From positions 68,410,676 to 68,474,675 of the forward strand of contig CM049316.1 of assembly GCA_026874595.1 (NCBI GenBank): a stretch of 64,000 nt of DNA, given 5' to 3'. The position numbers and the translations under genes were made by a program. The notes under the pieces were generated by a model that worked only from the letters and a program-made list of their open reading frames with translations, was not told the origin of the DNA and ran no database searches. Shown here in pieces: positions 1 to 64,000 of this stretch; positions within the stretch are counted from its first letter, which is position 1, and the number at the start of each line of letters is the position of its first letter. This DNA comes from Sipunculus nudus (taxonomy: Eukaryota; Annelida; Sipuncula; Golfingiida; Sipunculidae).

Positions 1-1590
1 AACAAATTTGAGCACATGCTAAATTCACGGACAATGGCAAAGCAAGCGGAGGTGCTCACGGCCAAGGGGTCCAGAAGCCCGCCTTGTTCTATGTGTTATA
101 ATTATTCTTTAATGATTTTTCTGGCTTTCGATTGATTCATTTTATAAACATATTTTTGAGGTACAAATTTATGCAGTTTGTTCTAATCATCTAATACGTA
201 AATAAAGCAAGTTCCATTGCTGGTGTTGTGTTTTATTATCTTAAAGACAATTTGTGCCGATCGATGGGATGCAAATGTTAGCTTTCTATCGCTGGCAGAA
301 GCCGTCCCGGCTTCCCCCGACTGGCACTGACCTGCGTGGTTATAACTGTGCCGTGCTGATAAAACCAGAAATACAGAAGGCTCAGTGTATAGAAATATGT
401 CCACATCGACTTGTGCTCTAGAAATTAGTGACTATATATCATCCTTATCGTATACATACTTTCATCCTTATTCAATAAGCAGTGCCTGCAATAAGCCGTG
501 TACCTATCATGATAAAAAGAAAATAAAAAAGGATTGAATCTGTTTGATGTATATTTCTTGACAAATATAAGCTGTCATCAATTAAGATCTGACCGTAATG
601 CTATTAGAACTATAAAACTTTGCTCATGGCAGTGGATTGTACTTTAACCTTCGGAAAATAATAAATTGTAATTATAGTCAGCTGAGAACAGGTGTCCGTC
701 AACATTGTGATGATCAATCGCTAGTCACATGGCACAGTGACGCATGCCACATGTCCTTGATTCACTTGGTCTGTGGTGATTCAGGTTTAAGAGTGCTTGT
801 GTGTGCATGGCAACACCTCCTGTACTGAGTTAATCAAGTAAACATTAATCAAGCTCAGTCAGCATTGTCAGATGATTAAGACTTACTAGTTACGTTGTGT
901 CTTCTGTGCTCTTACTGATGCAGGACTTCTTTAACAGTTCATTCATTCATATGAAGGTTCAACAGGACTTTAAACTTAGATAGTAAAATAATGAAATTAA
1001 ACGGTTTACTTTAAGAAAGCCATCCATCTATAAGCTGCTGGTTATGAGGTCTGGAATTTTAACAAGGATATATACAGGTGCTTAGTTATTGATAAGTGAT
1101 ATATTATAGTTTCTGCAAATGAAATACAGTGTGTCATGGGTCCTTTCTTGGACAATTTTAGGTACGCCGAGTTCTAAAATTGCCATAGATTATATGACAA
1201 ATCTGAAACACATCGCAGTTTCATTACAATGGCCCTCACTGCAGTGCTGCATAGTATTTTGGTTGCATGTTAGATAAATATTTGTTCTGTTACATTTTAT
1301 TTGGGCGGTGTGGTCAAGCTCTTCAAGTTCATCCATTTCATATAACACCAACATTTACTAACAACCAGAATTGTTTTAACACCCGGATTGTATTTGTGAA
1401 AAGTCTCAACCTAATAATCTGAGGTATAAAATATGAGAACGTGGAGCTGTGTTTCTCAAAGCTCATATCAAGAAACATCTTAGGTCTTGATACTCAGCTC
1501 CTATTTTTAAACAGTCCTTTTCATTAAAAAGAACAGGTCAATACAGCTCCACGGATTATAACCTGTGTTGTCTAATAATAGGAAATGACG
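1..1590. repeat. Duplicated intron, copy A (matches 8275-9770)
   Basis: No gene is visible. The stretch matches 8275-9770 closely for most of its length. Examples are GGCAAAGCAAGCGGAGGTGC near 36 and again near 8287, and the CAGTGTGTCATGGGTCC block near 1129 against 9331. It is intronic sequence belonging to the duplicated ZZ part of the NBR1-like gene; by comparison with copy B it lies in the intron between the two ZZ exons. The short open frames in it do not keep their reading frames between the copies, so they are not genes. Confidence 0.75.
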
Positions 1591-4306
1591 ATTGTTATTA
1601 TGATTACAGGCCTCCCACACTGGCATAAAATCATAAAATTTATAAAGTTTCCCAAATTGGAATAAAATAGCATAAAAAAGTAAGAAAATCATTAAAACAT
1701 AAAATTTTGTTGTAATTACCCAATAACATTTGTTTCAACTTCAAAGTAAATGGCTATTTTGCAAAGTGCCCAAACTACCATGTGTGTATATTTGCATTGC
1801 ATTTAACACAAGTGGTGTGTGGGCTAGAGTAAAAGTAGTTGTTTCTTGTAAAGCATTAAAAAAATGATATGCAATATCCTTTACAGCTGTTGAGATATTC
1901 ATGACCTAAACTGCTGCATATATATATATGATGTATATGTCACATTGTTGATTGGAATCCAGTTGAGTTCAATTCGCAACTAAACCAATTAAAGTGGGAA
2001 TTCCAATCTTAATAATTGAGATGGGAATAGTCAATGTTATTCCGATCTCAACCAGCTGACATTGCAATATTCCATGGACACTGGTTAAGATTGTGATTGC
2101 CAGAAGTGGATGAATTTACTTTAGGATCCTCAAATACACTAGTTCACTTTGAAATATCTTGATAAGTCTACAGTTTTATGTTTTACACTGTATATCCAAT
2201 GCTTTTGAATTTAGTTAATTCACTTCATTTATTTGCAACAAGAATATATACATTATACATGAAATTGTTCAATTATATATAGTTATTCCTGTTACAAAGA
2301 GGACTGACTCATAGAGATATGTCCTCTCAGTATTATCATTAAATGAAGTAGGTTATATTGCGCACTGGATAATAAGAAAACTAAAATTTAAGAGAAAACA
2401 ATTTATAAATAAAAATTTGATTATGAAAATGGAGTAATATATAATAAATATGATTCATAAATGGAGGAAAGGTTTTCTCTCAGACAGCGTTTAAATGTTG
2501 ATATTGTACAACAAGGATCAATAATGAACATAGAAAATAATGCATTCTTCTTGTTCTGTCATGATGAACATATCTGTAATTGCAGAATAATTCAAATACA
2601 ATTAAAGGAAACATTTCATTATTAATCTTATACATAAATAAACCAACACTATAATTGTTGATATATTCTGGATCAGCTATTAAAAAATATCATTTTGTTA
2701 TAATAATAATTAAATATGAAAAATCATGTTATTGTGGCTGTGATATATAAATGTTTTATTATTTTGTACTTTTATCTAGTCTAGTATGAAATAAAACTGC
2801 AGCTAGATTTCACTGTACAAATTTTGTTTATGAGCTGGGGTCTCCATTCTCCAGCTGATGTTCTTAAAACCAGGTTTACATCAGATGAAGGCTGCTCAGA
2901 AGAAAACTTTATGACCATTCATGTCATATATTACTATATTAAAACAATTCATCCCTAGGAATGGACTCTAGATCTGTAGCTGTAGTGGAAGTTGTTTCAA
3001 TGAATGCCATATTTTAGTCAAACAAAAAGAAATTTGTTTTCAGTATTTTTACAGCTTTACAACAGTACTAGATGTTGTTTCACAAAGTGCTGTATTTAGG
3101 AGGAAAGTCATTTTTCATTGTATGCTTGGAAGCTTTTATAACTTTACAGTTATCATTAATCATTTAAAGCTGAAAGATTTACTCTATTAAACATTTTTCT
3201 ACATTTGATGTGCTCATATCTGTGTTAAATAGATCCTTGAGTGTTTAGTATATTTATTGTAAATGCTGCATACTGCTTAATTTAAATTCTGATTACAATT
3301 TAGTTATGGAATTGCTACACATGATTTCCTAGTCTGTTTCATTCCATCAAATTTGAATATATTAATTCTAATATCTATGCTCTTATTCAGCTGGTTAGTG
3401 TTCTGAGGTGGGCCCCAGCAAAATGAACAGATAATCAGATATGTCTGATAATCTTGTGTACATTTAACAGAAATTGATACTTAAAATAAAATCGTAACAA
3501 CAAGGGTCAGATATTCTACAGTTGATTAGTGTATTTCAGGATAATCCAAAATAGACTGTTTCACCTAGTTACATATAAGCTATATAATAATCAGAAAATC
3601 TAAAGAAAACTAGTGTTTTCAGGATATCCCAAAGTGAACTGGTTCATGTGTGGATATCTCAGTGTGGACCAATGTACTTTGGAATATTCCAATGTCAAGT
3701 AGTAGAGATTGGATTAAAAAACTATTCCCATCTTAACCGTTTAGATGGGATTTCCCCATCTCAGCTGGAAGATAGCCAGTTGAGATGGGAATTCCTATCT
3801 CAACTAGTTGCAATGGAATTCCCTTCTCAACTAGTTGAGTTCGGAACCCAAATGGATCCCATCTGCACTGTGACATTTACAGTCATTGCATCAGCAGCAT
3901 GGTTTATATAATGGCTGCAAATGATTAATATACCTATTAAGAGATTTCTGTCTGAATTAGTGCTAGAATTTAAAGTGTTAGAATATAAAAATGAATTTTT
4001 CATGTACAAATGAATTCTTTTTTTATGTAGTGGTAGAATTTACTATTTTTCTGTATAGAAAACAAGGCCAGTTTGAGGAAAAGGATAAACTTCTGATTCT
4101 GTAGTCCTTTGAAGAACCATTATTAACATTACTAACTAACTTGTTGGGGATCTTCCTGGCTCATTTGTTTTGGGACTCCTACATGTGTGTCCCACTAACT
4201 AACATATAAAAGGCGCTTGTAAAGAGCATAAAAATGTCATAAAATCTCCAAAAGAATGTCATAAAATCATTAAAAATTCTTAAAAGTGAGTGGGAGGCCT
4301 GGGATT
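1591..4306. mobile_element. Candidate DNA transposon with inverted ends, inserted in the minisatellite
   Basis: This block is absent from copy B of the duplication. It begins near 1606 with CAGGCCTCCCACACTGGC and ends near 4306 with AGTGAGTGGGAGGCCTG, so the outer 11-13 bases are inverted repeats, and both ends continue into ATAAAATCAT-rich sequence. The interior carries the motif TTGAGATGGGAATT near both ends (about 1970-2080 and 3700-3850), including the palindrome-like GAGATGGGAATTCCTATCTC. No transposase frame is recognisable and flanking target duplications are not identical. CAG..CTG termini would suit a decayed hAT-type element, but the class is uncertain. Confidence 0.4.
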
Positions 4307-5530
4307 ATTAATATTATTTATATAGCGCAAGTATCCTTTACAATAAAAGTTCAGTTGCACTGCAAATAGGGAATTAAGTAAGATATACATTAAAAATAAA
4401 CATTAGACTAGTAATGAAACAATAGCTGATAAAACTAGACCTTGTATTGCTTTCTGAACAAATATGTTTTAAGAATCCTTTTAAAATAATTTAGCAGAGT
4501 CACACATCCTTATCTTAATAGGAGTCGAGTTCGAGAGACCAGGAGCAGCATTACCGAAAACTTTGGCACCAAAGAGATTTGTCCTGAACTTTGGCACAGT
4601 CCGCAGGCATGAGTGACTGGATCTAAGTTGCCTAGATGTCGTAAAATGTCCTTGATATTATTAGGGGTCTGATAATGTAAGGCTTTGAAGGCCATAAAAG
4701 CAACTTAATATTGGATGCGCGCCTCAACCGGAAGCCAATTGAGGGATTGTAACACGGGTGCAATACGATCTGATCTAGAAGATCTGTTTACAATCCTGGC
4801 CGTGGTATTCTGCACATGCTGGAGTTTCCTAAGATTCCACTTAGGGATGCTGATCAGAAGGGCATTACCATAGTCTAAGCGAGATGTTACAAGTGAATGA
4901 ATGAGCTGTTCAGTTGCCCCTTTGGTTAAGAATTTGTGAACTGTACAAATGTTTCTAAGGTGGAAGTTTGCTGAACTCGCACTGCCAGAAATCTGAGGTA
5001 ACATAGATTGAGTGAAATCAATCATTACACCAGTATTTTCGGCGTAAGGGGATGTTTTAACCCTGATTGGCAGCACCAGATCTTGCAAGTTGGTGATGTG
5101 TCGCTTATCACTGACAATCATGAACTCAGTTTTATTCGTGTTTAATTTCAACATGTTCTGATTCCTCCAGCATTTTATTATGTTAACAGCCCCTTCCATG
5201 TTGGTAACTGCTGAATCAGCCCTCTCCACGTCAAATGACGATACAACTGGGTATCATCTGCGTAGAGATGGTATTGGATGTTAAGTTGGCGCAGTATATC
5301 ACCAAGTGGACAAGTATATATTGTGAATAATAGTGGCCCTAAAACAGAGCCCTGTGGTACCCCACAGTGAAGCAATGAAGCGCTAGACTTTTAACCATTC
5401 ACACATAATCTGCTTCCTGTGTGATATGTAAGAAGTAATCCAGGAAAGAGCTTCGCCTGTGGTGCCAAATACCTCTTCACATCTATTGATCAGGATGGCT
5501 TGGATTATCATATTAAATTCGGCGCATGAC
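4307..5530 (-). mobile_element. CR1/L2-like LINE fragment (reverse transcriptase)
   Basis: The reverse strand encodes the 3' part of a non-LTR reverse transcriptase. In order it shows FGTTGEALSWITSYISHRKQ (near 5490-5410), the [16 protein letters not shown] motif, the catalytic YADDTQLY motif (about 5260), NKTEFMIVSDK, and the typical C-terminal LNWLPVEARIQY and FKALHYQTPNNI segments. Frames shift near 5200 and 4700, and the endonuclease and N-terminal half are missing, so it is a dead 5'-truncated copy. A related fragment lies at 20780-21830. The RT pattern suits the CR1/L2/Jockey group; exact clade not determined. Confidence 0.85.
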
Positions 5531-5738
5531 CTTTGTTGTTTAAGTATAAGAACTTTGAGGATTATTGACCTGTGTTGTTTAATGATAGGAACTGCTAGGT
5601 ATATAACCTGTGATGTTTAATGATGGGAACTGACGATTGTGACCTGTTTTGTTTAAAAATAGGAACTGTGAGGATTCTGACTTGTGTTGTTTCTTGATAG
5701 GAACTGTGAGGATTTTGAACTGTGTTGTTTCTTGATAG
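5531..5738 (+). repeat. 38-bp minisatellite, copy A remnant
   Basis: About five degenerate copies of a 38-bp unit run directly into the exon that starts at 5739. The core GATAGGAACTGTGAGGATTT resembles the 3' splice site and first codons of that exon. The same array is much longer in copy B (9720-10663). The outer units are the most diverged and those next to the exon are nearly identical to it. Confidence 0.85.
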
Positions 5739-5923
5739 GAACTGTGAGGATTTTGACCTGTGTGCACAGTGTGAGGACATTGAAGGGGTCCACAACAGGG
5801 ATCATGTGTTTGTCAAGATTAGGCGCCCCACAGCATTTGCTGGCAGGAGCAAACATGGCCAGCTTATACCACTCCTGAAATGGAGTGCGTATGAAGAACC
5901 AGGGGAAAAAGGCCCGGACAAGA
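5739..5923 (+). pseudogene. NBR1-like ZZ exon 2, copy A, with a damaged donor
   Basis: This exon encodes the second half of a ZZ zinc finger, beginning NCEDFDLCAQCED and continuing GVHNRDHVFVKIRRP. It carries the CxxC and H-x-x-x-H ligands that follow the first CxxC pair of a ZZ domain. The acceptor is TTGTTTCTTGATAG. It is nearly identical to the exon at 10664-10849, but one base is missing at the 3' end (ACAAGAGTAAG here, ACAAAGGGTAAG there). The exon therefore ends in phase 1 instead of phase 2. Splicing to the linker at 6326 would shift frame and stop within about ten codons. Copy A thus looks inactivated unless this is a sequencing error. Its ZZ exon 1 would lie before the window. Confidence 0.75.
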
Positions 5924-6325
5924 GTAAGTAGGTGTTCCCATCATTTGGACATTGAAACTGTTCCTGTTATTAACCTAATTGAAGGGTTGTGTTTTTATTA
6001 TATTTCATGCTTTCATGCTAATAAGCAGACCTTCCCTGGGGACTGTAAGCATGGCTTCATTACTGCTTAAATACAAACATATCAAAACAGGTTCTCCAGT
6101 TAATGAATATAAATGGTGACTTAGGAGCTGGGTCACCGAGTTGATTGTCCCCAGTCACTCAGAATCTATATCACCTTCAATGTCTTCCAGTTCCCATCGG
6201 CCAATGTCAGGAAGATCTTCAGTGCCCCTGTTTTACTCATATCAGTAACTTTAAATTTATTTATTTTTTAAACCGTTGAACAAATGAAAACTGCGTATTT
6301 ACTGAGAGCGTATTATTCTGAACAG

Positions 6326-6523
6326 CAGCAAGAAATTGGAGAAAGTAACAGCCAAGCTGCAGCAGCTTCAGTCCCCTGGCTGTTCCAGTGAACGCAAGAT
6401 AGACAAGTTGTCAGAAAAACAGGAGAGTCGGAGTGATCTTTCATCATTTGTAGTTTACCACCATGCTGGAGTATTATGTGACCACTGTGAACAGGAGATT
6501 GTGGGAGTAAGATACAAGTGTGG
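6326..6523 (+). CDS. NBR1: Chimeric linker + ZZ exon 1 of NBR1-like gene
   Basis: This one exon holds two pieces. The first ~33 codons (SKKLEKVTAKLQQL...) are the linker also found at 11350. From about 6425 it changes to a ZZ first half (HAGVLCDHCEQEIVGVRYKC) with both CxxC pairs. The acceptor is AACAG|CAGCAG, a NAGNAG site in which either choice keeps the frame. The exon ends TGT GG|GTAAGT in phase 2, matching the one-base start of the exon at 10664. The ZZ domain in NBR1 and p62 binds N-degrons and partner proteins. The join between linker and ZZ is the breakpoint of the tandem duplication: the linker copy at 11350 diverges from this exon exactly after AAAAACAGGA. Confidence 0.8.
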
Positions 6524-8274
6524 GTAAGTAACAATCATTGTCTATTCCTCCATAGCCTATTGTCCCATCATCATTTGCCCCAATTGTGTCGAGTGTTTAA
6601 AAATTCATCTTCATGCCGCACGTGTTTAGAGATGAGAGTTCACCTTAACATGCTAATGATATGCTGGATGTATGGTATACTCATACTAGCTCTGGCTGAT
6701 GGCTCAACCATTAACTCCACTCTACAGATTGGTTTATTGTCCCCCGCTTCCCATGAATGGAGGACATTGATTTAGGTTTGTCAGTCTCTCTGTCTGTCCT
6801 TCTGTCTGTTCGTCCGTTGGGATTCGTTTCCGTGTGATAACTTTCCTAAATATTATGATTTCATTCAAATTTGGGTCAGTGATTGCTCTTATGGATACCT
6901 TTGTTGGGATTGCTTTTTGAGTGTCTGTATGAAATTTTTTTTATCACCAGTTCCAATATAAATATTTTCCCTTTTTCTTCACATTCACAAAAAAAAATAT
7001 GACATGTGGAGACTAAACATACCCACTATGCCATGTAAAAACATCTGAAACATCTGCAGGGGAAAATAAAAACGAAACATGGGACAAAAAATTTACAAAT
7101 TTGCTTGGATATCTTAATTCTGTCTTTGCTGCATGGATATATAAATTATCCATGGTACCTATAATAAGTCTTAAGTACCTCCTGAATATAACTAGAATTT
7201 ATATTACATTTTGTTTGCCGGTGTAAGCTATACTAGTTATCTTAGAAGATCGGTTCATATTAACAAAACAAAATTGCTCCATGAGCTGTGAAGATATGCT
7301 TATTATATGAATTTATAAGTGTGGCCTTGAACTGCTCATTTTTGCTGCTCTGAATATATGTATAAATTCAGGGACACAGTCTTCAGAAACTGAGGACAGG
7401 ACTGTCTCTTATAATTAAAATGTTACACTTGAGTTCCTGTCAAATAAAGTGTTAGTCAGAAGAATATTTATCAGGCTGTTTGCCCTTTATAATATGCATA
7501 AATGCATCATTAATTGTAGAGATAAGTATGATAATTAATACACATTTAATTTCAACATGACCTCTTCCTCTGAAGGTTTTTTAGTTCTATATGTTGTTTA
7601 CTATTGTTTCACTATCTTAACATCAATACAAGTATTGTTGCTGTATCTGTTTAGTCCGTGTCACTGAAGCTTCATTATCTGGTCATTAGGTGTATGTCAA
7701 GGTGTAAGGTACTTATTGATAGAACTGATACAGAGTGTTCAATTGTATCTATCTGATCCTCATTATTTTATTACCAAGTCGCAAGTTACACTGAAAACCT
7801 GTACCGGCACTCAAAACTTGCAAAAGACAATAGCTGGAAACACTGAAGGCATGCTTATAACATCCTTTGTTTATGTTGTAATGTGTTCAGTTATCATTAG
7901 TAAGAATGATGATTTTCCTTGAACTGCTTTCCTTACCCTTATAAGATAGTAGAATAATATTTTATTTAAATGTCTATTATAAAAAGTGATATGTGCTTCC
8001 TTGGTACCAATGGACAGACTTGATGAGCCACCTGATGATCACATCAATTGATATGGGTTAAAGGTCATAGCGTTGTAGTGTAGTTGTGAATGCATTGGAT
8101 ATAGACAGTAATGTCCCCGGTTTGAAATCCCCACTGGTGCCTCAGTGGCAACATGGTGAAACCCGGATTGAACCTCAGAGACTCAATCTTTCTTAATCAC
8201 ATATCATGACTACTGAACTATTCCTAACCCCGTGCACAGTTATATAGATAGACAAATCTGAGTGCTGGCTATAT
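6524..8274 (+). other. Intron with a dispersed repeat and a possible SINE head
   Basis: No coding exon is recognisable. From 6775 to 6960 there is a CTGTCTGTCC-rich dispersed repeat followed by GTGATAACTTTCC, related to 16830-16950. Around 8076-8150, GTGTAGTTGTGAATGC and GGTTTGAAATCC resemble the A and B boxes of a tRNA-derived SINE, but no folded tRNA is present. This stretch is copy B sequence whose copy A partner lies upstream of the window. Confidence 0.5.
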
Positions 8275-9620
8275 TTAGGGACATTGGCAAAGCAAGCGGA
8301 GGTGCTCATGGCGAGGGGGTCCAGGAGCCCGCCTTGTTCTATGTGTTATAATTGTTCTGTAATTATTCTGTTTTCTGTAATCTATCTCTCGATTGATTCA
8401 TTTTATAAACATACTTATGAGGTACAAATTTATGTAGTTTATTGTAATCATCTATTAAATAACCTCAAGTTCTGTGCCAGTCGGTGGGATGCAAATGTTA
8501 GCATTGTGTCCACTAGCAGAAGCCGTCTCGGCTTCCCGAAACTGGTACTGACCGGTGTGCCTATTACTCTGCCTTACGTGTAAAACCTAAATTCCAGAAG
8601 GCTCAGTGCATAGAAATATGTCCACATAGACTTTTGCTCTAGAAATTATTGACTATATACCATCCTTATCGTATAAATACCTTTATCCTTATTTTAAAAA
8701 AAGTACCACCAATAGGCCATGAACCTATCCTATTAAAAAAAAAAGATTGAATTTGTTTCATGTATATTTCTTGGCAAATATATAAGCTGTCAAATATCCA
8801 GATCTGACCGTAATGCCATAAGAACTATTCAATTTTGTTCATGGCAGTGGATTATTCTACTTTAACCTTTTGGAAATAATAGATAGTGATTATAGTCAGG
8901 TGAGTACAGGTGTCCGTCAGTATTGTAATGATCACTCACTAGTCACATGGCACAGTGACGTATGCCAGATGTCCTTGATTTACTTTGTGTCTGGTGATTC
9001 AGTTTGTTTGTGCCTGAAAACACCTCCTCTACTGAGTTCATCAAGTAAACATTAATCAAGCTCAGTCAGCATTGTCAGATGATTATGACTTACTAGTTAC
9101 ATAGTGTTATCTGTTCTCTTGGTGATGCAGGACTTCTTTAACAGTTCATTCATATGAAGGTTCACCAGGACTAAAACTTATATAGTAATAGAAGGAAATT
9201 GACCTGTTCACTTTAAGAAAGTCATCCATTTATAACCTACTGGTTTTGAGGTCTAGATATTTAAAAAGGATATATACAATTCCTTATTTATGGATTAGTG
9301 AAATATTATATTTTCTGCAAATGAAATACAGTGTGTCAGGGGTCCTTTCTTGTACAATTTCAGATATGCTGAGCCATGACCGTCACTGCAGTGCTGCATA
9401 GTAACATTCGGTTGCATGTTACATGAATATTGGTTTTGTTACTATTTCTTTTGGCTCTGTGGTCAAGATCTTCATGTTCATCTATATCATTTAACACCAA
9501 TCTTTACTAACAGCCAAAACTGTTCCAACACCCAGATTGTATTTGTGAAATGTCTGAACTAAATAAAACCATGCATAAAAATATAAGTACGTTGAGCTGT
9601 GTTCCTCAGAGCTCCTATAA
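8275..9620. repeat. Duplicated intron, copy B (matches 1-1500)
   Basis: Intronic sequence matching copy A at an offset of about 8,250 bases with scattered substitutions and short indels. No gene is seen. The divergence suggests the duplication is not recent. Confidence 0.75.
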
Positions 9621-9725
9621 AAAACCAACACAGGTCATAATCCGAACAGTCTCTATCATTAAACAACACATGTCATAATCCTTACAGTCCCTATCATTAA
9701 ACAACACAGGCCATACACAGCTCCA
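9621..9725 (-). repeat. Inverted minisatellite units
   Basis: Two full and one partial copies of the 38-bp unit lie in reverse orientation (AACAACACAGGTCATAATCC ... CTATCATTAAACAACACA), head to head with the forward array that starts at about 9727. The arrangement could form a hairpin in DNA or pre-mRNA. Confidence 0.75.
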
Positions 9726-10663
9726 TACGGATTATAACCTATGTTGTATAATGATAGAAACTGAGGATTACGACCTCTGTTGTTTCTTGATAGGAAGTTT
9801 AAGGATTAAGACCTGTGTTTTTCTTGAAAGTAACTCAGGATTGTGACTTATGTTGTTTAAAGATAGGAACTGTAGGATCCTGACTTGTGTTGTTTCTTGA
9901 TAGGAACTGTGAGGATTTTGACTTGTGTTGTTTCTTGATAGGAACTGTGAGGATTTTGACCTGTGTTGTTTCTTGATAGCAACTGTGAGGATTTTGACCT
10001 GTGTTGTTTCTTGATAGGAACTGTGATGATTTTGACCTGTGTTGTTTCTTGATAGGAACTGTGAGGATTTTGACCTGTGTTGTTTCTTGATAGAAACTGT
10101 GAGGATTTTGACCTGTGTTGTTTCTTGATAGGAACTGTGAGGATTTTGACCTGTGTTGTTTCTTGATAGGAACTGTGAGGATTTTGACTTGTGTTGTTTC
10201 TTGATAGGAACTGTGAGGATTTTGACTTGTGTTGTTTCTTGATAGGAACTGTGAGGATTTTGACCTGTGTTGTTTCTTGATAGGAACTGTGATGATTTTG
10301 ACCTGTGTTGTTTCTTGATAGGAACTGTGAGGATTTTGACCTGTGTTGTTTCTTGATAGGAACTGTGAGGATTTTGACTTGTGTTGTTTCTTGATAGGAA
10401 CTGTGATGATTTTGACCTGTGTTGTTTCTTGATAGGAACTGTGATGATTTTGACCTGTGTTGTTTCTTGATAGGAACTGTGAGTATTTTGACCTGTGTTG
10501 TTTCTTGATAGGAACTGTGAGGATTTTGACTTGTGTTGTTTCTTGATAGGAACTGTGAGGATTTTGACTTGTGTTGTTTCTTGATAGGAACTGTGAGGAT
10601 TTTGACTTGTGTTGTTTCTTGATAGGAACTGTGAGGATTATGACCTGTGTTGTTTGATTTAAG
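9726..10663 (+). repeat. 38-bp minisatellite made of splice-acceptor copies
   Basis: About 21 core units of 38 bp plus diverged edge units run up to the exon at 10664. The unit reads TTGTTTCTTGATAG then GAACTGTGAGGATTTTGACC. The second part is the start of the ZZ exon (codons N C E D F D L C) and the first is its polypyrimidine/AG acceptor. Units vary mainly at GAGGATT/GATGATT and ACTTG/ACCTG. Because 38 is not a multiple of 3 and the reverse strand lacks stops, a 285-codon reverse frame (9835-10692) arises with a 38-residue period. It is an artefact of the repeat, not a gene. Confidence 0.95.
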
Positions 10664-10849
10664 GAACTGTGAGGATTATGATCTGTGTGCACAGTGTGAG
10701 GACATTGAAGGGGTGCACAACAGGGATCATGTGTTTGTCAAGATCCGGCGCCCCACAGCATTTCCTGGCAGGAGCAAACATGGCCAGCTTATACCACTCC
10801 TGAAATGGAGTGCGTATGAAGAACCAGGGGAAAAAGGCCCGGACAAAGG
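10664..10849 (+). CDS. NBR1: NBR1-like ZZ exon 2, copy B
   Basis: This exon encodes the second half of the ZZ zinc finger (NCEDYDLCAQCED, then GVHNRDHVFVKI) and a following linker ending EEPGEKGPDKG. It begins with one base completing the codon left by the exon ending at 6523 (GG + G) and ends in phase 2 (AAA GG|GTAAGT), which fits the exon at 11350. The acceptor TGTTTGATTTAAG differs from the TGTTTCTTGATAG of the adjoining minisatellite units. The ZZ fold is completed here: two CxxC pairs from 6326-6523, one CxxC and the HNRDH histidines from this exon. Confidence 0.85.
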
Positions 10850-11349
10850 GTAAGTAGGTGTTCCCATCATTTGGACATTGAAACTGTTCCTGTTATTAAC
10901 CTAATTGAAGGGTTGTGTTTATATTATATTTCATGGTTTTTTTATTATTTATGTACTTTACATTTTTACTCTACATTTTCAATAATTAATCATTCATTAG
11001 TATAAAAGTATTGTTTAGATTTACCTATCTGTACCTATGATGATAATAAACAGGCTTCCCCTGGGGACTGTAAGCATGGCTTCATTTATGCTTAAATACA
11101 ATATATCAAAACAGGTTCTCCAGTAAATGATTATAAATAGTGACTTAGGAGCTGGGTCACTTAGTTGATTGTACCCAGTCACTCAGGATCTATATCACTT
11201 TCAATGTACACAAATTTTCATCGGTTAATGTCAGCAAAATCTTCAGTGCCCCTGTTTTACTCAGACCAGTCACTCTAAATTTATTATTTTTTCAAACCGT
11301 TGAACAAATCATAATATGTTTATTACTGAGACAGTTTTGTTCTGAACAG
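10850..11349 (+). other. Intron, matches 5924-6325
   Basis: This intron is colinear with the intron after the copy A exon. It carries an extra ~120-bp AT-rich insert (about 10930-11055) that copy A lacks. Nothing coding is seen. Confidence 0.7.
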
Positions 11350-11520
11350 CAGCAAGAAAATGGAGAAAGTAACAGCCAAGCTGCAGCAGCTTGAGACCCA
11401 TGTCTGTTTCAGTGGACGCAAGATGGACAAACTGTTAGAAAAACAGGACAAGTTGCAGAAGAAGCTAGAGCAGCAGAGGAACGGCCCAGTCTGTACGCTG
11501 CCACAGTTTCGAAGGAATAG
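11350..11520 (+). CDS. NBR1: NBR1-like helical linker exon, copy B
   Basis: This 171-nt exon (one-base start, phase 2 end AG|GTACTG) encodes SKKMEKVTAKLQQLE, then KQDKLQKKLEQQRN and CTLPQFRRN. The segment is lysine- and glutamine-rich and predicted helical or coiled coil, as is usual between the ZZ and FW domains of NBR1. The acceptor is again NAGNAG (AACAGCAG). Splicing to 13287 gives the continuous reading RRNRSMDAEF. It is the intact counterpart of the truncated linker in the chimeric exon at 6326. Confidence 0.8.
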
Positions 11521-12000
11521 GTACTGTTAACCACATTTGTATGAGCAGCTCTTGTGTATACATCAAAGTAAGAATGATATTGACTTATTCATAGCAATCC
11601 ACAGGTAATAAGTTGTATATAACTCAGCTGGAAGTCGGTCACTTTCAGTTATAGCAATCTGTCTGTGCCCATTACTTCTATAAATCATATATTTATATTT
11701 ATTACAAAGTATGACCATTATTTTGATCGGTCTCTCAGACGTATCACCAGAAGTATTGGGTAAAGGTCCCAGAATTTTTATTTTGATATACCCTTTGTAT
11801 GAGAAGATATTCTCAAAATATAATCACAGAAACATTTTTCTTGATGCTCAGTGAACATAACTGAGGTTTATTTACAGATTAAACATTGTCTAAATTTTAT
11901 TCAAAATTAAATCAGTCTTTATCTGGAACATAGAACAAATGTGATGGAACATTCATTAACAACGAAACTGATGCATCTTGTATGCTATAAGTGGATCAGA
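11521..12000 (+). other. Intron, no feature seen
   Basis: Single-copy-looking AT-rich sequence between the linker exon and the 19-bp array. No coding, RNA or transposon signal is apparent. Confidence 0.4.
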
Positions 12001-12775
12001 GCTTATATGAGGTCTTTGTGTTAATATGAGGTTTCAGTGCTGATATGAGATCCCGTTGTTGACATGAAGTCTCAGTGCTGATTAGAGGTTTCATAGTTAA
12101 GAGGCCTCAGTGCTGATATGAGGTCTCAATGTTGATATGAGGTTTCAGTGTTGATATGAGATGTTGATCTGTGGTCTCTGTGTTAAAATAAAGTTTAAGT
12201 GTTGGTATGAGTTCTCAGTGTTGATATGAGGTTAAAGTGTTGATATGAGGTCTCGGCGTTGATTTTGGGTTTCAGGGTTGATATGAGGTTTCAGTATTGA
12301 TATTAGGTCTCAGTGTTGATATGAGGTTTCAGTGTTGATATGAGGTCTCATTGTTCATTTGAGGTTTCAGTGTTGATATGAGTTTTCAATGTTGATATGA
12401 GGCTTCAGTGTTGATATGAGGTCTCATTGTTGTTTGAGGTTTCAGTATTGATATGAGCTTTCAGTGTTGATGTGAGGTCTCCGTGTTAATATGAGGTTTC
12501 ATTGTTAAGAGGTTTCAGTGCTGATATGAAGTCGCAGTGCCGATTTGAAGTCTTAGTCTTGATATGAATTTGAAGTATGGATATGAGATCTAAGTGTCGA
12601 TTCAGGCTCTCAGTGCTGATATGAGGTCTGTGTTGATATGATGTTTCAGTGTTGATATGAGGTCTCAATGTTGATATGGGGTGTTAGTGTTGATATGGGC
12701 TCTTAGTGCTGATGCGAGGCCTAAGTGTTGATATGAGGCCTAAGTGTTGATATGAGGCCACAGTGTTTTTTATCA
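12001..12775. repeat. 19-bp minisatellite
   Basis: About 40 degenerate tandem copies of a unit near GTTGATATGAGGTCTCAGT fill this part of the intron before the FW exon. Units differ by substitutions and 1-3 base indels. Short open frames here merely read the repeat. Confidence 0.9.
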
Positions 12776-13286
12776 GTTTCATCTTGACATTTGATCGCTT
12801 CTCAGTAATGGAACTTGTGGTAGTTTTTAAAAATGTCAGATTTTAACAATAACATACATATGGTTATAATTCATTGTAGACAGATCATATCAGTTGTAAA
12901 TATTTATTATTGCTCTCTTTGTGAACCCCAGGATTTCTGCATCTAACTGTGTATTTGTCTATTGCAAATCTTATGTGTTGAAAAAGTTAAGTGTATTTGT
13001 GAGCTAGGTATAGTATGCGATGCTTTTGACTGTTCAATGTCCTTTATATGAGGTTGCATCTGTTTGAAGGTTCAGAGGGCCAACTATCACAGCAGCCAAC
13101 ATTGATATGAAGGGCCAATAATCACAGCAGCCACAAATAATATGAAAGGCCAACTATCTCAGCAGCCACTAATAATATGAATGGAAATTGCCTAAAGTTT
13201 GTGTAGAGAATTGAATTAATTATCTCCTCTAAGATACTAAAGCAAACAAAATACTTTGAAACATTGATTATAATGAAATATTATAG
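12776..13286 (+). other. Intron, short GGCCAACTATC repeats
   Basis: Between 13075 and 13185 there are three copies of a ~45-base unit (GGCCAACTATCACAGCAGCC, then AATATGAA). Otherwise nothing is seen before the FW exon. Confidence 0.5.
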
Positions 13287-13530
13287 AAGTATGGATGCTG
13301 AGTTTCTGAGGGATGAGACGGTGCCTGATGGGACCCACCTGCTGCCAGGAACTCGATTCACGAAGCGCTGGGTCATGAAGAACATAGGACATGCTACCTG
13401 GGGTGACAGCACTAAACTCCAAATGATATGGGGCAACATGATGCCCCAACAGCCGCAGCACCAGTCCCTTACCTTGAACCGGGAGAGGAAGGCCTCATAT
13501 CTGTGGAGCACGTTGCTCCAGATGAACCTG
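13287..13530 (+). CDS. NBR1: NBR1-type (FW) Ig-like domain, first exon, with a one-base frame break
   Basis: The exon encodes the start of the NBR1 central domain: DAEFLRDETVPDGTHLLPG, RWVMKNIGHATWGDSTKLQM, then in another frame PYLEPGEEGLISVEHVAPDE. Tryptophans and the PG-x-x-F-x-K-x-W pattern are those of the four-tryptophan FW domain. The frame breaks near 13440. The exon is 244 nt, one base short of the length its flanking phases demand, and the run GCCCC at 13440-13444 is where one more C would restore it. Either a homopolymer sequencing error or a real frameshift is possible. The donor CCTG|GTAAGA is in phase 1 and matches 14080. In NBR1 family receptors this domain binds cargo or partner proteins. 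Confidence 0.85.
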
Positions 13531-14079
13531 GTAAGAAGAACCATTTTTGCTTTGTTTCAGATCTGTTGCAGCCATCCATTTGCATGGCACAAACACAAAA
13601 ATGTTTGACAACATTATGTGTGTTACATATACAGAAAAACACATTTTATAATTTTAAAAGAAAAGTGTTTAATTTTAAGGTACCTTGGCAGATGTAATAG
13701 ATGTCCTGTGTTGTCATCAACTGAGCATCATGGCACATCCACGGGTCACTCCCTTATTGTCAACTTTCAGTCTTTCTTAGCCCATTGTTCCTTTTTGCTA
13801 AATGTTAGCACTCTCATCTCATTATTTACTAAATGTTGGCCTAGTTAAATTTTCAAATCAAATTGTGAACAGAAAATCCAAATATCTTTTTGCAATATGG
13901 ATTTTTTTAGGAGTAATAGGCCTTTCATAGCAAACACTGCTTTTGGAAATGTTAAGCCATTTAAATCCTGAAAAAAAAATAAACTTTGAAAAACTAAACT
14001 TTAAAAAATGATTGATTTGAGTAGTTGAAGGCATAAAAGCAGATAACAAAGTAGACTGAGATTGCTTTGTATCCCTCAG
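13531..14079 (+). other. Intron between the FW exons
   Basis: About 550 bases with a good donor (GTAAGA) and acceptor (TTTGTATCCCTCAG). No other feature is seen. Confidence 0.7.
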
Positions 14080-14255
14080 GACACTACCAGAGCCACTGGC
14101 GTCTGTATGATGGTAATGAACGCTTCGGGCACCGCGTATGGTGCACCATTGTGGTGGACGAGCAGGAGGTGCTGGAGCCTTCGGGTGAACAGCTCTCCCT
14201 GGTGGAACAGCTTGATGTAGCACCAGCAGCCACCCAGCAGCAGCCAGATATAAAG
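14080..14255 (+). CDS. NBR1: NBR1-type (FW) Ig-like domain, second exon
   Basis: This exon completes the FW domain: GHYQSHWRLYDGNERFGHRV then WCTIVVDEQEVLEPSGEQ. The Y-x-S-x-W-R-L ... FG-x-x-V-W-C-x-I-x-V pattern is the C-terminal half of the NBR1 family Ig-like domain. It continues into a Q/A-rich tail (VAPAATQQQPDIK). It starts with two bases completing the phase 1 codon of 13530 and ends in phase 0 (AAG|GTACAC). Confidence 0.9.
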
Positions 14256-14959
14256 GTACACCAGTTCACTGTTTGTCATTCCCAAGTATCAATGGTTTGT
14301 GCTTTAAACTGTTTCCTTTTTGCAAGCTTCAACTTGGCGCCCATCACAAACTAAACCTTATCATGGTTTTTGGTGTACAAAATGCGACTCATGGAACTTC
14401 TTCATTTTCATTTCTTAACATTTCTAGGACACCCATAAATATGCTCAAGTCTTATTCATATGCATGAGAACTCCCTCATGAATATTCATAAATTTGTTAT
14501 CTTACCCTATCAGCAGATTGAAAATTTGTTTGTAATTAGCAGAATAACAAAGTATCCTTTAAAATAATAATATATCAGAATAATAACAATAGAATTAAGC
14601 ATATTTTAATTCATCTGACTCCCTTTTCCCAAGGGTCATCTTTTTGTGTGGTTTGTTATGGTAGGACTACATAAAACAAGACATGTAACGGCTGATGAAT
14701 GTTGGGATCACTTGACAGCTCTGTTGATATGATGATGATGCATAATATGTGTCACGATTTTGTGATTTTACCTCCTTTGAAAGTCTCCGCCGATTATGTA
14801 CTGTTAATTCAGTAATAAAATAAAGATTTTATTATCATCATTACATTGTAAATTTTAATGTCAAAGTGAAAAGTAAAATTAAAGACTAGCTTTACCTGCA
14901 CCAGATGCTAAAGTTGTGTATAGAAAGGACATAAAAGACAAATTATATATTTTACAAAG
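14256..14959 (+). other. Intron, no feature seen
   Basis: AT-rich intron between the FW exon and the linker exon at 14960. No repeat family was recognised. Confidence 0.5.
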
Positions 14960-15146
14960 ACTGAATGTTTCGATGAGAGAGACCGAGCTGATGGAGGTGC
15001 CGGTGCTGCCCCCGAACAGCTAGTAGGTAAAGCTCAAGCAACCCCGTCTGCACCAGCTGACCTGTTGTGTTTTGAGATGGTTGATGCCACAAACCGCGGT
15101 CCTCCCAAAGTGTCTCAGACAGCCACTCCAAACAACACACTACTGG
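14960..15146 (+). CDS. NBR1-like low-complexity linker exon
   Basis: The stretch is open from an acceptor TTTTACAAAG (phase 0, as required after 14255) to a donor CTGG|GTAAAA (phase 1). It encodes TECFDERDRADGGAGAAPEQ, then a proline/alanine-rich part and CFEMVDATNRGPPKVSQTAT. No domain is recognised; it resembles the disordered region after the FW domain in NBR1 proteins. The exon was found by phase and composition, without homology support. No UBA domain exon, expected at the end of a standard NBR1, was found downstream. The next phase-compatible exon seen is the CARD exon at 35116. Confidence 0.6.
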
Positions 15147-15459
15147 GTAAAATCTTTATTTGATAAATTGCCCTTAAAAATATATTCTGTTCTCATATGT
15201 TTTGTCAGCAAATGTTATCACAAATTGTGTGTCATGCAGTCTTGCTCAATAATTCACAAATTCTTGATACGCAATAAAACATACATGCATCCATCACAAT
15301 AACTGATTCTCTATAAAAATAGACACTATTGCATACACTTACATGAGGAAATTCGATTGTTGCAGACTTGCTAGACTCCTAGAGGTAATTGAATGGCATA
15401 GTTCAACATATGAGGGATTGTTACACATATAAAAGTGTGTTGATTCAGTCAATATTTAA
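15147..15459 (+). other. Start of a gene-poor 20-kb region
   Basis: No feature is seen before the tandem array. Confidence 0.4.
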
Positions 15460-16430
15460 ATAATTGGAGTGCTTTGTGCGATAGGGGTCTGAATTCCGAT
15501 GTAGCTATGTAATCTCCTCGTGCGATGGTGTATGCCTTCTAGTGTAACTTATTTAATCTCCTTTGTGCGATGGGAGTTTGAATCCAAGTGTATCAAATTC
15601 CTCCTTCGTGTGATGGGGCCTGACTTCGACTGTAGCATATTTAATCTCCTTCGTGCAATGGTGTCTGACTTCTAGTGTAGCATATTTAATCTCCCTCCTT
15701 GCGATGGGATGCAGGTTTTACTTTCGATGTAGCATATGTAATTTCTTTGTGCGATGGGGTCTGACTTCCAGTGTGTCATATTTAATCTCCTCGTGCGATG
15801 GGGTTTGACTTCCAATGTAACATATTTAATTTCCTCGTGCGGTGGGGGTCAGCTTCCAGAGAGGCATATTTAATCTCCTTCGTGCATGGGGGTCTGACTT
15901 CCAGTTTGGCATATTTAATCTCCTTCCTGCGATGGGTTCTGACTTCCGATATAGCATATTTAATTCCTTTGTGCGATGAGGTCCGACTTCCAGTGTAACA
16001 TATTTAATCTGCTCCTGCGATTGGGTTTGACTTCCAGTGTAACATATTTAATCTCCTCGTGCGATGGGGTTTGACTTCCAATGTAACATATTTAATTTCC
16101 TCGTGCGGTGGGGGTCAGCTTCCAGAGAGGCATATTTAATCTCCTTCGTGCATGGGGGTCTGACTTCCAGTTTGGCATATTTAATCTCCTTCCTGCGATG
16201 GGTTCTGACTTCCGATATAGCATATTTAATTCCTTTGTGCGATGAGGTCCGACTTCCAGTGTAACATATTTAATCTGCTCCTGCGATTGGGTTTGACTTC
16301 CAGTGTAACATATTTAATTTCCTCGTATGATGTGGTCTGACTTCCAGTGTAGCATAATTAATCTCCTTTGTGCGACGGGGTTGACTTCCAGTGTAGCGTA
16401 TTGAATCCCCTTCGTACGACTTGGTTGACC
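15460..16430. repeat. 44-bp tandem array with a perfect 266-bp duplication
   Basis: About 22 copies of a 44-bp unit (CATATTTAATCTCCTTCGTGCGATGGGGTCTGACTTCCAGTG, given here as a composite pattern of shorter pieces) run across the interval. Six consecutive units form a 266-bp block present twice without visible difference (about 15781-16046 and 16047-16312). Identical 66-codon frames at 15798 and 16064 come from that block and are not genes. Confidence 0.9.
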
Positions 16431-16439
16431 TGTGGGGTT

Positions 16440-17480
16440 GCTTTGTTAACTTGCAGAACGTTACGCTACCACAAACATTAAGGTGGTCTTTATGGCAATG
16501 CTTGACCGACTTGAATTTGCTTATATGTACATGTTCAGTGCACATAAGTTTGACAGAATAAAGAGCATTAATTAGCAACTATGTTCGCCGAGTTTCATTG
16601 GGTTAGTGCGGTATTCAAAGGAAGAATTATGAAGTGTAATATGCCTACATATATAGTCACTCTACTCATTTATAATCCCAAAATCAAATATGTGGTGATT
16701 AGCATTAGCTAAATACGATCCAAGAACCATGTTGCATGAAGCAGGTAACCTGATCACTCCAGTGTGCTTGGGCGAGACTCGTTCCTTGCACCCACCCCCC
16801 GCTTGAATAATCCGATGTCTTATAGTAATCACCCTGTCCGTCTGTCTGTTCGTCTGTAACTCTGTCTGTCCGTCCACAAATTAATTTCCGGATGATAACT
16901 CATGTTTGGATTGATAAATGGATTTCAATCTTCAAATATATATGGCCCACGACTAAAGGAATAATATTTCGGTCATAAGGCCAAAGGTCAAGGTCACAAG
17001 ACCAAGATCATTAAAAAGTTTGTGGATGCAATTAAGCAAAATCTTTCATACAACACCTTCCATTTTGCACATACAGATTACCTGACAATAGGGAAAGATC
17101 TCTTTCAATAACGGGGTCACAAGGTCAAAGGTCAAGGACACAAGGACCATTTGTCCACAAATTCATTTTTAAATTATAAATCCATTTTAGTTTGACATAT
17201 GGATTTTAAATCTGATTTATACATGGCCCACCACTAGAGCTAAAAACCCTAAGGTCAACACACCCAAACCTTTTAAAAGATTGTGGAGGCTTGGGAACAG
17301 TTTCATCTAAAATCTTTCACCTTGGGATTTTTCTGACAAGACGGTAAGAATCATATTGATTTCAACATCAAAAGTTCATAGGTTAAAGTCATAGAATCAT
17401 CCTACTGGTTTAAAAGCTTAAACAGGCTTACAATTTAATACATCTGATGTAATTATGCCTCTATTGATTTGAATGCTCCA
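16440..17480. repeat. Dispersed CTGTCCGTC / AAGGTCA repeat
   Basis: A stretch of CTGTCTGTCCGTC (about 16835-16875, plus strand) leads into GATAACTCATGTTTGG and several GGTCAAAGGTCAAGGTCACA blocks (16975-17130). Related sequence lies at 6775-6960 and 24230-24910. It is a multi-copy repeat family without a coding frame. Confidence 0.6.
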
Positions 17481-19760
17481 CTCCTACATCTTCATACACG
17501 ACTATCACTGATTCATCTTGCCTCAATGTTTAAATACTGTTTTGATAGAGTTTCCTCTGTCTCTGCACGTAATCAGGTCTTTAATTTTATATTACCAAGC
17601 ATCACTCAGTCCACACTATGAGTTTATGGACCTTTTGTTGTTCCTTCCTGACCTGTCAGTATTCATCTGGTTGATGTCAATGAAGCCTTGCATTTGCCCC
17701 CTTCCCAACAGGTATATAAAAGAGATTAAGCTGACCGAGAATGATAAGAGCTGTATATGTGTTCTCTGCTTGACATCTATCAGGTGTAAAGTCGTTTGGT
17801 TGTCTGATCATCTAGTCATCTAAACATTATTAGGGCACAAATCGTCATTATTAGACCGAGAAACTTCTGGAAATCTGTTTGGAAACCAAAAATTTGGACA
17901 AGGTGACCTATATCCTGCAAGTTACTGGGGCATAAAAAGAATTTTGAGCAGCATAGCCATCATGTTAAGGTTGCAACAAATATTTCTCATTAGATCACAC
18001 GAATATAAATGTGCCTCATCCATTTCTTACGATTTTCAACATGGAAATTTTGTACAGGATCAGAACATTATTTTTCATGTTGTGGGGTGATTTATTGCAA
18101 TATATTTGACAATATGCAAACCTGTCTGTAACTGAATATTTGAATTGAACAGTGATACTGATCATGTAAATGGAATATGCATATAAACTACTGGTAGGAC
18201 CACGTTTGGTGATTTGTTTTCTGCAGGTAAAACGATATAATCAACTATATCCCAGATTAAACAGAAAAGCATATCAACCTTATTCCCGATCTTCAATTGA
18301 TAGATAGAGCAAGGGTCTTTGTGTGCCATTCTTCTGTCCATAAATTAGCAGGCTGAAAATCATCAAATCAAAACCATTGGTTATTATCCCTGTAGGTCCT
18401 TATAAAAACCTTCTTACAACCTGAAACTAGGCCACTGTGCCCTATTTCCAAAATGTTACTTATATTTTCCTCAGCATATCATCTGTTGAAGTCCGATAGT
18501 TTTTTTAAACTGAAAGTCTTCTGAGCTATAGCGATCAGTCTTTGTCCGTCATCCGGCCAACGGGCAGGCTGTTATCAGGGCACATCTCATAACTGTTGGA
18601 TCTCGAATCATCTAACTCAATATCCACTGACCCTGAAAAATCTGTTTGAACACCTGATATTCAGGTCACTGCGACCTATAATCTCTTATAGCACCCCAGA
18701 ATAATTAAAAACTCGACACAAAATCTCTGGTATCTAAATAACTAGAGACCCAGGGGCGTAATGTTTACTCTGTAAATTACTCTGCATGATGGTGGATGAT
18801 TAAGAAATAAAAAAAATGAATGTAAAAACAATCATGGATTTCCTAGTTGACACGGCGTCGTTGCACAAATTTACAGAGTGATCGAACTAAAAATGTTACA
18901 GAAACTCTATGAACAAGACAAGGATTAATCAGAAGACAATATTCAAAGTTCTGTAAAGCGGCAATCGTAAAAAAAAAATTTACTAAAATTATACTCATTT
19001 TATTCCTATTGTTTTAAGGAATTGCTTACTTTTATATGAAAACCAAAATATTCACACTTTATGACATATGAAAATGCAGAAAAGACCATGACAGCCTGCA
19101 GAATGTGACTCAACACAGGTGGCGCCACTTTCAGGTCAAAATCAAATAGTCACATGACCAATATATCCTTGTGAAATTTGGTGCTGAAGGTGGACCATAG
19201 GAAGACACGTCTCTCTTGACATTCAGGTTGGTCCTTTAAAGATCTTCCTGGACACCTGAATTTAGGTCACTGCCGTCTATTTTCTCTGGATTATATGGCC
19301 TCTAAAGGTCCTGTTATTGCACCCAAGAATAATCTAACATTTTGTACAAAAGCTTCAGTATCTGAAAAACTAATGCATTGATTGTAATGATTCATGCCAT
19401 GCATTTTGATCATGGATGTTTCAAAATTTACTGCACTGCTGGTGTCACCTTCATTTTTTTCTAATTTTTACACATTTTTCTCTGTTGTTGAGAGCTGCAA
19501 ATGAAGCAGACTCGTCGTTAACAAAGGGAAAAAAACCCTGATCATTAGACCTAGAAGCTTCTTACTACCCATCTAGGGAGGTCATAGGCATATCCTCTGG
19601 GAATGATGAAATAAAGACACGGTGTCCTATATTCTGCACACTACGTCCCCAAAACATGATTTTGAGTAACCAGTGAGTTAGACAGGGTACAATTTGAATC
19701 TGTTGGGCCAATTATCCTTTATGCAACATCCAGGGAGGTTTGGGGCACATCGTTATTATT
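17481..19760. repeat. Gene-free stretch with diverged dispersed repeats
   Basis: Around 18525-18720 the motif GAGCTATAGCGATCAGTC with TTTGTCCGTC recurs at 24225 and 36525. GGTCACTGCGACCTATA and ACATCCAGGGAGGT blocks (18665, 19260, 19570-19740) recur in 32500-34250. The palindrome-bearing AGGTGGCGCCACTT near 19120 recurs at 32110 and 59120-59560. No exon is recognised. Confidence 0.5.
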
Positions 19761-20779
19761 ATTATTATTATTGTAATTATTATAATTATCTATATAGGTA
19801 ATAGCACTTTGGATTTTTTTTCTAGACAATGGTTCACTTGCTTCCGCTCGGATTTGACTTTCCGAATTGTGCACATAAATTTATTGTTCACTGATATTTT
19901 GCAAAACGAAAAAAAAAATCAATGTTCGACACAAAGAACAGTACCATATTTTTCTAATGACACAAAAAATATGTTTATAGACATGTCAAAACCACGTCTA
20001 ATCGGCTTACATTCTCGCAAAAAAACAAACTTCATGGTTTCCGTCCAATCCTGTTACCTCGCACTTCCGGTAAATGCGTAGAAGGGACTTTACAAAAATC
20101 TGAGAATCCGCGGAGGGCTGGTGAAAGAGCCTTCAGCAACATATGCATGTGTTTACACATAACGCATGTGTTTATTTACATGCCAAAGACTATTTTCAAC
20201 TGACTTCACTGAATAAACCGCTGATCATATTCCACAACGTCGTCTGAGCTTCAACTATTGCAAGGTGTCTTTTATAAACTTTCACTCTGCTATATGCATA
20301 TAAATTCATGGTAGAATGTTTCTTTATACAATTGTTATATCTAAGATATTTCCCAAGCAATGATGCTGTCGGACCCAGGTTGTGTATGGGGAAAGGCATT
20401 ACTTAAAAAATCGTAAACCCTGTATATGCCTCAAGTCTCTTTCCAAAACTTATTTTTGTGTGGTTTCTGGAACAGAATAATTTGCCTTTCTTTGTTAATA
20501 TTTTGTGGGAGTGGGTTTCCTGGAGAATTCTAACATTAGTAATCTTTATATCCTGTAAGTGAAAGACATGACAAAAGTTACATGCTCTAAGGCACTTAAC
20601 AATTAAAATATAAAATACAAAAGCACAACGACATAGTATTATAGTAGATAAAACATGCAATTTAAAAATTTAAAATAATGTTTGATCAATTGATTAAAAA
20701 GCAGCCTAAAGGTTAAACTGTGTTTTCCTTGGACTGGATAAACATTACGTTATTTTCTATCTTGTTAGTCTTCACACTG
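19761..20779. other. No feature beyond an ATT microsatellite
   Basis: (ATT)n occurs near 19755-19790. Open frames here show no family resemblance. Confidence 0.4.
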
Positions 20780-21830
20780 ACTGGAAAATATCACAACTTC
20801 TATTCAATCCAATCCGGACATAAAACGTGTGTCTTAAGAGCACGTTTAAAATCCTCCACCACGTTCATTTTCCTCAAGCAGTCCAGCAGTTAATTCCACG
20901 TTTTAGTTACAGCTTTCTTGAATGACCGATCACCGTATGTCTTGGTCTTGGTATAGAGAATGCACAGCTGGATGGTTTTTCTGGAGCTCTGTGATCCTCC
21001 CGGTGTTTTTACACCCAGCAGATCTTTAATGTACTGTGGTGCATCCCCATTTTTTGCTTTATTGGCATACGATAAAAACTGATATAGTATAATCCTCTCT
21101 ATTGGTAACAAGTGGAGACCTCTGAGCACAGGTTGTGTATGATCATATTTGCTTGTCCTTGTAATAACCCTTGCCGCAGTTTTCTGGATTCGCTGTAGCT
21201 TGTGTAGCAGTGTGGCCAACAGAGCCCCCCCCCCCCCCCGCCATTCTGTAGAGTAATCCCGTTACAGGGCTTGTGCCTGGAGGAGGTTGTGATTTCAGTC
21301 TTAGCGTCATTAAGTTTCAGTTTGTTTTCAAACATTCATTTTCTTACAAGTTCCAGACAGGCTTTCATATTATTAACAGATGGAACTGAACGGGACACAT
21401 TGAGCAGCTGGGTATCATTAGGATACAAATTTTCTGATGTTTGATGTGGTTGCTAAGAGGTGGTGTATAGACAGTAGAGTAACGTACGAAAGACAGATCT
21501 TTGGGGAACGCCGTACTTAAGGCGTGTTGGGTCAGACCCCTCACTGCTTATAATAACTCGCTGACTCAGATACGACTCGATCAAAGAAAGTGCTTTTTCT
21601 CTGATACCAAAGAATCTCTTCATCCTCTTGATATTAGTATCGACGCTAATAATAGGTCGATATGCTGATAGGTATCATCAGGATAGAACAAATGCTCAGT
21701 TATTGGATATTTGTATTGGTTGCTAAGTGGCGTGGTGTATAGACAGTAGAGTAACGTATGCAATAATGGGCGGTATCCCTTGGCCATCATCGTATGTTCA
21801 CCCATACTATCTCAAAATCGGCAAGAGTTA
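20780..21830 (-). mobile_element. CR1/L2-like LINE fragment with a repeated RT segment
   Basis: The reverse strand encodes the C-terminal part of a reverse transcriptase: LQRIQKTAARVITRTSKYDH, LRGLHLLPIERIILYQFL and YGDRSFKKAVTKTWN. Farther 5' are FENKLKLNDAKTE and YTTPLSNQYKY followed by a YPDDT in place of YADDT. The segment around YTxPLSN is present twice (about 21425-21480 and 21690-21760), so the element carries an internal duplication. A run of 15 C (21225-21239) interrupts the frame. It is a dead copy related to 4307-5530. Confidence 0.8.
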
Positions 21831-23520
21831 GAAAAATTATATTTAAAAAGTCAGTAATCTGAAGACTCTGTCGGATTGTGTATATTTTAGGGCCACCTGA
21901 ATCGACTTTACAGGTAAAAAGCTGGAAAAATGTTGGTCACATTATATATTTGAAATTGATGCATTGGTGGCACCACCTGCACTGACATTTATATTAGAAG
22001 GGTACCCTTCTTCCTTCCTTTAACCCATTAACTATCTAAAGAATGGCATTAGCTAACATCACCAAGTTAATGTAAAATTCAGTCACATGTCAAATATTGT
22101 TAGACTGGGGTTTTTTATGGTGCAACCTGTTTGCACATGCAGATGAAAAACCTGAATAGTCTTTAAAATTCTTCTTCTCTGAAAACATGTTATTAAATTG
22201 TTTAAGGCCAGCAATAAGGTCAATATTTCGTAATTTATAAAGGTTTAGTGCCCAAACATAATCCACTTTTTTTTTAAATCAGATAAGATATTATCTCACT
22301 TTACACGATAAATATTAAAGCTAGAGACCTATCTTTTTAATGAGTATAAATGGTATAAATAACCTTATAAAATCAAAATTTAAGTGACGCTAATTTTTTC
22401 ACTTTTTTAGCAGCACTTTTTTTTTCTTTTTTAAGCGGCAAACGTTTTATATATCCTGCTTTAATAGTCCAGTTAGAATTAGAAAGGAACATTTCACAAT
22501 TTTTGTGTTCAAAAGCCCCGCATGTGTCACAACGTTTCTGAATTAGGGAGCAATATATATACGTAGTGTACAAAGCAGATCATGATTCACTTTGTCTTAA
22601 AAAATGGGGAATTTACACAAATTTTACATAAAATATTTGTAACAATTTCTTACTCATCAATACAAACTTATCTTATCAACAAATCATGGAATATATTACC
22701 TCTTCCTCTTAGACTTTATCTCCATTTGGTATTATTTTAAATGTTTACCTTCTAGGTCAACTTCATATGAGCCCATTGATCCATGGGACCCTTGTTTTCA
22801 TGTATACTTTTCAGGAGAAATAGTTCGTGTTCGGCTTACAATTGTACTGTGTGAATGAATGTTTTTGCTGGCGATTTATCCTTAGCATTCATAGCTTGAC
22901 GGTCTGTGTGCAGAATGTGACACTCTTCAACAAGGATATTACACGGCCGGTAATCATGGGAAAAGGGTTCCGCAACGCTGGCCATCCATCAAGTTTTCAT
23001 TATTTGAACTTTGTTTGTTTTTAGTTGTTTTTTTTTTTAACATTTAGTGGTTTTCCATTTTAAGTACATCATTTATAGTGCCTACAAAAAACATTTTTCC
23101 TTACTTTGAGTGGTTTCTCAATTTCAAAACACCATTTTGTCCCTACGAAATACGTTATTTGAAATGTTCAATTTCTTTTGATTAAAGTGTCAATTGATGT
23201 ATCATATAACTACACACTGTTAGGAGATTATATAGACCTACATAGGGACGGATCCAGGAAGTTAGAAAAGGAGGGGTCTTACCTTTGACTAATGACAAAA
23301 CCAGAAAAGGTCCCAAGGTCCTTAAAGGGAGGGGGGCTTAGGGCTGCAAAAACTGGTCTGAAACCCTTATAATGAGGATGCAGCGGCTTGGAAAAAATGA
23401 GTGTGTCAGGGACCCCCTGAACCTCCTTGGATTCGCATGTGCTACTACCGAGTAATGCATTTTCCCGTTTCTGCATTTAGGAACGGCTTGCTTGCCCTAA
23501 AACATAGACTTTTTTCATCT
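21831..23520. other. Gene-free; small lysine-rich reverse frame
   Basis: At 21780-21990 there is a dispersed repeat (GTTCACCCATACTATCTC and GACTCTGTCGGATTG) shared with 36790-36930. A 66-codon reverse frame at 22373-22573 contains KRCDTCGAFEHKNC and a lysine-rich tail (KKEKKSAAKKVKK). It has no recognised family and no supporting splice context, so it is not called a gene. Confidence 0.4.
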
Positions 23521-24180
23521 TTTATAACATCCTTAGAGCTGTCTATCATTATACATATTATATTATAACAATAATAGTATATGTAACCAGTCTAAGATCT
23601 TTGAAAATCTAAATGCCCTCGCGTCCCAATTCGGTTTGTAAATGTAAACTTCATCACTAACCAGATCTTCAAGGTAAATATACCAATGCATGAATTTCTT
23701 GCCACGAGCACAGTGCCACAAAATAAATGTATGAGTGTTAGTCCATATCTTATTGAAACAGTATCTTTTTTTTAACAAACATTTGTTCAGATAATACATG
23801 TACAATACACGTATGCACAAAACATTACAAAGTCAATTCAAGTATCTTAATAATATATAATAAACACACACACATATATACACATTGACACCCTAATCTA
23901 AATTACAAATTAGAATTTAAAGACACCCCATTTTTCTTGTTAATCCAAAAGGCTATTTTTACCAATATCCTTGGGTAAAAGGACATTCGAAAACAAATGT
24001 GTCAATGGTTCTCTTCCTTCTTCACAGAAATATTGTCTCCTTGTCTTTGACACCAATTAAAAAAAATTATTTGTGGTTAATATTCTGTGTATCAAATTAA
24101 ACTGAAATATCCTTAAGTTGTAGAATTAGTAAGCCTCACTATATGCATAAAAGAGTTAAAGATATTTTTTTACAGTCATA
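23521..24180 (-). mobile_element. L1/Tx1-like LINE, 3' end fragment
   Basis: In broken reverse frames the segment gives a C-terminal LINE signature: QFNLIHRILTTNNF, a zinc-knuckle-like region, FECPFTQGYW, then ILWHCARGKKFMH and KPNWDARAFRF. The order matches the C terminus of the better-preserved element at 59963-62730. It may be the 3' end of the LINE at 26350-29600, separated from it by 24181-26349. Confidence 0.65.
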
Positions 24181-24920
24181 TTCTATATTTAGGTCTCTTG
24201 TCTATTTTTAGCTCCGCTGACTTTCAGTGATGCTGTGCTATAGCGATGTGGCTTTGTCCGTCGTCCTTCCGTCTGTCCGTCCGGGCGTTAGCAGGGCATA
24301 CATCGTAACTGTAAGGGCTAGGATCATGAACCCTATGCAGTCTTAGAGGTTCTAAAAAGATCTCCATGCAAACCTGAAATTAGTTCACTGCGACCTATAT
24401 TCTCCGAGTAACAGGGTGTCTTTGCACTCTCCTTAATTAATTCTTATAGCCAAAGTTTTTATCCAAAACCTTCCACCTTTCACATACAGCTCACCTACCA
24501 AGTTAGAGAAGAATCCTATAGATTTTGAGGTCACAAGGTCAAATGTCAAGGTCACAGGATCCACTTATGGGGCCTACCTACCAATAGGGAAAGAACCTTA
24601 ATCACTTTGAATTCAAGAGTTCACAAATCAAGGTCACCATACTAAATTGTTCCAAATGCTTGTGAACATTTCAAGCTAAACTCTACATCCCAAACCTTCA
24701 GTCTTTCAAATATGCCTCATCTATGCATAACTCAATTTTTTGCTTGAAGAAAAAACTTATTGGTTTTGGGGTCAGGTGGTCGAGAGGTTAAAGGTTGCAG
24801 GTCAAAGTTATTCACACATGGGTTGCCAAGTGATTACTCCAGTTTTAAGTGGTAAGTAGTTACCCATCACTCTAGAAAGAATCCAATCGATATGTGGGCA
24901 ATAGGCCAAGGTCATAGGTC
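24181..24920. repeat. Dispersed AGCTATAGCGAT / GTCCGTC repeat
   Basis: It begins TGCTATAGCGATGTGGCTTT, then GTCCGTCCTTCCGTCTGTCC-like sequence and GGTCACAAGGTCAAATGTCA. It is the same family as 16835-17160, 18525-18720 and 36525-36600, and has no coding content. Confidence 0.6.
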
Positions 24921-26349
24921 AGGGATGTTATAATAAAAACTTACTTTGTAGACCACCTCTATTTTTCTTTATGTATTATCATTGCACTCCATCTAGTACA
25001 TCTCACTGTGTGGCCGTAATTGTGAGTGGCACTTGTGATATATGACTCCCTTTTGTATCAGCCCATTGAGTAATACGAACATCTTTAGTGCATTACAATG
25101 AAATGCTTCGGCCAGGCATTATGACTTTGAGAGTATAGTACGTAATAAAGGTTTAGCTACTGATCTATAAGATGATGGAGATATTTTGCAGTTTATTTTA
25201 TGGAATCATATTAATAAACTTAGTTTCATAGTTATCTGAATATTTTTCATACAAATCAACAGATATACCAGCAAACGTTTGTTCTGATAATATGTGGGTC
25301 TGTACCTGGATTTAGGATTGCTTTATTTGATTACAAGACTATTAGAGATGCTTTCTGAATTTCCTTTCTTTCATGTTTTGCAGTTTACCTACCCTGCTGA
25401 CCCCACCGAAAAGCAAGGTGATCATTAAAAAATATTGGACTTACAGTTTTACATTTGCATATCCATTAATCTAAAATGAGATCTCTCAAAGCTTATCATG
25501 CCTTTTGAATTGTCTGGACATTCATAACTGTAACATTATTTGGAGAAATTGCAACAAGTTTGGTTCCTTATTGAAGTAGTGTGATATCAAATGTCCGACT
25601 TGTCAGAAATCTATTATGTCTGCCAGTTAGCCACCTTGAAAAGTCGTTTTGTCAGTGAAGTTTCTGTGATTTTTTTAATGTTTGGTTCCTTTTAGAGGAC
25701 GTTTGTTGTCCGATTTCATACAGTTCAGAAATCAAATATGGCCACCAGGTAGCTTTTGAACATATTATCTCAAGAACTGTTAAAGTGAATGCAGTGGGAC
25801 GTATATTATTGTAATCTTTCAAGGGATTGGGTCAAAGAACTCTTAATAAATATGACCATGTTTTATAAAAGTTCAGTAAAGCTGGCTTGTATTGAATAAA
25901 ACTTCATACAGAAGCACCGTTTCTCAATAATTATTGCATGGATTTTCTTGATTTTTTGCTATATATTTTGATCTCATATTTGGCTGTGTGGTGTTCCGTT
26001 TGAGACTGACAGGTATCAAGCAAGCTTTTGGATTAGTTCCTGATAGCTTAACAACCATACATTTTGCCTTAGACCATGAAGTCACTGTGTTTATCCAGAC
26101 ATGTGCTATATATTTCTGTCATCGTAGAAAAGTTCAACAAAATTGGCAAATAGGCTCTTCAAAAATTAGATTGGAAGCTCTGAATTTCAGCCCATAAAGT
26201 CGCAGGTCATGCTTGGCAACTGACTGTCATGATCCTTGGGTCACTTATCTTTGTATTTTTTCGGGTTCTATGGAAAAAGGTTTGACTTATTCATTGAACA
26301 CAACTTTTCACATTTAAATAATTGGGAAAAATTACTTAAATAACTTTAA
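24921..26349. other. Gene-free; possible tiny exon rejected
   Basis: An excellent acceptor (TTTCATGTTTTGCAG) at 25383 precedes a 37-base stretch with a weak donor, but its phase does not fit the flanking exons. Around 25585-25800 a mollusc-type dispersed repeat (AAATATGGCCACCAGGTAGC and variants) occurs. Nothing else is seen. Confidence 0.4.
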
Positions 26350-29300
26350 TCTTCATTTGTATGCAATAACATTTATTTTCCACTCTCTGGGAATAGCCTC
26401 CAATAATCCTCTATATTCAAAAATATTTGAATCTTTAACCCTCGGCTAAATTCTTCATAACTTAAAAATCTCTTCATGTCGTCTTCTCGAGTCAATATGT
26501 CTGTTAAGCAATAAATTCCTGCATCTTTCCAGTGATTATAAAATAATGGTTTGCCATCCACCCGAACGTTAGAGTTCAACCAAATGGTCTGAATGCCAAT
26601 TTCTGTTACTCCTTTGATTTGGTCTTTATAATTGTATGCACAACATGCTTGCAGAACCTCTTTCCAGAATGTTTCTGTGTTTTAATACCTATACCATGCA
26701 TCATCTTTGGCCAAATTACATTAAAGAAATATTCACCTCCACTAATAATATTAAATATGTCATATTTTCTTCTGTTTCTTTCTTTAATACTAGTCTTCTT
26801 ACCAAAGAGACTTTCAAAGATGTTATATATGTTCTAAGATAAACCATATTAAGGCCTCCATTGTCATATGATGAAATTACAGACTTTTTAATTCTGTTTA
26901 GCTTGTTGGACCATATAAATCTGAAGAGTCCCTGTTCATTTTTTTTTAAATCATCAGCAGGTGAAGGTAATACTGAAAAATTAGTAAGTAAGCTGGGATA
27001 ACCCAAAGTTTTAAGTTTTAAGTATTGTAATTTTTCCAAATAATGTAATATTTCGATATGAACATTAAGCACACTGTTTAGTTTCTCCATCGCAGAGAGA
27101 AAATTCAGATTTTTCAAAGTATTTGCCTCTGGGGTTACCTTTCCCAGTACATCAACTGGGCCGTATGAACAATCAGATTCAAATTTTTAATTATTAGTTT
27201 CCAAGAACTATTACCAGTCACGAGCAATGGCATCACCGTCGTCTTATTTTAATTTATCACAAGGCCTAAAATTTAAGAGAAATCCATAAACTTTAAGTGC
27301 TCCTTTAACTGATGACACATCTTTCAGGGTAAGTATAGTGTCGTCTGCATATGGTGCAAGTTTTCCTCCTGACATTTAACTTTCAATTTGGTTATTGATC
27401 CTAATAGTCAATGCTAAACACTCTGCACATAAAATGAACAGATACGAGGAAAGAGGATAACCCTGTTCAACTCCTTTTGAAGTACTAAAATAATAGGATA
27501 CCCAGCCAATTTTGATGATACAACTGCTAATGTCATAAAACAGATTTTGCACCATTTTTGAATAACAGAGCTTATATTAAAATATTAATTTTATTTTTCA
27601 AAGTTTGCTCCAGAGAATTCTATTCCAGTTAATCATAAGCTTTTTAAAAATCCATTATCATAGAAGTCCATTTATTCTTGTTCTCTTTGCTTGATAGATA
27701 TTATTTAAAACCTTGTTTATATTTTCTTCAATATACCAGTTTTTAAGAAATCCCGTTTGGTTGTGGTGTATTATGTCTGGCAAAATCTTTTTTCATTCTT
27801 GAAGCTTTAACCTCAGCGTTAATTTTATAGTAAAAATTTATCAGGTTTGCTCCAGAAAATCCCATTCAAATTTGCTTTTTTAAATCTATTGTCATAAGCA
27901 GTCCAGTTGTCCATGTTCTCTTTGCATGACAGATATTATTTAAAACGTTGTTATATTTGCTCCAACTCTTTTAATGACAGATATTATTTAAAACCTTGTT
28001 ATATTTGTTCCAATATACCTGTTTTTAAGAAATCGCGTTTAGCTGTGGTGAATTATGTCGGGCAAAATCTTTTTTTCATTCTGGAAGCACTAACCCCAGC
28101 AAAAATTTTGTAGTCAAAATTAATCAAAGAGATAGATCGCCATGTTTTTTTATTTCTGTATCATCCTTACTTTTTTTAGGGATCAAACCTATCACACCTT
28201 CTTTTGGGGAGATTGAGAGTTTACCACAAGCAGAGATAACAACTTACTGCTTGCATTAAATATTATTTTAGTTGAATTCAGCAGGTATTCCATCATTCCC
28301 AGATGTTTTTTTTTTTGAGACATTAAACATCTGTTATTTCTTTTTCACTTATTGAAGAGTTTATTAACATGTTTTGTTGTGCTGAGACTTTTTGCACTGG
28401 CTGTACCTGTGATAGGAATTCTTTGATAGTGTGTACATTTCCTATCGAAGGGTTTGTTTCATACAAGTTCTCATGAATTCCCTAGCTGTTTTATTATTTC
28501 CCTTTGATTGTCTGACAATGACCCAACTTAAAGCCTAAGTTTGTGAATTTTTTTTTTTTGCATTGTAATTTCATTTTTATTCAAATTAAGAAAATATTGA
28601 GTGGACTTCTCGCCTTGTTCATACCTTATTGCTTTGCATCGGATTATGGCTCCCTCTGTTATCTCCTGTATCATCTTTTTTAATTTAACTTTAGTGTTTT
28701 GTTATTCCACTGCAACACCACCATTTATTCTTTGAGGTTTATGTTTAATTTTCTTTCTAGTATTTGTATTTCATTTTTTTTTCTTCCTTTCTCGATTTCA
28801 AATGTAATGCTTTTCTTTCTAATGTACATTTTTATGGTTTCCTTTAGCAAAAAGGGGATTGTTCCTAGATTTTCATCAACTGCGTCTTAATTTATTTTAT
28901 TCGTAAGTTTTAATTAATCCTTTTCTTTTAAAAATGATACCACAAAGAAGTCAAGATGACAGTTTACTGGCTGGCAGTCTTTTGACTATGTATATTTTTT
29001 TATCCTGGATTTTTAAACCTCCAAATCAGCTTGTTCCATATAATTAAGGATTACTTTTGACTTAGTTTATTTGTAACATTTCTTACTCTACTCTTGTCTT
29101 AAGCTAAGACAAGTACTGTGTTCCAGTTTCCGACAAGAATTCTATAATCATTCGGCAAGTTTTCAACCTTTTGAATATTTCATGAACAAATTCTGGTGTG
29201 CCTTTATTTGGAGCATAAATATTATCATGTATCATACGCATACCTGCAATACTACAGTCTAATATTATAAATCGAACATTTACAGCAATGTATGGATTAT

Positions 29301-29600
29301 GTGTTTAGCATGATTTTTAATTAATATTGCGAAACCCCTCGAGTTACTGTTGTCATGGCTGCAGATTATTGCAAACCATTGCTTTTCTGTTCTTTCTATA
29401 ATATGTGTTTCTTGTATCATTAGAATTGCATGTTTCTTGTTCTGTTACCAATAAAGGCTTCCCTCCTCTATCTTTAATCTGCCAGACCCCTGACATTAAT
29501 TAACAATATGTATATTACACTATCATCCATATTTGGCTTATCTGATAACTTCTTTTGAAAAGATTTCCATCTTTGTAACGTATCAGGTTAAATATAATCA
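26350..29600 (-). mobile_element. L1/Tx1-like LINE, near-complete ORF2 remains
   Basis: Read on the reverse strand from 29500 down, the element shows an endonuclease-like part (ILMIQETH, then WFAIICSHDNSNSRG), RT motif GVIGLIPKKSKDD, GVEQGYPLSSYLFILCAECL, the catalytic APYADDTI (about 27345), and a C-terminal part (FRFIWSNKLNRIKKSVIS and RVDGKPLFYNHWKDAGIY). Many stops and frame changes make it inactive. A segment containing QTGFLKN occurs twice (27690-27790 and 27930-28075). It is the same family as 59963-62730, in the opposite orientation. Confidence 0.85.
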
Positions 29601-30540
29601 AATTTAAATAGACAGTGTATTGCAGGTAATAACTGTCATGGTAAAATCTGTATCTTAACATGTATTTTATTTTTTTTTGGAAAAGAAAGTAATGTCTTGT
29701 CAGTATAAGTGAAATTCAGTTAATACATTTTATACAAGTTTTTTATGGAGCGTATACAAGTTGCAGCTAAATAGACAAACTTGACATAGAAATGAGATGA
29801 ATGATAATAAGGTATCCCTGTGTGGTCGTATCCCTGAACTACAGCGAATTTAAAAAGGGTTGCCTGAGAGTATGCCCACTAGTGACAACTATTGATAAAT
29901 ATTTATAAAAACGAGACAAAAATACTGCTGCTCTGGTATTCTCGCCGGTTGTGGGCTTGTTTGTTTTAAAATTTTTAATAAAAAAAATGAGCCAGCATTC
30001 CTCATCTAATTTAGTACATCCCCCAACCCCGATAAAAAGCCCGGTTAACGGTTTTATCGGCTAGTACATTTTTAAAAAGACCTTGTGAAGATTCTGAACA
30101 TCAGTGTTCTGAAATATATACATCTATGTGTATTATCTTAATACTTTGACAATGTCATATTTGTTATATTAAACAGTGATTTTAAAAGCTTTGTAGCCCT
30201 TCCCTATATAGAGAGACAAAACATATTCCTCTGTTGCCGGTACATTCACTGTAGGAGCACAAACAGATTCACATGTATTTGGAACTAAAAATAGGAAATT
30301 ATACTGCAGGACACACCTATTAATAATACTGCCAAATTGCTGAAGCATTAGGATTTACATTTTTAGGAGAAACAAAATAACATATTACTTTTGATATATT
30401 TTCTGTCAAAAGCAAATCCAGCTAAGCTCAGTGCCCCATGGGTCCCTTGTTATTTGTTGTTATCAGCATAAGGTTTTACAGCTTAATATGATCTCTGTAA
30501 CATGGCACATTTTCAGATTATGCTGACTGTCATTCATAGT
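29601..30540. other. No feature seen
   Basis: AT-rich sequence beyond the 5' end of the LINE. No exon or repeat family was recognised. Confidence 0.4.
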
Positions 30541-31195
30541 CAGCTTTTATCATTGCATGATGGATGCGTCATTATTCTTTTTCTGTCTGAGAACACGTTC
30601 ACAAGCAGTCATGACAGCAGTATGGGTTACACAAATTTGCTGAACATGCAGTATTTTCCTCTTTCGTTAAAAAGAGTATTTACATCCAGTTGACAGCCAT
30701 CTATTCTTACAGTTTCACATGGAGCCATACATTGGGCATTCACAATGGGAATTTTATCCCAAGATGAACCAGTTAAATAATATATGTGCCGATGTATACA
30801 ACTTTGAGAAAGATCAGTCACAATACGTTGCCATTGTCTGATATGTGGAATCTGCGGGCAATAATATAGGGCCTCTGTTGATCCATCTGCAGTGACATGC
30901 AATCACTAAAACACCTTGGGTTCAGCTCAAAGTCTAAGCTGAACAGTCTGCATTGTGACATAAATAAAAGTTGAAAGCAAAAGTGTGCTTTAATGGTAAA
31001 TATTTTTTTTAACTTGGAACCTGGTTCAGGCTGAGTCACAGTAAACAGTATGTAGCCATATTCTCTATGTTTGTCTAAACTTAAATTATAAGTAGTAACA
31101 GGTGGTACAGATCTGCCAAAATATTTCTGTGGAACAAGATAGCATGAGAATACAAATGTTTCTGAGCAAAACATGACAATATGGTCAAACAATTA
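30541..31195 (-). pseudogene. Unknown two-frame coding-like segment
   Basis: Two reverse frames abut: 31192 down to about 30897 (TTYNLSLDKHREYGYILFTV, FELNPRCFSDC), then 30900 to 30627 (HVTADGSTEALYYCPQIPH, CIHRHIYYLTGSSWDKIP, CMAPCETVRIDGCQLDV). Joined across a one-base shift they would form one cysteine-containing segment of about 190 residues. No family is recognised. The last 35 codons fall in a sequence repeated at 32934-33047, so at least that part is repeat-derived. It could be a gene fragment captured by a repeat, or chance. Confidence 0.3.
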
Positions 31196-31900
31196 AACAG
31201 ATTCCAAGAAGGTAGAAGCTATACCTTAATCCAGATTCCATAGATCAAAAGTTCAAGAGTAGTACATGATCGAACCAATATCCACTGATAACTGCAAAGC
31301 TAAGCCTTATTTGTACAGTACCAGCTTCTGCAGTCCAATTTGGTAAAGAATCAGGAATCACCATTGCTATAACTGCATTCTTGCAAAGCTTGTAAAAAAT
31401 CTCATAATTGTGGTTGAGTTACGAAATTGCTCAAGGTTGACCTTGATACCTAACCTAACAGACCTGTGAACAGTAAGGATGCAGGTTTTGCTGTTGTATT
31501 GATGAGGGGCCCAAGAAAGACATCACATATGAAAATGGATTTCTCTTATATTTTCAAAGTGAATGACAAAATTCTTGAGTGTAGTCATTTGCAATATCCA
31601 GTGATGACAGACCTAAGATTACTAGATCCCAGAAAAAAATTCAAATTCTGCAATAGAAAAATTCATTTAGATACGTTTCCTTTTTGTTCGCTAAAAAGCA
31701 ACTAACGGCCATTTAGTGCTTATTTCAGATTTAGTAACAGGCTAAGTTTCAGTATGTATCTATTAATAGTTTTGGCAGACTGCCAACTATTTCAGAATTG
31801 TCAACAGGTGTAGAGTTCAGTAAGTGCAGTAACCACAACTGGTACATAATACATTGGATATGGTTGACTTATTGATGTCGACTGCCTTGGTCAGCTGGAC
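31196..31900. other. No recognised gene
   Basis: A 79-codon forward frame at 31466-31705 has no family resemblance and no splice context. Nothing else is seen. Confidence 0.35.
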
Positions 31901-32400
31901 ATGGTCAGTCAAGAACACCTAACTTAAGATAAGTTTGATGTATTGGCCTGACATATTGGCGTGTCTATGCATCTTTGACGGACTTCTTAAACATAAAACT
32001 AGTGTTGCACATACAATGATTTTCGCACAGTGTATGTTCATGCTTTTTTCTAAGGAGTGATTTGAAAAAGCAGCCTGATTGTTTGCATGTCTATAAATCT
32101 TGTATACACGACTGGTGGCGCCACCTACAATCAGTTTTGCACAGTGTATCTGCCTGCTTATTTTTTTCCAGCAGTTATTTGACATATCTTTCTATACAAA
32201 ACTGATGGCGCCAGCTGCTTTCGCATCGCATGCATCTGTGGTAATAACTAAAGAGTGGTTTTACATATCTCCCTGTAATTCTGGATGTCCATGCATACAT
32301 TTCCGATGGCTTTCTTGTACACAAAACTGATAGTGCTACCCACAACAATTTTTGCGTGGTGTACATTCATGCCAGGATTTCTTGAGTGATGTATATGCAA
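31901..32400. repeat. About 130-bp degenerate tandem repeat
   Basis: Four diverged units share ACAAAACTGATGGCGCCA, TTTTGCACAGTGTATCTGCC and GCATGTCTATAAATC-like segments. The GGCGCC-centred core links it to the repeat at 58830-59840. Confidence 0.65.
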
Positions 32401-34260
32401 TGGTTGCTTCTACCCGGGTTCCATTTTTTAATACTTTCTGTGTACATATACATGCCTCACATGTACTTTAAAAATTAATTAAGCATGTTATCAAGGAAGG
32501 ATTATACCGGGAGGTCCTAGGTTAATATTGGAAACCTGACACTAGGTCCTGATGACGTACATTCTGCGAGCTACAGGCCGAATACAGGATTTTGAGCATC
32601 CAGAGAATTAGACGGAGCACAAATTTTACCCATGGGGCCTAGAATCTTTTAACGTAACATTCACGGAGGTCTTGGGTAGATGTCATAAAATAAGGTCACT
32701 GGACTTATATTTTGCGCACTATAGAAAAAAACATGATTTGAGCAACCTTTAAGTCAAATAGGCGCAAATTGTATCTGTCAGGTCTAGTATCTTCTAACGC
32801 AACATCCAGGGAGGTTCTGGGGAAATTTTCTCGGAAACCCAAAATTAGGTTGTGATAACCTATATTCTCTGATCTACTGGCTGCAAATATGAATAACAGT
32901 ACCAACAGAGTCAGACGGTTCACAAATTGTATCATTGCATAATCTGTGCGTCATTATTCTTTTTTGTCTGAAAACACTTTCACAAGCAGTCATGACAGCA
33001 GTATGGGTTAACCAAATCTGCTGAACATGCAGCATTTTCCTCTTTCCATTTGAATTAAATTGTTCACTTTCCTTTTATCAATTCACTCTGTTAACTTCAG
33101 CACCGGCACAGCGTCCACCAGCTTTTGGTGGCGCCCACTATGTTGACCTACCCTCTGTCGGCTGTAATGGTCTTTTCATAAAGTTATATTTATAAGCTTT
33201 CATAGCAAAATAACCAATTCCTTATAGGAAGGGGAATAAAATGAGTATAAATTCAGTCAACTTATTTTCAAGATGGCGTCTTGACGAAAGTTCATATTTT
33301 GTTAATCGCAAAATTTGAAACTTTGTTAAGTTTTGCATAAATGATGTATGTTACCTCATTTTCGGAACTGCTGCAGCCTTCAGCACCAAAATTCAGAAAT
33401 TTGCAAATTGTATCTGTCAGGTTTAGTATCTTCTAACGCAACATCCAGGGAGATTCTGGGGAAATTTTCTTGGAAACCCAAAATTAGGTTGTGATAACCT
33501 ATATTCTCTGATCTACTGGCTGCAAATATGATTCACAGTACCAATTAACAGAGTCAGACGTTTCACAAATTGTATCAATTTCACCTAGAATCGTCTAATG
33601 TGACATCCAGGGAGGTCCTGGGTAAGTAAATGTCCTTGGAATTATGAAATTAGATCAGACTGATCTATACTCTGTGATTTATAGAAAAAAACATGATTTG
33701 AATACCCTGAAAGTTAGATGAGGTCAAATTGTATCCGTTAGGCCAGAACCTTCTCATGAGAGGTTCTCAGCAAATTTTCTTGGGAACCTGTAACTATGTC
33801 ATGATCTGTATTCTGTGAGAAACTGGCCAAAAACTTGATTTTACACACAGACATACCCAGCACAAATTGTATCCGTTAGCCGTCGAATCATCTAATATAA
33901 CATCCAGGGTGACCCTACAGAGAGAATTTTGAGCAACCAGAAAGTCAGATAGAGCACAAAAACCTTAACTGTTATATTTAGAAATGTCTTTATTCAAATA
34001 AAAGTAGGTTATTGTAATGTGTTCTTTGACATATAAAATAAGTTCACTGTGACCTATATTCTGTGAGTCATGTGACCAATTTAATTTGAATACCCTATCC
34101 GTCGGATGAACGCAAGTCATAGCTATTTGACATGAAACTTGTAACTCATCATTTGGGGAGTTCATTGGTAAATCTTGAAAACCTTAAATATGATCACTGT
34201 TACCTATTTGCAAAGTCCTTTAAACTAAAACATGATGTCGGCACTCTGAAAGTCATTTTA
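32401..34260. repeat. Degenerate repeat array (ACATCCAGGGAGG family)
   Basis: ACATCCAGGGAGGT with downstream AAATTAGGTTGTGATAACCT and TATTCTCTGATCTACTGG recurs at about 32655, 32805, 33440, 33603 and 33902. The 175-bp block 32760-32935 is repeated at 33400-33575 with few changes. The segment 32934-33047 between them repeats 30553-30665. No genes are seen. Confidence 0.7.
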
Positions 34261-35115
34261 CCCATTGTTTGAGATTACTTAACACATATTTTTTCACCAG
34301 ATCATAAAATCAATGGTACAGCTGAGCGTCATGATCCCTAGGTCATTTATTAGAACATTCTGAATTCTGTCAGTCTCAACCAGATGTCTGATCGTCTGTT
34401 CATCTGGCCATTGGATCAATATGAAAGGCAAACTTATCTAAGGGTTTAAGGATGTTGAAAAAAAATGATCTACGCCTTCATCGGACCTAAAACAAAGGTC
34501 TGAAATTTCAAGAGAGGAAGACAGGAAAAATAAATATTGAAAAGTACATTTTATGGTGAATTCTTCCCCCCCCCCCCCCCCCCCCCCGATCATGTCGTTT
34601 TGATATTTGTGATATATCATCTCATAAGACCACCAAAGTTAACACATTCTTGATAACAAAATCGATAGATATCAGAAAGTGTATCTTGGATCTGTTTATA
34701 TTATATTAATTAATGTATTATACTTATTGTTAAAAAACACAGTAGCACTTATGTATATTATTATTATTATGATTGTATTCAGTAGTATTTAAGAATCAAG
34801 TGTAAAGTTGTATGATTCATCTTGGTATCATGCATTTTCATGTTGTTCATCTTATGTATTCATTTTATGATGATGCAGATCAAACAAGGGCAAGGGCATG
34901 TTGCTCACTGCATAAATACATGAATAACCATATATTAGAGTAAGCCATTTCATAACTTGTCGTTGAATGGAAATATCAGAGCAGAGGTGCAACTTATCAG
35001 CTACTCTTAAACCTGAATATCGTTTGGGCTCACATCATTTGCCATCATGGTGAATATATTAACTCCTTCAAATACTGCCATCTATGTACAACTAAACTTG
35101 TCGCTCTCATTTCAG
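34261..35115. other. Pre-CARD region with a 22-C run
   Basis: A homopolymer of 22 C lies at 34566-34587. The sequence up to the CARD acceptor (CTCTCATTTCAG) contains no recognised exon, although that acceptor implies one farther upstream. Confidence 0.5.
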
Positions 35116-35493
35116 ACCAATTACTGCTTATACAGAAAGATATCCTGAATAATAAGAGGGAAGAGATTATGGATAAAATGAACAGACCTATGTATTTAGC
35201 GGAAGAACTCTTGAAAAGGAAAGTACTATCTGACAGTGATTTGGAGTCATTAAAGTTAATATGGGATAATGACCAAAAGAAAAGGATGTTGCTGAATTTC
35301 TTAGCAGACAAAGACTTGGAATCGTTTGAAGTTTTTATGGATATTACATCCAAAGATTATATACTTTTGCACGAATATTTGAATAATGAGGTTAGGAAAA
35401 GAATAGCCAGAGAAGCAGCACCAGCTGTTAGTGCAACACCAACATATGGTTCTGACCATGACCGAGACACAGTGCAAACACGTTCTGCACAAG
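35116..35493 (+). CDS. CARD domain exon
   Basis: A 378-nt exon (two-base start, phase 1 end CAA G|GTAAGT) with a strong acceptor. Residues about 1-90 read as a six-helix caspase recruitment domain: LLIQKDILNNKREEIMDKM (helix 1), YLAEELLKRKVLSDSDLESL (helices 2-3), DQKKRMLLNFLADKDLESFE (helices 4-5) and YILLHEYL (helix 6). The LLxxxVLSDSDLE and the F-x-x-F/L core spacing are typical. A polar tail rich in A, T and D follows. CARDs make homotypic contacts in apoptosis and innate-immune signalling. The exon needs an upstream exon ending in phase 1. The one at 14960-15146 fits, as would an unseen first exon. Downstream it joins 43400 in frame. Confidence 0.85.
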
Positions 35494-37329
35494 GTAAGTA
35501 TATACATAATATTTAGTGTTATTTGTGGTCTTTATGAAGAACAAACTTGAAATGTTTCATGTGACTGTTATTGAGTGATTCATTATAAAGTTAAATATTT
35601 ATGTGAGTCAGAATCTTCATAAAGTTTTCTTCAGGTACATCTTAAATACACTTAAATACACATAAATTAGGTCGGTATTTAATACGTGACTGACAGTGAT
35701 AGGTTTGTGTTGTGGTTTTGTATGCATGGCCAGTCTTTGTTCATGTATTAGCTCATTATTGTAACCACTGGGACAGGCATATTTAGTCCTTGAATACAAG
35801 ATCACTGACCTAAACATACCTAAATTGGACATGTCCCAAAAAATCAGCTTCGCCTGTTAAAAATTAATAGCAAATGTACTATGTGTGCAGTGGTATTACG
35901 AAAATGTGATTTTGGAAACTTTGAAAGTCCGATTCCTCTGAGTGTGCACTGTTGTCTCTGGTGAACAGATATTCACAACAAGGCCTCAACATTAAATTTT
36001 TCTAATTTATTTCATACTTGTTTCAGCATCTAGTCTTTTACATTAACACATAGATTTGATATTACTCTTTTTGAGTAAACAATTAGATTTAGTTTTAGGC
36101 GAGCTGAGTGTAAGTCATCAGAGGTACGCCAATGGTCATATGCCCGTCTGGACATGCTAATGTCCGTTCACAGGGCATGTCTGGAACCATTAGACCAAAG
36201 AGTCCAAATCCAACATAAAATCAGATGTTCCTATGTTCCTCCACGAAACCCAAAATTTGTATTGTGTTTTACTTCCTTTAAGACAGTGTGGAAAACGTTC
36301 TATTTTCCATTGAAAAACTGCTATTACACTTCAGAACAGCCTAATGTCAATGTGATCTTTGACAAATCTTTGCTATGACCATGCCCGGATATGGGAAATA
36401 TTGTGTAATTTATATGTCATGGAGTAGAATATAATGTACCTTGTCAAACACAGCATGAGAGAAATTTACTTAGCACTACTGTTTAAACCGTTGATTTTAA
36501 GCTCAAATAATGTTCAGGCATCCAGAGCTATAGCGATCACTTTTTGTCCATCGTCCGGTCTTCCAGTGAGAATAATAAACAACTGCTTGAAAACCAAAGT
36601 TCAGGGTATTGCTGCCTATTTCCATCCAGCTATGCGGCTTGTTAATGCACCCTAGAGTTAACAAAAAATTGTTACAAAAACTAAGTATTTCAATAATTTA
36701 TCCGTGAAATGCCATGATTCTGCTTAAAGCTTATTGAGCATGGACAGTTTCATAAGCTGCTTAATGAACCTGTGAGCTGATGCGATGGTGTAGAGTCTTC
36801 CGTTATCCGTACGTTCACCCATCTTAAAAAACGAGAGGAGCTAGCAAATTTTATACAAATATTAGTCATCTCAAAAACTCTGTCAGACTGAGCTTCATTT
36901 TTTGGCTATCTGCATTGACTAAGATATTAATGGGGATAAGCTGAAAATAATTGAACTTCTTAATCTCCGAAAAGCCAAATCATTTAATATTTCACAAAAA
37001 AAAATCCCACATACAGTCTCTCTCAGGTTTGTTCCAATCATTCTGGTTCGGTGAAATTTTTTGGAGATACAGGAGGTCAGAGAGCTCGCAATGCTGGAAA
37101 ATCCTGAAGACGCCCCTTAAAAAGGTTGATATACCTGGATGACCGTGATCCAAATCCGGCTTGAAATAACAATGATCTTACAGCTGTTACCCCAAGTTGT
37201 TTTTTTCCCTGTCATCTAACTGGTATAAAATATTATATATATATATTCGTGTGTGTGTGTGTTTTGGATACCGCTTATCATCCATATACACATGTTTAAG
37301 CAAATATTTTAAACATTGTATGAAGTATT
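35494..37329 (+). other. Intron with dispersed repeats
   Basis: Repeats occur at 36525-36600 (GAGCTATAGCGATCAC, TTTTTGTCCATCGTCCGG) and 36760-36930 (GTACGTTCACCCATC, ACTCTGTCAGACTGAGC). Both belong to families seen at 18525, 24225 and 21790. A (GT)n run is near 37245-37262. Confidence 0.55.
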
Positions 37330-38260
37330 TTATAAATAAAGGAAATCGACCATATTCACCTAAACCGTTACATTAAGAGTATTTGATCCAACAGTTAAAA
37401 CAAACCTACAAAATTTATATTGTACCCTCTCTTTTGATTCAACTGTGGTGTATACCCACACTTCACAAGCATATAATAAATTTAGTACCACTAAGTTATA
37501 AAATGAATAATAAAGTTCTTTCACATTGAAATGACGACATCTTTGTCCAGGTATTGGTCGAGGATAGTTCACTTGTAAAGAAAATGCCAGGTATTTATAA
37601 TATGAAACTACATTTCATATTATAAATATCTCATATTATATCTCCTGAATTCCACTTCTCTGTTTTACGAAGAATGCCCCCCCCCCCCTGCTTAAAACGA
37701 TAATTTTAGTCTTATCTTGCGCCAAGGAAACACTTAAATATTCTGTGGTTCCTCTGAATGTAAGAATGCATGACTTCATTTAAGTATACATTGATTTAAA
37801 CATCTTTAATATCTTTCCATTTATTCCTTTTTCGACTAACACTTACCATATAATATAATGTTGAACACCGTCAAATGCTTTGGAAAAATCAATAAATATA
37901 CAGTAAAACGTCCCTCTGCGTTTTATTAAATATCTGTGTATTAAACCTGTAAATCAAAAGCTTGTCTGTGGTACAATATCCTTTGTGATATCCTGCCTGT
38001 ATTTATGTTAATATCTAATGTTCATTTACATACTCTAATAGACAATTATTTAAAATCTTAGAAGATATTTTCTCCGTAACACTTAGTAAGGAGATACCAC
38101 TATAATTTCACGGATCATTAGTTTGATCATTTTTATATAAGGGATAGATTTTAGCTTTACCATAGCTTTATTATAGCTTATTGTAAAATTGTAATCGTGG
38201 ATTGCTATTTCTGTGGGTTTTGTTATTTTGAAAGTTATTACACAATGTGCATAATTTCTT
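37330..38260 (-). mobile_element. Non-LTR retrotransposon fragment
   Basis: The reverse strand yields IDFSKAFDGVQH (about 37895-37860), a following segment of the RQGD-to-C-terminal region, and the frame 37360-37572 with ELYYSFYNLVVLNLLYACEV and VQYKFCRFVLTVGSNT. These are reverse transcriptase finger and C-terminal features. A 12-C run (37677-37688) and several stops break it. The clade is not determined; it differs from the other LINEs here. Confidence 0.7.
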
Positions 38261-39041
38261 TGATTGTTTAGTTATGATTGATCTTTTGTATGACTTTCAA
38301 GATATGCGGATATTTTTGTTTATAATTGTTTATAACTTATAATTTAAACTAGCTTTGTTGTAACTGTCATACGACAGTCACGGATCTCCACCTATCCCCC
38401 CGTCCAAACACCCACCTACCCACCCCCTGCTCCCAACTCATCAACTTTTATTTGATCCGTCTCTAAGTCTAATAATGTTGGAGGAACTATAGTCCTTTAA
38501 AACAAAGAAAATTTGTTCGGTCCTTCTTGTTTTCACAGATGAGTTGAAAGACCTTACATCATGTTTTCATAATTTGCATATTAATAAAAACTAAAAAAGA
38601 TATCGGTAAAAAAACTTGCCTATGCACTTCTAATATTATATATGGCACCTGTCTGTAGAAGTTTAAATTATCTAGATTATGTCGTTTATCCGGAATGGTA
38701 GCTGAGTCTCAAACTAAAAAGTGCTGAGCCATTCCTATGGTTCTTTATGAGAGAATTCAATGCAGAACCCCAGAAATGTGGGGAGTCAGATATTATCATA
38801 GGTTTTTAGACCATTGGTGCCTCTCATAGATAAAAAAGAAAATCTAATTGGAAATATCAAAAAGTCGCACTTTTTTATCCCTTTGATCTTGAAAAAGCGG
38901 TCAAGGTCACTGAAACTGGGTCAAATTATTTTGACCATAGTTAGGTATTACCTAAGTAAGTATGAATAAAATGTGGCAGACTAATATGAATTATAATAAT
39001 GTCAAATGCAAATCTCTTCACCTGCTTATAGGCGGAGATAA
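38261..39041 (+). other. Intron, no feature seen
   Basis: AT-rich sequence between the LINE fragment and the hAT element. Confidence 0.4.
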
Positions 39042-39049
39042 TAATAGTT

Positions 39050-40690
39050 CAGACATGGGTCGAATACAGGATAAATGTATTCGAATACGAATACGAATAC
39101 AGAACGGGTACACGAATACGAATACAATTACAAATACTCAAAACAGAAATGTATTCGAATACGAATACAAATACAAATTCAAATTTATTCATGTTTATCA
39201 ATATGACTACAATTTACTGTTTATTGAAACAAAAAGAAACTATCAGGTATCATTTTTTACATACAATTAACTGCAATCATCATATTTTTACACTTGCAAA
39301 ATGTATTTTTGTCCAAAATTCAAAATATTAATGCAAGTGTTTGAGGAGATTCGATGTGATTTTTCCAGTAGTTGAAATATGTGCAGTACAGTACTTGCAT
39401 TTGGCTTTATAAGATCCATTGGTACAATCTAGCAGGTCAAAATGATCACGATTTACTGACATCTTGTTAGGTGATGCCATACTGAACACGGTTCTTCAAT
39501 CTCTGATAGACAGCAGATCACAATGTGCATCAGAAACTGAAATGATATCTCTAACACACGTCAGAGAATATATAGGGGAAGTCAGGTAATGACATTGATA
39601 TGTGGATTAGCTACCTGAACTGCTTAGACTTACTTAATTAATAGCACTGACAGCCAGAGTTTGTCACAGTACAAGTCTAAACTGCTTGTATTGTTAATGC
39701 AATAATTCCTCAGATTGGCTCAGACGTTAGGGTGAACAGTAACCATACTTCAAGCTTCAGTAGATCTGTTTTATGTGTTTTCTTGCATTGTCTTGTACAT
39801 ACACATTACTGAATAAACACATTAATATTTAGTTAATATGAATCAAGTAAAAAATGTCAAAATCTGTGAATAAGATTATTAGTGTGTATGTTTTAGGTGG
39901 GCCCAAATCATTCACTATTGAAATAATAGTACATTTTTCCAAATGGATAAAGGACAAAAGGTAAACAACATTAATGTATAGTGCTTGTACTTATGAAAAG
40001 TATCCATTAATGTGAATACTTCTGCAATGACTTGACCTCACCATGAACTTTACGTGACCTTGATAGCATATTCATTTATTGAATAATCATAGCATCACTG
40101 TTCGGTGCAGCCAATCAGGTCGCCGTTATTACTGTAAACCGTCAGAACAGAACACGTGTAGTCTGTACCAGTACCCTAGTCGGCATGTTTTCTGGGAGAT
40201 TTTTTATGCAAAGGAGACAGTATACAAGGTTCTAGGCCAAAGGTTGGAGGAGCCATTCCTCCGAATATTCAGTGAATGACAATGTCATACCTGGCTTGTA
40301 ATTCGTATGAGACAATTAATCCAAAATATAGCAAAACAGTTCATAATGACTGCAATATAATCAGCACTTGAGAACAGAGATATAGCGATTCCAGATGATG
40401 ACGTCATCAATGCGACATCATACGTCATCAACCTTTGTGACGTCACTATTGTAATGAAAAGAGCTCATGAAACCATTGGCATGGAAAGCCTTCTGTGAAG
40501 GAGCATTTTGGGGTCTCATTATCATAATTAGGTGAAAAGGGCTGCGCAATGGGCTGTGGTGGTGAGGTCAATTTGAATACGAATACAAATACTGTTGTAC
40601 TATTTACAAATGTATTCGACTACGAATATTCAAAATACCTGTATTCAAATACAATGAATCCGAATACTAAATACGAATACCCTATGTCTG
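39050..40690 (-). mobile_element. hAT DNA transposon, internally deleted
   Basis: A 1,641-bp element bounded by a perfect 8-bp target duplication TAATAGTT (39042-39049 and 40691-40698). The ends are inverted: CAGACATGGGT at the left, and the complement CAGACATAGGGT at the right. Subterminal GAATAC/GTATTC repeats follow at both ends (39070-39180, 40575-40680). Eight-base duplications and CAG-starting ends define the hAT superfamily. A BED-finger remnant is at 39328-39480 on the reverse strand; the transposase catalytic part is gone, so the copy is non-autonomous. Confidence 0.9.
39328..39480 (-). pseudogene. BED zinc finger remnant of a hAT transposase
   Basis: A 50-codon reverse frame starts MASPNKMSVNRDHFDLLDC and continues KAKCKYCTAHIS, then TSNLLKHLH and stop. 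The K-x-K-C-x-x-C ... T-S-N-L-x-K-H-x-H pattern is the BED finger found at the N terminus of hAT transposases. Here it is cut off after the second histidine. It lies inside the element defined by target duplications, which supports the call. Confidence 0.8.
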
Positions 40691-40698
40691 TAATAGTT

Positions 40699-43399
40699 AG
40701 ACAAGGTATTCTTTGAATATTATTGCAAGTCAGGAATGTGTAGACTAAATTTATCAAAGGCAAATTTACTTACATTTATATTTAATTGTTTTGCAAGCTG
40801 AATGGTTATTTTGGTACTTCGAGATAGCATTCACGTACATTGGTTTAGTACTTATTCAGCGTGAGTGGCTTCTGTGAAATTTAACCTGATTCAGTTCATG
40901 TTTTTTTAGTATAAATTTAACATAAAGAGAAACGATTTCACAACATCATGCATTATTGTTTAATTGTAAAATAAAATAAAAATAATTTTTAATTCTATCA
41001 ACGGGATAGCTTTAACTACTGCTTAGTTCAAATCCCATCTATGATAGTGTACTGGGAACTCGTCTGTGGAACTCGAAGATGTCTGATAAAAAATTAACAT
41101 GGTGATCTAAGTCCGATATTTCCCAGAGACATCATTTAGAATGATTTATATTTTTCACAGAGATGTGAAACTCTCCAGGGGGAATAACTTATCAATCGCA
41201 GGGCTCTTGTTTTCCAAGAATCCTTAGAGTTTAGCGCTCGGGCGCTGTCTCCCTCCTTTTTCAGAAGTTTGAAAAGAAATATCATCATGTCGAATGATGC
41301 AGTTGATTTATTTGCATTCCGCCCGGAAAACAATGTCTGGGCATTTATGGAATATCAGGCATCGCATTAGCTGTACCAAATCTTAATTGTAAAAAAAAAT
41401 TTGAAAAAGCCAGTTACCAATTAATTTCCAATGATAACGAAATAACACTGGTCATATGTTAAAGATCGTGTAAATATAAATGGTAAACTGAAGTAACTGA
41501 CATATTATAAATTGTATATTGCAAACAAGGTAATTAAAACTGCTTGTACTGCACTTATTTCTTCCTTCGGTTAAGTGTGATATCTGGTGACAATTTAACA
41601 GAGGACATGTTCGATATCTGTAACTGAACTTTATAAGCTATATAAATAATGTTTCTTGTTTTATCATATTATATTAAATAAACTAGTACAAACCTGAATT
41701 AGTAAAAAGTTTAGTTAGTACAAAGATCATTAGACAAATAATTATAAATACATATATAAGATACATTATTCCACATTTCACGATGAACATTTTTATAAAA
41801 TTTGTGAAGGAATAGGAAATTTCAGATAATCAACTAAATATAAAGAATGTAATTCAACAATATAAGCAACAAGAGAGTCTACCATTTATAAGACCATAAC
41901 AAGAAAAAACTAATTAAAACAATAAAATAAACAGATTTGTACATGTCTATTCTTTAATTTCTAAATTTCCCTGTATTCTGGACAAATGAATAATACAATC
42001 AAAAATTCACATGCAAAGGTCCAAGGCATATCATTTAAACATTTGCTGCTCCATTGAAAAGCTTAACCCATGAGCTGGGAATTTGACTAGTGCCACTTGT
42101 TCAGAACTCTTGTGGATACTTTAAAGTGCTGACAAGTCACTGTCGTAGATCACAAAAATATAGAAGCACAGTTTGCAGGTAATATTAAGGCAGTTTGCTA
42201 CATGTAGCTAGTTTCACTTTAGTTAGAAACCAAATAGCATTAAATGCATCAATTTTTCTTTCTTGCTATACATGATTCAATGATAACACTGATGTATATA
42301 GGAAGTATAACTAAGTCTCATTTGTATGTGTTCGAGTTATAGTCGGCAAATATATTCACATCAGTTGTGAAACATTTGTTTAGAGGTTAATATCCGAACT
42401 TTATATTATATTGTTATTTTTTTATTGACGATTATCCAAGGAACGTGAACAAACACATTACAAGCCTTTGGTAGCACGTCACAGTGTGACTTGTTGAGGC
42501 ACTGTTGTATCCTTGCCGCATGATAATCTCTATAATTACTATGTATTTACTGTATTTTTAGTTATTGTTTTACTAATTATATATTTGAGTCCTTACTTGA
42601 CTAAAATTAAATTTTGTGTACCATGCATCGTTTTAATATATAGAAATATGCGCTTCTGTTATAAGGATAAACTATGTATAAATGATAACATAAAGGAAAC
42701 TACCTTAGATTTTTACAGCTAGAATGCTGTGGTTTGAATCCGACGTAGAACATTTGGAAAATGTCCCCTTCTAGAATATTTGGTACATGACCAGCTTTAA
42801 TCAAGTAAATATTTTTACAGGTACTGCATTGGCACGGAACTGTGGTATTATGTTCTTTTGAATTCTTAACCCCATTTTTGAATATACGTTTTCTGATATG
42901 TCACAAACCAGATACTCTGCGTCGAAGCACGCTGTTAAATCATGTACATTGGATTAATAAGACAACGGGGAAGATTTGAATTGTACAAATGAATGATTGT
43001 CCATTCTTTTGAATAAGACAATACATATATTTCCTTTCTTACTGTTCCATTATCAAGAGAACAAACACTGATATACTCTATACATAAAGTTGTATGCAAA
43101 TGATTGGATGCAGCCCAGTGATAAAGGTGGTGGCCTTGCAGCTGAATGTTTCCTGCTTGCACTCTCCCTTGCAACATTCTCGAGAGAATCTTAGAAATTC
43201 AGTTTGATATATTAAGCAGGTTATGACCTGTGGGTCTTTTGTAGCCCCCTTCCAAAGGAAACATGCAATCCAGAGGATGGATAAGATACTGTTTTAGCAG
43301 TATTGATTAGAATATCATCAGTCGGCAGAGTGTCTCAATAGACCAATATAAATGGGCCTGCGTGATGTTTAAAATTCAGAAATATGTCACTTGTTTCAG
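40699..43399 (+). other. Intron before the CAP-Gly exon
   Basis: No exon was recognised over 2.7 kb of AT-rich sequence. The short frames (for example 42513-42722) have no family resemblance. Confidence 0.45.
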
Positions 43400-43683
43400 A
43401 CGGAACCCGTCCTTTTTATGAAGGGCGGAGGGTGAGGCAGGTTGATAAATCCAACAACCCACAGAGAGATACAAAAGCTGTCCCTACTAAAAGCGTGGCT
43501 GCAAAAAAGAAGTTACACTCCGAGAAAACTATGCCTGTGGCTCTCGATCCTAGCACACTTGATACTGATTTGTGCATTGGATCTGCTGTCGAAATTAATC
43601 TGCAAAGAAATCCTGTGTTTGGGGTCATACGATGGATTGGTCATTACGGTAATCCACAAAAAACTATTGTTGGAATAGAAATG
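43400..43683 (+). CDS. CYLD-type CAP-Gly domain, first exon (gene A)
   Basis: A 284-nt exon with acceptor CTTGTTTCAG (two-base start) and donor GAA ATG|GTAAGT (phase 0). The first ~60 codons are a basic linker (TKSVAAKKKLHSEKT). Then comes the CAP-Gly first half LCIGSAVEINLQRNPVFGVI and RWIGHYGNPQKTIVGIEM. The F-G-V-I-R-W-I-G signature is that of the CAP-Gly domains in the deubiquitinase CYLD, which bind proline-rich and ubiquitin-pathway partners such as NEMO. No USP catalytic domain follows, so the protein is not CYLD itself. The splice phase continues the CARD exon in frame. The homologous exon of gene B is 52663-52910. Confidence 0.85.
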
Positions 43684-45322
43684 GTAAGTGATTTTCCAGA
43701 TAGACAATACAGCGAGAGCCCATGTTGTTATGGTGGGCGACTTCAGCGCCGCTCAGAGTGAGATTCTGATCATAACTTGTTATAGACAAAACCTTTTCAC
43801 AGTACATCGCACAATTCCCTATGAATTACTGAATAATTAATAACTTATACGTAATCAAATTTTCTTTAATTCAAGGTAGGAATCGCAGCTATGTATTGCA
43901 TTTAACAGTCTCTATATCTCTGTTTGAGAATTTCTACGAGAAATACGGAACCAGAAGAAGTGACTGCTTCTATTCTAGAAAAGAGTGTGATTCAAGCATT
44001 ATTAGCGGATCTCCTGCGATAGACGGTGATATATATGATTTCTCCAGAGTGCGTAGCATATACTTCTAATGAGATGGAATATTTGTGAAACTAAATAAGA
44101 TTGATCAAAGGTAAAGAAGCACAAACTATAGCAAAAATGTCTATTGGAACTTCATGGTGTCATTTGCAGGAACTTTCTCGTATGACACAAGTTCAGAAAC
44201 AGAGCAGTTCAAAAGCTGACGTGAAAAAAGCTTCACATGTAGTTTGTCAGCCCATTCTTGTTCCCCTTGAACATACAGTACTACTGCTGAACACTTAAAG
44301 GGACATAATCAAGAGTAATACTATATCTATTCTCTCATACTATGAGTTTAGATTTGCTATATACAGAAATTCTCAGCAAAACCATCCCAGCACACAATCA
44401 AAGTAACTCGCAGACGGCTGTTTAATATCGTGTTATGTGCCGGTAAACACAGTCCTCGTGTGTCTGTTTAACCTAACAAGACCGGAGATCCAATCGTGAG
44501 ACACATCACGCGGTGCTTCAGCAAGCGGGAACATGTATTAAATTTTTGGGCCAAGTCAGTCAGGGCATATCCTGATAGACACGTGTAGTGGCTCCGCGAT
44601 TCACACGGTCCCACGCGTTGTGTTTATGTTGACACCTGTGATCGCGCTGGGTGCACTGTTTTAACACTCGTTTACAGGACTAAGCAAACGGTTTCCAGGC
44701 AATATTTTGGCAGGTACAGATTTATTTTAAAGAGAAGTTATTGTACGTGTTAATTCAGAATGCTGTATAGGTGATTGGGCCCTTTAAAGTGTTCATCTTG
44801 AAACAGGCCTATTCTTTTGTGTAAAATCTTGTCAGTTTGTTTTCCCTTTGAAATTCTGCCGCGTTGTTATCAAATGCTATCATGATACCTCTGCAGAAAA
44901 AGCCTAACCTTGATACGCGTGTGTCAAAGAAATATAAAACTGTGATGGATTCAAATACATTCTCAACCTTAGCTGAATGTATTTTTTCTATCAGTGTGAA
45001 GACAACAATACACACAATGAATTCTAATTCAGATTTGAACTGGGTAGGGGAACATCGGCAGCTATACACATTTGCTTATATATGCAGCTTTGATGCTCAA
45101 AGAGCTTTAGGTGGTATCCGCCATCCAGTTTTATTCGCTTGACCGTGGAATAATCCTTCGGATTGTAGTTATTTGTCTGCTTTATTATTTTTCCAAGCAC
45201 ATCAAAGTTTAATTATTTGAGTAAATAGGATAGCATAGTGACTGTAGGGGGTATCAAATTTATCATCTCTTCATGTACAATTCTAACTGCTCTGCAGGAA
45301 AAGCTTATTCATATTTGAACAG
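43684..45322 (+). other. Intron in gene A
   Basis: A 1.6-kb intron between the two CAP-Gly exons. A 44400-44700 stretch is somewhat GC-richer, without recognised function. Confidence 0.5.
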
Positions 45323-45458
45323 GAAGAAGGAAATGCTGCTGGTACAGATGGGACATACATGAGATTTAGACTCTTCATTTGTCGACCGGGGAAGAATATA
45401 TTCACATACCTGAAAAACTGCAGACCTGACAGACGATTGAAAATCCAGGCCACTAACA
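45323..45458 (+). CDS. CYLD-type CAP-Gly domain, second exon (gene A)
   Basis: The exon begins in phase 0 after TTTGAACAG and encodes EEGNAAGTDGTYMRFRLFIC then RPGKNIFTYLKNCRPDRRL. It ends ACTAACA|GTAAGA in phase 1. G-T-D-G-T-x(4)-R-L-F-x-C takes the place of the classic GKNDG-x-x-x-G-x-R-Y-F motif, as in CYLD, and FxYLKNCRPDRR closely follows the CYLD pattern. It completes the domain begun at 43400. The homologue in gene B is 53295-53433. Confidence 0.85.
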
Positions 45459-46632
45459 GTAAGATCTGATACATGGAGCATTACCAATGTTACCTCATAT
45501 AATACTTTAATAATTGCGTTTTTACTTTATGTCATATATGCTGATATGTAGGTCTATGTCCGTCGTTCGTTCGTGCTTTAAAAGGATCCAAATTTCCACT
45601 GTAGGGGGTAAAAGTTAAAATGTGACAGAGATAGTATGATAGAATATCTATTGAAACCCCGCGTTTGGTACGAGAACTTCATTCCATATTTGGGGGATCA
45701 TACCACATGAAATAACCTGAAACACATATTTCTTATTTTTGCTGAGAAGCAAAGAGCTTGCGTCACACGACAAGACTAAAATAATATGTCGAATTTTACA
45801 AATATCCAAATAATCCAACAACATGATAAGGGAAATTTCTAAACCAGTTGTTCTAAAACGAAAATCCAGAAAGGAGTTAACCATCAGGAGGTACATGATT
45901 ATATATATCTTGGTATATGTTTATTTCAAACAATCAAGTATTTATGACACAAAATCAAGTAGTTTCAGTTAAGTAAACAGTACGATCTTAAGGTTATTAT
46001 AATAAAGGCACTGTGCAATAATATGATACCATCATCAATCTCATTTAACAAAAATAATTTAGGTCCTACTAAGATGATGCAAGTTGGCTATTTTGTTTTG
46101 GTCTACAGATTGCATTATCTTTTATGTATAATGTCACTTTGTACGTCTTGACATTATATCGAGGGCCAAGCCTTGTTTGCTTTGATGTTTTCTATATTTC
46201 CTTTACATGCGTTGTTCCCAATTTGGATCAATTCTGTAAAACCCTGGAAACTTTCTTAACTGTTGAAGTCTTGTGCCCAATTAAAGTCCATTTCACTGCA
46301 AGAAAATCACAAATTATTCTGCTAAAAATTAATTATTATGAAAGACATTAATTTTAGAAAAGAGCACAGATCCACAACCTCAACATTTGATAAATATATA
46401 ACAACAGGAGTCAATGTAGGCGAAATAAGCTTTAAGAAAAATATATACATCCTCTGTTTAAACCACTCTCTCGATAAGAAATTATTCTTTTCTGTGGATA
46501 TTTACTATAAGACTTAAATAGATAGTCTAAGAGGTCTACATTTATCTGTATCCGCTTAATGGCCATTGAATGGACATCCTTATAGAAATCAATAAAAATG
46601 AGGTATAAGTACATGTGCAAAAATTATTTCAG
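45459..46632 (+). other. Intron in gene A, no feature seen
   Basis: AT-rich intron of 1.2 kb without recognised repeats or exons. Confidence 0.5.
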
Positions 46633-46918
46633 AGACCTTGCACTTTCATGTGACGTGTGGAAATGAGAAACTACTTGTTGATGCGGAGGCGAGCATGTTC
46701 TCCGTTTGCTCTGCGATTCGTCAAACCTTCGTAATCCCTGATAGGGATGGATTGACTATTCAATACTGGCACCACGAAGAAGGGTTTGAAGATTGGGTGC
46801 AACTGAGGGAGGAATCATTCAGGCTTCTAAGTGAGACTGTGCGTAACAGACTTAATGTGATCGTCAACCGGAGGGATCCGGATCCCGAGGGAGAGAGCAT
46901 AAACAGGCAGTTAGCCAG
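46633..46918 (+). CDS. Beta-grasp (PB1/ubiquitin-like) domain exon (gene A)
   Basis: The exon follows TTATTTCAG with a two-base start and ends GCC AG|GTGAGT in phase 2. It encodes LHFHVTCGNEKLLVDAEASM, then FSVCSAIRQTF, LTIQYWHHEEGFEDWVQLRE and NRLNVIVNRR. Two strands, a helix, an aromatic strand with D-W-V, and a final hydrophobic strand suggest a beta-grasp fold of the PB1/ubiquitin-like type. It is not a confident match to a named family. The paralogue at 53968-54256 conserves F-H-x-T-x-G, F-E-D-W-V-x-L and L-N-V-x-V, showing selection on the fold. Confidence 0.75.
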
Positions 46919-47326
46919 GTGAGTGTTGTATTTCTCAAATCCGGTGTCAACATGTTTAATGCATGAGTCATTTCAAGACTTTAAATTCAACGCACAATGG
47001 ATCTGTAAGCTAAACCGCTACTGTTTCAATGCAAAAGAAATAACACTTAACATAATCTATCTTAGTTTTAAAGAGTAGTATGTTTAAAGAAAAATAAATT
47101 TTAAAAAAGTCTTAGAAATCCAATGATATGTCGTATTCACCAGTACCTAATCATTTTCGTTGGGTATATATCTTAGTCAATACTAGCAATGCATTTTCGT
47201 AACATAAAAGCTCTAATGAACTTGCGCTATGGCACGATATACGAATATATGATATATACGATATAACAATCTTGCATTATGCATGAAACCGACTCTTGAA
47301 CATAGTTCGTACCTCTTTACTTTCAG

Positions 47327-47364
47327 GGCATTAGAGGACGCCTATCATCTTTATCTTGTATCAG
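47327..47364 (+). CDS. 38-nt exon (gene A)
   Basis: A tiny exon flanked by TTACTTTCAG and G|GTAATG, encoding RALEDAYHLYLVS across its junctions. Its length (38 nt), phases and sequence match the exon 54617-54654 of gene B, which is good evidence that both are real. The donor is followed 9 bases later by a long (CT)n(TA)n microsatellite. Confidence 0.75.
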
Positions 47365-47370
47365 GTAATG

Positions 47371-47372
<2 letters not shown>

Positions 47373-47462
<90 letters not shown>
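47373..47462. repeat. (CT)n(TA)n microsatellite
   Basis: About 19 CT repeats followed by about 25 TA repeats, immediately downstream of the 38-nt exon. Confidence 0.98.
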
Positions 47463-47467
<5 letters not shown>

Positions 47468-47589
47468 CAGGAAAGACTAGTGTATAGAGTGCATTCGCCA
47501 CTGTGTGATACATATTTGATCAGATTTTGATATGTGTATTTATTGGATATAAACAATGTACTGCAAAATTGTTTTTTTTTTTGTCACTA

Positions 47590-47778
47590 TCACAGTGTAA
47601 ATACCCTGAAAGCACAAAAGTAATCGTTAAAGTAATTCCAATTACTTTAAAATGTATTTGTAATTGTAATCGATTACTTTTTTTGAAAACACAAAAGTAA
47701 TTGTAATTGTAATCGATTATTTTTAAAAGTATTTGTATTTGTAATCGATTATTTTAAAAGAGTTTGGACCCAACCCTG
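47590..47778. mobile_element. hAT-like terminal fragment
   Basis: Self-complementary sequence rich in GTAATCGATTAC ends in GGACCCAACCCTG, the complement of the CAGGGTTGGGTCC type of hAT terminus. No matching left end or target duplication was found, so it is probably a solo or truncated end. Confidence 0.5.
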
Positions 47779-47977
47779 ATTACTACCTTATTAGGTATCT
47801 TGTGATATAAAATTTATTTATTAATAATCCTCATTTCTATAAGCATGTAAAATGTGAACCATAAACATATCCAAAATTAATACATGAAAGAATTTCCATA
47901 GACTTAAGTATCTTAATCTTTCTTTCGGAAATAAAATAATGGCATGGGGATTACAAGCAATGTTTTATTTCTTTCAG

Positions 47978-48009
47978 ACGAATCCTTGTTTGACACGGGC
48001 CACTGTTAA
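47978..48009 (+). CDS. Terminal exon (gene A)
   Basis: After TTTATTTCTTTCAG the exon starts with two bases fitting the phase 1 end at 47364 and encodes DESLFDTGHC then TAA. Gene B ends in the comparable DDYLF and stop at 54920-54936, which supports this as the end of gene A. From the CARD exon to this stop the six exons add up to 383 codons plus stop in one frame. Confidence 0.65.
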
Positions 48010-48619
48010 ACATGATACAGGTGACTTTACCAGACAAGCAAAAACTAGTTATTTCAGGATCACTTGGGTTTGTCTACACTGCTATGAAGGGATAGTTATA
48101 TGAAAGGATGGATATATCAATTCAATTTTTTTACCTATGATCACATTATTTGTGCATACGATATCAATAGGAGTATTTCACATTTGCTTTTACGACACAA
48201 CATTGTGTCCCTGGTCATATCTCATATATTTCTGGACTTGCAGGCCGCTCAGGTCCATACACTGTCATTCATGCCATTGGTATACACTTTTACATCAAAT
48301 ATGATCTATTTACCTGATATTATGTTTTTGTCTTGTTCTAGTATTAGAATGGATAAAAGTAATACAGGGTTCCTTTCCATTTCATTACAGTGACCGCAAG
48401 ATTATGACATAGTTGTCGTCACCCAGATACCATGTGACAAAAATTTATATTGGTTAAACGTCAACAATTTAAAAAATATAGAGGAAAGATGCAAACAGTT
48501 ACCAAGTAGCTGAGTCAAAGCAATCTCTCGACGATTGCTGCGTGGATTGTCAAAATTAAAGCTTACGTCTCTTACCTATTCTCATGCCACATGTGCGATT
48601 GCGCTAGTTACAGTTATAT

Positions 48620-48675
<56 letters not shown>

Positions 48676-51673
48676 ATTTTCTTGATACCATGTTAAATGT
48701 AATTAAAATAATATTTAACGGTAGGTTCCTCAATTGCAGGTTTCCTGTCAAATCCTCTTCACCTTTGTGTGTTGTCGTGTATCAGATATATATAATGATA
48801 ATGCCAATATTCCAATAACAGGTACAATCCTTGTGGTTCAGAAGTCCGTCGATTGTTGATTTGACTGTGGATAAAAAGACAAGGCTGGGGTGATATAATT
48901 ACATGCATATGTATAAAAACTGAAATCTAGAGGGCTGGGTTAAATAGTTCTGAAAGAAACCAGTGTATAATCATAATTTTTTTTAAAAATAAATCTTCTG
49001 TAACTCTGTTGGTGTGTAATATAAACATAATAAACATAACTCACAAGTCCATTAGTGAGCTACGCCGGCAGACTCTGACATACGATACCCCGGGAAACCG
49101 TCCTCCTGTTGCTCGGATATCTCCCACCCTTCTCTGGACCGTCGTACTTCTCGGCACCACTATCTAGCGTGTTGACCTAGGATATTGTGCTTTTACCCCG
49201 GTGTCCTCAGTATATATGCTCATGCCTGTGACACATCCCGATCGCTTTTGGCCTACGCCCAACAATATTGTGAGACCTGGCGTTCAGTGCATAAATAATA
49301 AAATCGATACGCTTCCAGAGACCAAAGTATGAGAAAATTATGCTTGCAGGTGCGTTATCTTTTAAATCAACATTATCAGCGTTATTACAGTAATTTGTCT
49401 AGACTAAGTCTGACAAGAACCAATCCTCACGGAATTACGACTGAACAGAAAGCAACATCAAATGAAACACCTCGGTTCCCTAAAACTACGTTCGCACGCT
49501 AACATCGATACATAATACGGCATATTAGTACATTGAACTCGCTTATTTCACATTGCATTTACCAAATTTAGCTACAGTAAATTAATGACTGTCTAATAAT
49601 GAATGTTAATTTTTTAAACAAAATGTGTATATATCAGCTTCTCGAGATATTGCACATCGGAGAGTAACACACATTACGTTATTAATACGTTATATGGCTA
49701 AAAATGTCAACATAAGTTCATGGGTATGTCATGAGCTCTTAATTTTGGCATTACACTTCAGAGGTAAAAGTCTCTTGTACAGTTTTACTGCTGGTATTAC
49801 TTATACAATTTAATAGGTTCAGTGGAACTGCGAGACATGATAAAATGTTTACAAAACAGAGCGTGGTTGTATAAATTATATACAAACATAGACATGGTCT
49901 TAAATACAAGAAACTTACGCTTAATACATGGTTCCTGTTGTATAGTTGTTTTCATAATGTTCATACCTCCAATCAAGGAAGTGTTTTTTTATATTTAATT
50001 GGTATTAATTGATATCTAGACAACGCATAGATGGACTACCTTGAAAATGGTTGGGTTACATTTGGTGATAAACACTAAAGCATGACGTTTACATGTACAT
50101 TTTTGGTTATTGTTGTTAGTTACCGTGAATAAATTTTGTTTTAACAAATTTAATTATTGTTTTATTTTGTTGCGCGTGGTTAGACTGTTTATAGTATTTT
50201 GACTTCTCTTTAGCAGTTTGAGAATCGGATAATATAAAATTAACATCATTCCATTGTGCTAGGGAAATTGATATTAATTATTAGCTGGGGCCTGGGGCAG
50301 TCATTTACCGAACCTATATTTATCCGTAAGAACACTCTCTTAAAGCAAGACCGTTTCCAAGTTGTAACGTATGTGTGAGTCTTGTCTGATATTTGGCGAT
50401 GTGTCATTTGATGGAGTATGGGTATGAAAAACAGAAAATTTGACCGTTTCTTCGAAATAATGATCGATGAAAAAAAAACCCAAAAACTGGTACGTATATA
50501 AAAAAATAGTCTGATTCAAAGAGATTATCAGAAATACACAATGCCGATCAACTGGTGTACTCAAGCGTAGGAGTCGAAACACTGCCTATCCACTTTACCC
50601 TCGGCTCACTTTAAATTGTTTATGTAAATGTTTAAAACCCAAAACTAATGAAATAAGAGAAAAAAAAAGTCATTTTAATTGAAAGCATTCTTAAATGAAT
50701 ACTGAATTAGTATTGCACATTTTGTAAACAAAATTTCTATTTTATTCATTTTCTTTTTATTTAGCTTTGCGTTTTCCGGGTTCAAGTTATACGAATTGAG
50801 TTTTTTTAAGGGTTACGTATCACATGTATTGGTAGGACAGGGAATCAGTCTGAATCTTCCAGTGTTGATAAGGAATAATTTTATTGTATCTTATACGAAA
50901 CATGGGTTTGCCCAGATATAAAAGTATATGATAATATAAACGGCGACAGGTTGGTAATCATTCTGAATTCTAGTTTATCGGAATTATCGTTTATACGAAC
51001 ACCCCCTCCCTTCGCCGAGCTGTTAGGATAAACTGCTCTCTACTTATATACTGTCTCTATATATATAATATAATATACTTTTCCATTTGGCTCTGTCAGA
51101 CTGTTAAATACAAGTTTTATCAATGGAAACGAAAACTTACAGTTTGACGCAGGCATTTGTAGACCCAGGCAGGCCGTATTTGACTTTGAATGTGGCAGCT
51201 CGTCACCAGGGGTCTCTCCAAAACTCATCGGTTGTGACATCTGGGGCAGATTGGATTTATCGTGGTTACATGTTTACAGTCTGTCACTGCAGAGCTATAT
51301 GACACAGCTATTAGATCGACTTTACTTATTGTGTGTTGTGTTCTTTATGCGACGCCGGCCCGTCAGTTATCAGCACAACAGCTGTGTATATGTAATAATC
51401 AGCACCTGTACCTACATTGTACCATATTCATATCAAGGAAGTGAGGGAAAGTGTAATGTGAGTGCTCTGAAGAATAAGTTCTCTGGTGAGTATTCATCCT
51501 GCTGTGTATATCAATGCTACACTATCTTCCATATTCCGGGAAATAATGCCCGCTTTTTATTATTGAACAGTAAAATTCTCTATATTAGTGTAGTTAAAGA
51601 AATGTCATTGTGTAAACACAACCAATGGTTCCGTGTGCATAAATACTTTGGTGATCAAATATTATACTTAAAG

Positions 51674-51728
<55 letters not shown>

Positions 51729-52163
51729 TGTTTACCTGTGTTAGTCTGTAGTCGAAATGTAGAATTAAGAATGACGCCTTTTAGATAGAATAACTTATTA
51801 TCACACATTTATTTTCACACAGCACACATAAATCAGTATACTTTTATAAGGATATCTAAAAGGTGTCACTCTTACTCTTAAATAATGATACCATGCAGTA
51901 TATAATGGCCCTTAGTAACAGCAGAATGTCAGGTGTGTTTTTAACGTATTTGTTCTTGTGCATACATTGGTGATGTTCTTGCATGAACAAGCATTGTGTA
52001 CATCTTTGTAAATATGGCTGAGAACTTTCGTTCTACAAAATAGATCATAATAAACAGGAAATGAACACCATAAAAGGAAAAATCCATGTTACTTCAACTG
52101 TGTGAACGGTTATAAATATGATAATAATGTAATACTATATTGCAGAAAGGTGCTGGTGAAATA
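48010..52163. other. Intergenic region between genes A and B
   Basis: Contains (TA)n microsatellites at 48618-48674 and 51677-51728 and a GC-richer patch at 49060-49260. The longest open frame (51251-51679, 142 codons) has no family resemblance and runs into a microsatellite. No CARD-like exon is seen upstream of gene B. Confidence 0.55.
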
Positions 52164-54936
52164 ATGGCGGAGGGAGGTTCGTCCTGTGGTATAATGCAAA
52201 AACAAAAATTATCTTCAGGTTAGATATTCCCTTCCAATATACACCAGTATATATACCCCTACATTTTATCTTTAGACACAACAGCTGTTTTATCTCATTT
52301 ACAGGAACAGCTTAACATTTTGTGAAACATTTATTACAATATACAAATAGTATTCCTGACATAATTATTAATCATTTGAAAATTAATTGAGGTTTGCTAA
52401 GCTGTAAATATGCGATTTCTGATCAAAACTGAATTTCTCAGTTCGTAATGTAGTGATTCGTGTCTTTCTTGTCTTTATGGCGTCTTTCGCGTCTTTATGG
52501 CTAAATTTATGCAATTTATTGTGGTCTAGAGAATATTGCCGAATCCAAATACGAAATCCACCTCGTGAAACCGTGTTTGATTTTCCAAGGGAAAACTCAG
52601 GAACTCCGTTGGCAAAGAAATTTAAATGTTTTCATGATCACACGTTTCGATTCCTTTCCTAGAATCCCGTGAGTTGAATGAAGGCGAGCGGAATAAACCT
52701 AAACCGGCAATTCGTAACCTCAAGTCTAACGTTCCAGTTGCTTGCAGACGGACACCACAACCATTAGATCCCGGGGATTTAGACATGCCATTTAATGTTG
52801 GATACATTGTTGAACTTGAGCTCGGAGGATCACCTATACCAGTTCGTGGAGTTGTCAGATGGATTGGATATTACGATAGCCCAAACAGGCCGATTGCAGG
52901 GGTTGAATTGGTAGGTAACCTTGTTTATTTTCATCTGGTGTTTGGTGTAACGAGGTAGCAGTCATGATGCGGTTCCTTTAGTGAATTATGGTAAATAATC
53001 ATCGTCGAATACGTTGTATTCAATGATCATTACATAATTGATGAGATAACAATGATACTTAATCACATAAGTGCCGGTTATTATATGTAATCATCGCATC
53101 ATTTAGTTCAGTTTGTTTGATATTTAAAAACAACACTTTACAAATGCGGGAAATAATTATGTATACGTTCTTTGTACAACAGTTAAAGGTACATTGCTAA
53201 AAGTTTCATTTCAAAAATCTTAAATTCAATGTCACAAATACTTTGGTAACCGTAGATATGAACTTTTCCTTACTCATTCTTTCATGAAGAAGAGAACCCA
53301 GCTGGTACAGACGGTGTTCACATGAAAACAAAACTATTCCACTGTACTCCTAAAAGAGCTATGTTCCCATACCTTCACCGTTGCAAGATAATAAAAAATA
53401 AGGAAAATGAAAAGAAACAAGCACAATCCGTAGGTATGTAGACGAAATATCGTGAAAAGTACATCTTTCTTTTGTGTAGGCAGAAAAACAGCGTAGAATG
53501 GATACACTTGATTTTATAAATTGTACTTTGTTTTTCTTAATTTTATACTAGCTACAGGTATCTGTATCTAGTTGATCACTGTAACTAAGATAGTTTTCTT
53601 TAAAAAGATATTTATTCAGTGACCGACGAAGCATCTTTAAGCATTCGTCAATCTTGCATTTTATTAAAGCAAATAAAGAAAATTAAAAAGCTATGATGTT
53701 AAAATTGGATATTCACAAAGATCACCACAAGCTTTTGTTCTTGCCTAGACGGGGAACTTCTTCATTTTATTCAACACAGAGCATAGTTTACAACTGATGT
53801 GAAACACATAAGAAGAAATCATGATGCATCGGTCATATCTTAAATATAATCACATGTAGCCTGTGAATATCTAAGACATTCATGAAAAATATAACTGACG
53901 ATATTTTTTGTCATATTTCAGTGAATGAATAGTTACTTATTTCTGGTTTATTACTAAATATAATTAGGTAGAATGAGATTCCATGCAACGTTTGGAGATC
54001 AGAAGAAACTGATCAATGCAAAGGGGGATACTTTGGCTGTACAAGATGCAGTTCGTCTGGCGTTCCGTATCCCAGATGGTGTTCAGCTTCTGGTTCAGGT
54101 ATGGCATCAAGAAGAAGAGTTTGAAGACTGGGTAGATTTGGACCAGGAACATTTCATCCTTCTCAGCAAAAATTTGCTCAACAAACTTAACGTGTTGGTA
54201 CGCAATGAACCTTTCGGTGACACAGAAACTGATACAATGAACATAGATCTAGCAAGGTAAACATTTTTAAATTTACAAAAGCTAAAACCCATCATAGGCA
54301 GTGGATTATTTTCGCAGAAAATACCATCAAAACTGTATTTGATAAAAAAAAGAACTAAGATGATAAATTTAATTCGGTACGGCTGACCTCTTAGGTAGCG
54401 TAATTACCCCTGTAATTATTGAATAATTTCCTATTTAACATTATAATAAAAAAAATTTTCAAGTAAAAATCCTTGTGATTCACATTATGAACAACATATA
54501 AATTGTAGTCATTCTGCTGAAATGTAATCGCGGTAAATTTATTTGTGGTTGGAAAAGACAAGAAATGTCACTTCTGCAAACAATCTTAATTGGTTTGACA
54601 CTTGTCTTATTTTCAGAAGTATGGTGGATGCTTTCAATTTCGATCATGTCTCAGGTGATCGCTCATTTTTAATTTATGTCAAACATAAATAAACATTCAC
54701 ACGTTTACACATTCTAAACGGATCTAGGACAATACTATGATTATCAACTATCAAAATAATGAATCATCTTATTGATTATCACAAACCCCACAATCATTTG
54801 TCATTAACTGAAATATACTACATAACCATCCGAAAACGATTTACAGCCTTTTGCGAGATAATTGTCACAGTAAAATAAAATATGCTTTTGCCAACAAATT
54901 GTTATTTTTCTGCTTTTAGATGATTACCTCTTCTAA
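52164..54936 (+). CDS. Gene B: CYLD-type CAP-Gly + beta-grasp protein, six exons
   Basis: Exons 52164-52218, 52663-52910, 53295-53433, 53968-54256, 54617-54654 and 54920-54936 total 786 nt: 261 codons plus TAA, with all phases matching. Residues 1-18 (MAEGGSSCGIMQKQKLSS) come from a separate first exon. 19-60 are a basic linker. 63-131 are a CAP-Gly domain of CYLD type (VRGVVRWIGYYDSPN, then AGTDG and LFHCTPKRAMFPYLHRC). 132-148 are lysine-rich. 150-228 are the beta-grasp domain (MRFHATFGDQKKL, FEDWVDLD, LNVLV). The end is DDYLF. There is no CARD and no USP domain. The exon 3 acceptor (AAGAAGAG|AAC) is weak and is placed 9 nt inside the homologous position in gene A. An intracellular adaptor role is inferred. 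Possible polyadenylation signals lie at 55355 and 55383. Confidence 0.8.
52663..52910 (+). CDS. Gene B exon 2: CAP-Gly first half
   Basis: Acceptor TCCTTTCCTAG, two-base start; donor GAATTG|GTAGGT in phase 0. It encodes a basic, proline-containing linker and FNVGYIVELELGGSPIPVRG then VVRWIGYYDSPNRPIAGVEL. It aligns with 43400-43683 along its CAP-Gly part, but its linker is shorter and unrelated. Confidence 0.85.
53295..53433 (+). CDS. Gene B exon 3: CAP-Gly second half
   Basis: Encodes NPAGTDGVHMKTKLFHCTPK then RAMFPYLHRCKIIKNKENEK. It ends in phase 1 at G|GTATGT. The pattern L-F-x-C-x(4)-A-x-F-x-x-L-x-x-C is shared with gene A and with CYLD. The AG used at the acceptor is inferred from phase and could be wrong by a few codons. 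Confidence 0.8.
53968..54256 (+). CDS. Gene B exon 4: beta-grasp domain
   Basis: Acceptor ATATAATTAG, two-base start, phase 2 end GCA AG|GTAAAC. It encodes MRFHATFGDQKKLINAKGDT, VQDAVRLAFRIPD, VQVWHQEEEFEDWVDLDQEH and LNKLNVLVRNEP. It is the paralogue of 46633-46918, with the same exon phases. Confidence 0.8.
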
Positions 54937-55421
54937 CAAAGAGAAGCAAAACACAACAAGCCAGGACATAAGCATATCAGATATCACCACAAATATGAAA
55001 AGGAGTCCGTGAATGACCGCCGTCAACGATATCGAAGAGATGCCACTTCTGCATACAAAGGGAAGGAAATTCAATCGTATAGTAAAATTGGTTATTCAAG
55101 TATTCGGAGACCTTAGCACTTAACTTGTTTAAATAATTTAGCTTTGTTACCTAGGTTTGTACCTTTTCGTACTTAGAAATATGTATTGGTAGGATTTTTT
55201 CCGTGTTTATGTGTATACGTCAAACAATTATTGACCTTTTGAGTAAAACATTTTTCTTGAAAGAATGTATGTCCTTATTCATGAATAATGTTACACAATT
55301 TTATATTCTACAGGTTAGGTGTAATTTGTTATAAAATAGATTTTGAGTAAATCAAATAAAATATTCTAGGTATTATTTGCATAATAAATAAATGTTTTAT
55401 TTGCTTGGAACCATGTATGTA
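54937..55421 (+). other. Gene B 3' untranslated region
   Basis: Follows the stop at 54934-54936. AATAAA hexamers occur at 55355-55360 and 55383-55388, just before the transposon insertion, so the transcript probably ends there. Confidence 0.5.
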
Positions 55422-56642
55422 CAGTGGAACCCCACAATTACGACCACCCTGGGGACTGAGCAAATTGGTCGTAATTTGGGGGTGGTCGTATTTGTGAAAC
55501 TCTCAACGTGGTCGCATATAACACGCTGATATTCAATGTGTATCAGAATTTATCTATTGCATATCTTTAATGTGAATTATAACAAAAATATTTTACTTAG
55601 CGGAGGACCCTTATTATGAATTTTTTTTTGTGTGTGTAGCTGAACATATTTATTCATGATAAAATTAACATACATGTACACATAGGTAGTGACTGATGAT
55701 TAACAAATAATAACACTAAGGCAATACGATTTCAACCTACTGAATGCATATTGAACATTATGCGTGGCTGTCATATATTTAGCCTTCCGCTTGAGTATAT
55801 ATTGCGTGCACTTGAGTATTCCCGACGCTAAACTGCTGAGCCATTTGGTGCTGACTGCGCATGGTGTTGCCGCCTTGATTAACGCCACTTTATCCTTCAA
55901 GGAGAGCTCTTTCAGAGGCATGGTTGCCTAACAGCAAGCAATTTAAATGCAAACTTAACCAGTAGAGAAATAAACTGACAACGATCAGAAAAGGCAAAAT
56001 AATGTGAGGGATTTTACCCCCATGCAAGCTTTATTCATACATTCTACGGACTGCTCAATACTCAGTGTAAGTAAGGTATGAACACCTTTAGGATTAACCA
56101 GGTCGTTAATTTAACCAATAAAGATCATACAATATGTGATGAGTTGAAATATTAAGCCCGCAACCCCACACTTAGGGTAGCTGTAATATACAGGTGATCA
56201 CTGAGGGGCAATTAGCATCTGACCCCAGGTCAGACTGGCTCATTAAGTAATCAGGCCGATGGTTACTCTCTTTGATCTATAACCTACACCTCAACGAGTC
56301 TCAGCGAAGACACCGAGTCGGGAAGATATGCGGGACCAGATTAACACTCGGGTTAAGAAACCTTGTTACCCGCTTTGATCTTTCATTAAGGCGCCTGTGA
56401 CAAGACGCAGCCGTTGACTCGTGACAAATGTTGTTTCAGTACTTCTCGGCGGTGGTCGCATTAGCGGGGTCGCATTAGCGCTGAGGACAGGAAATCTGGT
56501 CGTAATTCTGAATTCAGGGGTGGTCGTAATTTTGGGTCATTTTTAAACATAAATAAACTAAAAAAAATTCGGGACCAAGCAATATGGTCGTAATTGTGGG
56601 GTGGTCGCAATTGTGGGGTGGTCGCAAGGCGGGGTTCCACTG
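55422..56642 (-). mobile_element. pogo/Tigger-type DNA transposon, internally deleted
   Basis: A 1,221-bp element flanked by TA (55420-55421 and 56643-56644). The inverted ends begin CAGTGGAACCCC at the left, with the same 12 bases on the complement of the right end. Inside the ends are GGTCGTAATT / GGTCGCAATT repeats. CAGTGGAACC-type ends with TA duplications are those of the pogo/Tigger branch of the Tc1/mariner superfamily. It carries only an N-terminal transposase remnant (55700-55921), hence non-autonomous. Confidence 0.85.
55700..55921 (-). pseudogene. Remnant of a pogo/Tigger transposase DNA-binding domain
   Basis: A 73-codon reverse frame starts MPLKELSLKDKVALIKAAT and continues STKWLSSLASGILKCTQYIL then KRKAKYM. 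The spacing of L-x-x-K-x-x-L-I-x-A and T-x-x-I-L-K-x-K resembles the CENP-B/pogo N-terminal helix-turn-helix. After about 48 residues the similarity ends. The DDE catalytic part is absent. Confidence 0.65.
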
Positions 56643-56644
56643 TA

Positions 56645-58830
56645 CTTACTTTTATTCATTTTTGTAAAGATGGAAATATATGTGAATGCTTCAAATGAGA
56701 CTTCAGTGATCACATTTTAACATATAGATTTCCTTGGTGTGAAAATCCTTTTACTTTGTGGATATAAGTTCACGGGTAATTCTACTTGCAGTTATCATCA
56801 CTAGAACATGTTTGGAATTGACAATAATTTCAGAGGTGCATTGCCTATAAGTCATGTATTGATATATCTTCATTTTAAGCCGCTGGTTTCCATTAAAAAT
56901 ATAAATACTGTCCAAATATAAATATTGTGAATACCTGAAATCTAAATACATTAAATCGTCTCAGAGTATACTTTGTACGTGCGTTCCGGCAAGGCGTTTA
57001 TGACTGCATTGGAAAAGAAGTAAATGCTTAAAATTATCTTGAAGTAAACTTTGACGCGCTTTCAGGGTAAACCTATTTATTTCTGTTTGAAAGCGCTTGT
57101 CGAGCTTCAAAATTCATAGATATGGACAGGTTAAGTTTGATTGGTCCCGCAGTCCTGCATGAAAATGCATCCTGCATCTGCAGGCAATCATTAACTAGAA
57201 CAAACTGAACTACTTTTTCTTATCTGTTCGAATGCAAACGGATCAGAGGTTTCTAGGACATTAAGATGAACTTGTATTTCTTGTCTTGGCTTTTTTTTAA
57301 CTTTGAGATGTTTCAAATCTTTTTTTAAGATCCTGTAAGCTCAAGTTCTTTCTGTAAGCTCAGGTTCTTTCTCCATTACTTTCAACTGGCAACGTGTCAG
57401 CGACGTATTTTGAGAAATTACATCATCCCGCAGGTAAAGGGGCTGGGTCATTATGTTTGGTCATAGACTAGTACAAATAGGTTATCAAGCTCAAAGAGTC
57501 AACAGATCTGCAGCTATCTACAGGCTTTCATAACTATAACAAATAATTATACACTTTTGACAGGACAAGAGGCATATGGTTAAGTGTGACTTTCCTTGGT
57601 TATAATGCCTGCAATTTTTTGTATATAAATAGTATTATGTATTTATACCAGCTTAGCTGGTATGTTAAACTTTCATCAGAGCAATAAATAAGAAAATTGT
57701 ACGTCCATTGTACCCGTGTCGCGAGTACATTTCTTTGCAGATTATGATCAGTTAATTATCATGGAAGTCCCGCCTATAACAATTATGAGATATGTCTCTC
57801 TTGCGAAATGGCGGGAAGGGGCGGAGTGGGCTGTTGGAAGTCCGAAAAGTTTCCAGATGGACCATTTTCATACACATAGCATAAACCAATTGCATAACCA
57901 TATAGCTGGGCTTCTGTAACTTTATTGATAAAGAATAAAAATTAAATAATAAAACAAAAATGTTATTAAGGTTCTGGAATTTAGGAATATATGAATGTGT
58001 CTGAGAAAACATTCAATATAATTTCAAAACCCCAGTCCGCACTGCAAAAATTTATGTATACGTGTATATGCGTGTTTGTATGTGGGTGTTTTGTAGCATG
58101 AGCAAAAGACCATCAATACAGATTTTTCTACCTCATCGGTTGACTAACACAACGCCATGCGATGCATGGGAACTTGTGTAGTTTTTGTGATGTGCACAGC
58201 TACGACAATGGTATATGTTAAAATACATGGACTTTGGCCTGAGCGCTTACTACTAAAAGTCAGCGGTTGGTACCTAAGATACATCAATCAAACATTTATT
58301 GTTTAATAAACTATGCCCTAGGAATATTTATATTACATACATGCACTACCCGAACACGCACTTACAACGAACACTCCATTTGATGTTTGGTAACAACCTA
58401 ACATCCCTGGCATGACATTTAAGAACAAATTTTCTGAAGGACAATAGAGCCTATAGTGATTCAGGTATATCTCATATGGCTTTAAATTAGCATATCATTT
58501 CCTCGTATTTCTTGTTAGGGCACATGTTTGTATTTGGTGCTAATTAAACTAATCATGTTATAATGACCCTATATTTATATAACAAAGGAAGCTCTTATCT
58601 GAATTAGGTATTTTTATCAAAGTTCTTTTTACACTTCTTTGGGATGTGTTTTATACCTTCAACGGCTAAATTGTCGCTACTAGATAAATCAGTTTAAAAA
58701 GATAGCTAAACACATATGATAAACTAGAATACGGGAGTCGACAAGCGACTACGTGTATCCGCCTAAATCAGAGTGGAACGGGTGAAGTGAGGCATGGATT
58801 GAGTGGCAAGGAGAAATACGGTGAAGTGTT
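56645..58830. other. Intergenic, no gene seen
   Basis: AT-rich sequence. A short perfect hairpin ATACCAGCTTAGCTGGTAT lies at 57646-57664. Open frames such as 57716-57919 lack family resemblance. Confidence 0.45.
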
Positions 58831-59845
58831 GCATATTAGCATGGATGTCTGCAGCCAAATGGTGTATGTAGGTTGCGCCACCTACCACAAAATCCAGAAA
58901 GCCGTCCAAGTTGTATACATATGCAAAATTTTAGGCAGATAAGTCAAACCACTATATGTTTATGAATGGTTTTAGCCCGTGGCAGACAAACAGATGGACC
59001 CACCAGTTTTGCGTATGATAAAGAGCTATGTGAGAACTATACACATGCAAAACTTTGGCCCAATCGGTCAAACGGTTCCCAAGATATGAGCTTGGATGTC
59101 TGCTGCATAAACTAGAATGCAGGTGGCGCCACCTGTCATAAAATCAAGAGAGCTGTCGGGGATTTATAAACCTGCAAAATTTTAGGCAGATATGTCAAAC
59201 CACTGCCGAGATATGAGTGATTTTATCCCATGGCGGACAAACAGACGGGAGCTGTGCAAAAATGGCTGCAGGTGGCGCCACCAGTTTTGCGTATGATAAA
59301 GAGCTATGTGAGATCTATACACGTGCAAAATTTTGACCCAATCGGTCAAGAGGTTCCCGAGAGATGAGCTCGGATGTCTGCAGCGTAAACGTGAATGTAG
59401 GTTGCACCACCTGTCATAAAATCAGAAAAGCTATCTAGGATGTATAAGCATGCCAAATTTCAGGTGAATTAGTCAAATCACTGCAGAGATATGAGTGATT
59501 TTAACCCAAGGCAGACGAACAGATGGACACTGTGCAAACATGGTTGCAGGTGGCGCCACCATTTTTTGTGTATGTTATAAAGATCTCCAAGGACTACATT
59601 TGTGCAAAAAAAAATTTCCTGATCCGTCAAACGGTTCCCGAGATATGTGGGTTTATGTGTGGAAACAGACGCACGAACGGACGCAGAGCGCAGAGGAAAG
59701 GTCAGAGGTCAAAACAAAGTTCACATGTGACCCGAACATAATCCCGGGTTTCGTAAAATTCCGCCGAGCGGTTACGGAGGAGTTCTCCGGACACCTACGC
59801 GGCGGCGGCGGCGGCGGCGGAGTGCAGCTGAAAACATAGTGTCCG
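58831..59845. repeat. About 250-280-bp tandem repeat with GGCGCC palindromes, ending in (GGC)n
   Basis: GGATGTCTGCAGC or close variants occur at about 58843, 59093 and 59371. Each is followed by GTTGCGCCACCT or GGTGGCGCCACCTGTC, a CATAAAATCA segment, GATATGAGTGATTTTA and a block CAGACAAACAGATGG. The array ends with a (GGC)7 run at 59800-59820. Short open frames in it are not conserved between units. Confidence 0.75.
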
Positions 59846-59962
59846 CAAAACTCTATTTTGGCGGATACAATAATAAGTAGATAATAAATTTCATGTAAAC
59901 TTTCATGTATAGAATAACATCAATACACTAAAACATATATTGGTCTAACTATGTGTGTAAAC

Positions 59963-62730
59963 TAAAATATTATTTATTATTTAAATAATAAATAAATAAT
60001 ATAAATAATATTTTAGCTGAAGAAAAGTATTTTTTTCATAACCTATACTCCTCTCAAGTTAATGATACTGTAAATCTCGAAACCAATTGTTTTTTAAATA
60101 ATAAAACTATTCCTAGATTAACAAATGAAGATCAGGAGTACCGTGAAGGCAATTTAACAGTTGAGGAATGTTTTAAAGTATTGAAAACATTTAAAAAGGA
60201 CAAATCACCAGGGAACGATGGATTAACAGCAGAGTTCTATAAAACCTTTTGGAATAAAATAGGATCTACAATTGTGCATAGTTTTAATTTTTCACTTGAC
60301 CAGGGTAGCCTGACTCCATCACAGCGGCAGGCTGTAATTACATTAATTGAGAAGAAAGATAAAGATAGAACAAAATTAAAGAATTGGCGTCCAATTTCGT
60401 TATTAAACACTGATTATAAAATAATGACTAAAGCCTTATCATTTAGAGTGAAACATGTTTTGTCAAAAATCATACATCGAAACCAATTTGGGTATGTAAA
60501 AAATACGTCTATGACAGAGGCAATTAGAACCATATTAGATTCTTAATTTTATATAGATAAATGTAAATTAAATGGTTTATTGGCAACAATCGATTTTGAA
60601 AAAGCGTTCGATACAGTGGAATGGCAGTTTATTTTTGCAGCGTTAAAAAGATTTAATTTTGGTGAATCATTTATTAAATGGGTTAAAGTATTGTATAAAG
60701 ATGTGGAAGCTTGCATCATGAATAATGGACATTCTTCAGGATATTTTAAAATAGGAAGAGGAGTTAGACAAGGAGACCCCTTATCACCTTATTTATTTAT
60801 TATCTGTTTAGAAATAATTGCAGTTAATATTAGGAATAATCAAGACATTCAAAACTGTTCTAGATTTGTTCAGAGAGTTTACTAAATGTTCAGGTTTACA
60901 CATTAATAATGCTAAAACTGAAGCAATGTGGTTAGGAAAAATCAAAGATGGCAGAAGTAAACCTTTAGGGTTAGTGTGGTCAAAATGTGTGAAAGTGCTA
61001 GGCACATATATATCATAAAATACAGAAATGAGTAATACATTAAATTTTGAAAATAAAATTAATAGCATATATGATATAACAAACATGTGGAAACAAAGAA
61101 ATTTTAACATTGCAAGGGCGAATTTTAATAGTTAAAACACTATGTTTTTCTAAACTCTCTCATCTCCTGCCTAATTTCAATATGCCGGAAACTTATAAAA
61201 AGAGATTAAATAATATATTATGGTGTTTTATATGGAAGGGACAGAAAAAGGGAAGAGTTAAAAGAGATCTGCTGATAAAACCATTTGAAAATGGGGGGCT
61301 GAATATGTTAAGTATTGATTGCTATATAAAAGCGCAACAGGTAATGTGGATTAAAAGATATTTAGATAAAACCAAAAAAGATTGGAAATTGTTTATAGAC
61401 TCATTTTGTGATATATATGGGAACACAAAGTTACTGTTAGAGTGTAATTATACCAAAAACTGTCTAAAAGGTTCAATGCCAGATGTATACATAGATATGT
61501 TTATTGCATGGAAGCAAGTTCGTATTCCAGAGTTATCTTATTGCATATGAATAATAGGAATATTAAAATAAAAGGCAAACCGTTCTTCTGTAAGTCACTT
61601 TATCATTCAGGTTTAATATATGTAAAACACTTATTTGGTGTGAATGGGAATCCAGTCAGTTTTAAAGAGTGCGAAGAAAAAGGAGCAAAACAAAGAGATT
61701 ATTTGGTTTATAGGTCAATAATTAAACAAAGTAAAATATTTAATCACTGGAGAAATAATGGACAGTCGATCTTACAAAATATATTTAATTGCAAAACAAG
61801 ACAAGGGCCAGTTGCAGTTGAAAATGTTATTTCAAAGCAGGTATATGATTATTTTATTAGTCTTGTTAAAACGCAGGATTCCAGTACAAGGCAAAAGTTA
61901 AGTACTAAATATAATGTAACAGATGAAGAGTGGGGTCTTTTATATACCAATAGCCTAACATTATGTAAAGAAAAGAAAGTGAATGAGTTTCAGTTTAAAA
62001 TACTCCATAATTATTTATATCTTAAAGAGAGATTATATAAGTTTGGTTTTACTGAAGACCCATATTGTAGTTTTTGCCATACAGAGGTAGAAAAGTATGA
62101 GCATTTCTTTTGTAATTGTTCTACTGTTAAACGGTTTTGGCAAGATATAAGCATTTTTTATGGTTTACCAATTAGTTTACTTACAGAAAGGAATATTATT
62201 TTAGGAATATCTGAAAAGAATATGAGAATGGAAAATAGAATTCTTATACATGCAAAAGCTTTTATATATATAACTAACGATTCTGTTTAGATAAACCTTG
62301 AAAACTTTAAAAAATACATGGATTATCAAAGGAAGATTGAATGTACAGATAGGCCTGCAGAAAAAAACAAAAAAATGGAAACTTTTGTGGCAAAATATCA
62401 CAAGGACAATGGAAACTTGATCCATTACTACACAATAGATAATTTATATGACACAATATATTTGACATATAAAGGAAAACAATAATATTGAGCTTGTTTA
62501 ATTTAACATTACAAGTATTTCAAAATAATATATAGATGGAAAAGGTGATAAATTGTTAGTCATACTGTACTTTGAACAAACAGGTTAATTTGTATGTATA
62601 TATGTATTTTGTATTTAGTACCCTTTTTTTGTATGTTCTTTTTGTATGTTGTTTTTGTTACTGTTTTGGTGTACTGTCTTGTAATCATCGGTGTTATTAC
62701 TGTCTGTATTTTTTGGGGGAAATAAAAAAA
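59963..62730 (+). mobile_element. L1/Tx1-like LINE, 5'-truncated, with 16-bp target duplication
   Basis: AACTATGTGTGTAAAC occurs at 59947-59962 and again at 62731-62746, a perfect target duplication around the element and its A-rich tail (GGGGAAATAAAAAAA). Coding remains in order: KDKSPGNDGLTAEFYKTFW (60198 on), NWRPISLLNTDYKIM, TIDFEKAFDTVEW (60583 on), GRGVRQGDPLSPYLF, then a jump that removes the catalytic YADD region. After that come NAKTEAMWLGK, FIWKGQKKGRVKRDLL, and the long 3' frame to 62290 with CSFCHTEVEKYEHFFCNC. The endonuclease end is missing. It is inactive but relatively young, judging by the intact duplication. Confidence 0.92.
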
Positions 62731-62746
62731 AACTATGTGTGTAAAC

Positions 62747-64000
62747 ATACACACATCCTCTAATATATAATATATACATAACACATGTACATAAAATATG
62801 ATGTGTGTATAAATAAAATGTTTGAAATATATGTTACATTATAAAAAATCATAAATATGATTTTCATACAGATGTTTCAAAGGTTCATTTACTTTATCAC
62901 CAAGTAATAGCTTGCTGGATGCTTTCAAGAGGACTTGTGTCATTTTTCCTTTAGCTTAACTGACTTTTAAATCGAGAGAATGTAACCAGAGGACTGTTAC
63001 TTAGTTCTTTTGTTGCATGTTCAAGTAGGGATTATAACCAGATGATTTTTTTGATAATTTATTGAACATTAATACAGTGTATCATGTTTAGATGCTAGCA
63101 TGAGAACTTAGGTAAGAGAGCACACGTTTCTCGTTTCATAGTACAGTTTTAATTCTCTGTCTAGACGATCTCCATACTAACGTTGTTTATTGTAGACGTC
63201 ACAGGCCGAACCCCTGCTTAGTTTGCTTTTCTCAGGGCTTTATCGCTTTAATATTTATTTTTTAGTTACAGTCGGCATAATAGAATGTGATGGTTGACCA
63301 GGAGACGGTCGGGACTTGTGACGTAATCCAGCACATATAAGCCAGGGTTGAGAAGAAATTGCTTGATCAGCGCCAGTTCAGTGTAGCCTGACGATTGTCT
63401 GCAGTCAATAGTCAGGTCTGCGTTCATCAGGGTCTGGACAGCTGAGAGCTGATGTCTGTAAGCGTATATCGCAGTTACCGACGGACTGGTAATCCGGCGA
63501 TTTTGCATCTGTTATGACCGCTTCCAGTAACAGGCCAAGGAGATTTATTAAGCGCGAAACATCAGAGCTTCTAAAAATCGTTGTGTGGAGACATATTCAG
63601 TTACTGAGTGCTTGATGATTCCAGGAGACATCAGCTGTGACAGACATTGATTCTAAATTCAGACAGAATAGGCTGTGCGCCTATCAATCGGCGCTGCGTG
63701 AATCGATAGTGCTGTATACACAGTGAGAGCGAACCCGTGCTCCCGCGAGGAATTGTTAGTGATTGGACCCTGTGATGTGATGTAAACGGCTTGACATTCC
63801 AATGTCACGTGTACGTGATGGCCATGTGATCAGCAACTGTGTACACAAAGATGTACACACTGTGTAGTTTGAATAACGACTCTAGTGCTTTTGTGTTTCT
63901 TATCGTACACTTGTGATCATCAGTGTTTATATGTATGGAGCGCATCGCCAGAAAAATCTAAGTGTATATTTTGTATATATTGATTTGTTTTGTTAACTCA
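62747..64000. other. Intergenic; GC-richer end, no gene recognised
   Basis: From about 63170 the sequence becomes less AT-rich with more CpG (for example 63700-63760), as at a promoter or 5' untranslated exon of a gene beyond the window. No start codon or exon can be supported. The 80-codon reverse frame 63266-63508 has no family resemblance. Confidence 0.4.

Follow-up and report, generated by a model that had tools for sequence, protein, structure and literature searches.

NBR1 is an autophagy gene whose LIR is an autophagy-docking element, CYLD is a tumour suppressor with three CAP-Gly domains, and CARD adaptors of innate immunity of the CARD9/BCL10/MAVS type carry coiled-coil, MAGUK or TM parts. 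We analysed a window of 64,000 nucleotides from Sipunculus nudus (assembly GCA_026874595.1, contig CM049316.1, positions 68,410,676 to 68,474,675) in which sequences recalling all three lie on the forward strand (Table 1). A preliminary description had joined them into a single ZZ-FW-CARD-CAP-Gly-beta-grasp gene. The CARD, CAP-Gly and third-domain half of that proposal is upheld by the recurrence of its domain order at paralogous loci of the same genome, whereas the NBR1 half is most likely a separate copy. On the basis of homology, exon order and genomic recurrence, we consider it very probable that the exons make up two distinct genes in head-to-tail order: a shortened NBR1 duplicate, followed by a member of a clustered family that would encode a likely immune adaptor of CARD-CAP-Gly3-third-domain type without a deubiquitinase.

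Table 1. Features of the window, all positions counted from its first nucleotide.
Feature	Positions	Strand	Basis or remark
NBR1-like copy, C-half exon of the first ZZ (stretch matched)	5737..5922	+	97% identical to second ZZ C-half exon; collinear with C16
NBR1-like copy, coiled-coil start and ZZ N-half in one exon	6326..6523	+	Pfam ZZ 19.7 bits; matched at two separate places on C16
NBR1-like copy, C-half exon of the second ZZ	10664..10849	+	Pfam, C16 homology, 97% identity to first C-half
NBR1-like copy, putative coiled-coil exon	11350..11520	+	coil assigned by homology to C16
NBR1-like copy, FW exon 1, frame-shifted in assembly	13287..13530	+	N_BRCA1_IG 46.7 bits; C16 counterpart open
NBR1-like copy, FW exon 2	14080..14255	+	Pfam 29.9 bits; 95% identical to C16, dN/dS 0.08
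NBR1-like copy, last exon, phase-1 donor	14960..15146	+	85% identical to C16 over 52 aa
AATAAA	15273..15278	+	~110 bases past read-through stop of last NBR1-like exon; absent at aligned C16 place
Gene A, CARD exon	35116..35493	+	phase 1 both sides; Pfam CARD
Gene A, CAP-Gly exon, N part	43400..43683	+	Pfam; PDB 1ixd match
Gene A, CAP-Gly exon, C part	45323..45458	+	borders and frame; PDB 1ixd match
Gene A, third-domain exon (called beta-grasp, putative)	46633..46918	+	recurs in gene B and locus F
Gene A, exon	47327..47364	+	borders and frame
Gene A, last exon with stop	47978..48009	+	TAA 48007-48009
Gene B, first coding exon with ATG, no CARD	52164..52218	+	comparison with gene A
Gene B, CAP-Gly exon, N part	52663..52910	+	comparison with gene A; CAP-Gly search
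Gene B, CAP-Gly exon, C part	53295..53433	+	comparison with gene A
Gene B, third-domain exon	53968..54256	+	comparison with gene A
Gene B, exon	54617..54654	+	comparison with gene A
Gene B, last exon with stop	54920..54936	+	comparison with gene A

The NBR1-like exons and the introns between them are collinear with an NBR1 gene on contig C16, of which they are a copy; the two share probable ZZ, putative coiled-coil and FW exons. The copy differs from NBR1 in having no LIR exon, no UBA that we could find, and two ZZ units that reflect an internal duplication. Pfam scores for its ZZ, split into two half-exons, are 19.7 and 17.3 bits, each half alone being below the cut-off of 21.4; the halves are 87-93% identical to those of C16. 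The FW domain recognized earlier is borne out by Pfam (N_BRCA1_IG, 46.7 + 29.9 bits; cut-off 28), and the frame shift suspected within its first exon is present in the assembly, where it separates the two N_BRCA1_IG parts. Homology to C16 stops at 15448, 302 bases past the donor at 15146, and later C16 matches in the window are scattered or multi-place and repeat-like (for example, 24571-26246). The C16 exon that follows, of phase 1, and a LIR-like exon further on each match once genome-wide, on C16. A Pfam search for a UBA or other NBR1 3' exons in 106 open stretches of at least 40 aa in 15147-35115 returned only chance-level matches; the sole UBA match, UBA_MELK (E 0.0022), was judged to be chance, the C16 UBA also escaped detection, and a local search places the UBA_MELK match probably at 34956-35114. 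The PB1 model found two places in the genome, neither near the C16 NBR1 nor the window, and is uninformative because it overlooks even the full C16 gene. We conclude that the NBR1 exons most likely represent a segmental duplicate of the C16 gene that has been shortened and is not part of the CARD gene; it probably ends within the first part of the intron past 15146, which the duplicate has kept.

These comparisons also leave the proposed splice link from 15146 to 35116 without support, as the donor at 15146 belongs to the NBR1 exon, whose own successor is found on C16 only. The C16 gene splices to that successor from the same phase-1 donor, and thus the phase match with the CARD exon, a one-in-three chance in any case, needs no fusion. 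A single fusion gene, in which an NBR1 copy lost its 3' half and its donor is now spliced to the CARD exon 20 kb downstream, would account for the shared strand, the compatible phases and a copy that has been under purifying selection since duplication yet lacks its own next exons. The first exon of the CARD gene was also not identified in 15449-35115: a search for open stretches from an ATG to a phase-1 donor gave 32 stretches with 27 donors under a loose donor rule, none prominent, and one candidate, likewise not prominent, under a strict rule. However, the FW exon is frame-shifted in the assembly, an AATAAA follows the read-through stop, and no FW exon was found at other CARD-CAP-Gly loci, because the FW model matched genome-wide only at C16, an ILRUN-like gene on C14 and the window. 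We therefore hold a fusion to be very improbable.

Relative to C16, the dN/dS of the duplicate is 0.18 (dN 0.050, dS 0.278, over 294 codons), with 33.5 non-synonymous differences against the ~90 expected had one copy been neutral since duplication, as estimated from dS/2. Purifying selection was thus retained, so the copy is either a gene of reduced ZZ-ZZ-coil-FW form or one that broke recently. The frame shift in FW exon 1 and the missing 3' half would suit a dead pseudogene, which is compatible with two separate units; given the deficit of non-synonymous differences we consider this a possible but less probable state of the copy, with recent death its more tenable form. An old neutral pseudogene as the full account is weakened by the dN/dS value. 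A shortened NBR1 duplicate under selection would be an FW gene without an autophagy-docking exon, a small curiosity in its own right.

In the second gene (gene A), the previously drawn exon borders from 35116 to 48009 were reproduced, with AG acceptors, GT donors and a single open frame to the TAA. The gene would span this interval plus an unseen first exon upstream, and its chain reaches the stop without a USP domain. The CYLD-type CAP-Gly assignment stands (CAP_GLY 34.6 bits, cut-off 26.5), the domain being CYLD CAP-Gly3-like by its match to PDB 1ixd (E 6.1e-14), while the CARD scores slightly below the Pfam cut-off of 23.9 (22.8 bits, E 9.4e-5). Base composition differs among parts of the chain originally proposed and is not decisive. 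Downstream lies a sister, gene B, 41% identical to gene A over 217 aligned positions, with five intron phases in common, an excess of third-position changes (0.60 versus 0.36, p 7e-8) and, as in gene A, a single CAP-Gly.

The third-domain exon is real, but its earlier designation as beta-grasp found no significant support in Pfam or PDB sequence searches, and the domain is absent from the PB1 genome-search matches. Weak PDB profile matches to the BMI-1 entries 5fr6 (E 0.34) and 2na1 (E 0.6), of the RAWUL ubiquitin-like fold, were nonsignificant and surpassed by others in the list, and they support no relation to BMI-1. Of 63 pattern matches to this domain on viral contigs, none was confirmed.

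Recurrence across the genome supports the order of domains in gene A. At six loci (A, C, D, E, F and G), a CARD exon is followed within 16 kb by a CYLD-type CAP-Gly exon of the same strand. Within two C11 clusters, 6 of 12 CARD places are followed by a same-strand CAP-Gly within 20 kb, compared with a mean of 1.7 after random relocation of the CARD places within the clusters (P 0.0016). The CARD exon has phase 1-1 borders in all five loci read (A, C, D, E and F), and locus F, on the opposite strand, holds CARD, CAP-Gly and third domain within 6.6 kb. CARD scores exceed the cut-off at C (26.4 bits), D (28.6) and F (33.5), and fall below it at E (19.0) as at A.

Other observations temper this pattern. 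At the other 6 of 12 CARD places no CAP-Gly follows, which counts against our preferred two-gene reading. A clear CAP-Gly acceptor is seen in A only; C, D, E and F have phase-1 AGs alongside other phases, and at D these have weak tracts, with a better acceptor that runs into a stop. Searches for the third domain over 35 kb from CARD C, 1.6-18 kb past CARD D and 1.5-10 kb past CARD E found none. Among the matches found, 8 of 17 CAP-Gly places lack, within 20 kb, both a preceding CARD and a following third domain, and 11 of 17 lack a preceding CARD over that distance. The latter count, together with gene B, which lacks a CARD and begins with an ATG exon of its own, would fit a CARD exon that belongs to a separate gene, with the start of gene A in a first exon beyond 35.5 kb that was not seen. 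The repeated CARD-then-CAP-Gly arrangement and the phase-1 donor that ends every CARD exon read make this improbable, and we regard the CARD, CAP-Gly and third-domain exons as most likely one gene.

Compared with CYLD, gene A has one CAP-Gly in place of three, lacks the USP domain and has a CARD in front. It shares with CYLD CAP-Gly3 the CAP-Gly sequence, a GTDGT-like motif replacing the classical GKNDG, and part of the ubiquitin-binding surface. Contacts of CYLD CAP-Gly3 with ubiquitin include Val487, the following Arg and Leu475, the last being key (PMC8511506). Equivalents of Val487 and the following Arg are retained in all six aligned genes; the Leu475 equivalent is Ala in gene A and Lys in locus F, which counts against ubiquitin reading. 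With CARD9/BCL10/MAVS-type adaptors the family shares a CARD by Pfam, under the cut-off at A and E, but it has a CAP-Gly and the third domain instead of coiled-coil, MAGUK or TM parts. Among the open-licence titles listed, none concerned a CARD joined to a CAP-Gly, and on this coverage absence from the literature is weakly supported. In the passages of PMC9334734 covered, CARD occurs whereas CAP-Gly and CYLD do not.

As to molecular roles, which we infer from these domains, gene A likely encodes a CARD adaptor whose CYLD CAP-Gly3-like module would bind ubiquitin or NEMO and which lacks a deubiquitinase. Its CARD would assemble with other CARD-bearing proteins (partners of caspase, BCL10-like or MAVS-like type), and its CAP-Gly would dock on a NEMO-like partner or on ubiquitin chains. 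In this way the protein would connect ubiquitin or NF-kB complexes with CARD assemblies, and sisters that lack the CARD, gene B for one, would modulate them.

A more specific proposal, which we offer tentatively and think rather unlikely, is that this locally expanded CARD family uses a deubiquitinase-free CYLD-type CAP-Gly as a ubiquitin reader, with ubiquitin chains directly seeding or restraining CARD assemblies. No description of such a ubiquitin-to-CARD adaptor design was found in the open-licence literature searched. If true, enzyme-free CAP-Gly3-like modules, fused to CARDs and multiplied in clusters, would show an invertebrate rewiring of ubiquitin-controlled immune signalling.

We class gene A, which encodes a CARD, a CAP-Gly domain and a third domain, with the CARD adaptors, as a new form of these, and not with NBR1. 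Its exons, at the borders given in the preliminary description, have AG/GT splice sites and an open frame that ends in TAA (see table). The CAP-Gly domain scores 34.6 bits in Pfam (cut-off 26.5), with CAP-Gly3 of CYLD as its closest PDB match (1ixd, 7owc and 7owd; E 6e-14 to 1e-13), and the CARD scores 22.8 bits (cut-off 23.9). Pfam and PDB searches gave no significant match to the third domain, and its earlier name, beta-grasp, is thus unproven as a fold. Unlike CYLD, gene A has one CAP-Gly domain and lacks a USP domain, and was not classed as CYLD. Among the open-licence papers listed, none was seen on a CARD combined with a CYLD-type CAP-Gly. The window itself spans C11:68410676-68474675 (+), and three open frames elsewhere in it resemble pieces of LINE reverse transcriptase, as judged by eye.

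Features in the window and related loci in the genome
Feature	Contig or stretch	Position (strand)	Basis or score	Residue at CYLD Leu475 site
NBR1 part	window	5737-15146 (+)		
Two ZZ units	window	5737-10849		
Minisatellite	window	9729-10688		
Gene A exons	window	35116-35493, 43400-43683, 45323-45458, 46633-46918 (third domain), 47327-47364, 47978-48009 (+)		Ala
Gene B	window	52164-54936 (+)		Ile
LINE-like frames	window	59992-62290 (+), 26373-27186 (-), 4705-5390 (-)	by eye	
CARD C	C11	68675638	CARD-exon genome search; Pfam 26.4 bits, over cut-off	Met
CARD D	C11	68854883	CARD-exon genome search; Pfam 28.6 bits, over cut-off	Leu
CARD E	C11	68287443	CARD-exon genome search; Pfam 19.0 bits, under cut-off	Leu
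Fourth CARD-exon match	C2		CARD-exon genome search	
Locus F		CARD 69211826, CAP-Gly 69207597, third domain 69205471 (-)	all three within 6.6 kb	Lys
Pair G		29906317, 29904218	paired by coordinates alone	
Decayed copy	C11 (L044)	68313615		
Third-domain relatives	L042; L040	1456-2097; 1393-1779		
230-aa CARD frames (examples)	C5; C11	42523563-42531457; 69128876-69132437		

The preliminary description had joined the NBR1 part to gene A as a possible single gene across 15146-35116. This link is not supported: the exon that the donor at 15146 once served was found on contig C16 alone and has been lost here, and the matching phase at 15146/35116 therefore needs no fusion. An FW model matched four places in the genome (1.43 Gb, 153 contigs): the window, C16:33559374 and two exons on C14, which we take to belong to an ILRUN-like gene. 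The C16 gene has the same exons as the NBR1 part (79-95% amino-acid identity), and their DNA, introns included, stays collinear (74-85% identity) between window positions 351 and 15448, the latter within the intron following 15146; C16 matches past that point are scattered and repeat-like. On C16, the equivalent of the exon ending at 15146 is joined in phase 1 to a next exon, and a later exon includes a LIR-like stretch. Each of these two exons has one genome match, on C16, and the 134 kb surrounding the window yielded neither, save one match on the opposite strand at E 0.03.

Internal tandem duplication accounts for the two ZZ units of the NBR1 part. A further match to the N-half of ZZ lies ~3.2 kb upstream of window position 1. 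Additionally, a minisatellite (25 copies of 38 bases) is built from the ZZ exon splice acceptor and first codons, with most copies readable as RNCEDFDLC or nearly so, and C16 holds a similar array.

The FW exon is frame-shifted in the window copy, whereas that of C16 is open. The copy is probably not a simple pseudogene: over 294 codons it differs from C16 by dS 0.278 and dN 0.050 (ratio 0.18), against an estimated dN of ~0.14 had it been neutral since duplication. Thus, the frame shift is either recent or an assembly error. The copy may possibly end in a retained intron start, where read-through past 15146 gives five codons and a stop (15161-15163), followed by an AATAAA at 15273 that is missing at the aligned place on C16. 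As AATAAA occurs here at 1.3 per kb, this is only a hint.

Searching the genome with the gene A CARD exon returned four other places at E <=10. The CARD exons of A, C, D and E, all on C11, have phase 1 at both ends, and all four are followed on the same strand by a CAP-Gly exon, at 7.9 kb in A, ~15 kb in C (second half at 22.9 kb), ~7 kb in D (60% identity to the gene A CAP-Gly) and ~1.3 kb in E, where its second half follows. The CARD exon of locus F also has phase-1 borders. At the CAP-Gly acceptor of gene A, the phase-1 AG is also the one with the best pyrimidine tract; C, D, E and F offer phase-1 AGs along with AGs of other phases. The best tract is in phase 1 at E, the phase-1 AGs of D are weak and its better acceptor runs into a stop, and the AGs available at F do not single out a phase.

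The gene A CAP-Gly exon matched 17 places: nine on C11 at 68.29-69.36 Mb, five on C11 at 29.76-29.90 Mb, one on C17 and two on C13, one of which contains stops. The third domain matched 12, with all six strong matches on C11. No copy of it turned up over the 35 kb from CARD C, nor 1.6-18 kb beyond CARD D or 1.5-10 kb beyond CARD E, and these absences count against pairing. Its distant relatives on L042 and L040, two other stretches of this genome, sit close to where other open frames begin, one of which carries a long Ser/Thr/Pro tail; the module thus seems to serve beyond the CARD-CAP-Gly family as well.

Pairs were counted from 12 CARD places found in two C11 clusters (150 of 650 CARD candidates scored, so that the clusters may hold more; the transposon-like pair 69128876/69132192 excluded) and 14 C11 CAP-Gly places, excluding those on C13 and C17. 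A same-strand CAP-Gly lay within 20 kb downstream of 6 of the 12 CARD places found and upstream of 2; redrawing CARD places within clusters, whose limits were set after the places were seen, gave a mean of 1.7 downstream pairs (P 0.0016). For CAP-Gly and third domain the counts were 5/14 downstream and 1/14 upstream. Counting against pairing, half of the CARD places found (6/12) have no CAP-Gly behind, and, among the matches found, 8 of the 17 CAP-Gly places lack both a CARD in front and a third domain behind within 20 kb. At least ~50 open frames of 230 aa carry a CARD and score equally or almost so; they are scattered over many contigs, mostly paired with a 275-aa frame on the opposite strand ~3.4 kb off, and in some cases accompanied by a 422-aa frame too. 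These look like a mobile element carrying CARD genes.

Gene B, a paralogue in the window, starts with an ATG exon of its own and lacks a CARD. From the CAP-Gly exon onward it shares intron phases 1, 0, 1, 2, 1 with gene A, at 41% identity over 217 aligned positions. Codon changes between the two fall at 121 of 203 third positions and 147 of 406 first and second positions (p 7e-8), an excess as expected of two coding genes under selection. A decayed copy with stops on L044 resembles the third-domain and next exons of gene B.

CYLD CAP-Gly3 is reported to contact ubiquitin via Leu475, Val487, an Arg, Glu507 and Phe545 and to use a different face for NEMO (PMC8511506, PMC10320722). By our own count of equivalents, which places the Arg at 489 (488 in the paper), Val and Arg are retained in all six genes read (A-F). 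With the second half of D left out, Glu507 is retained in A, E and F (3/5) and Phe545 in C and E (2/5). By these residues, the best candidates for ubiquitin binding are D and E, with A a weaker one and F an unlikely one. Given its leading CARD and the lack of a USP after the CAP-Gly, the gene A product is most simply read as an adaptor that would carry a module for docking on ubiquitin or NEMO into CARD assemblies, on which it may act as a scaffold or a brake.
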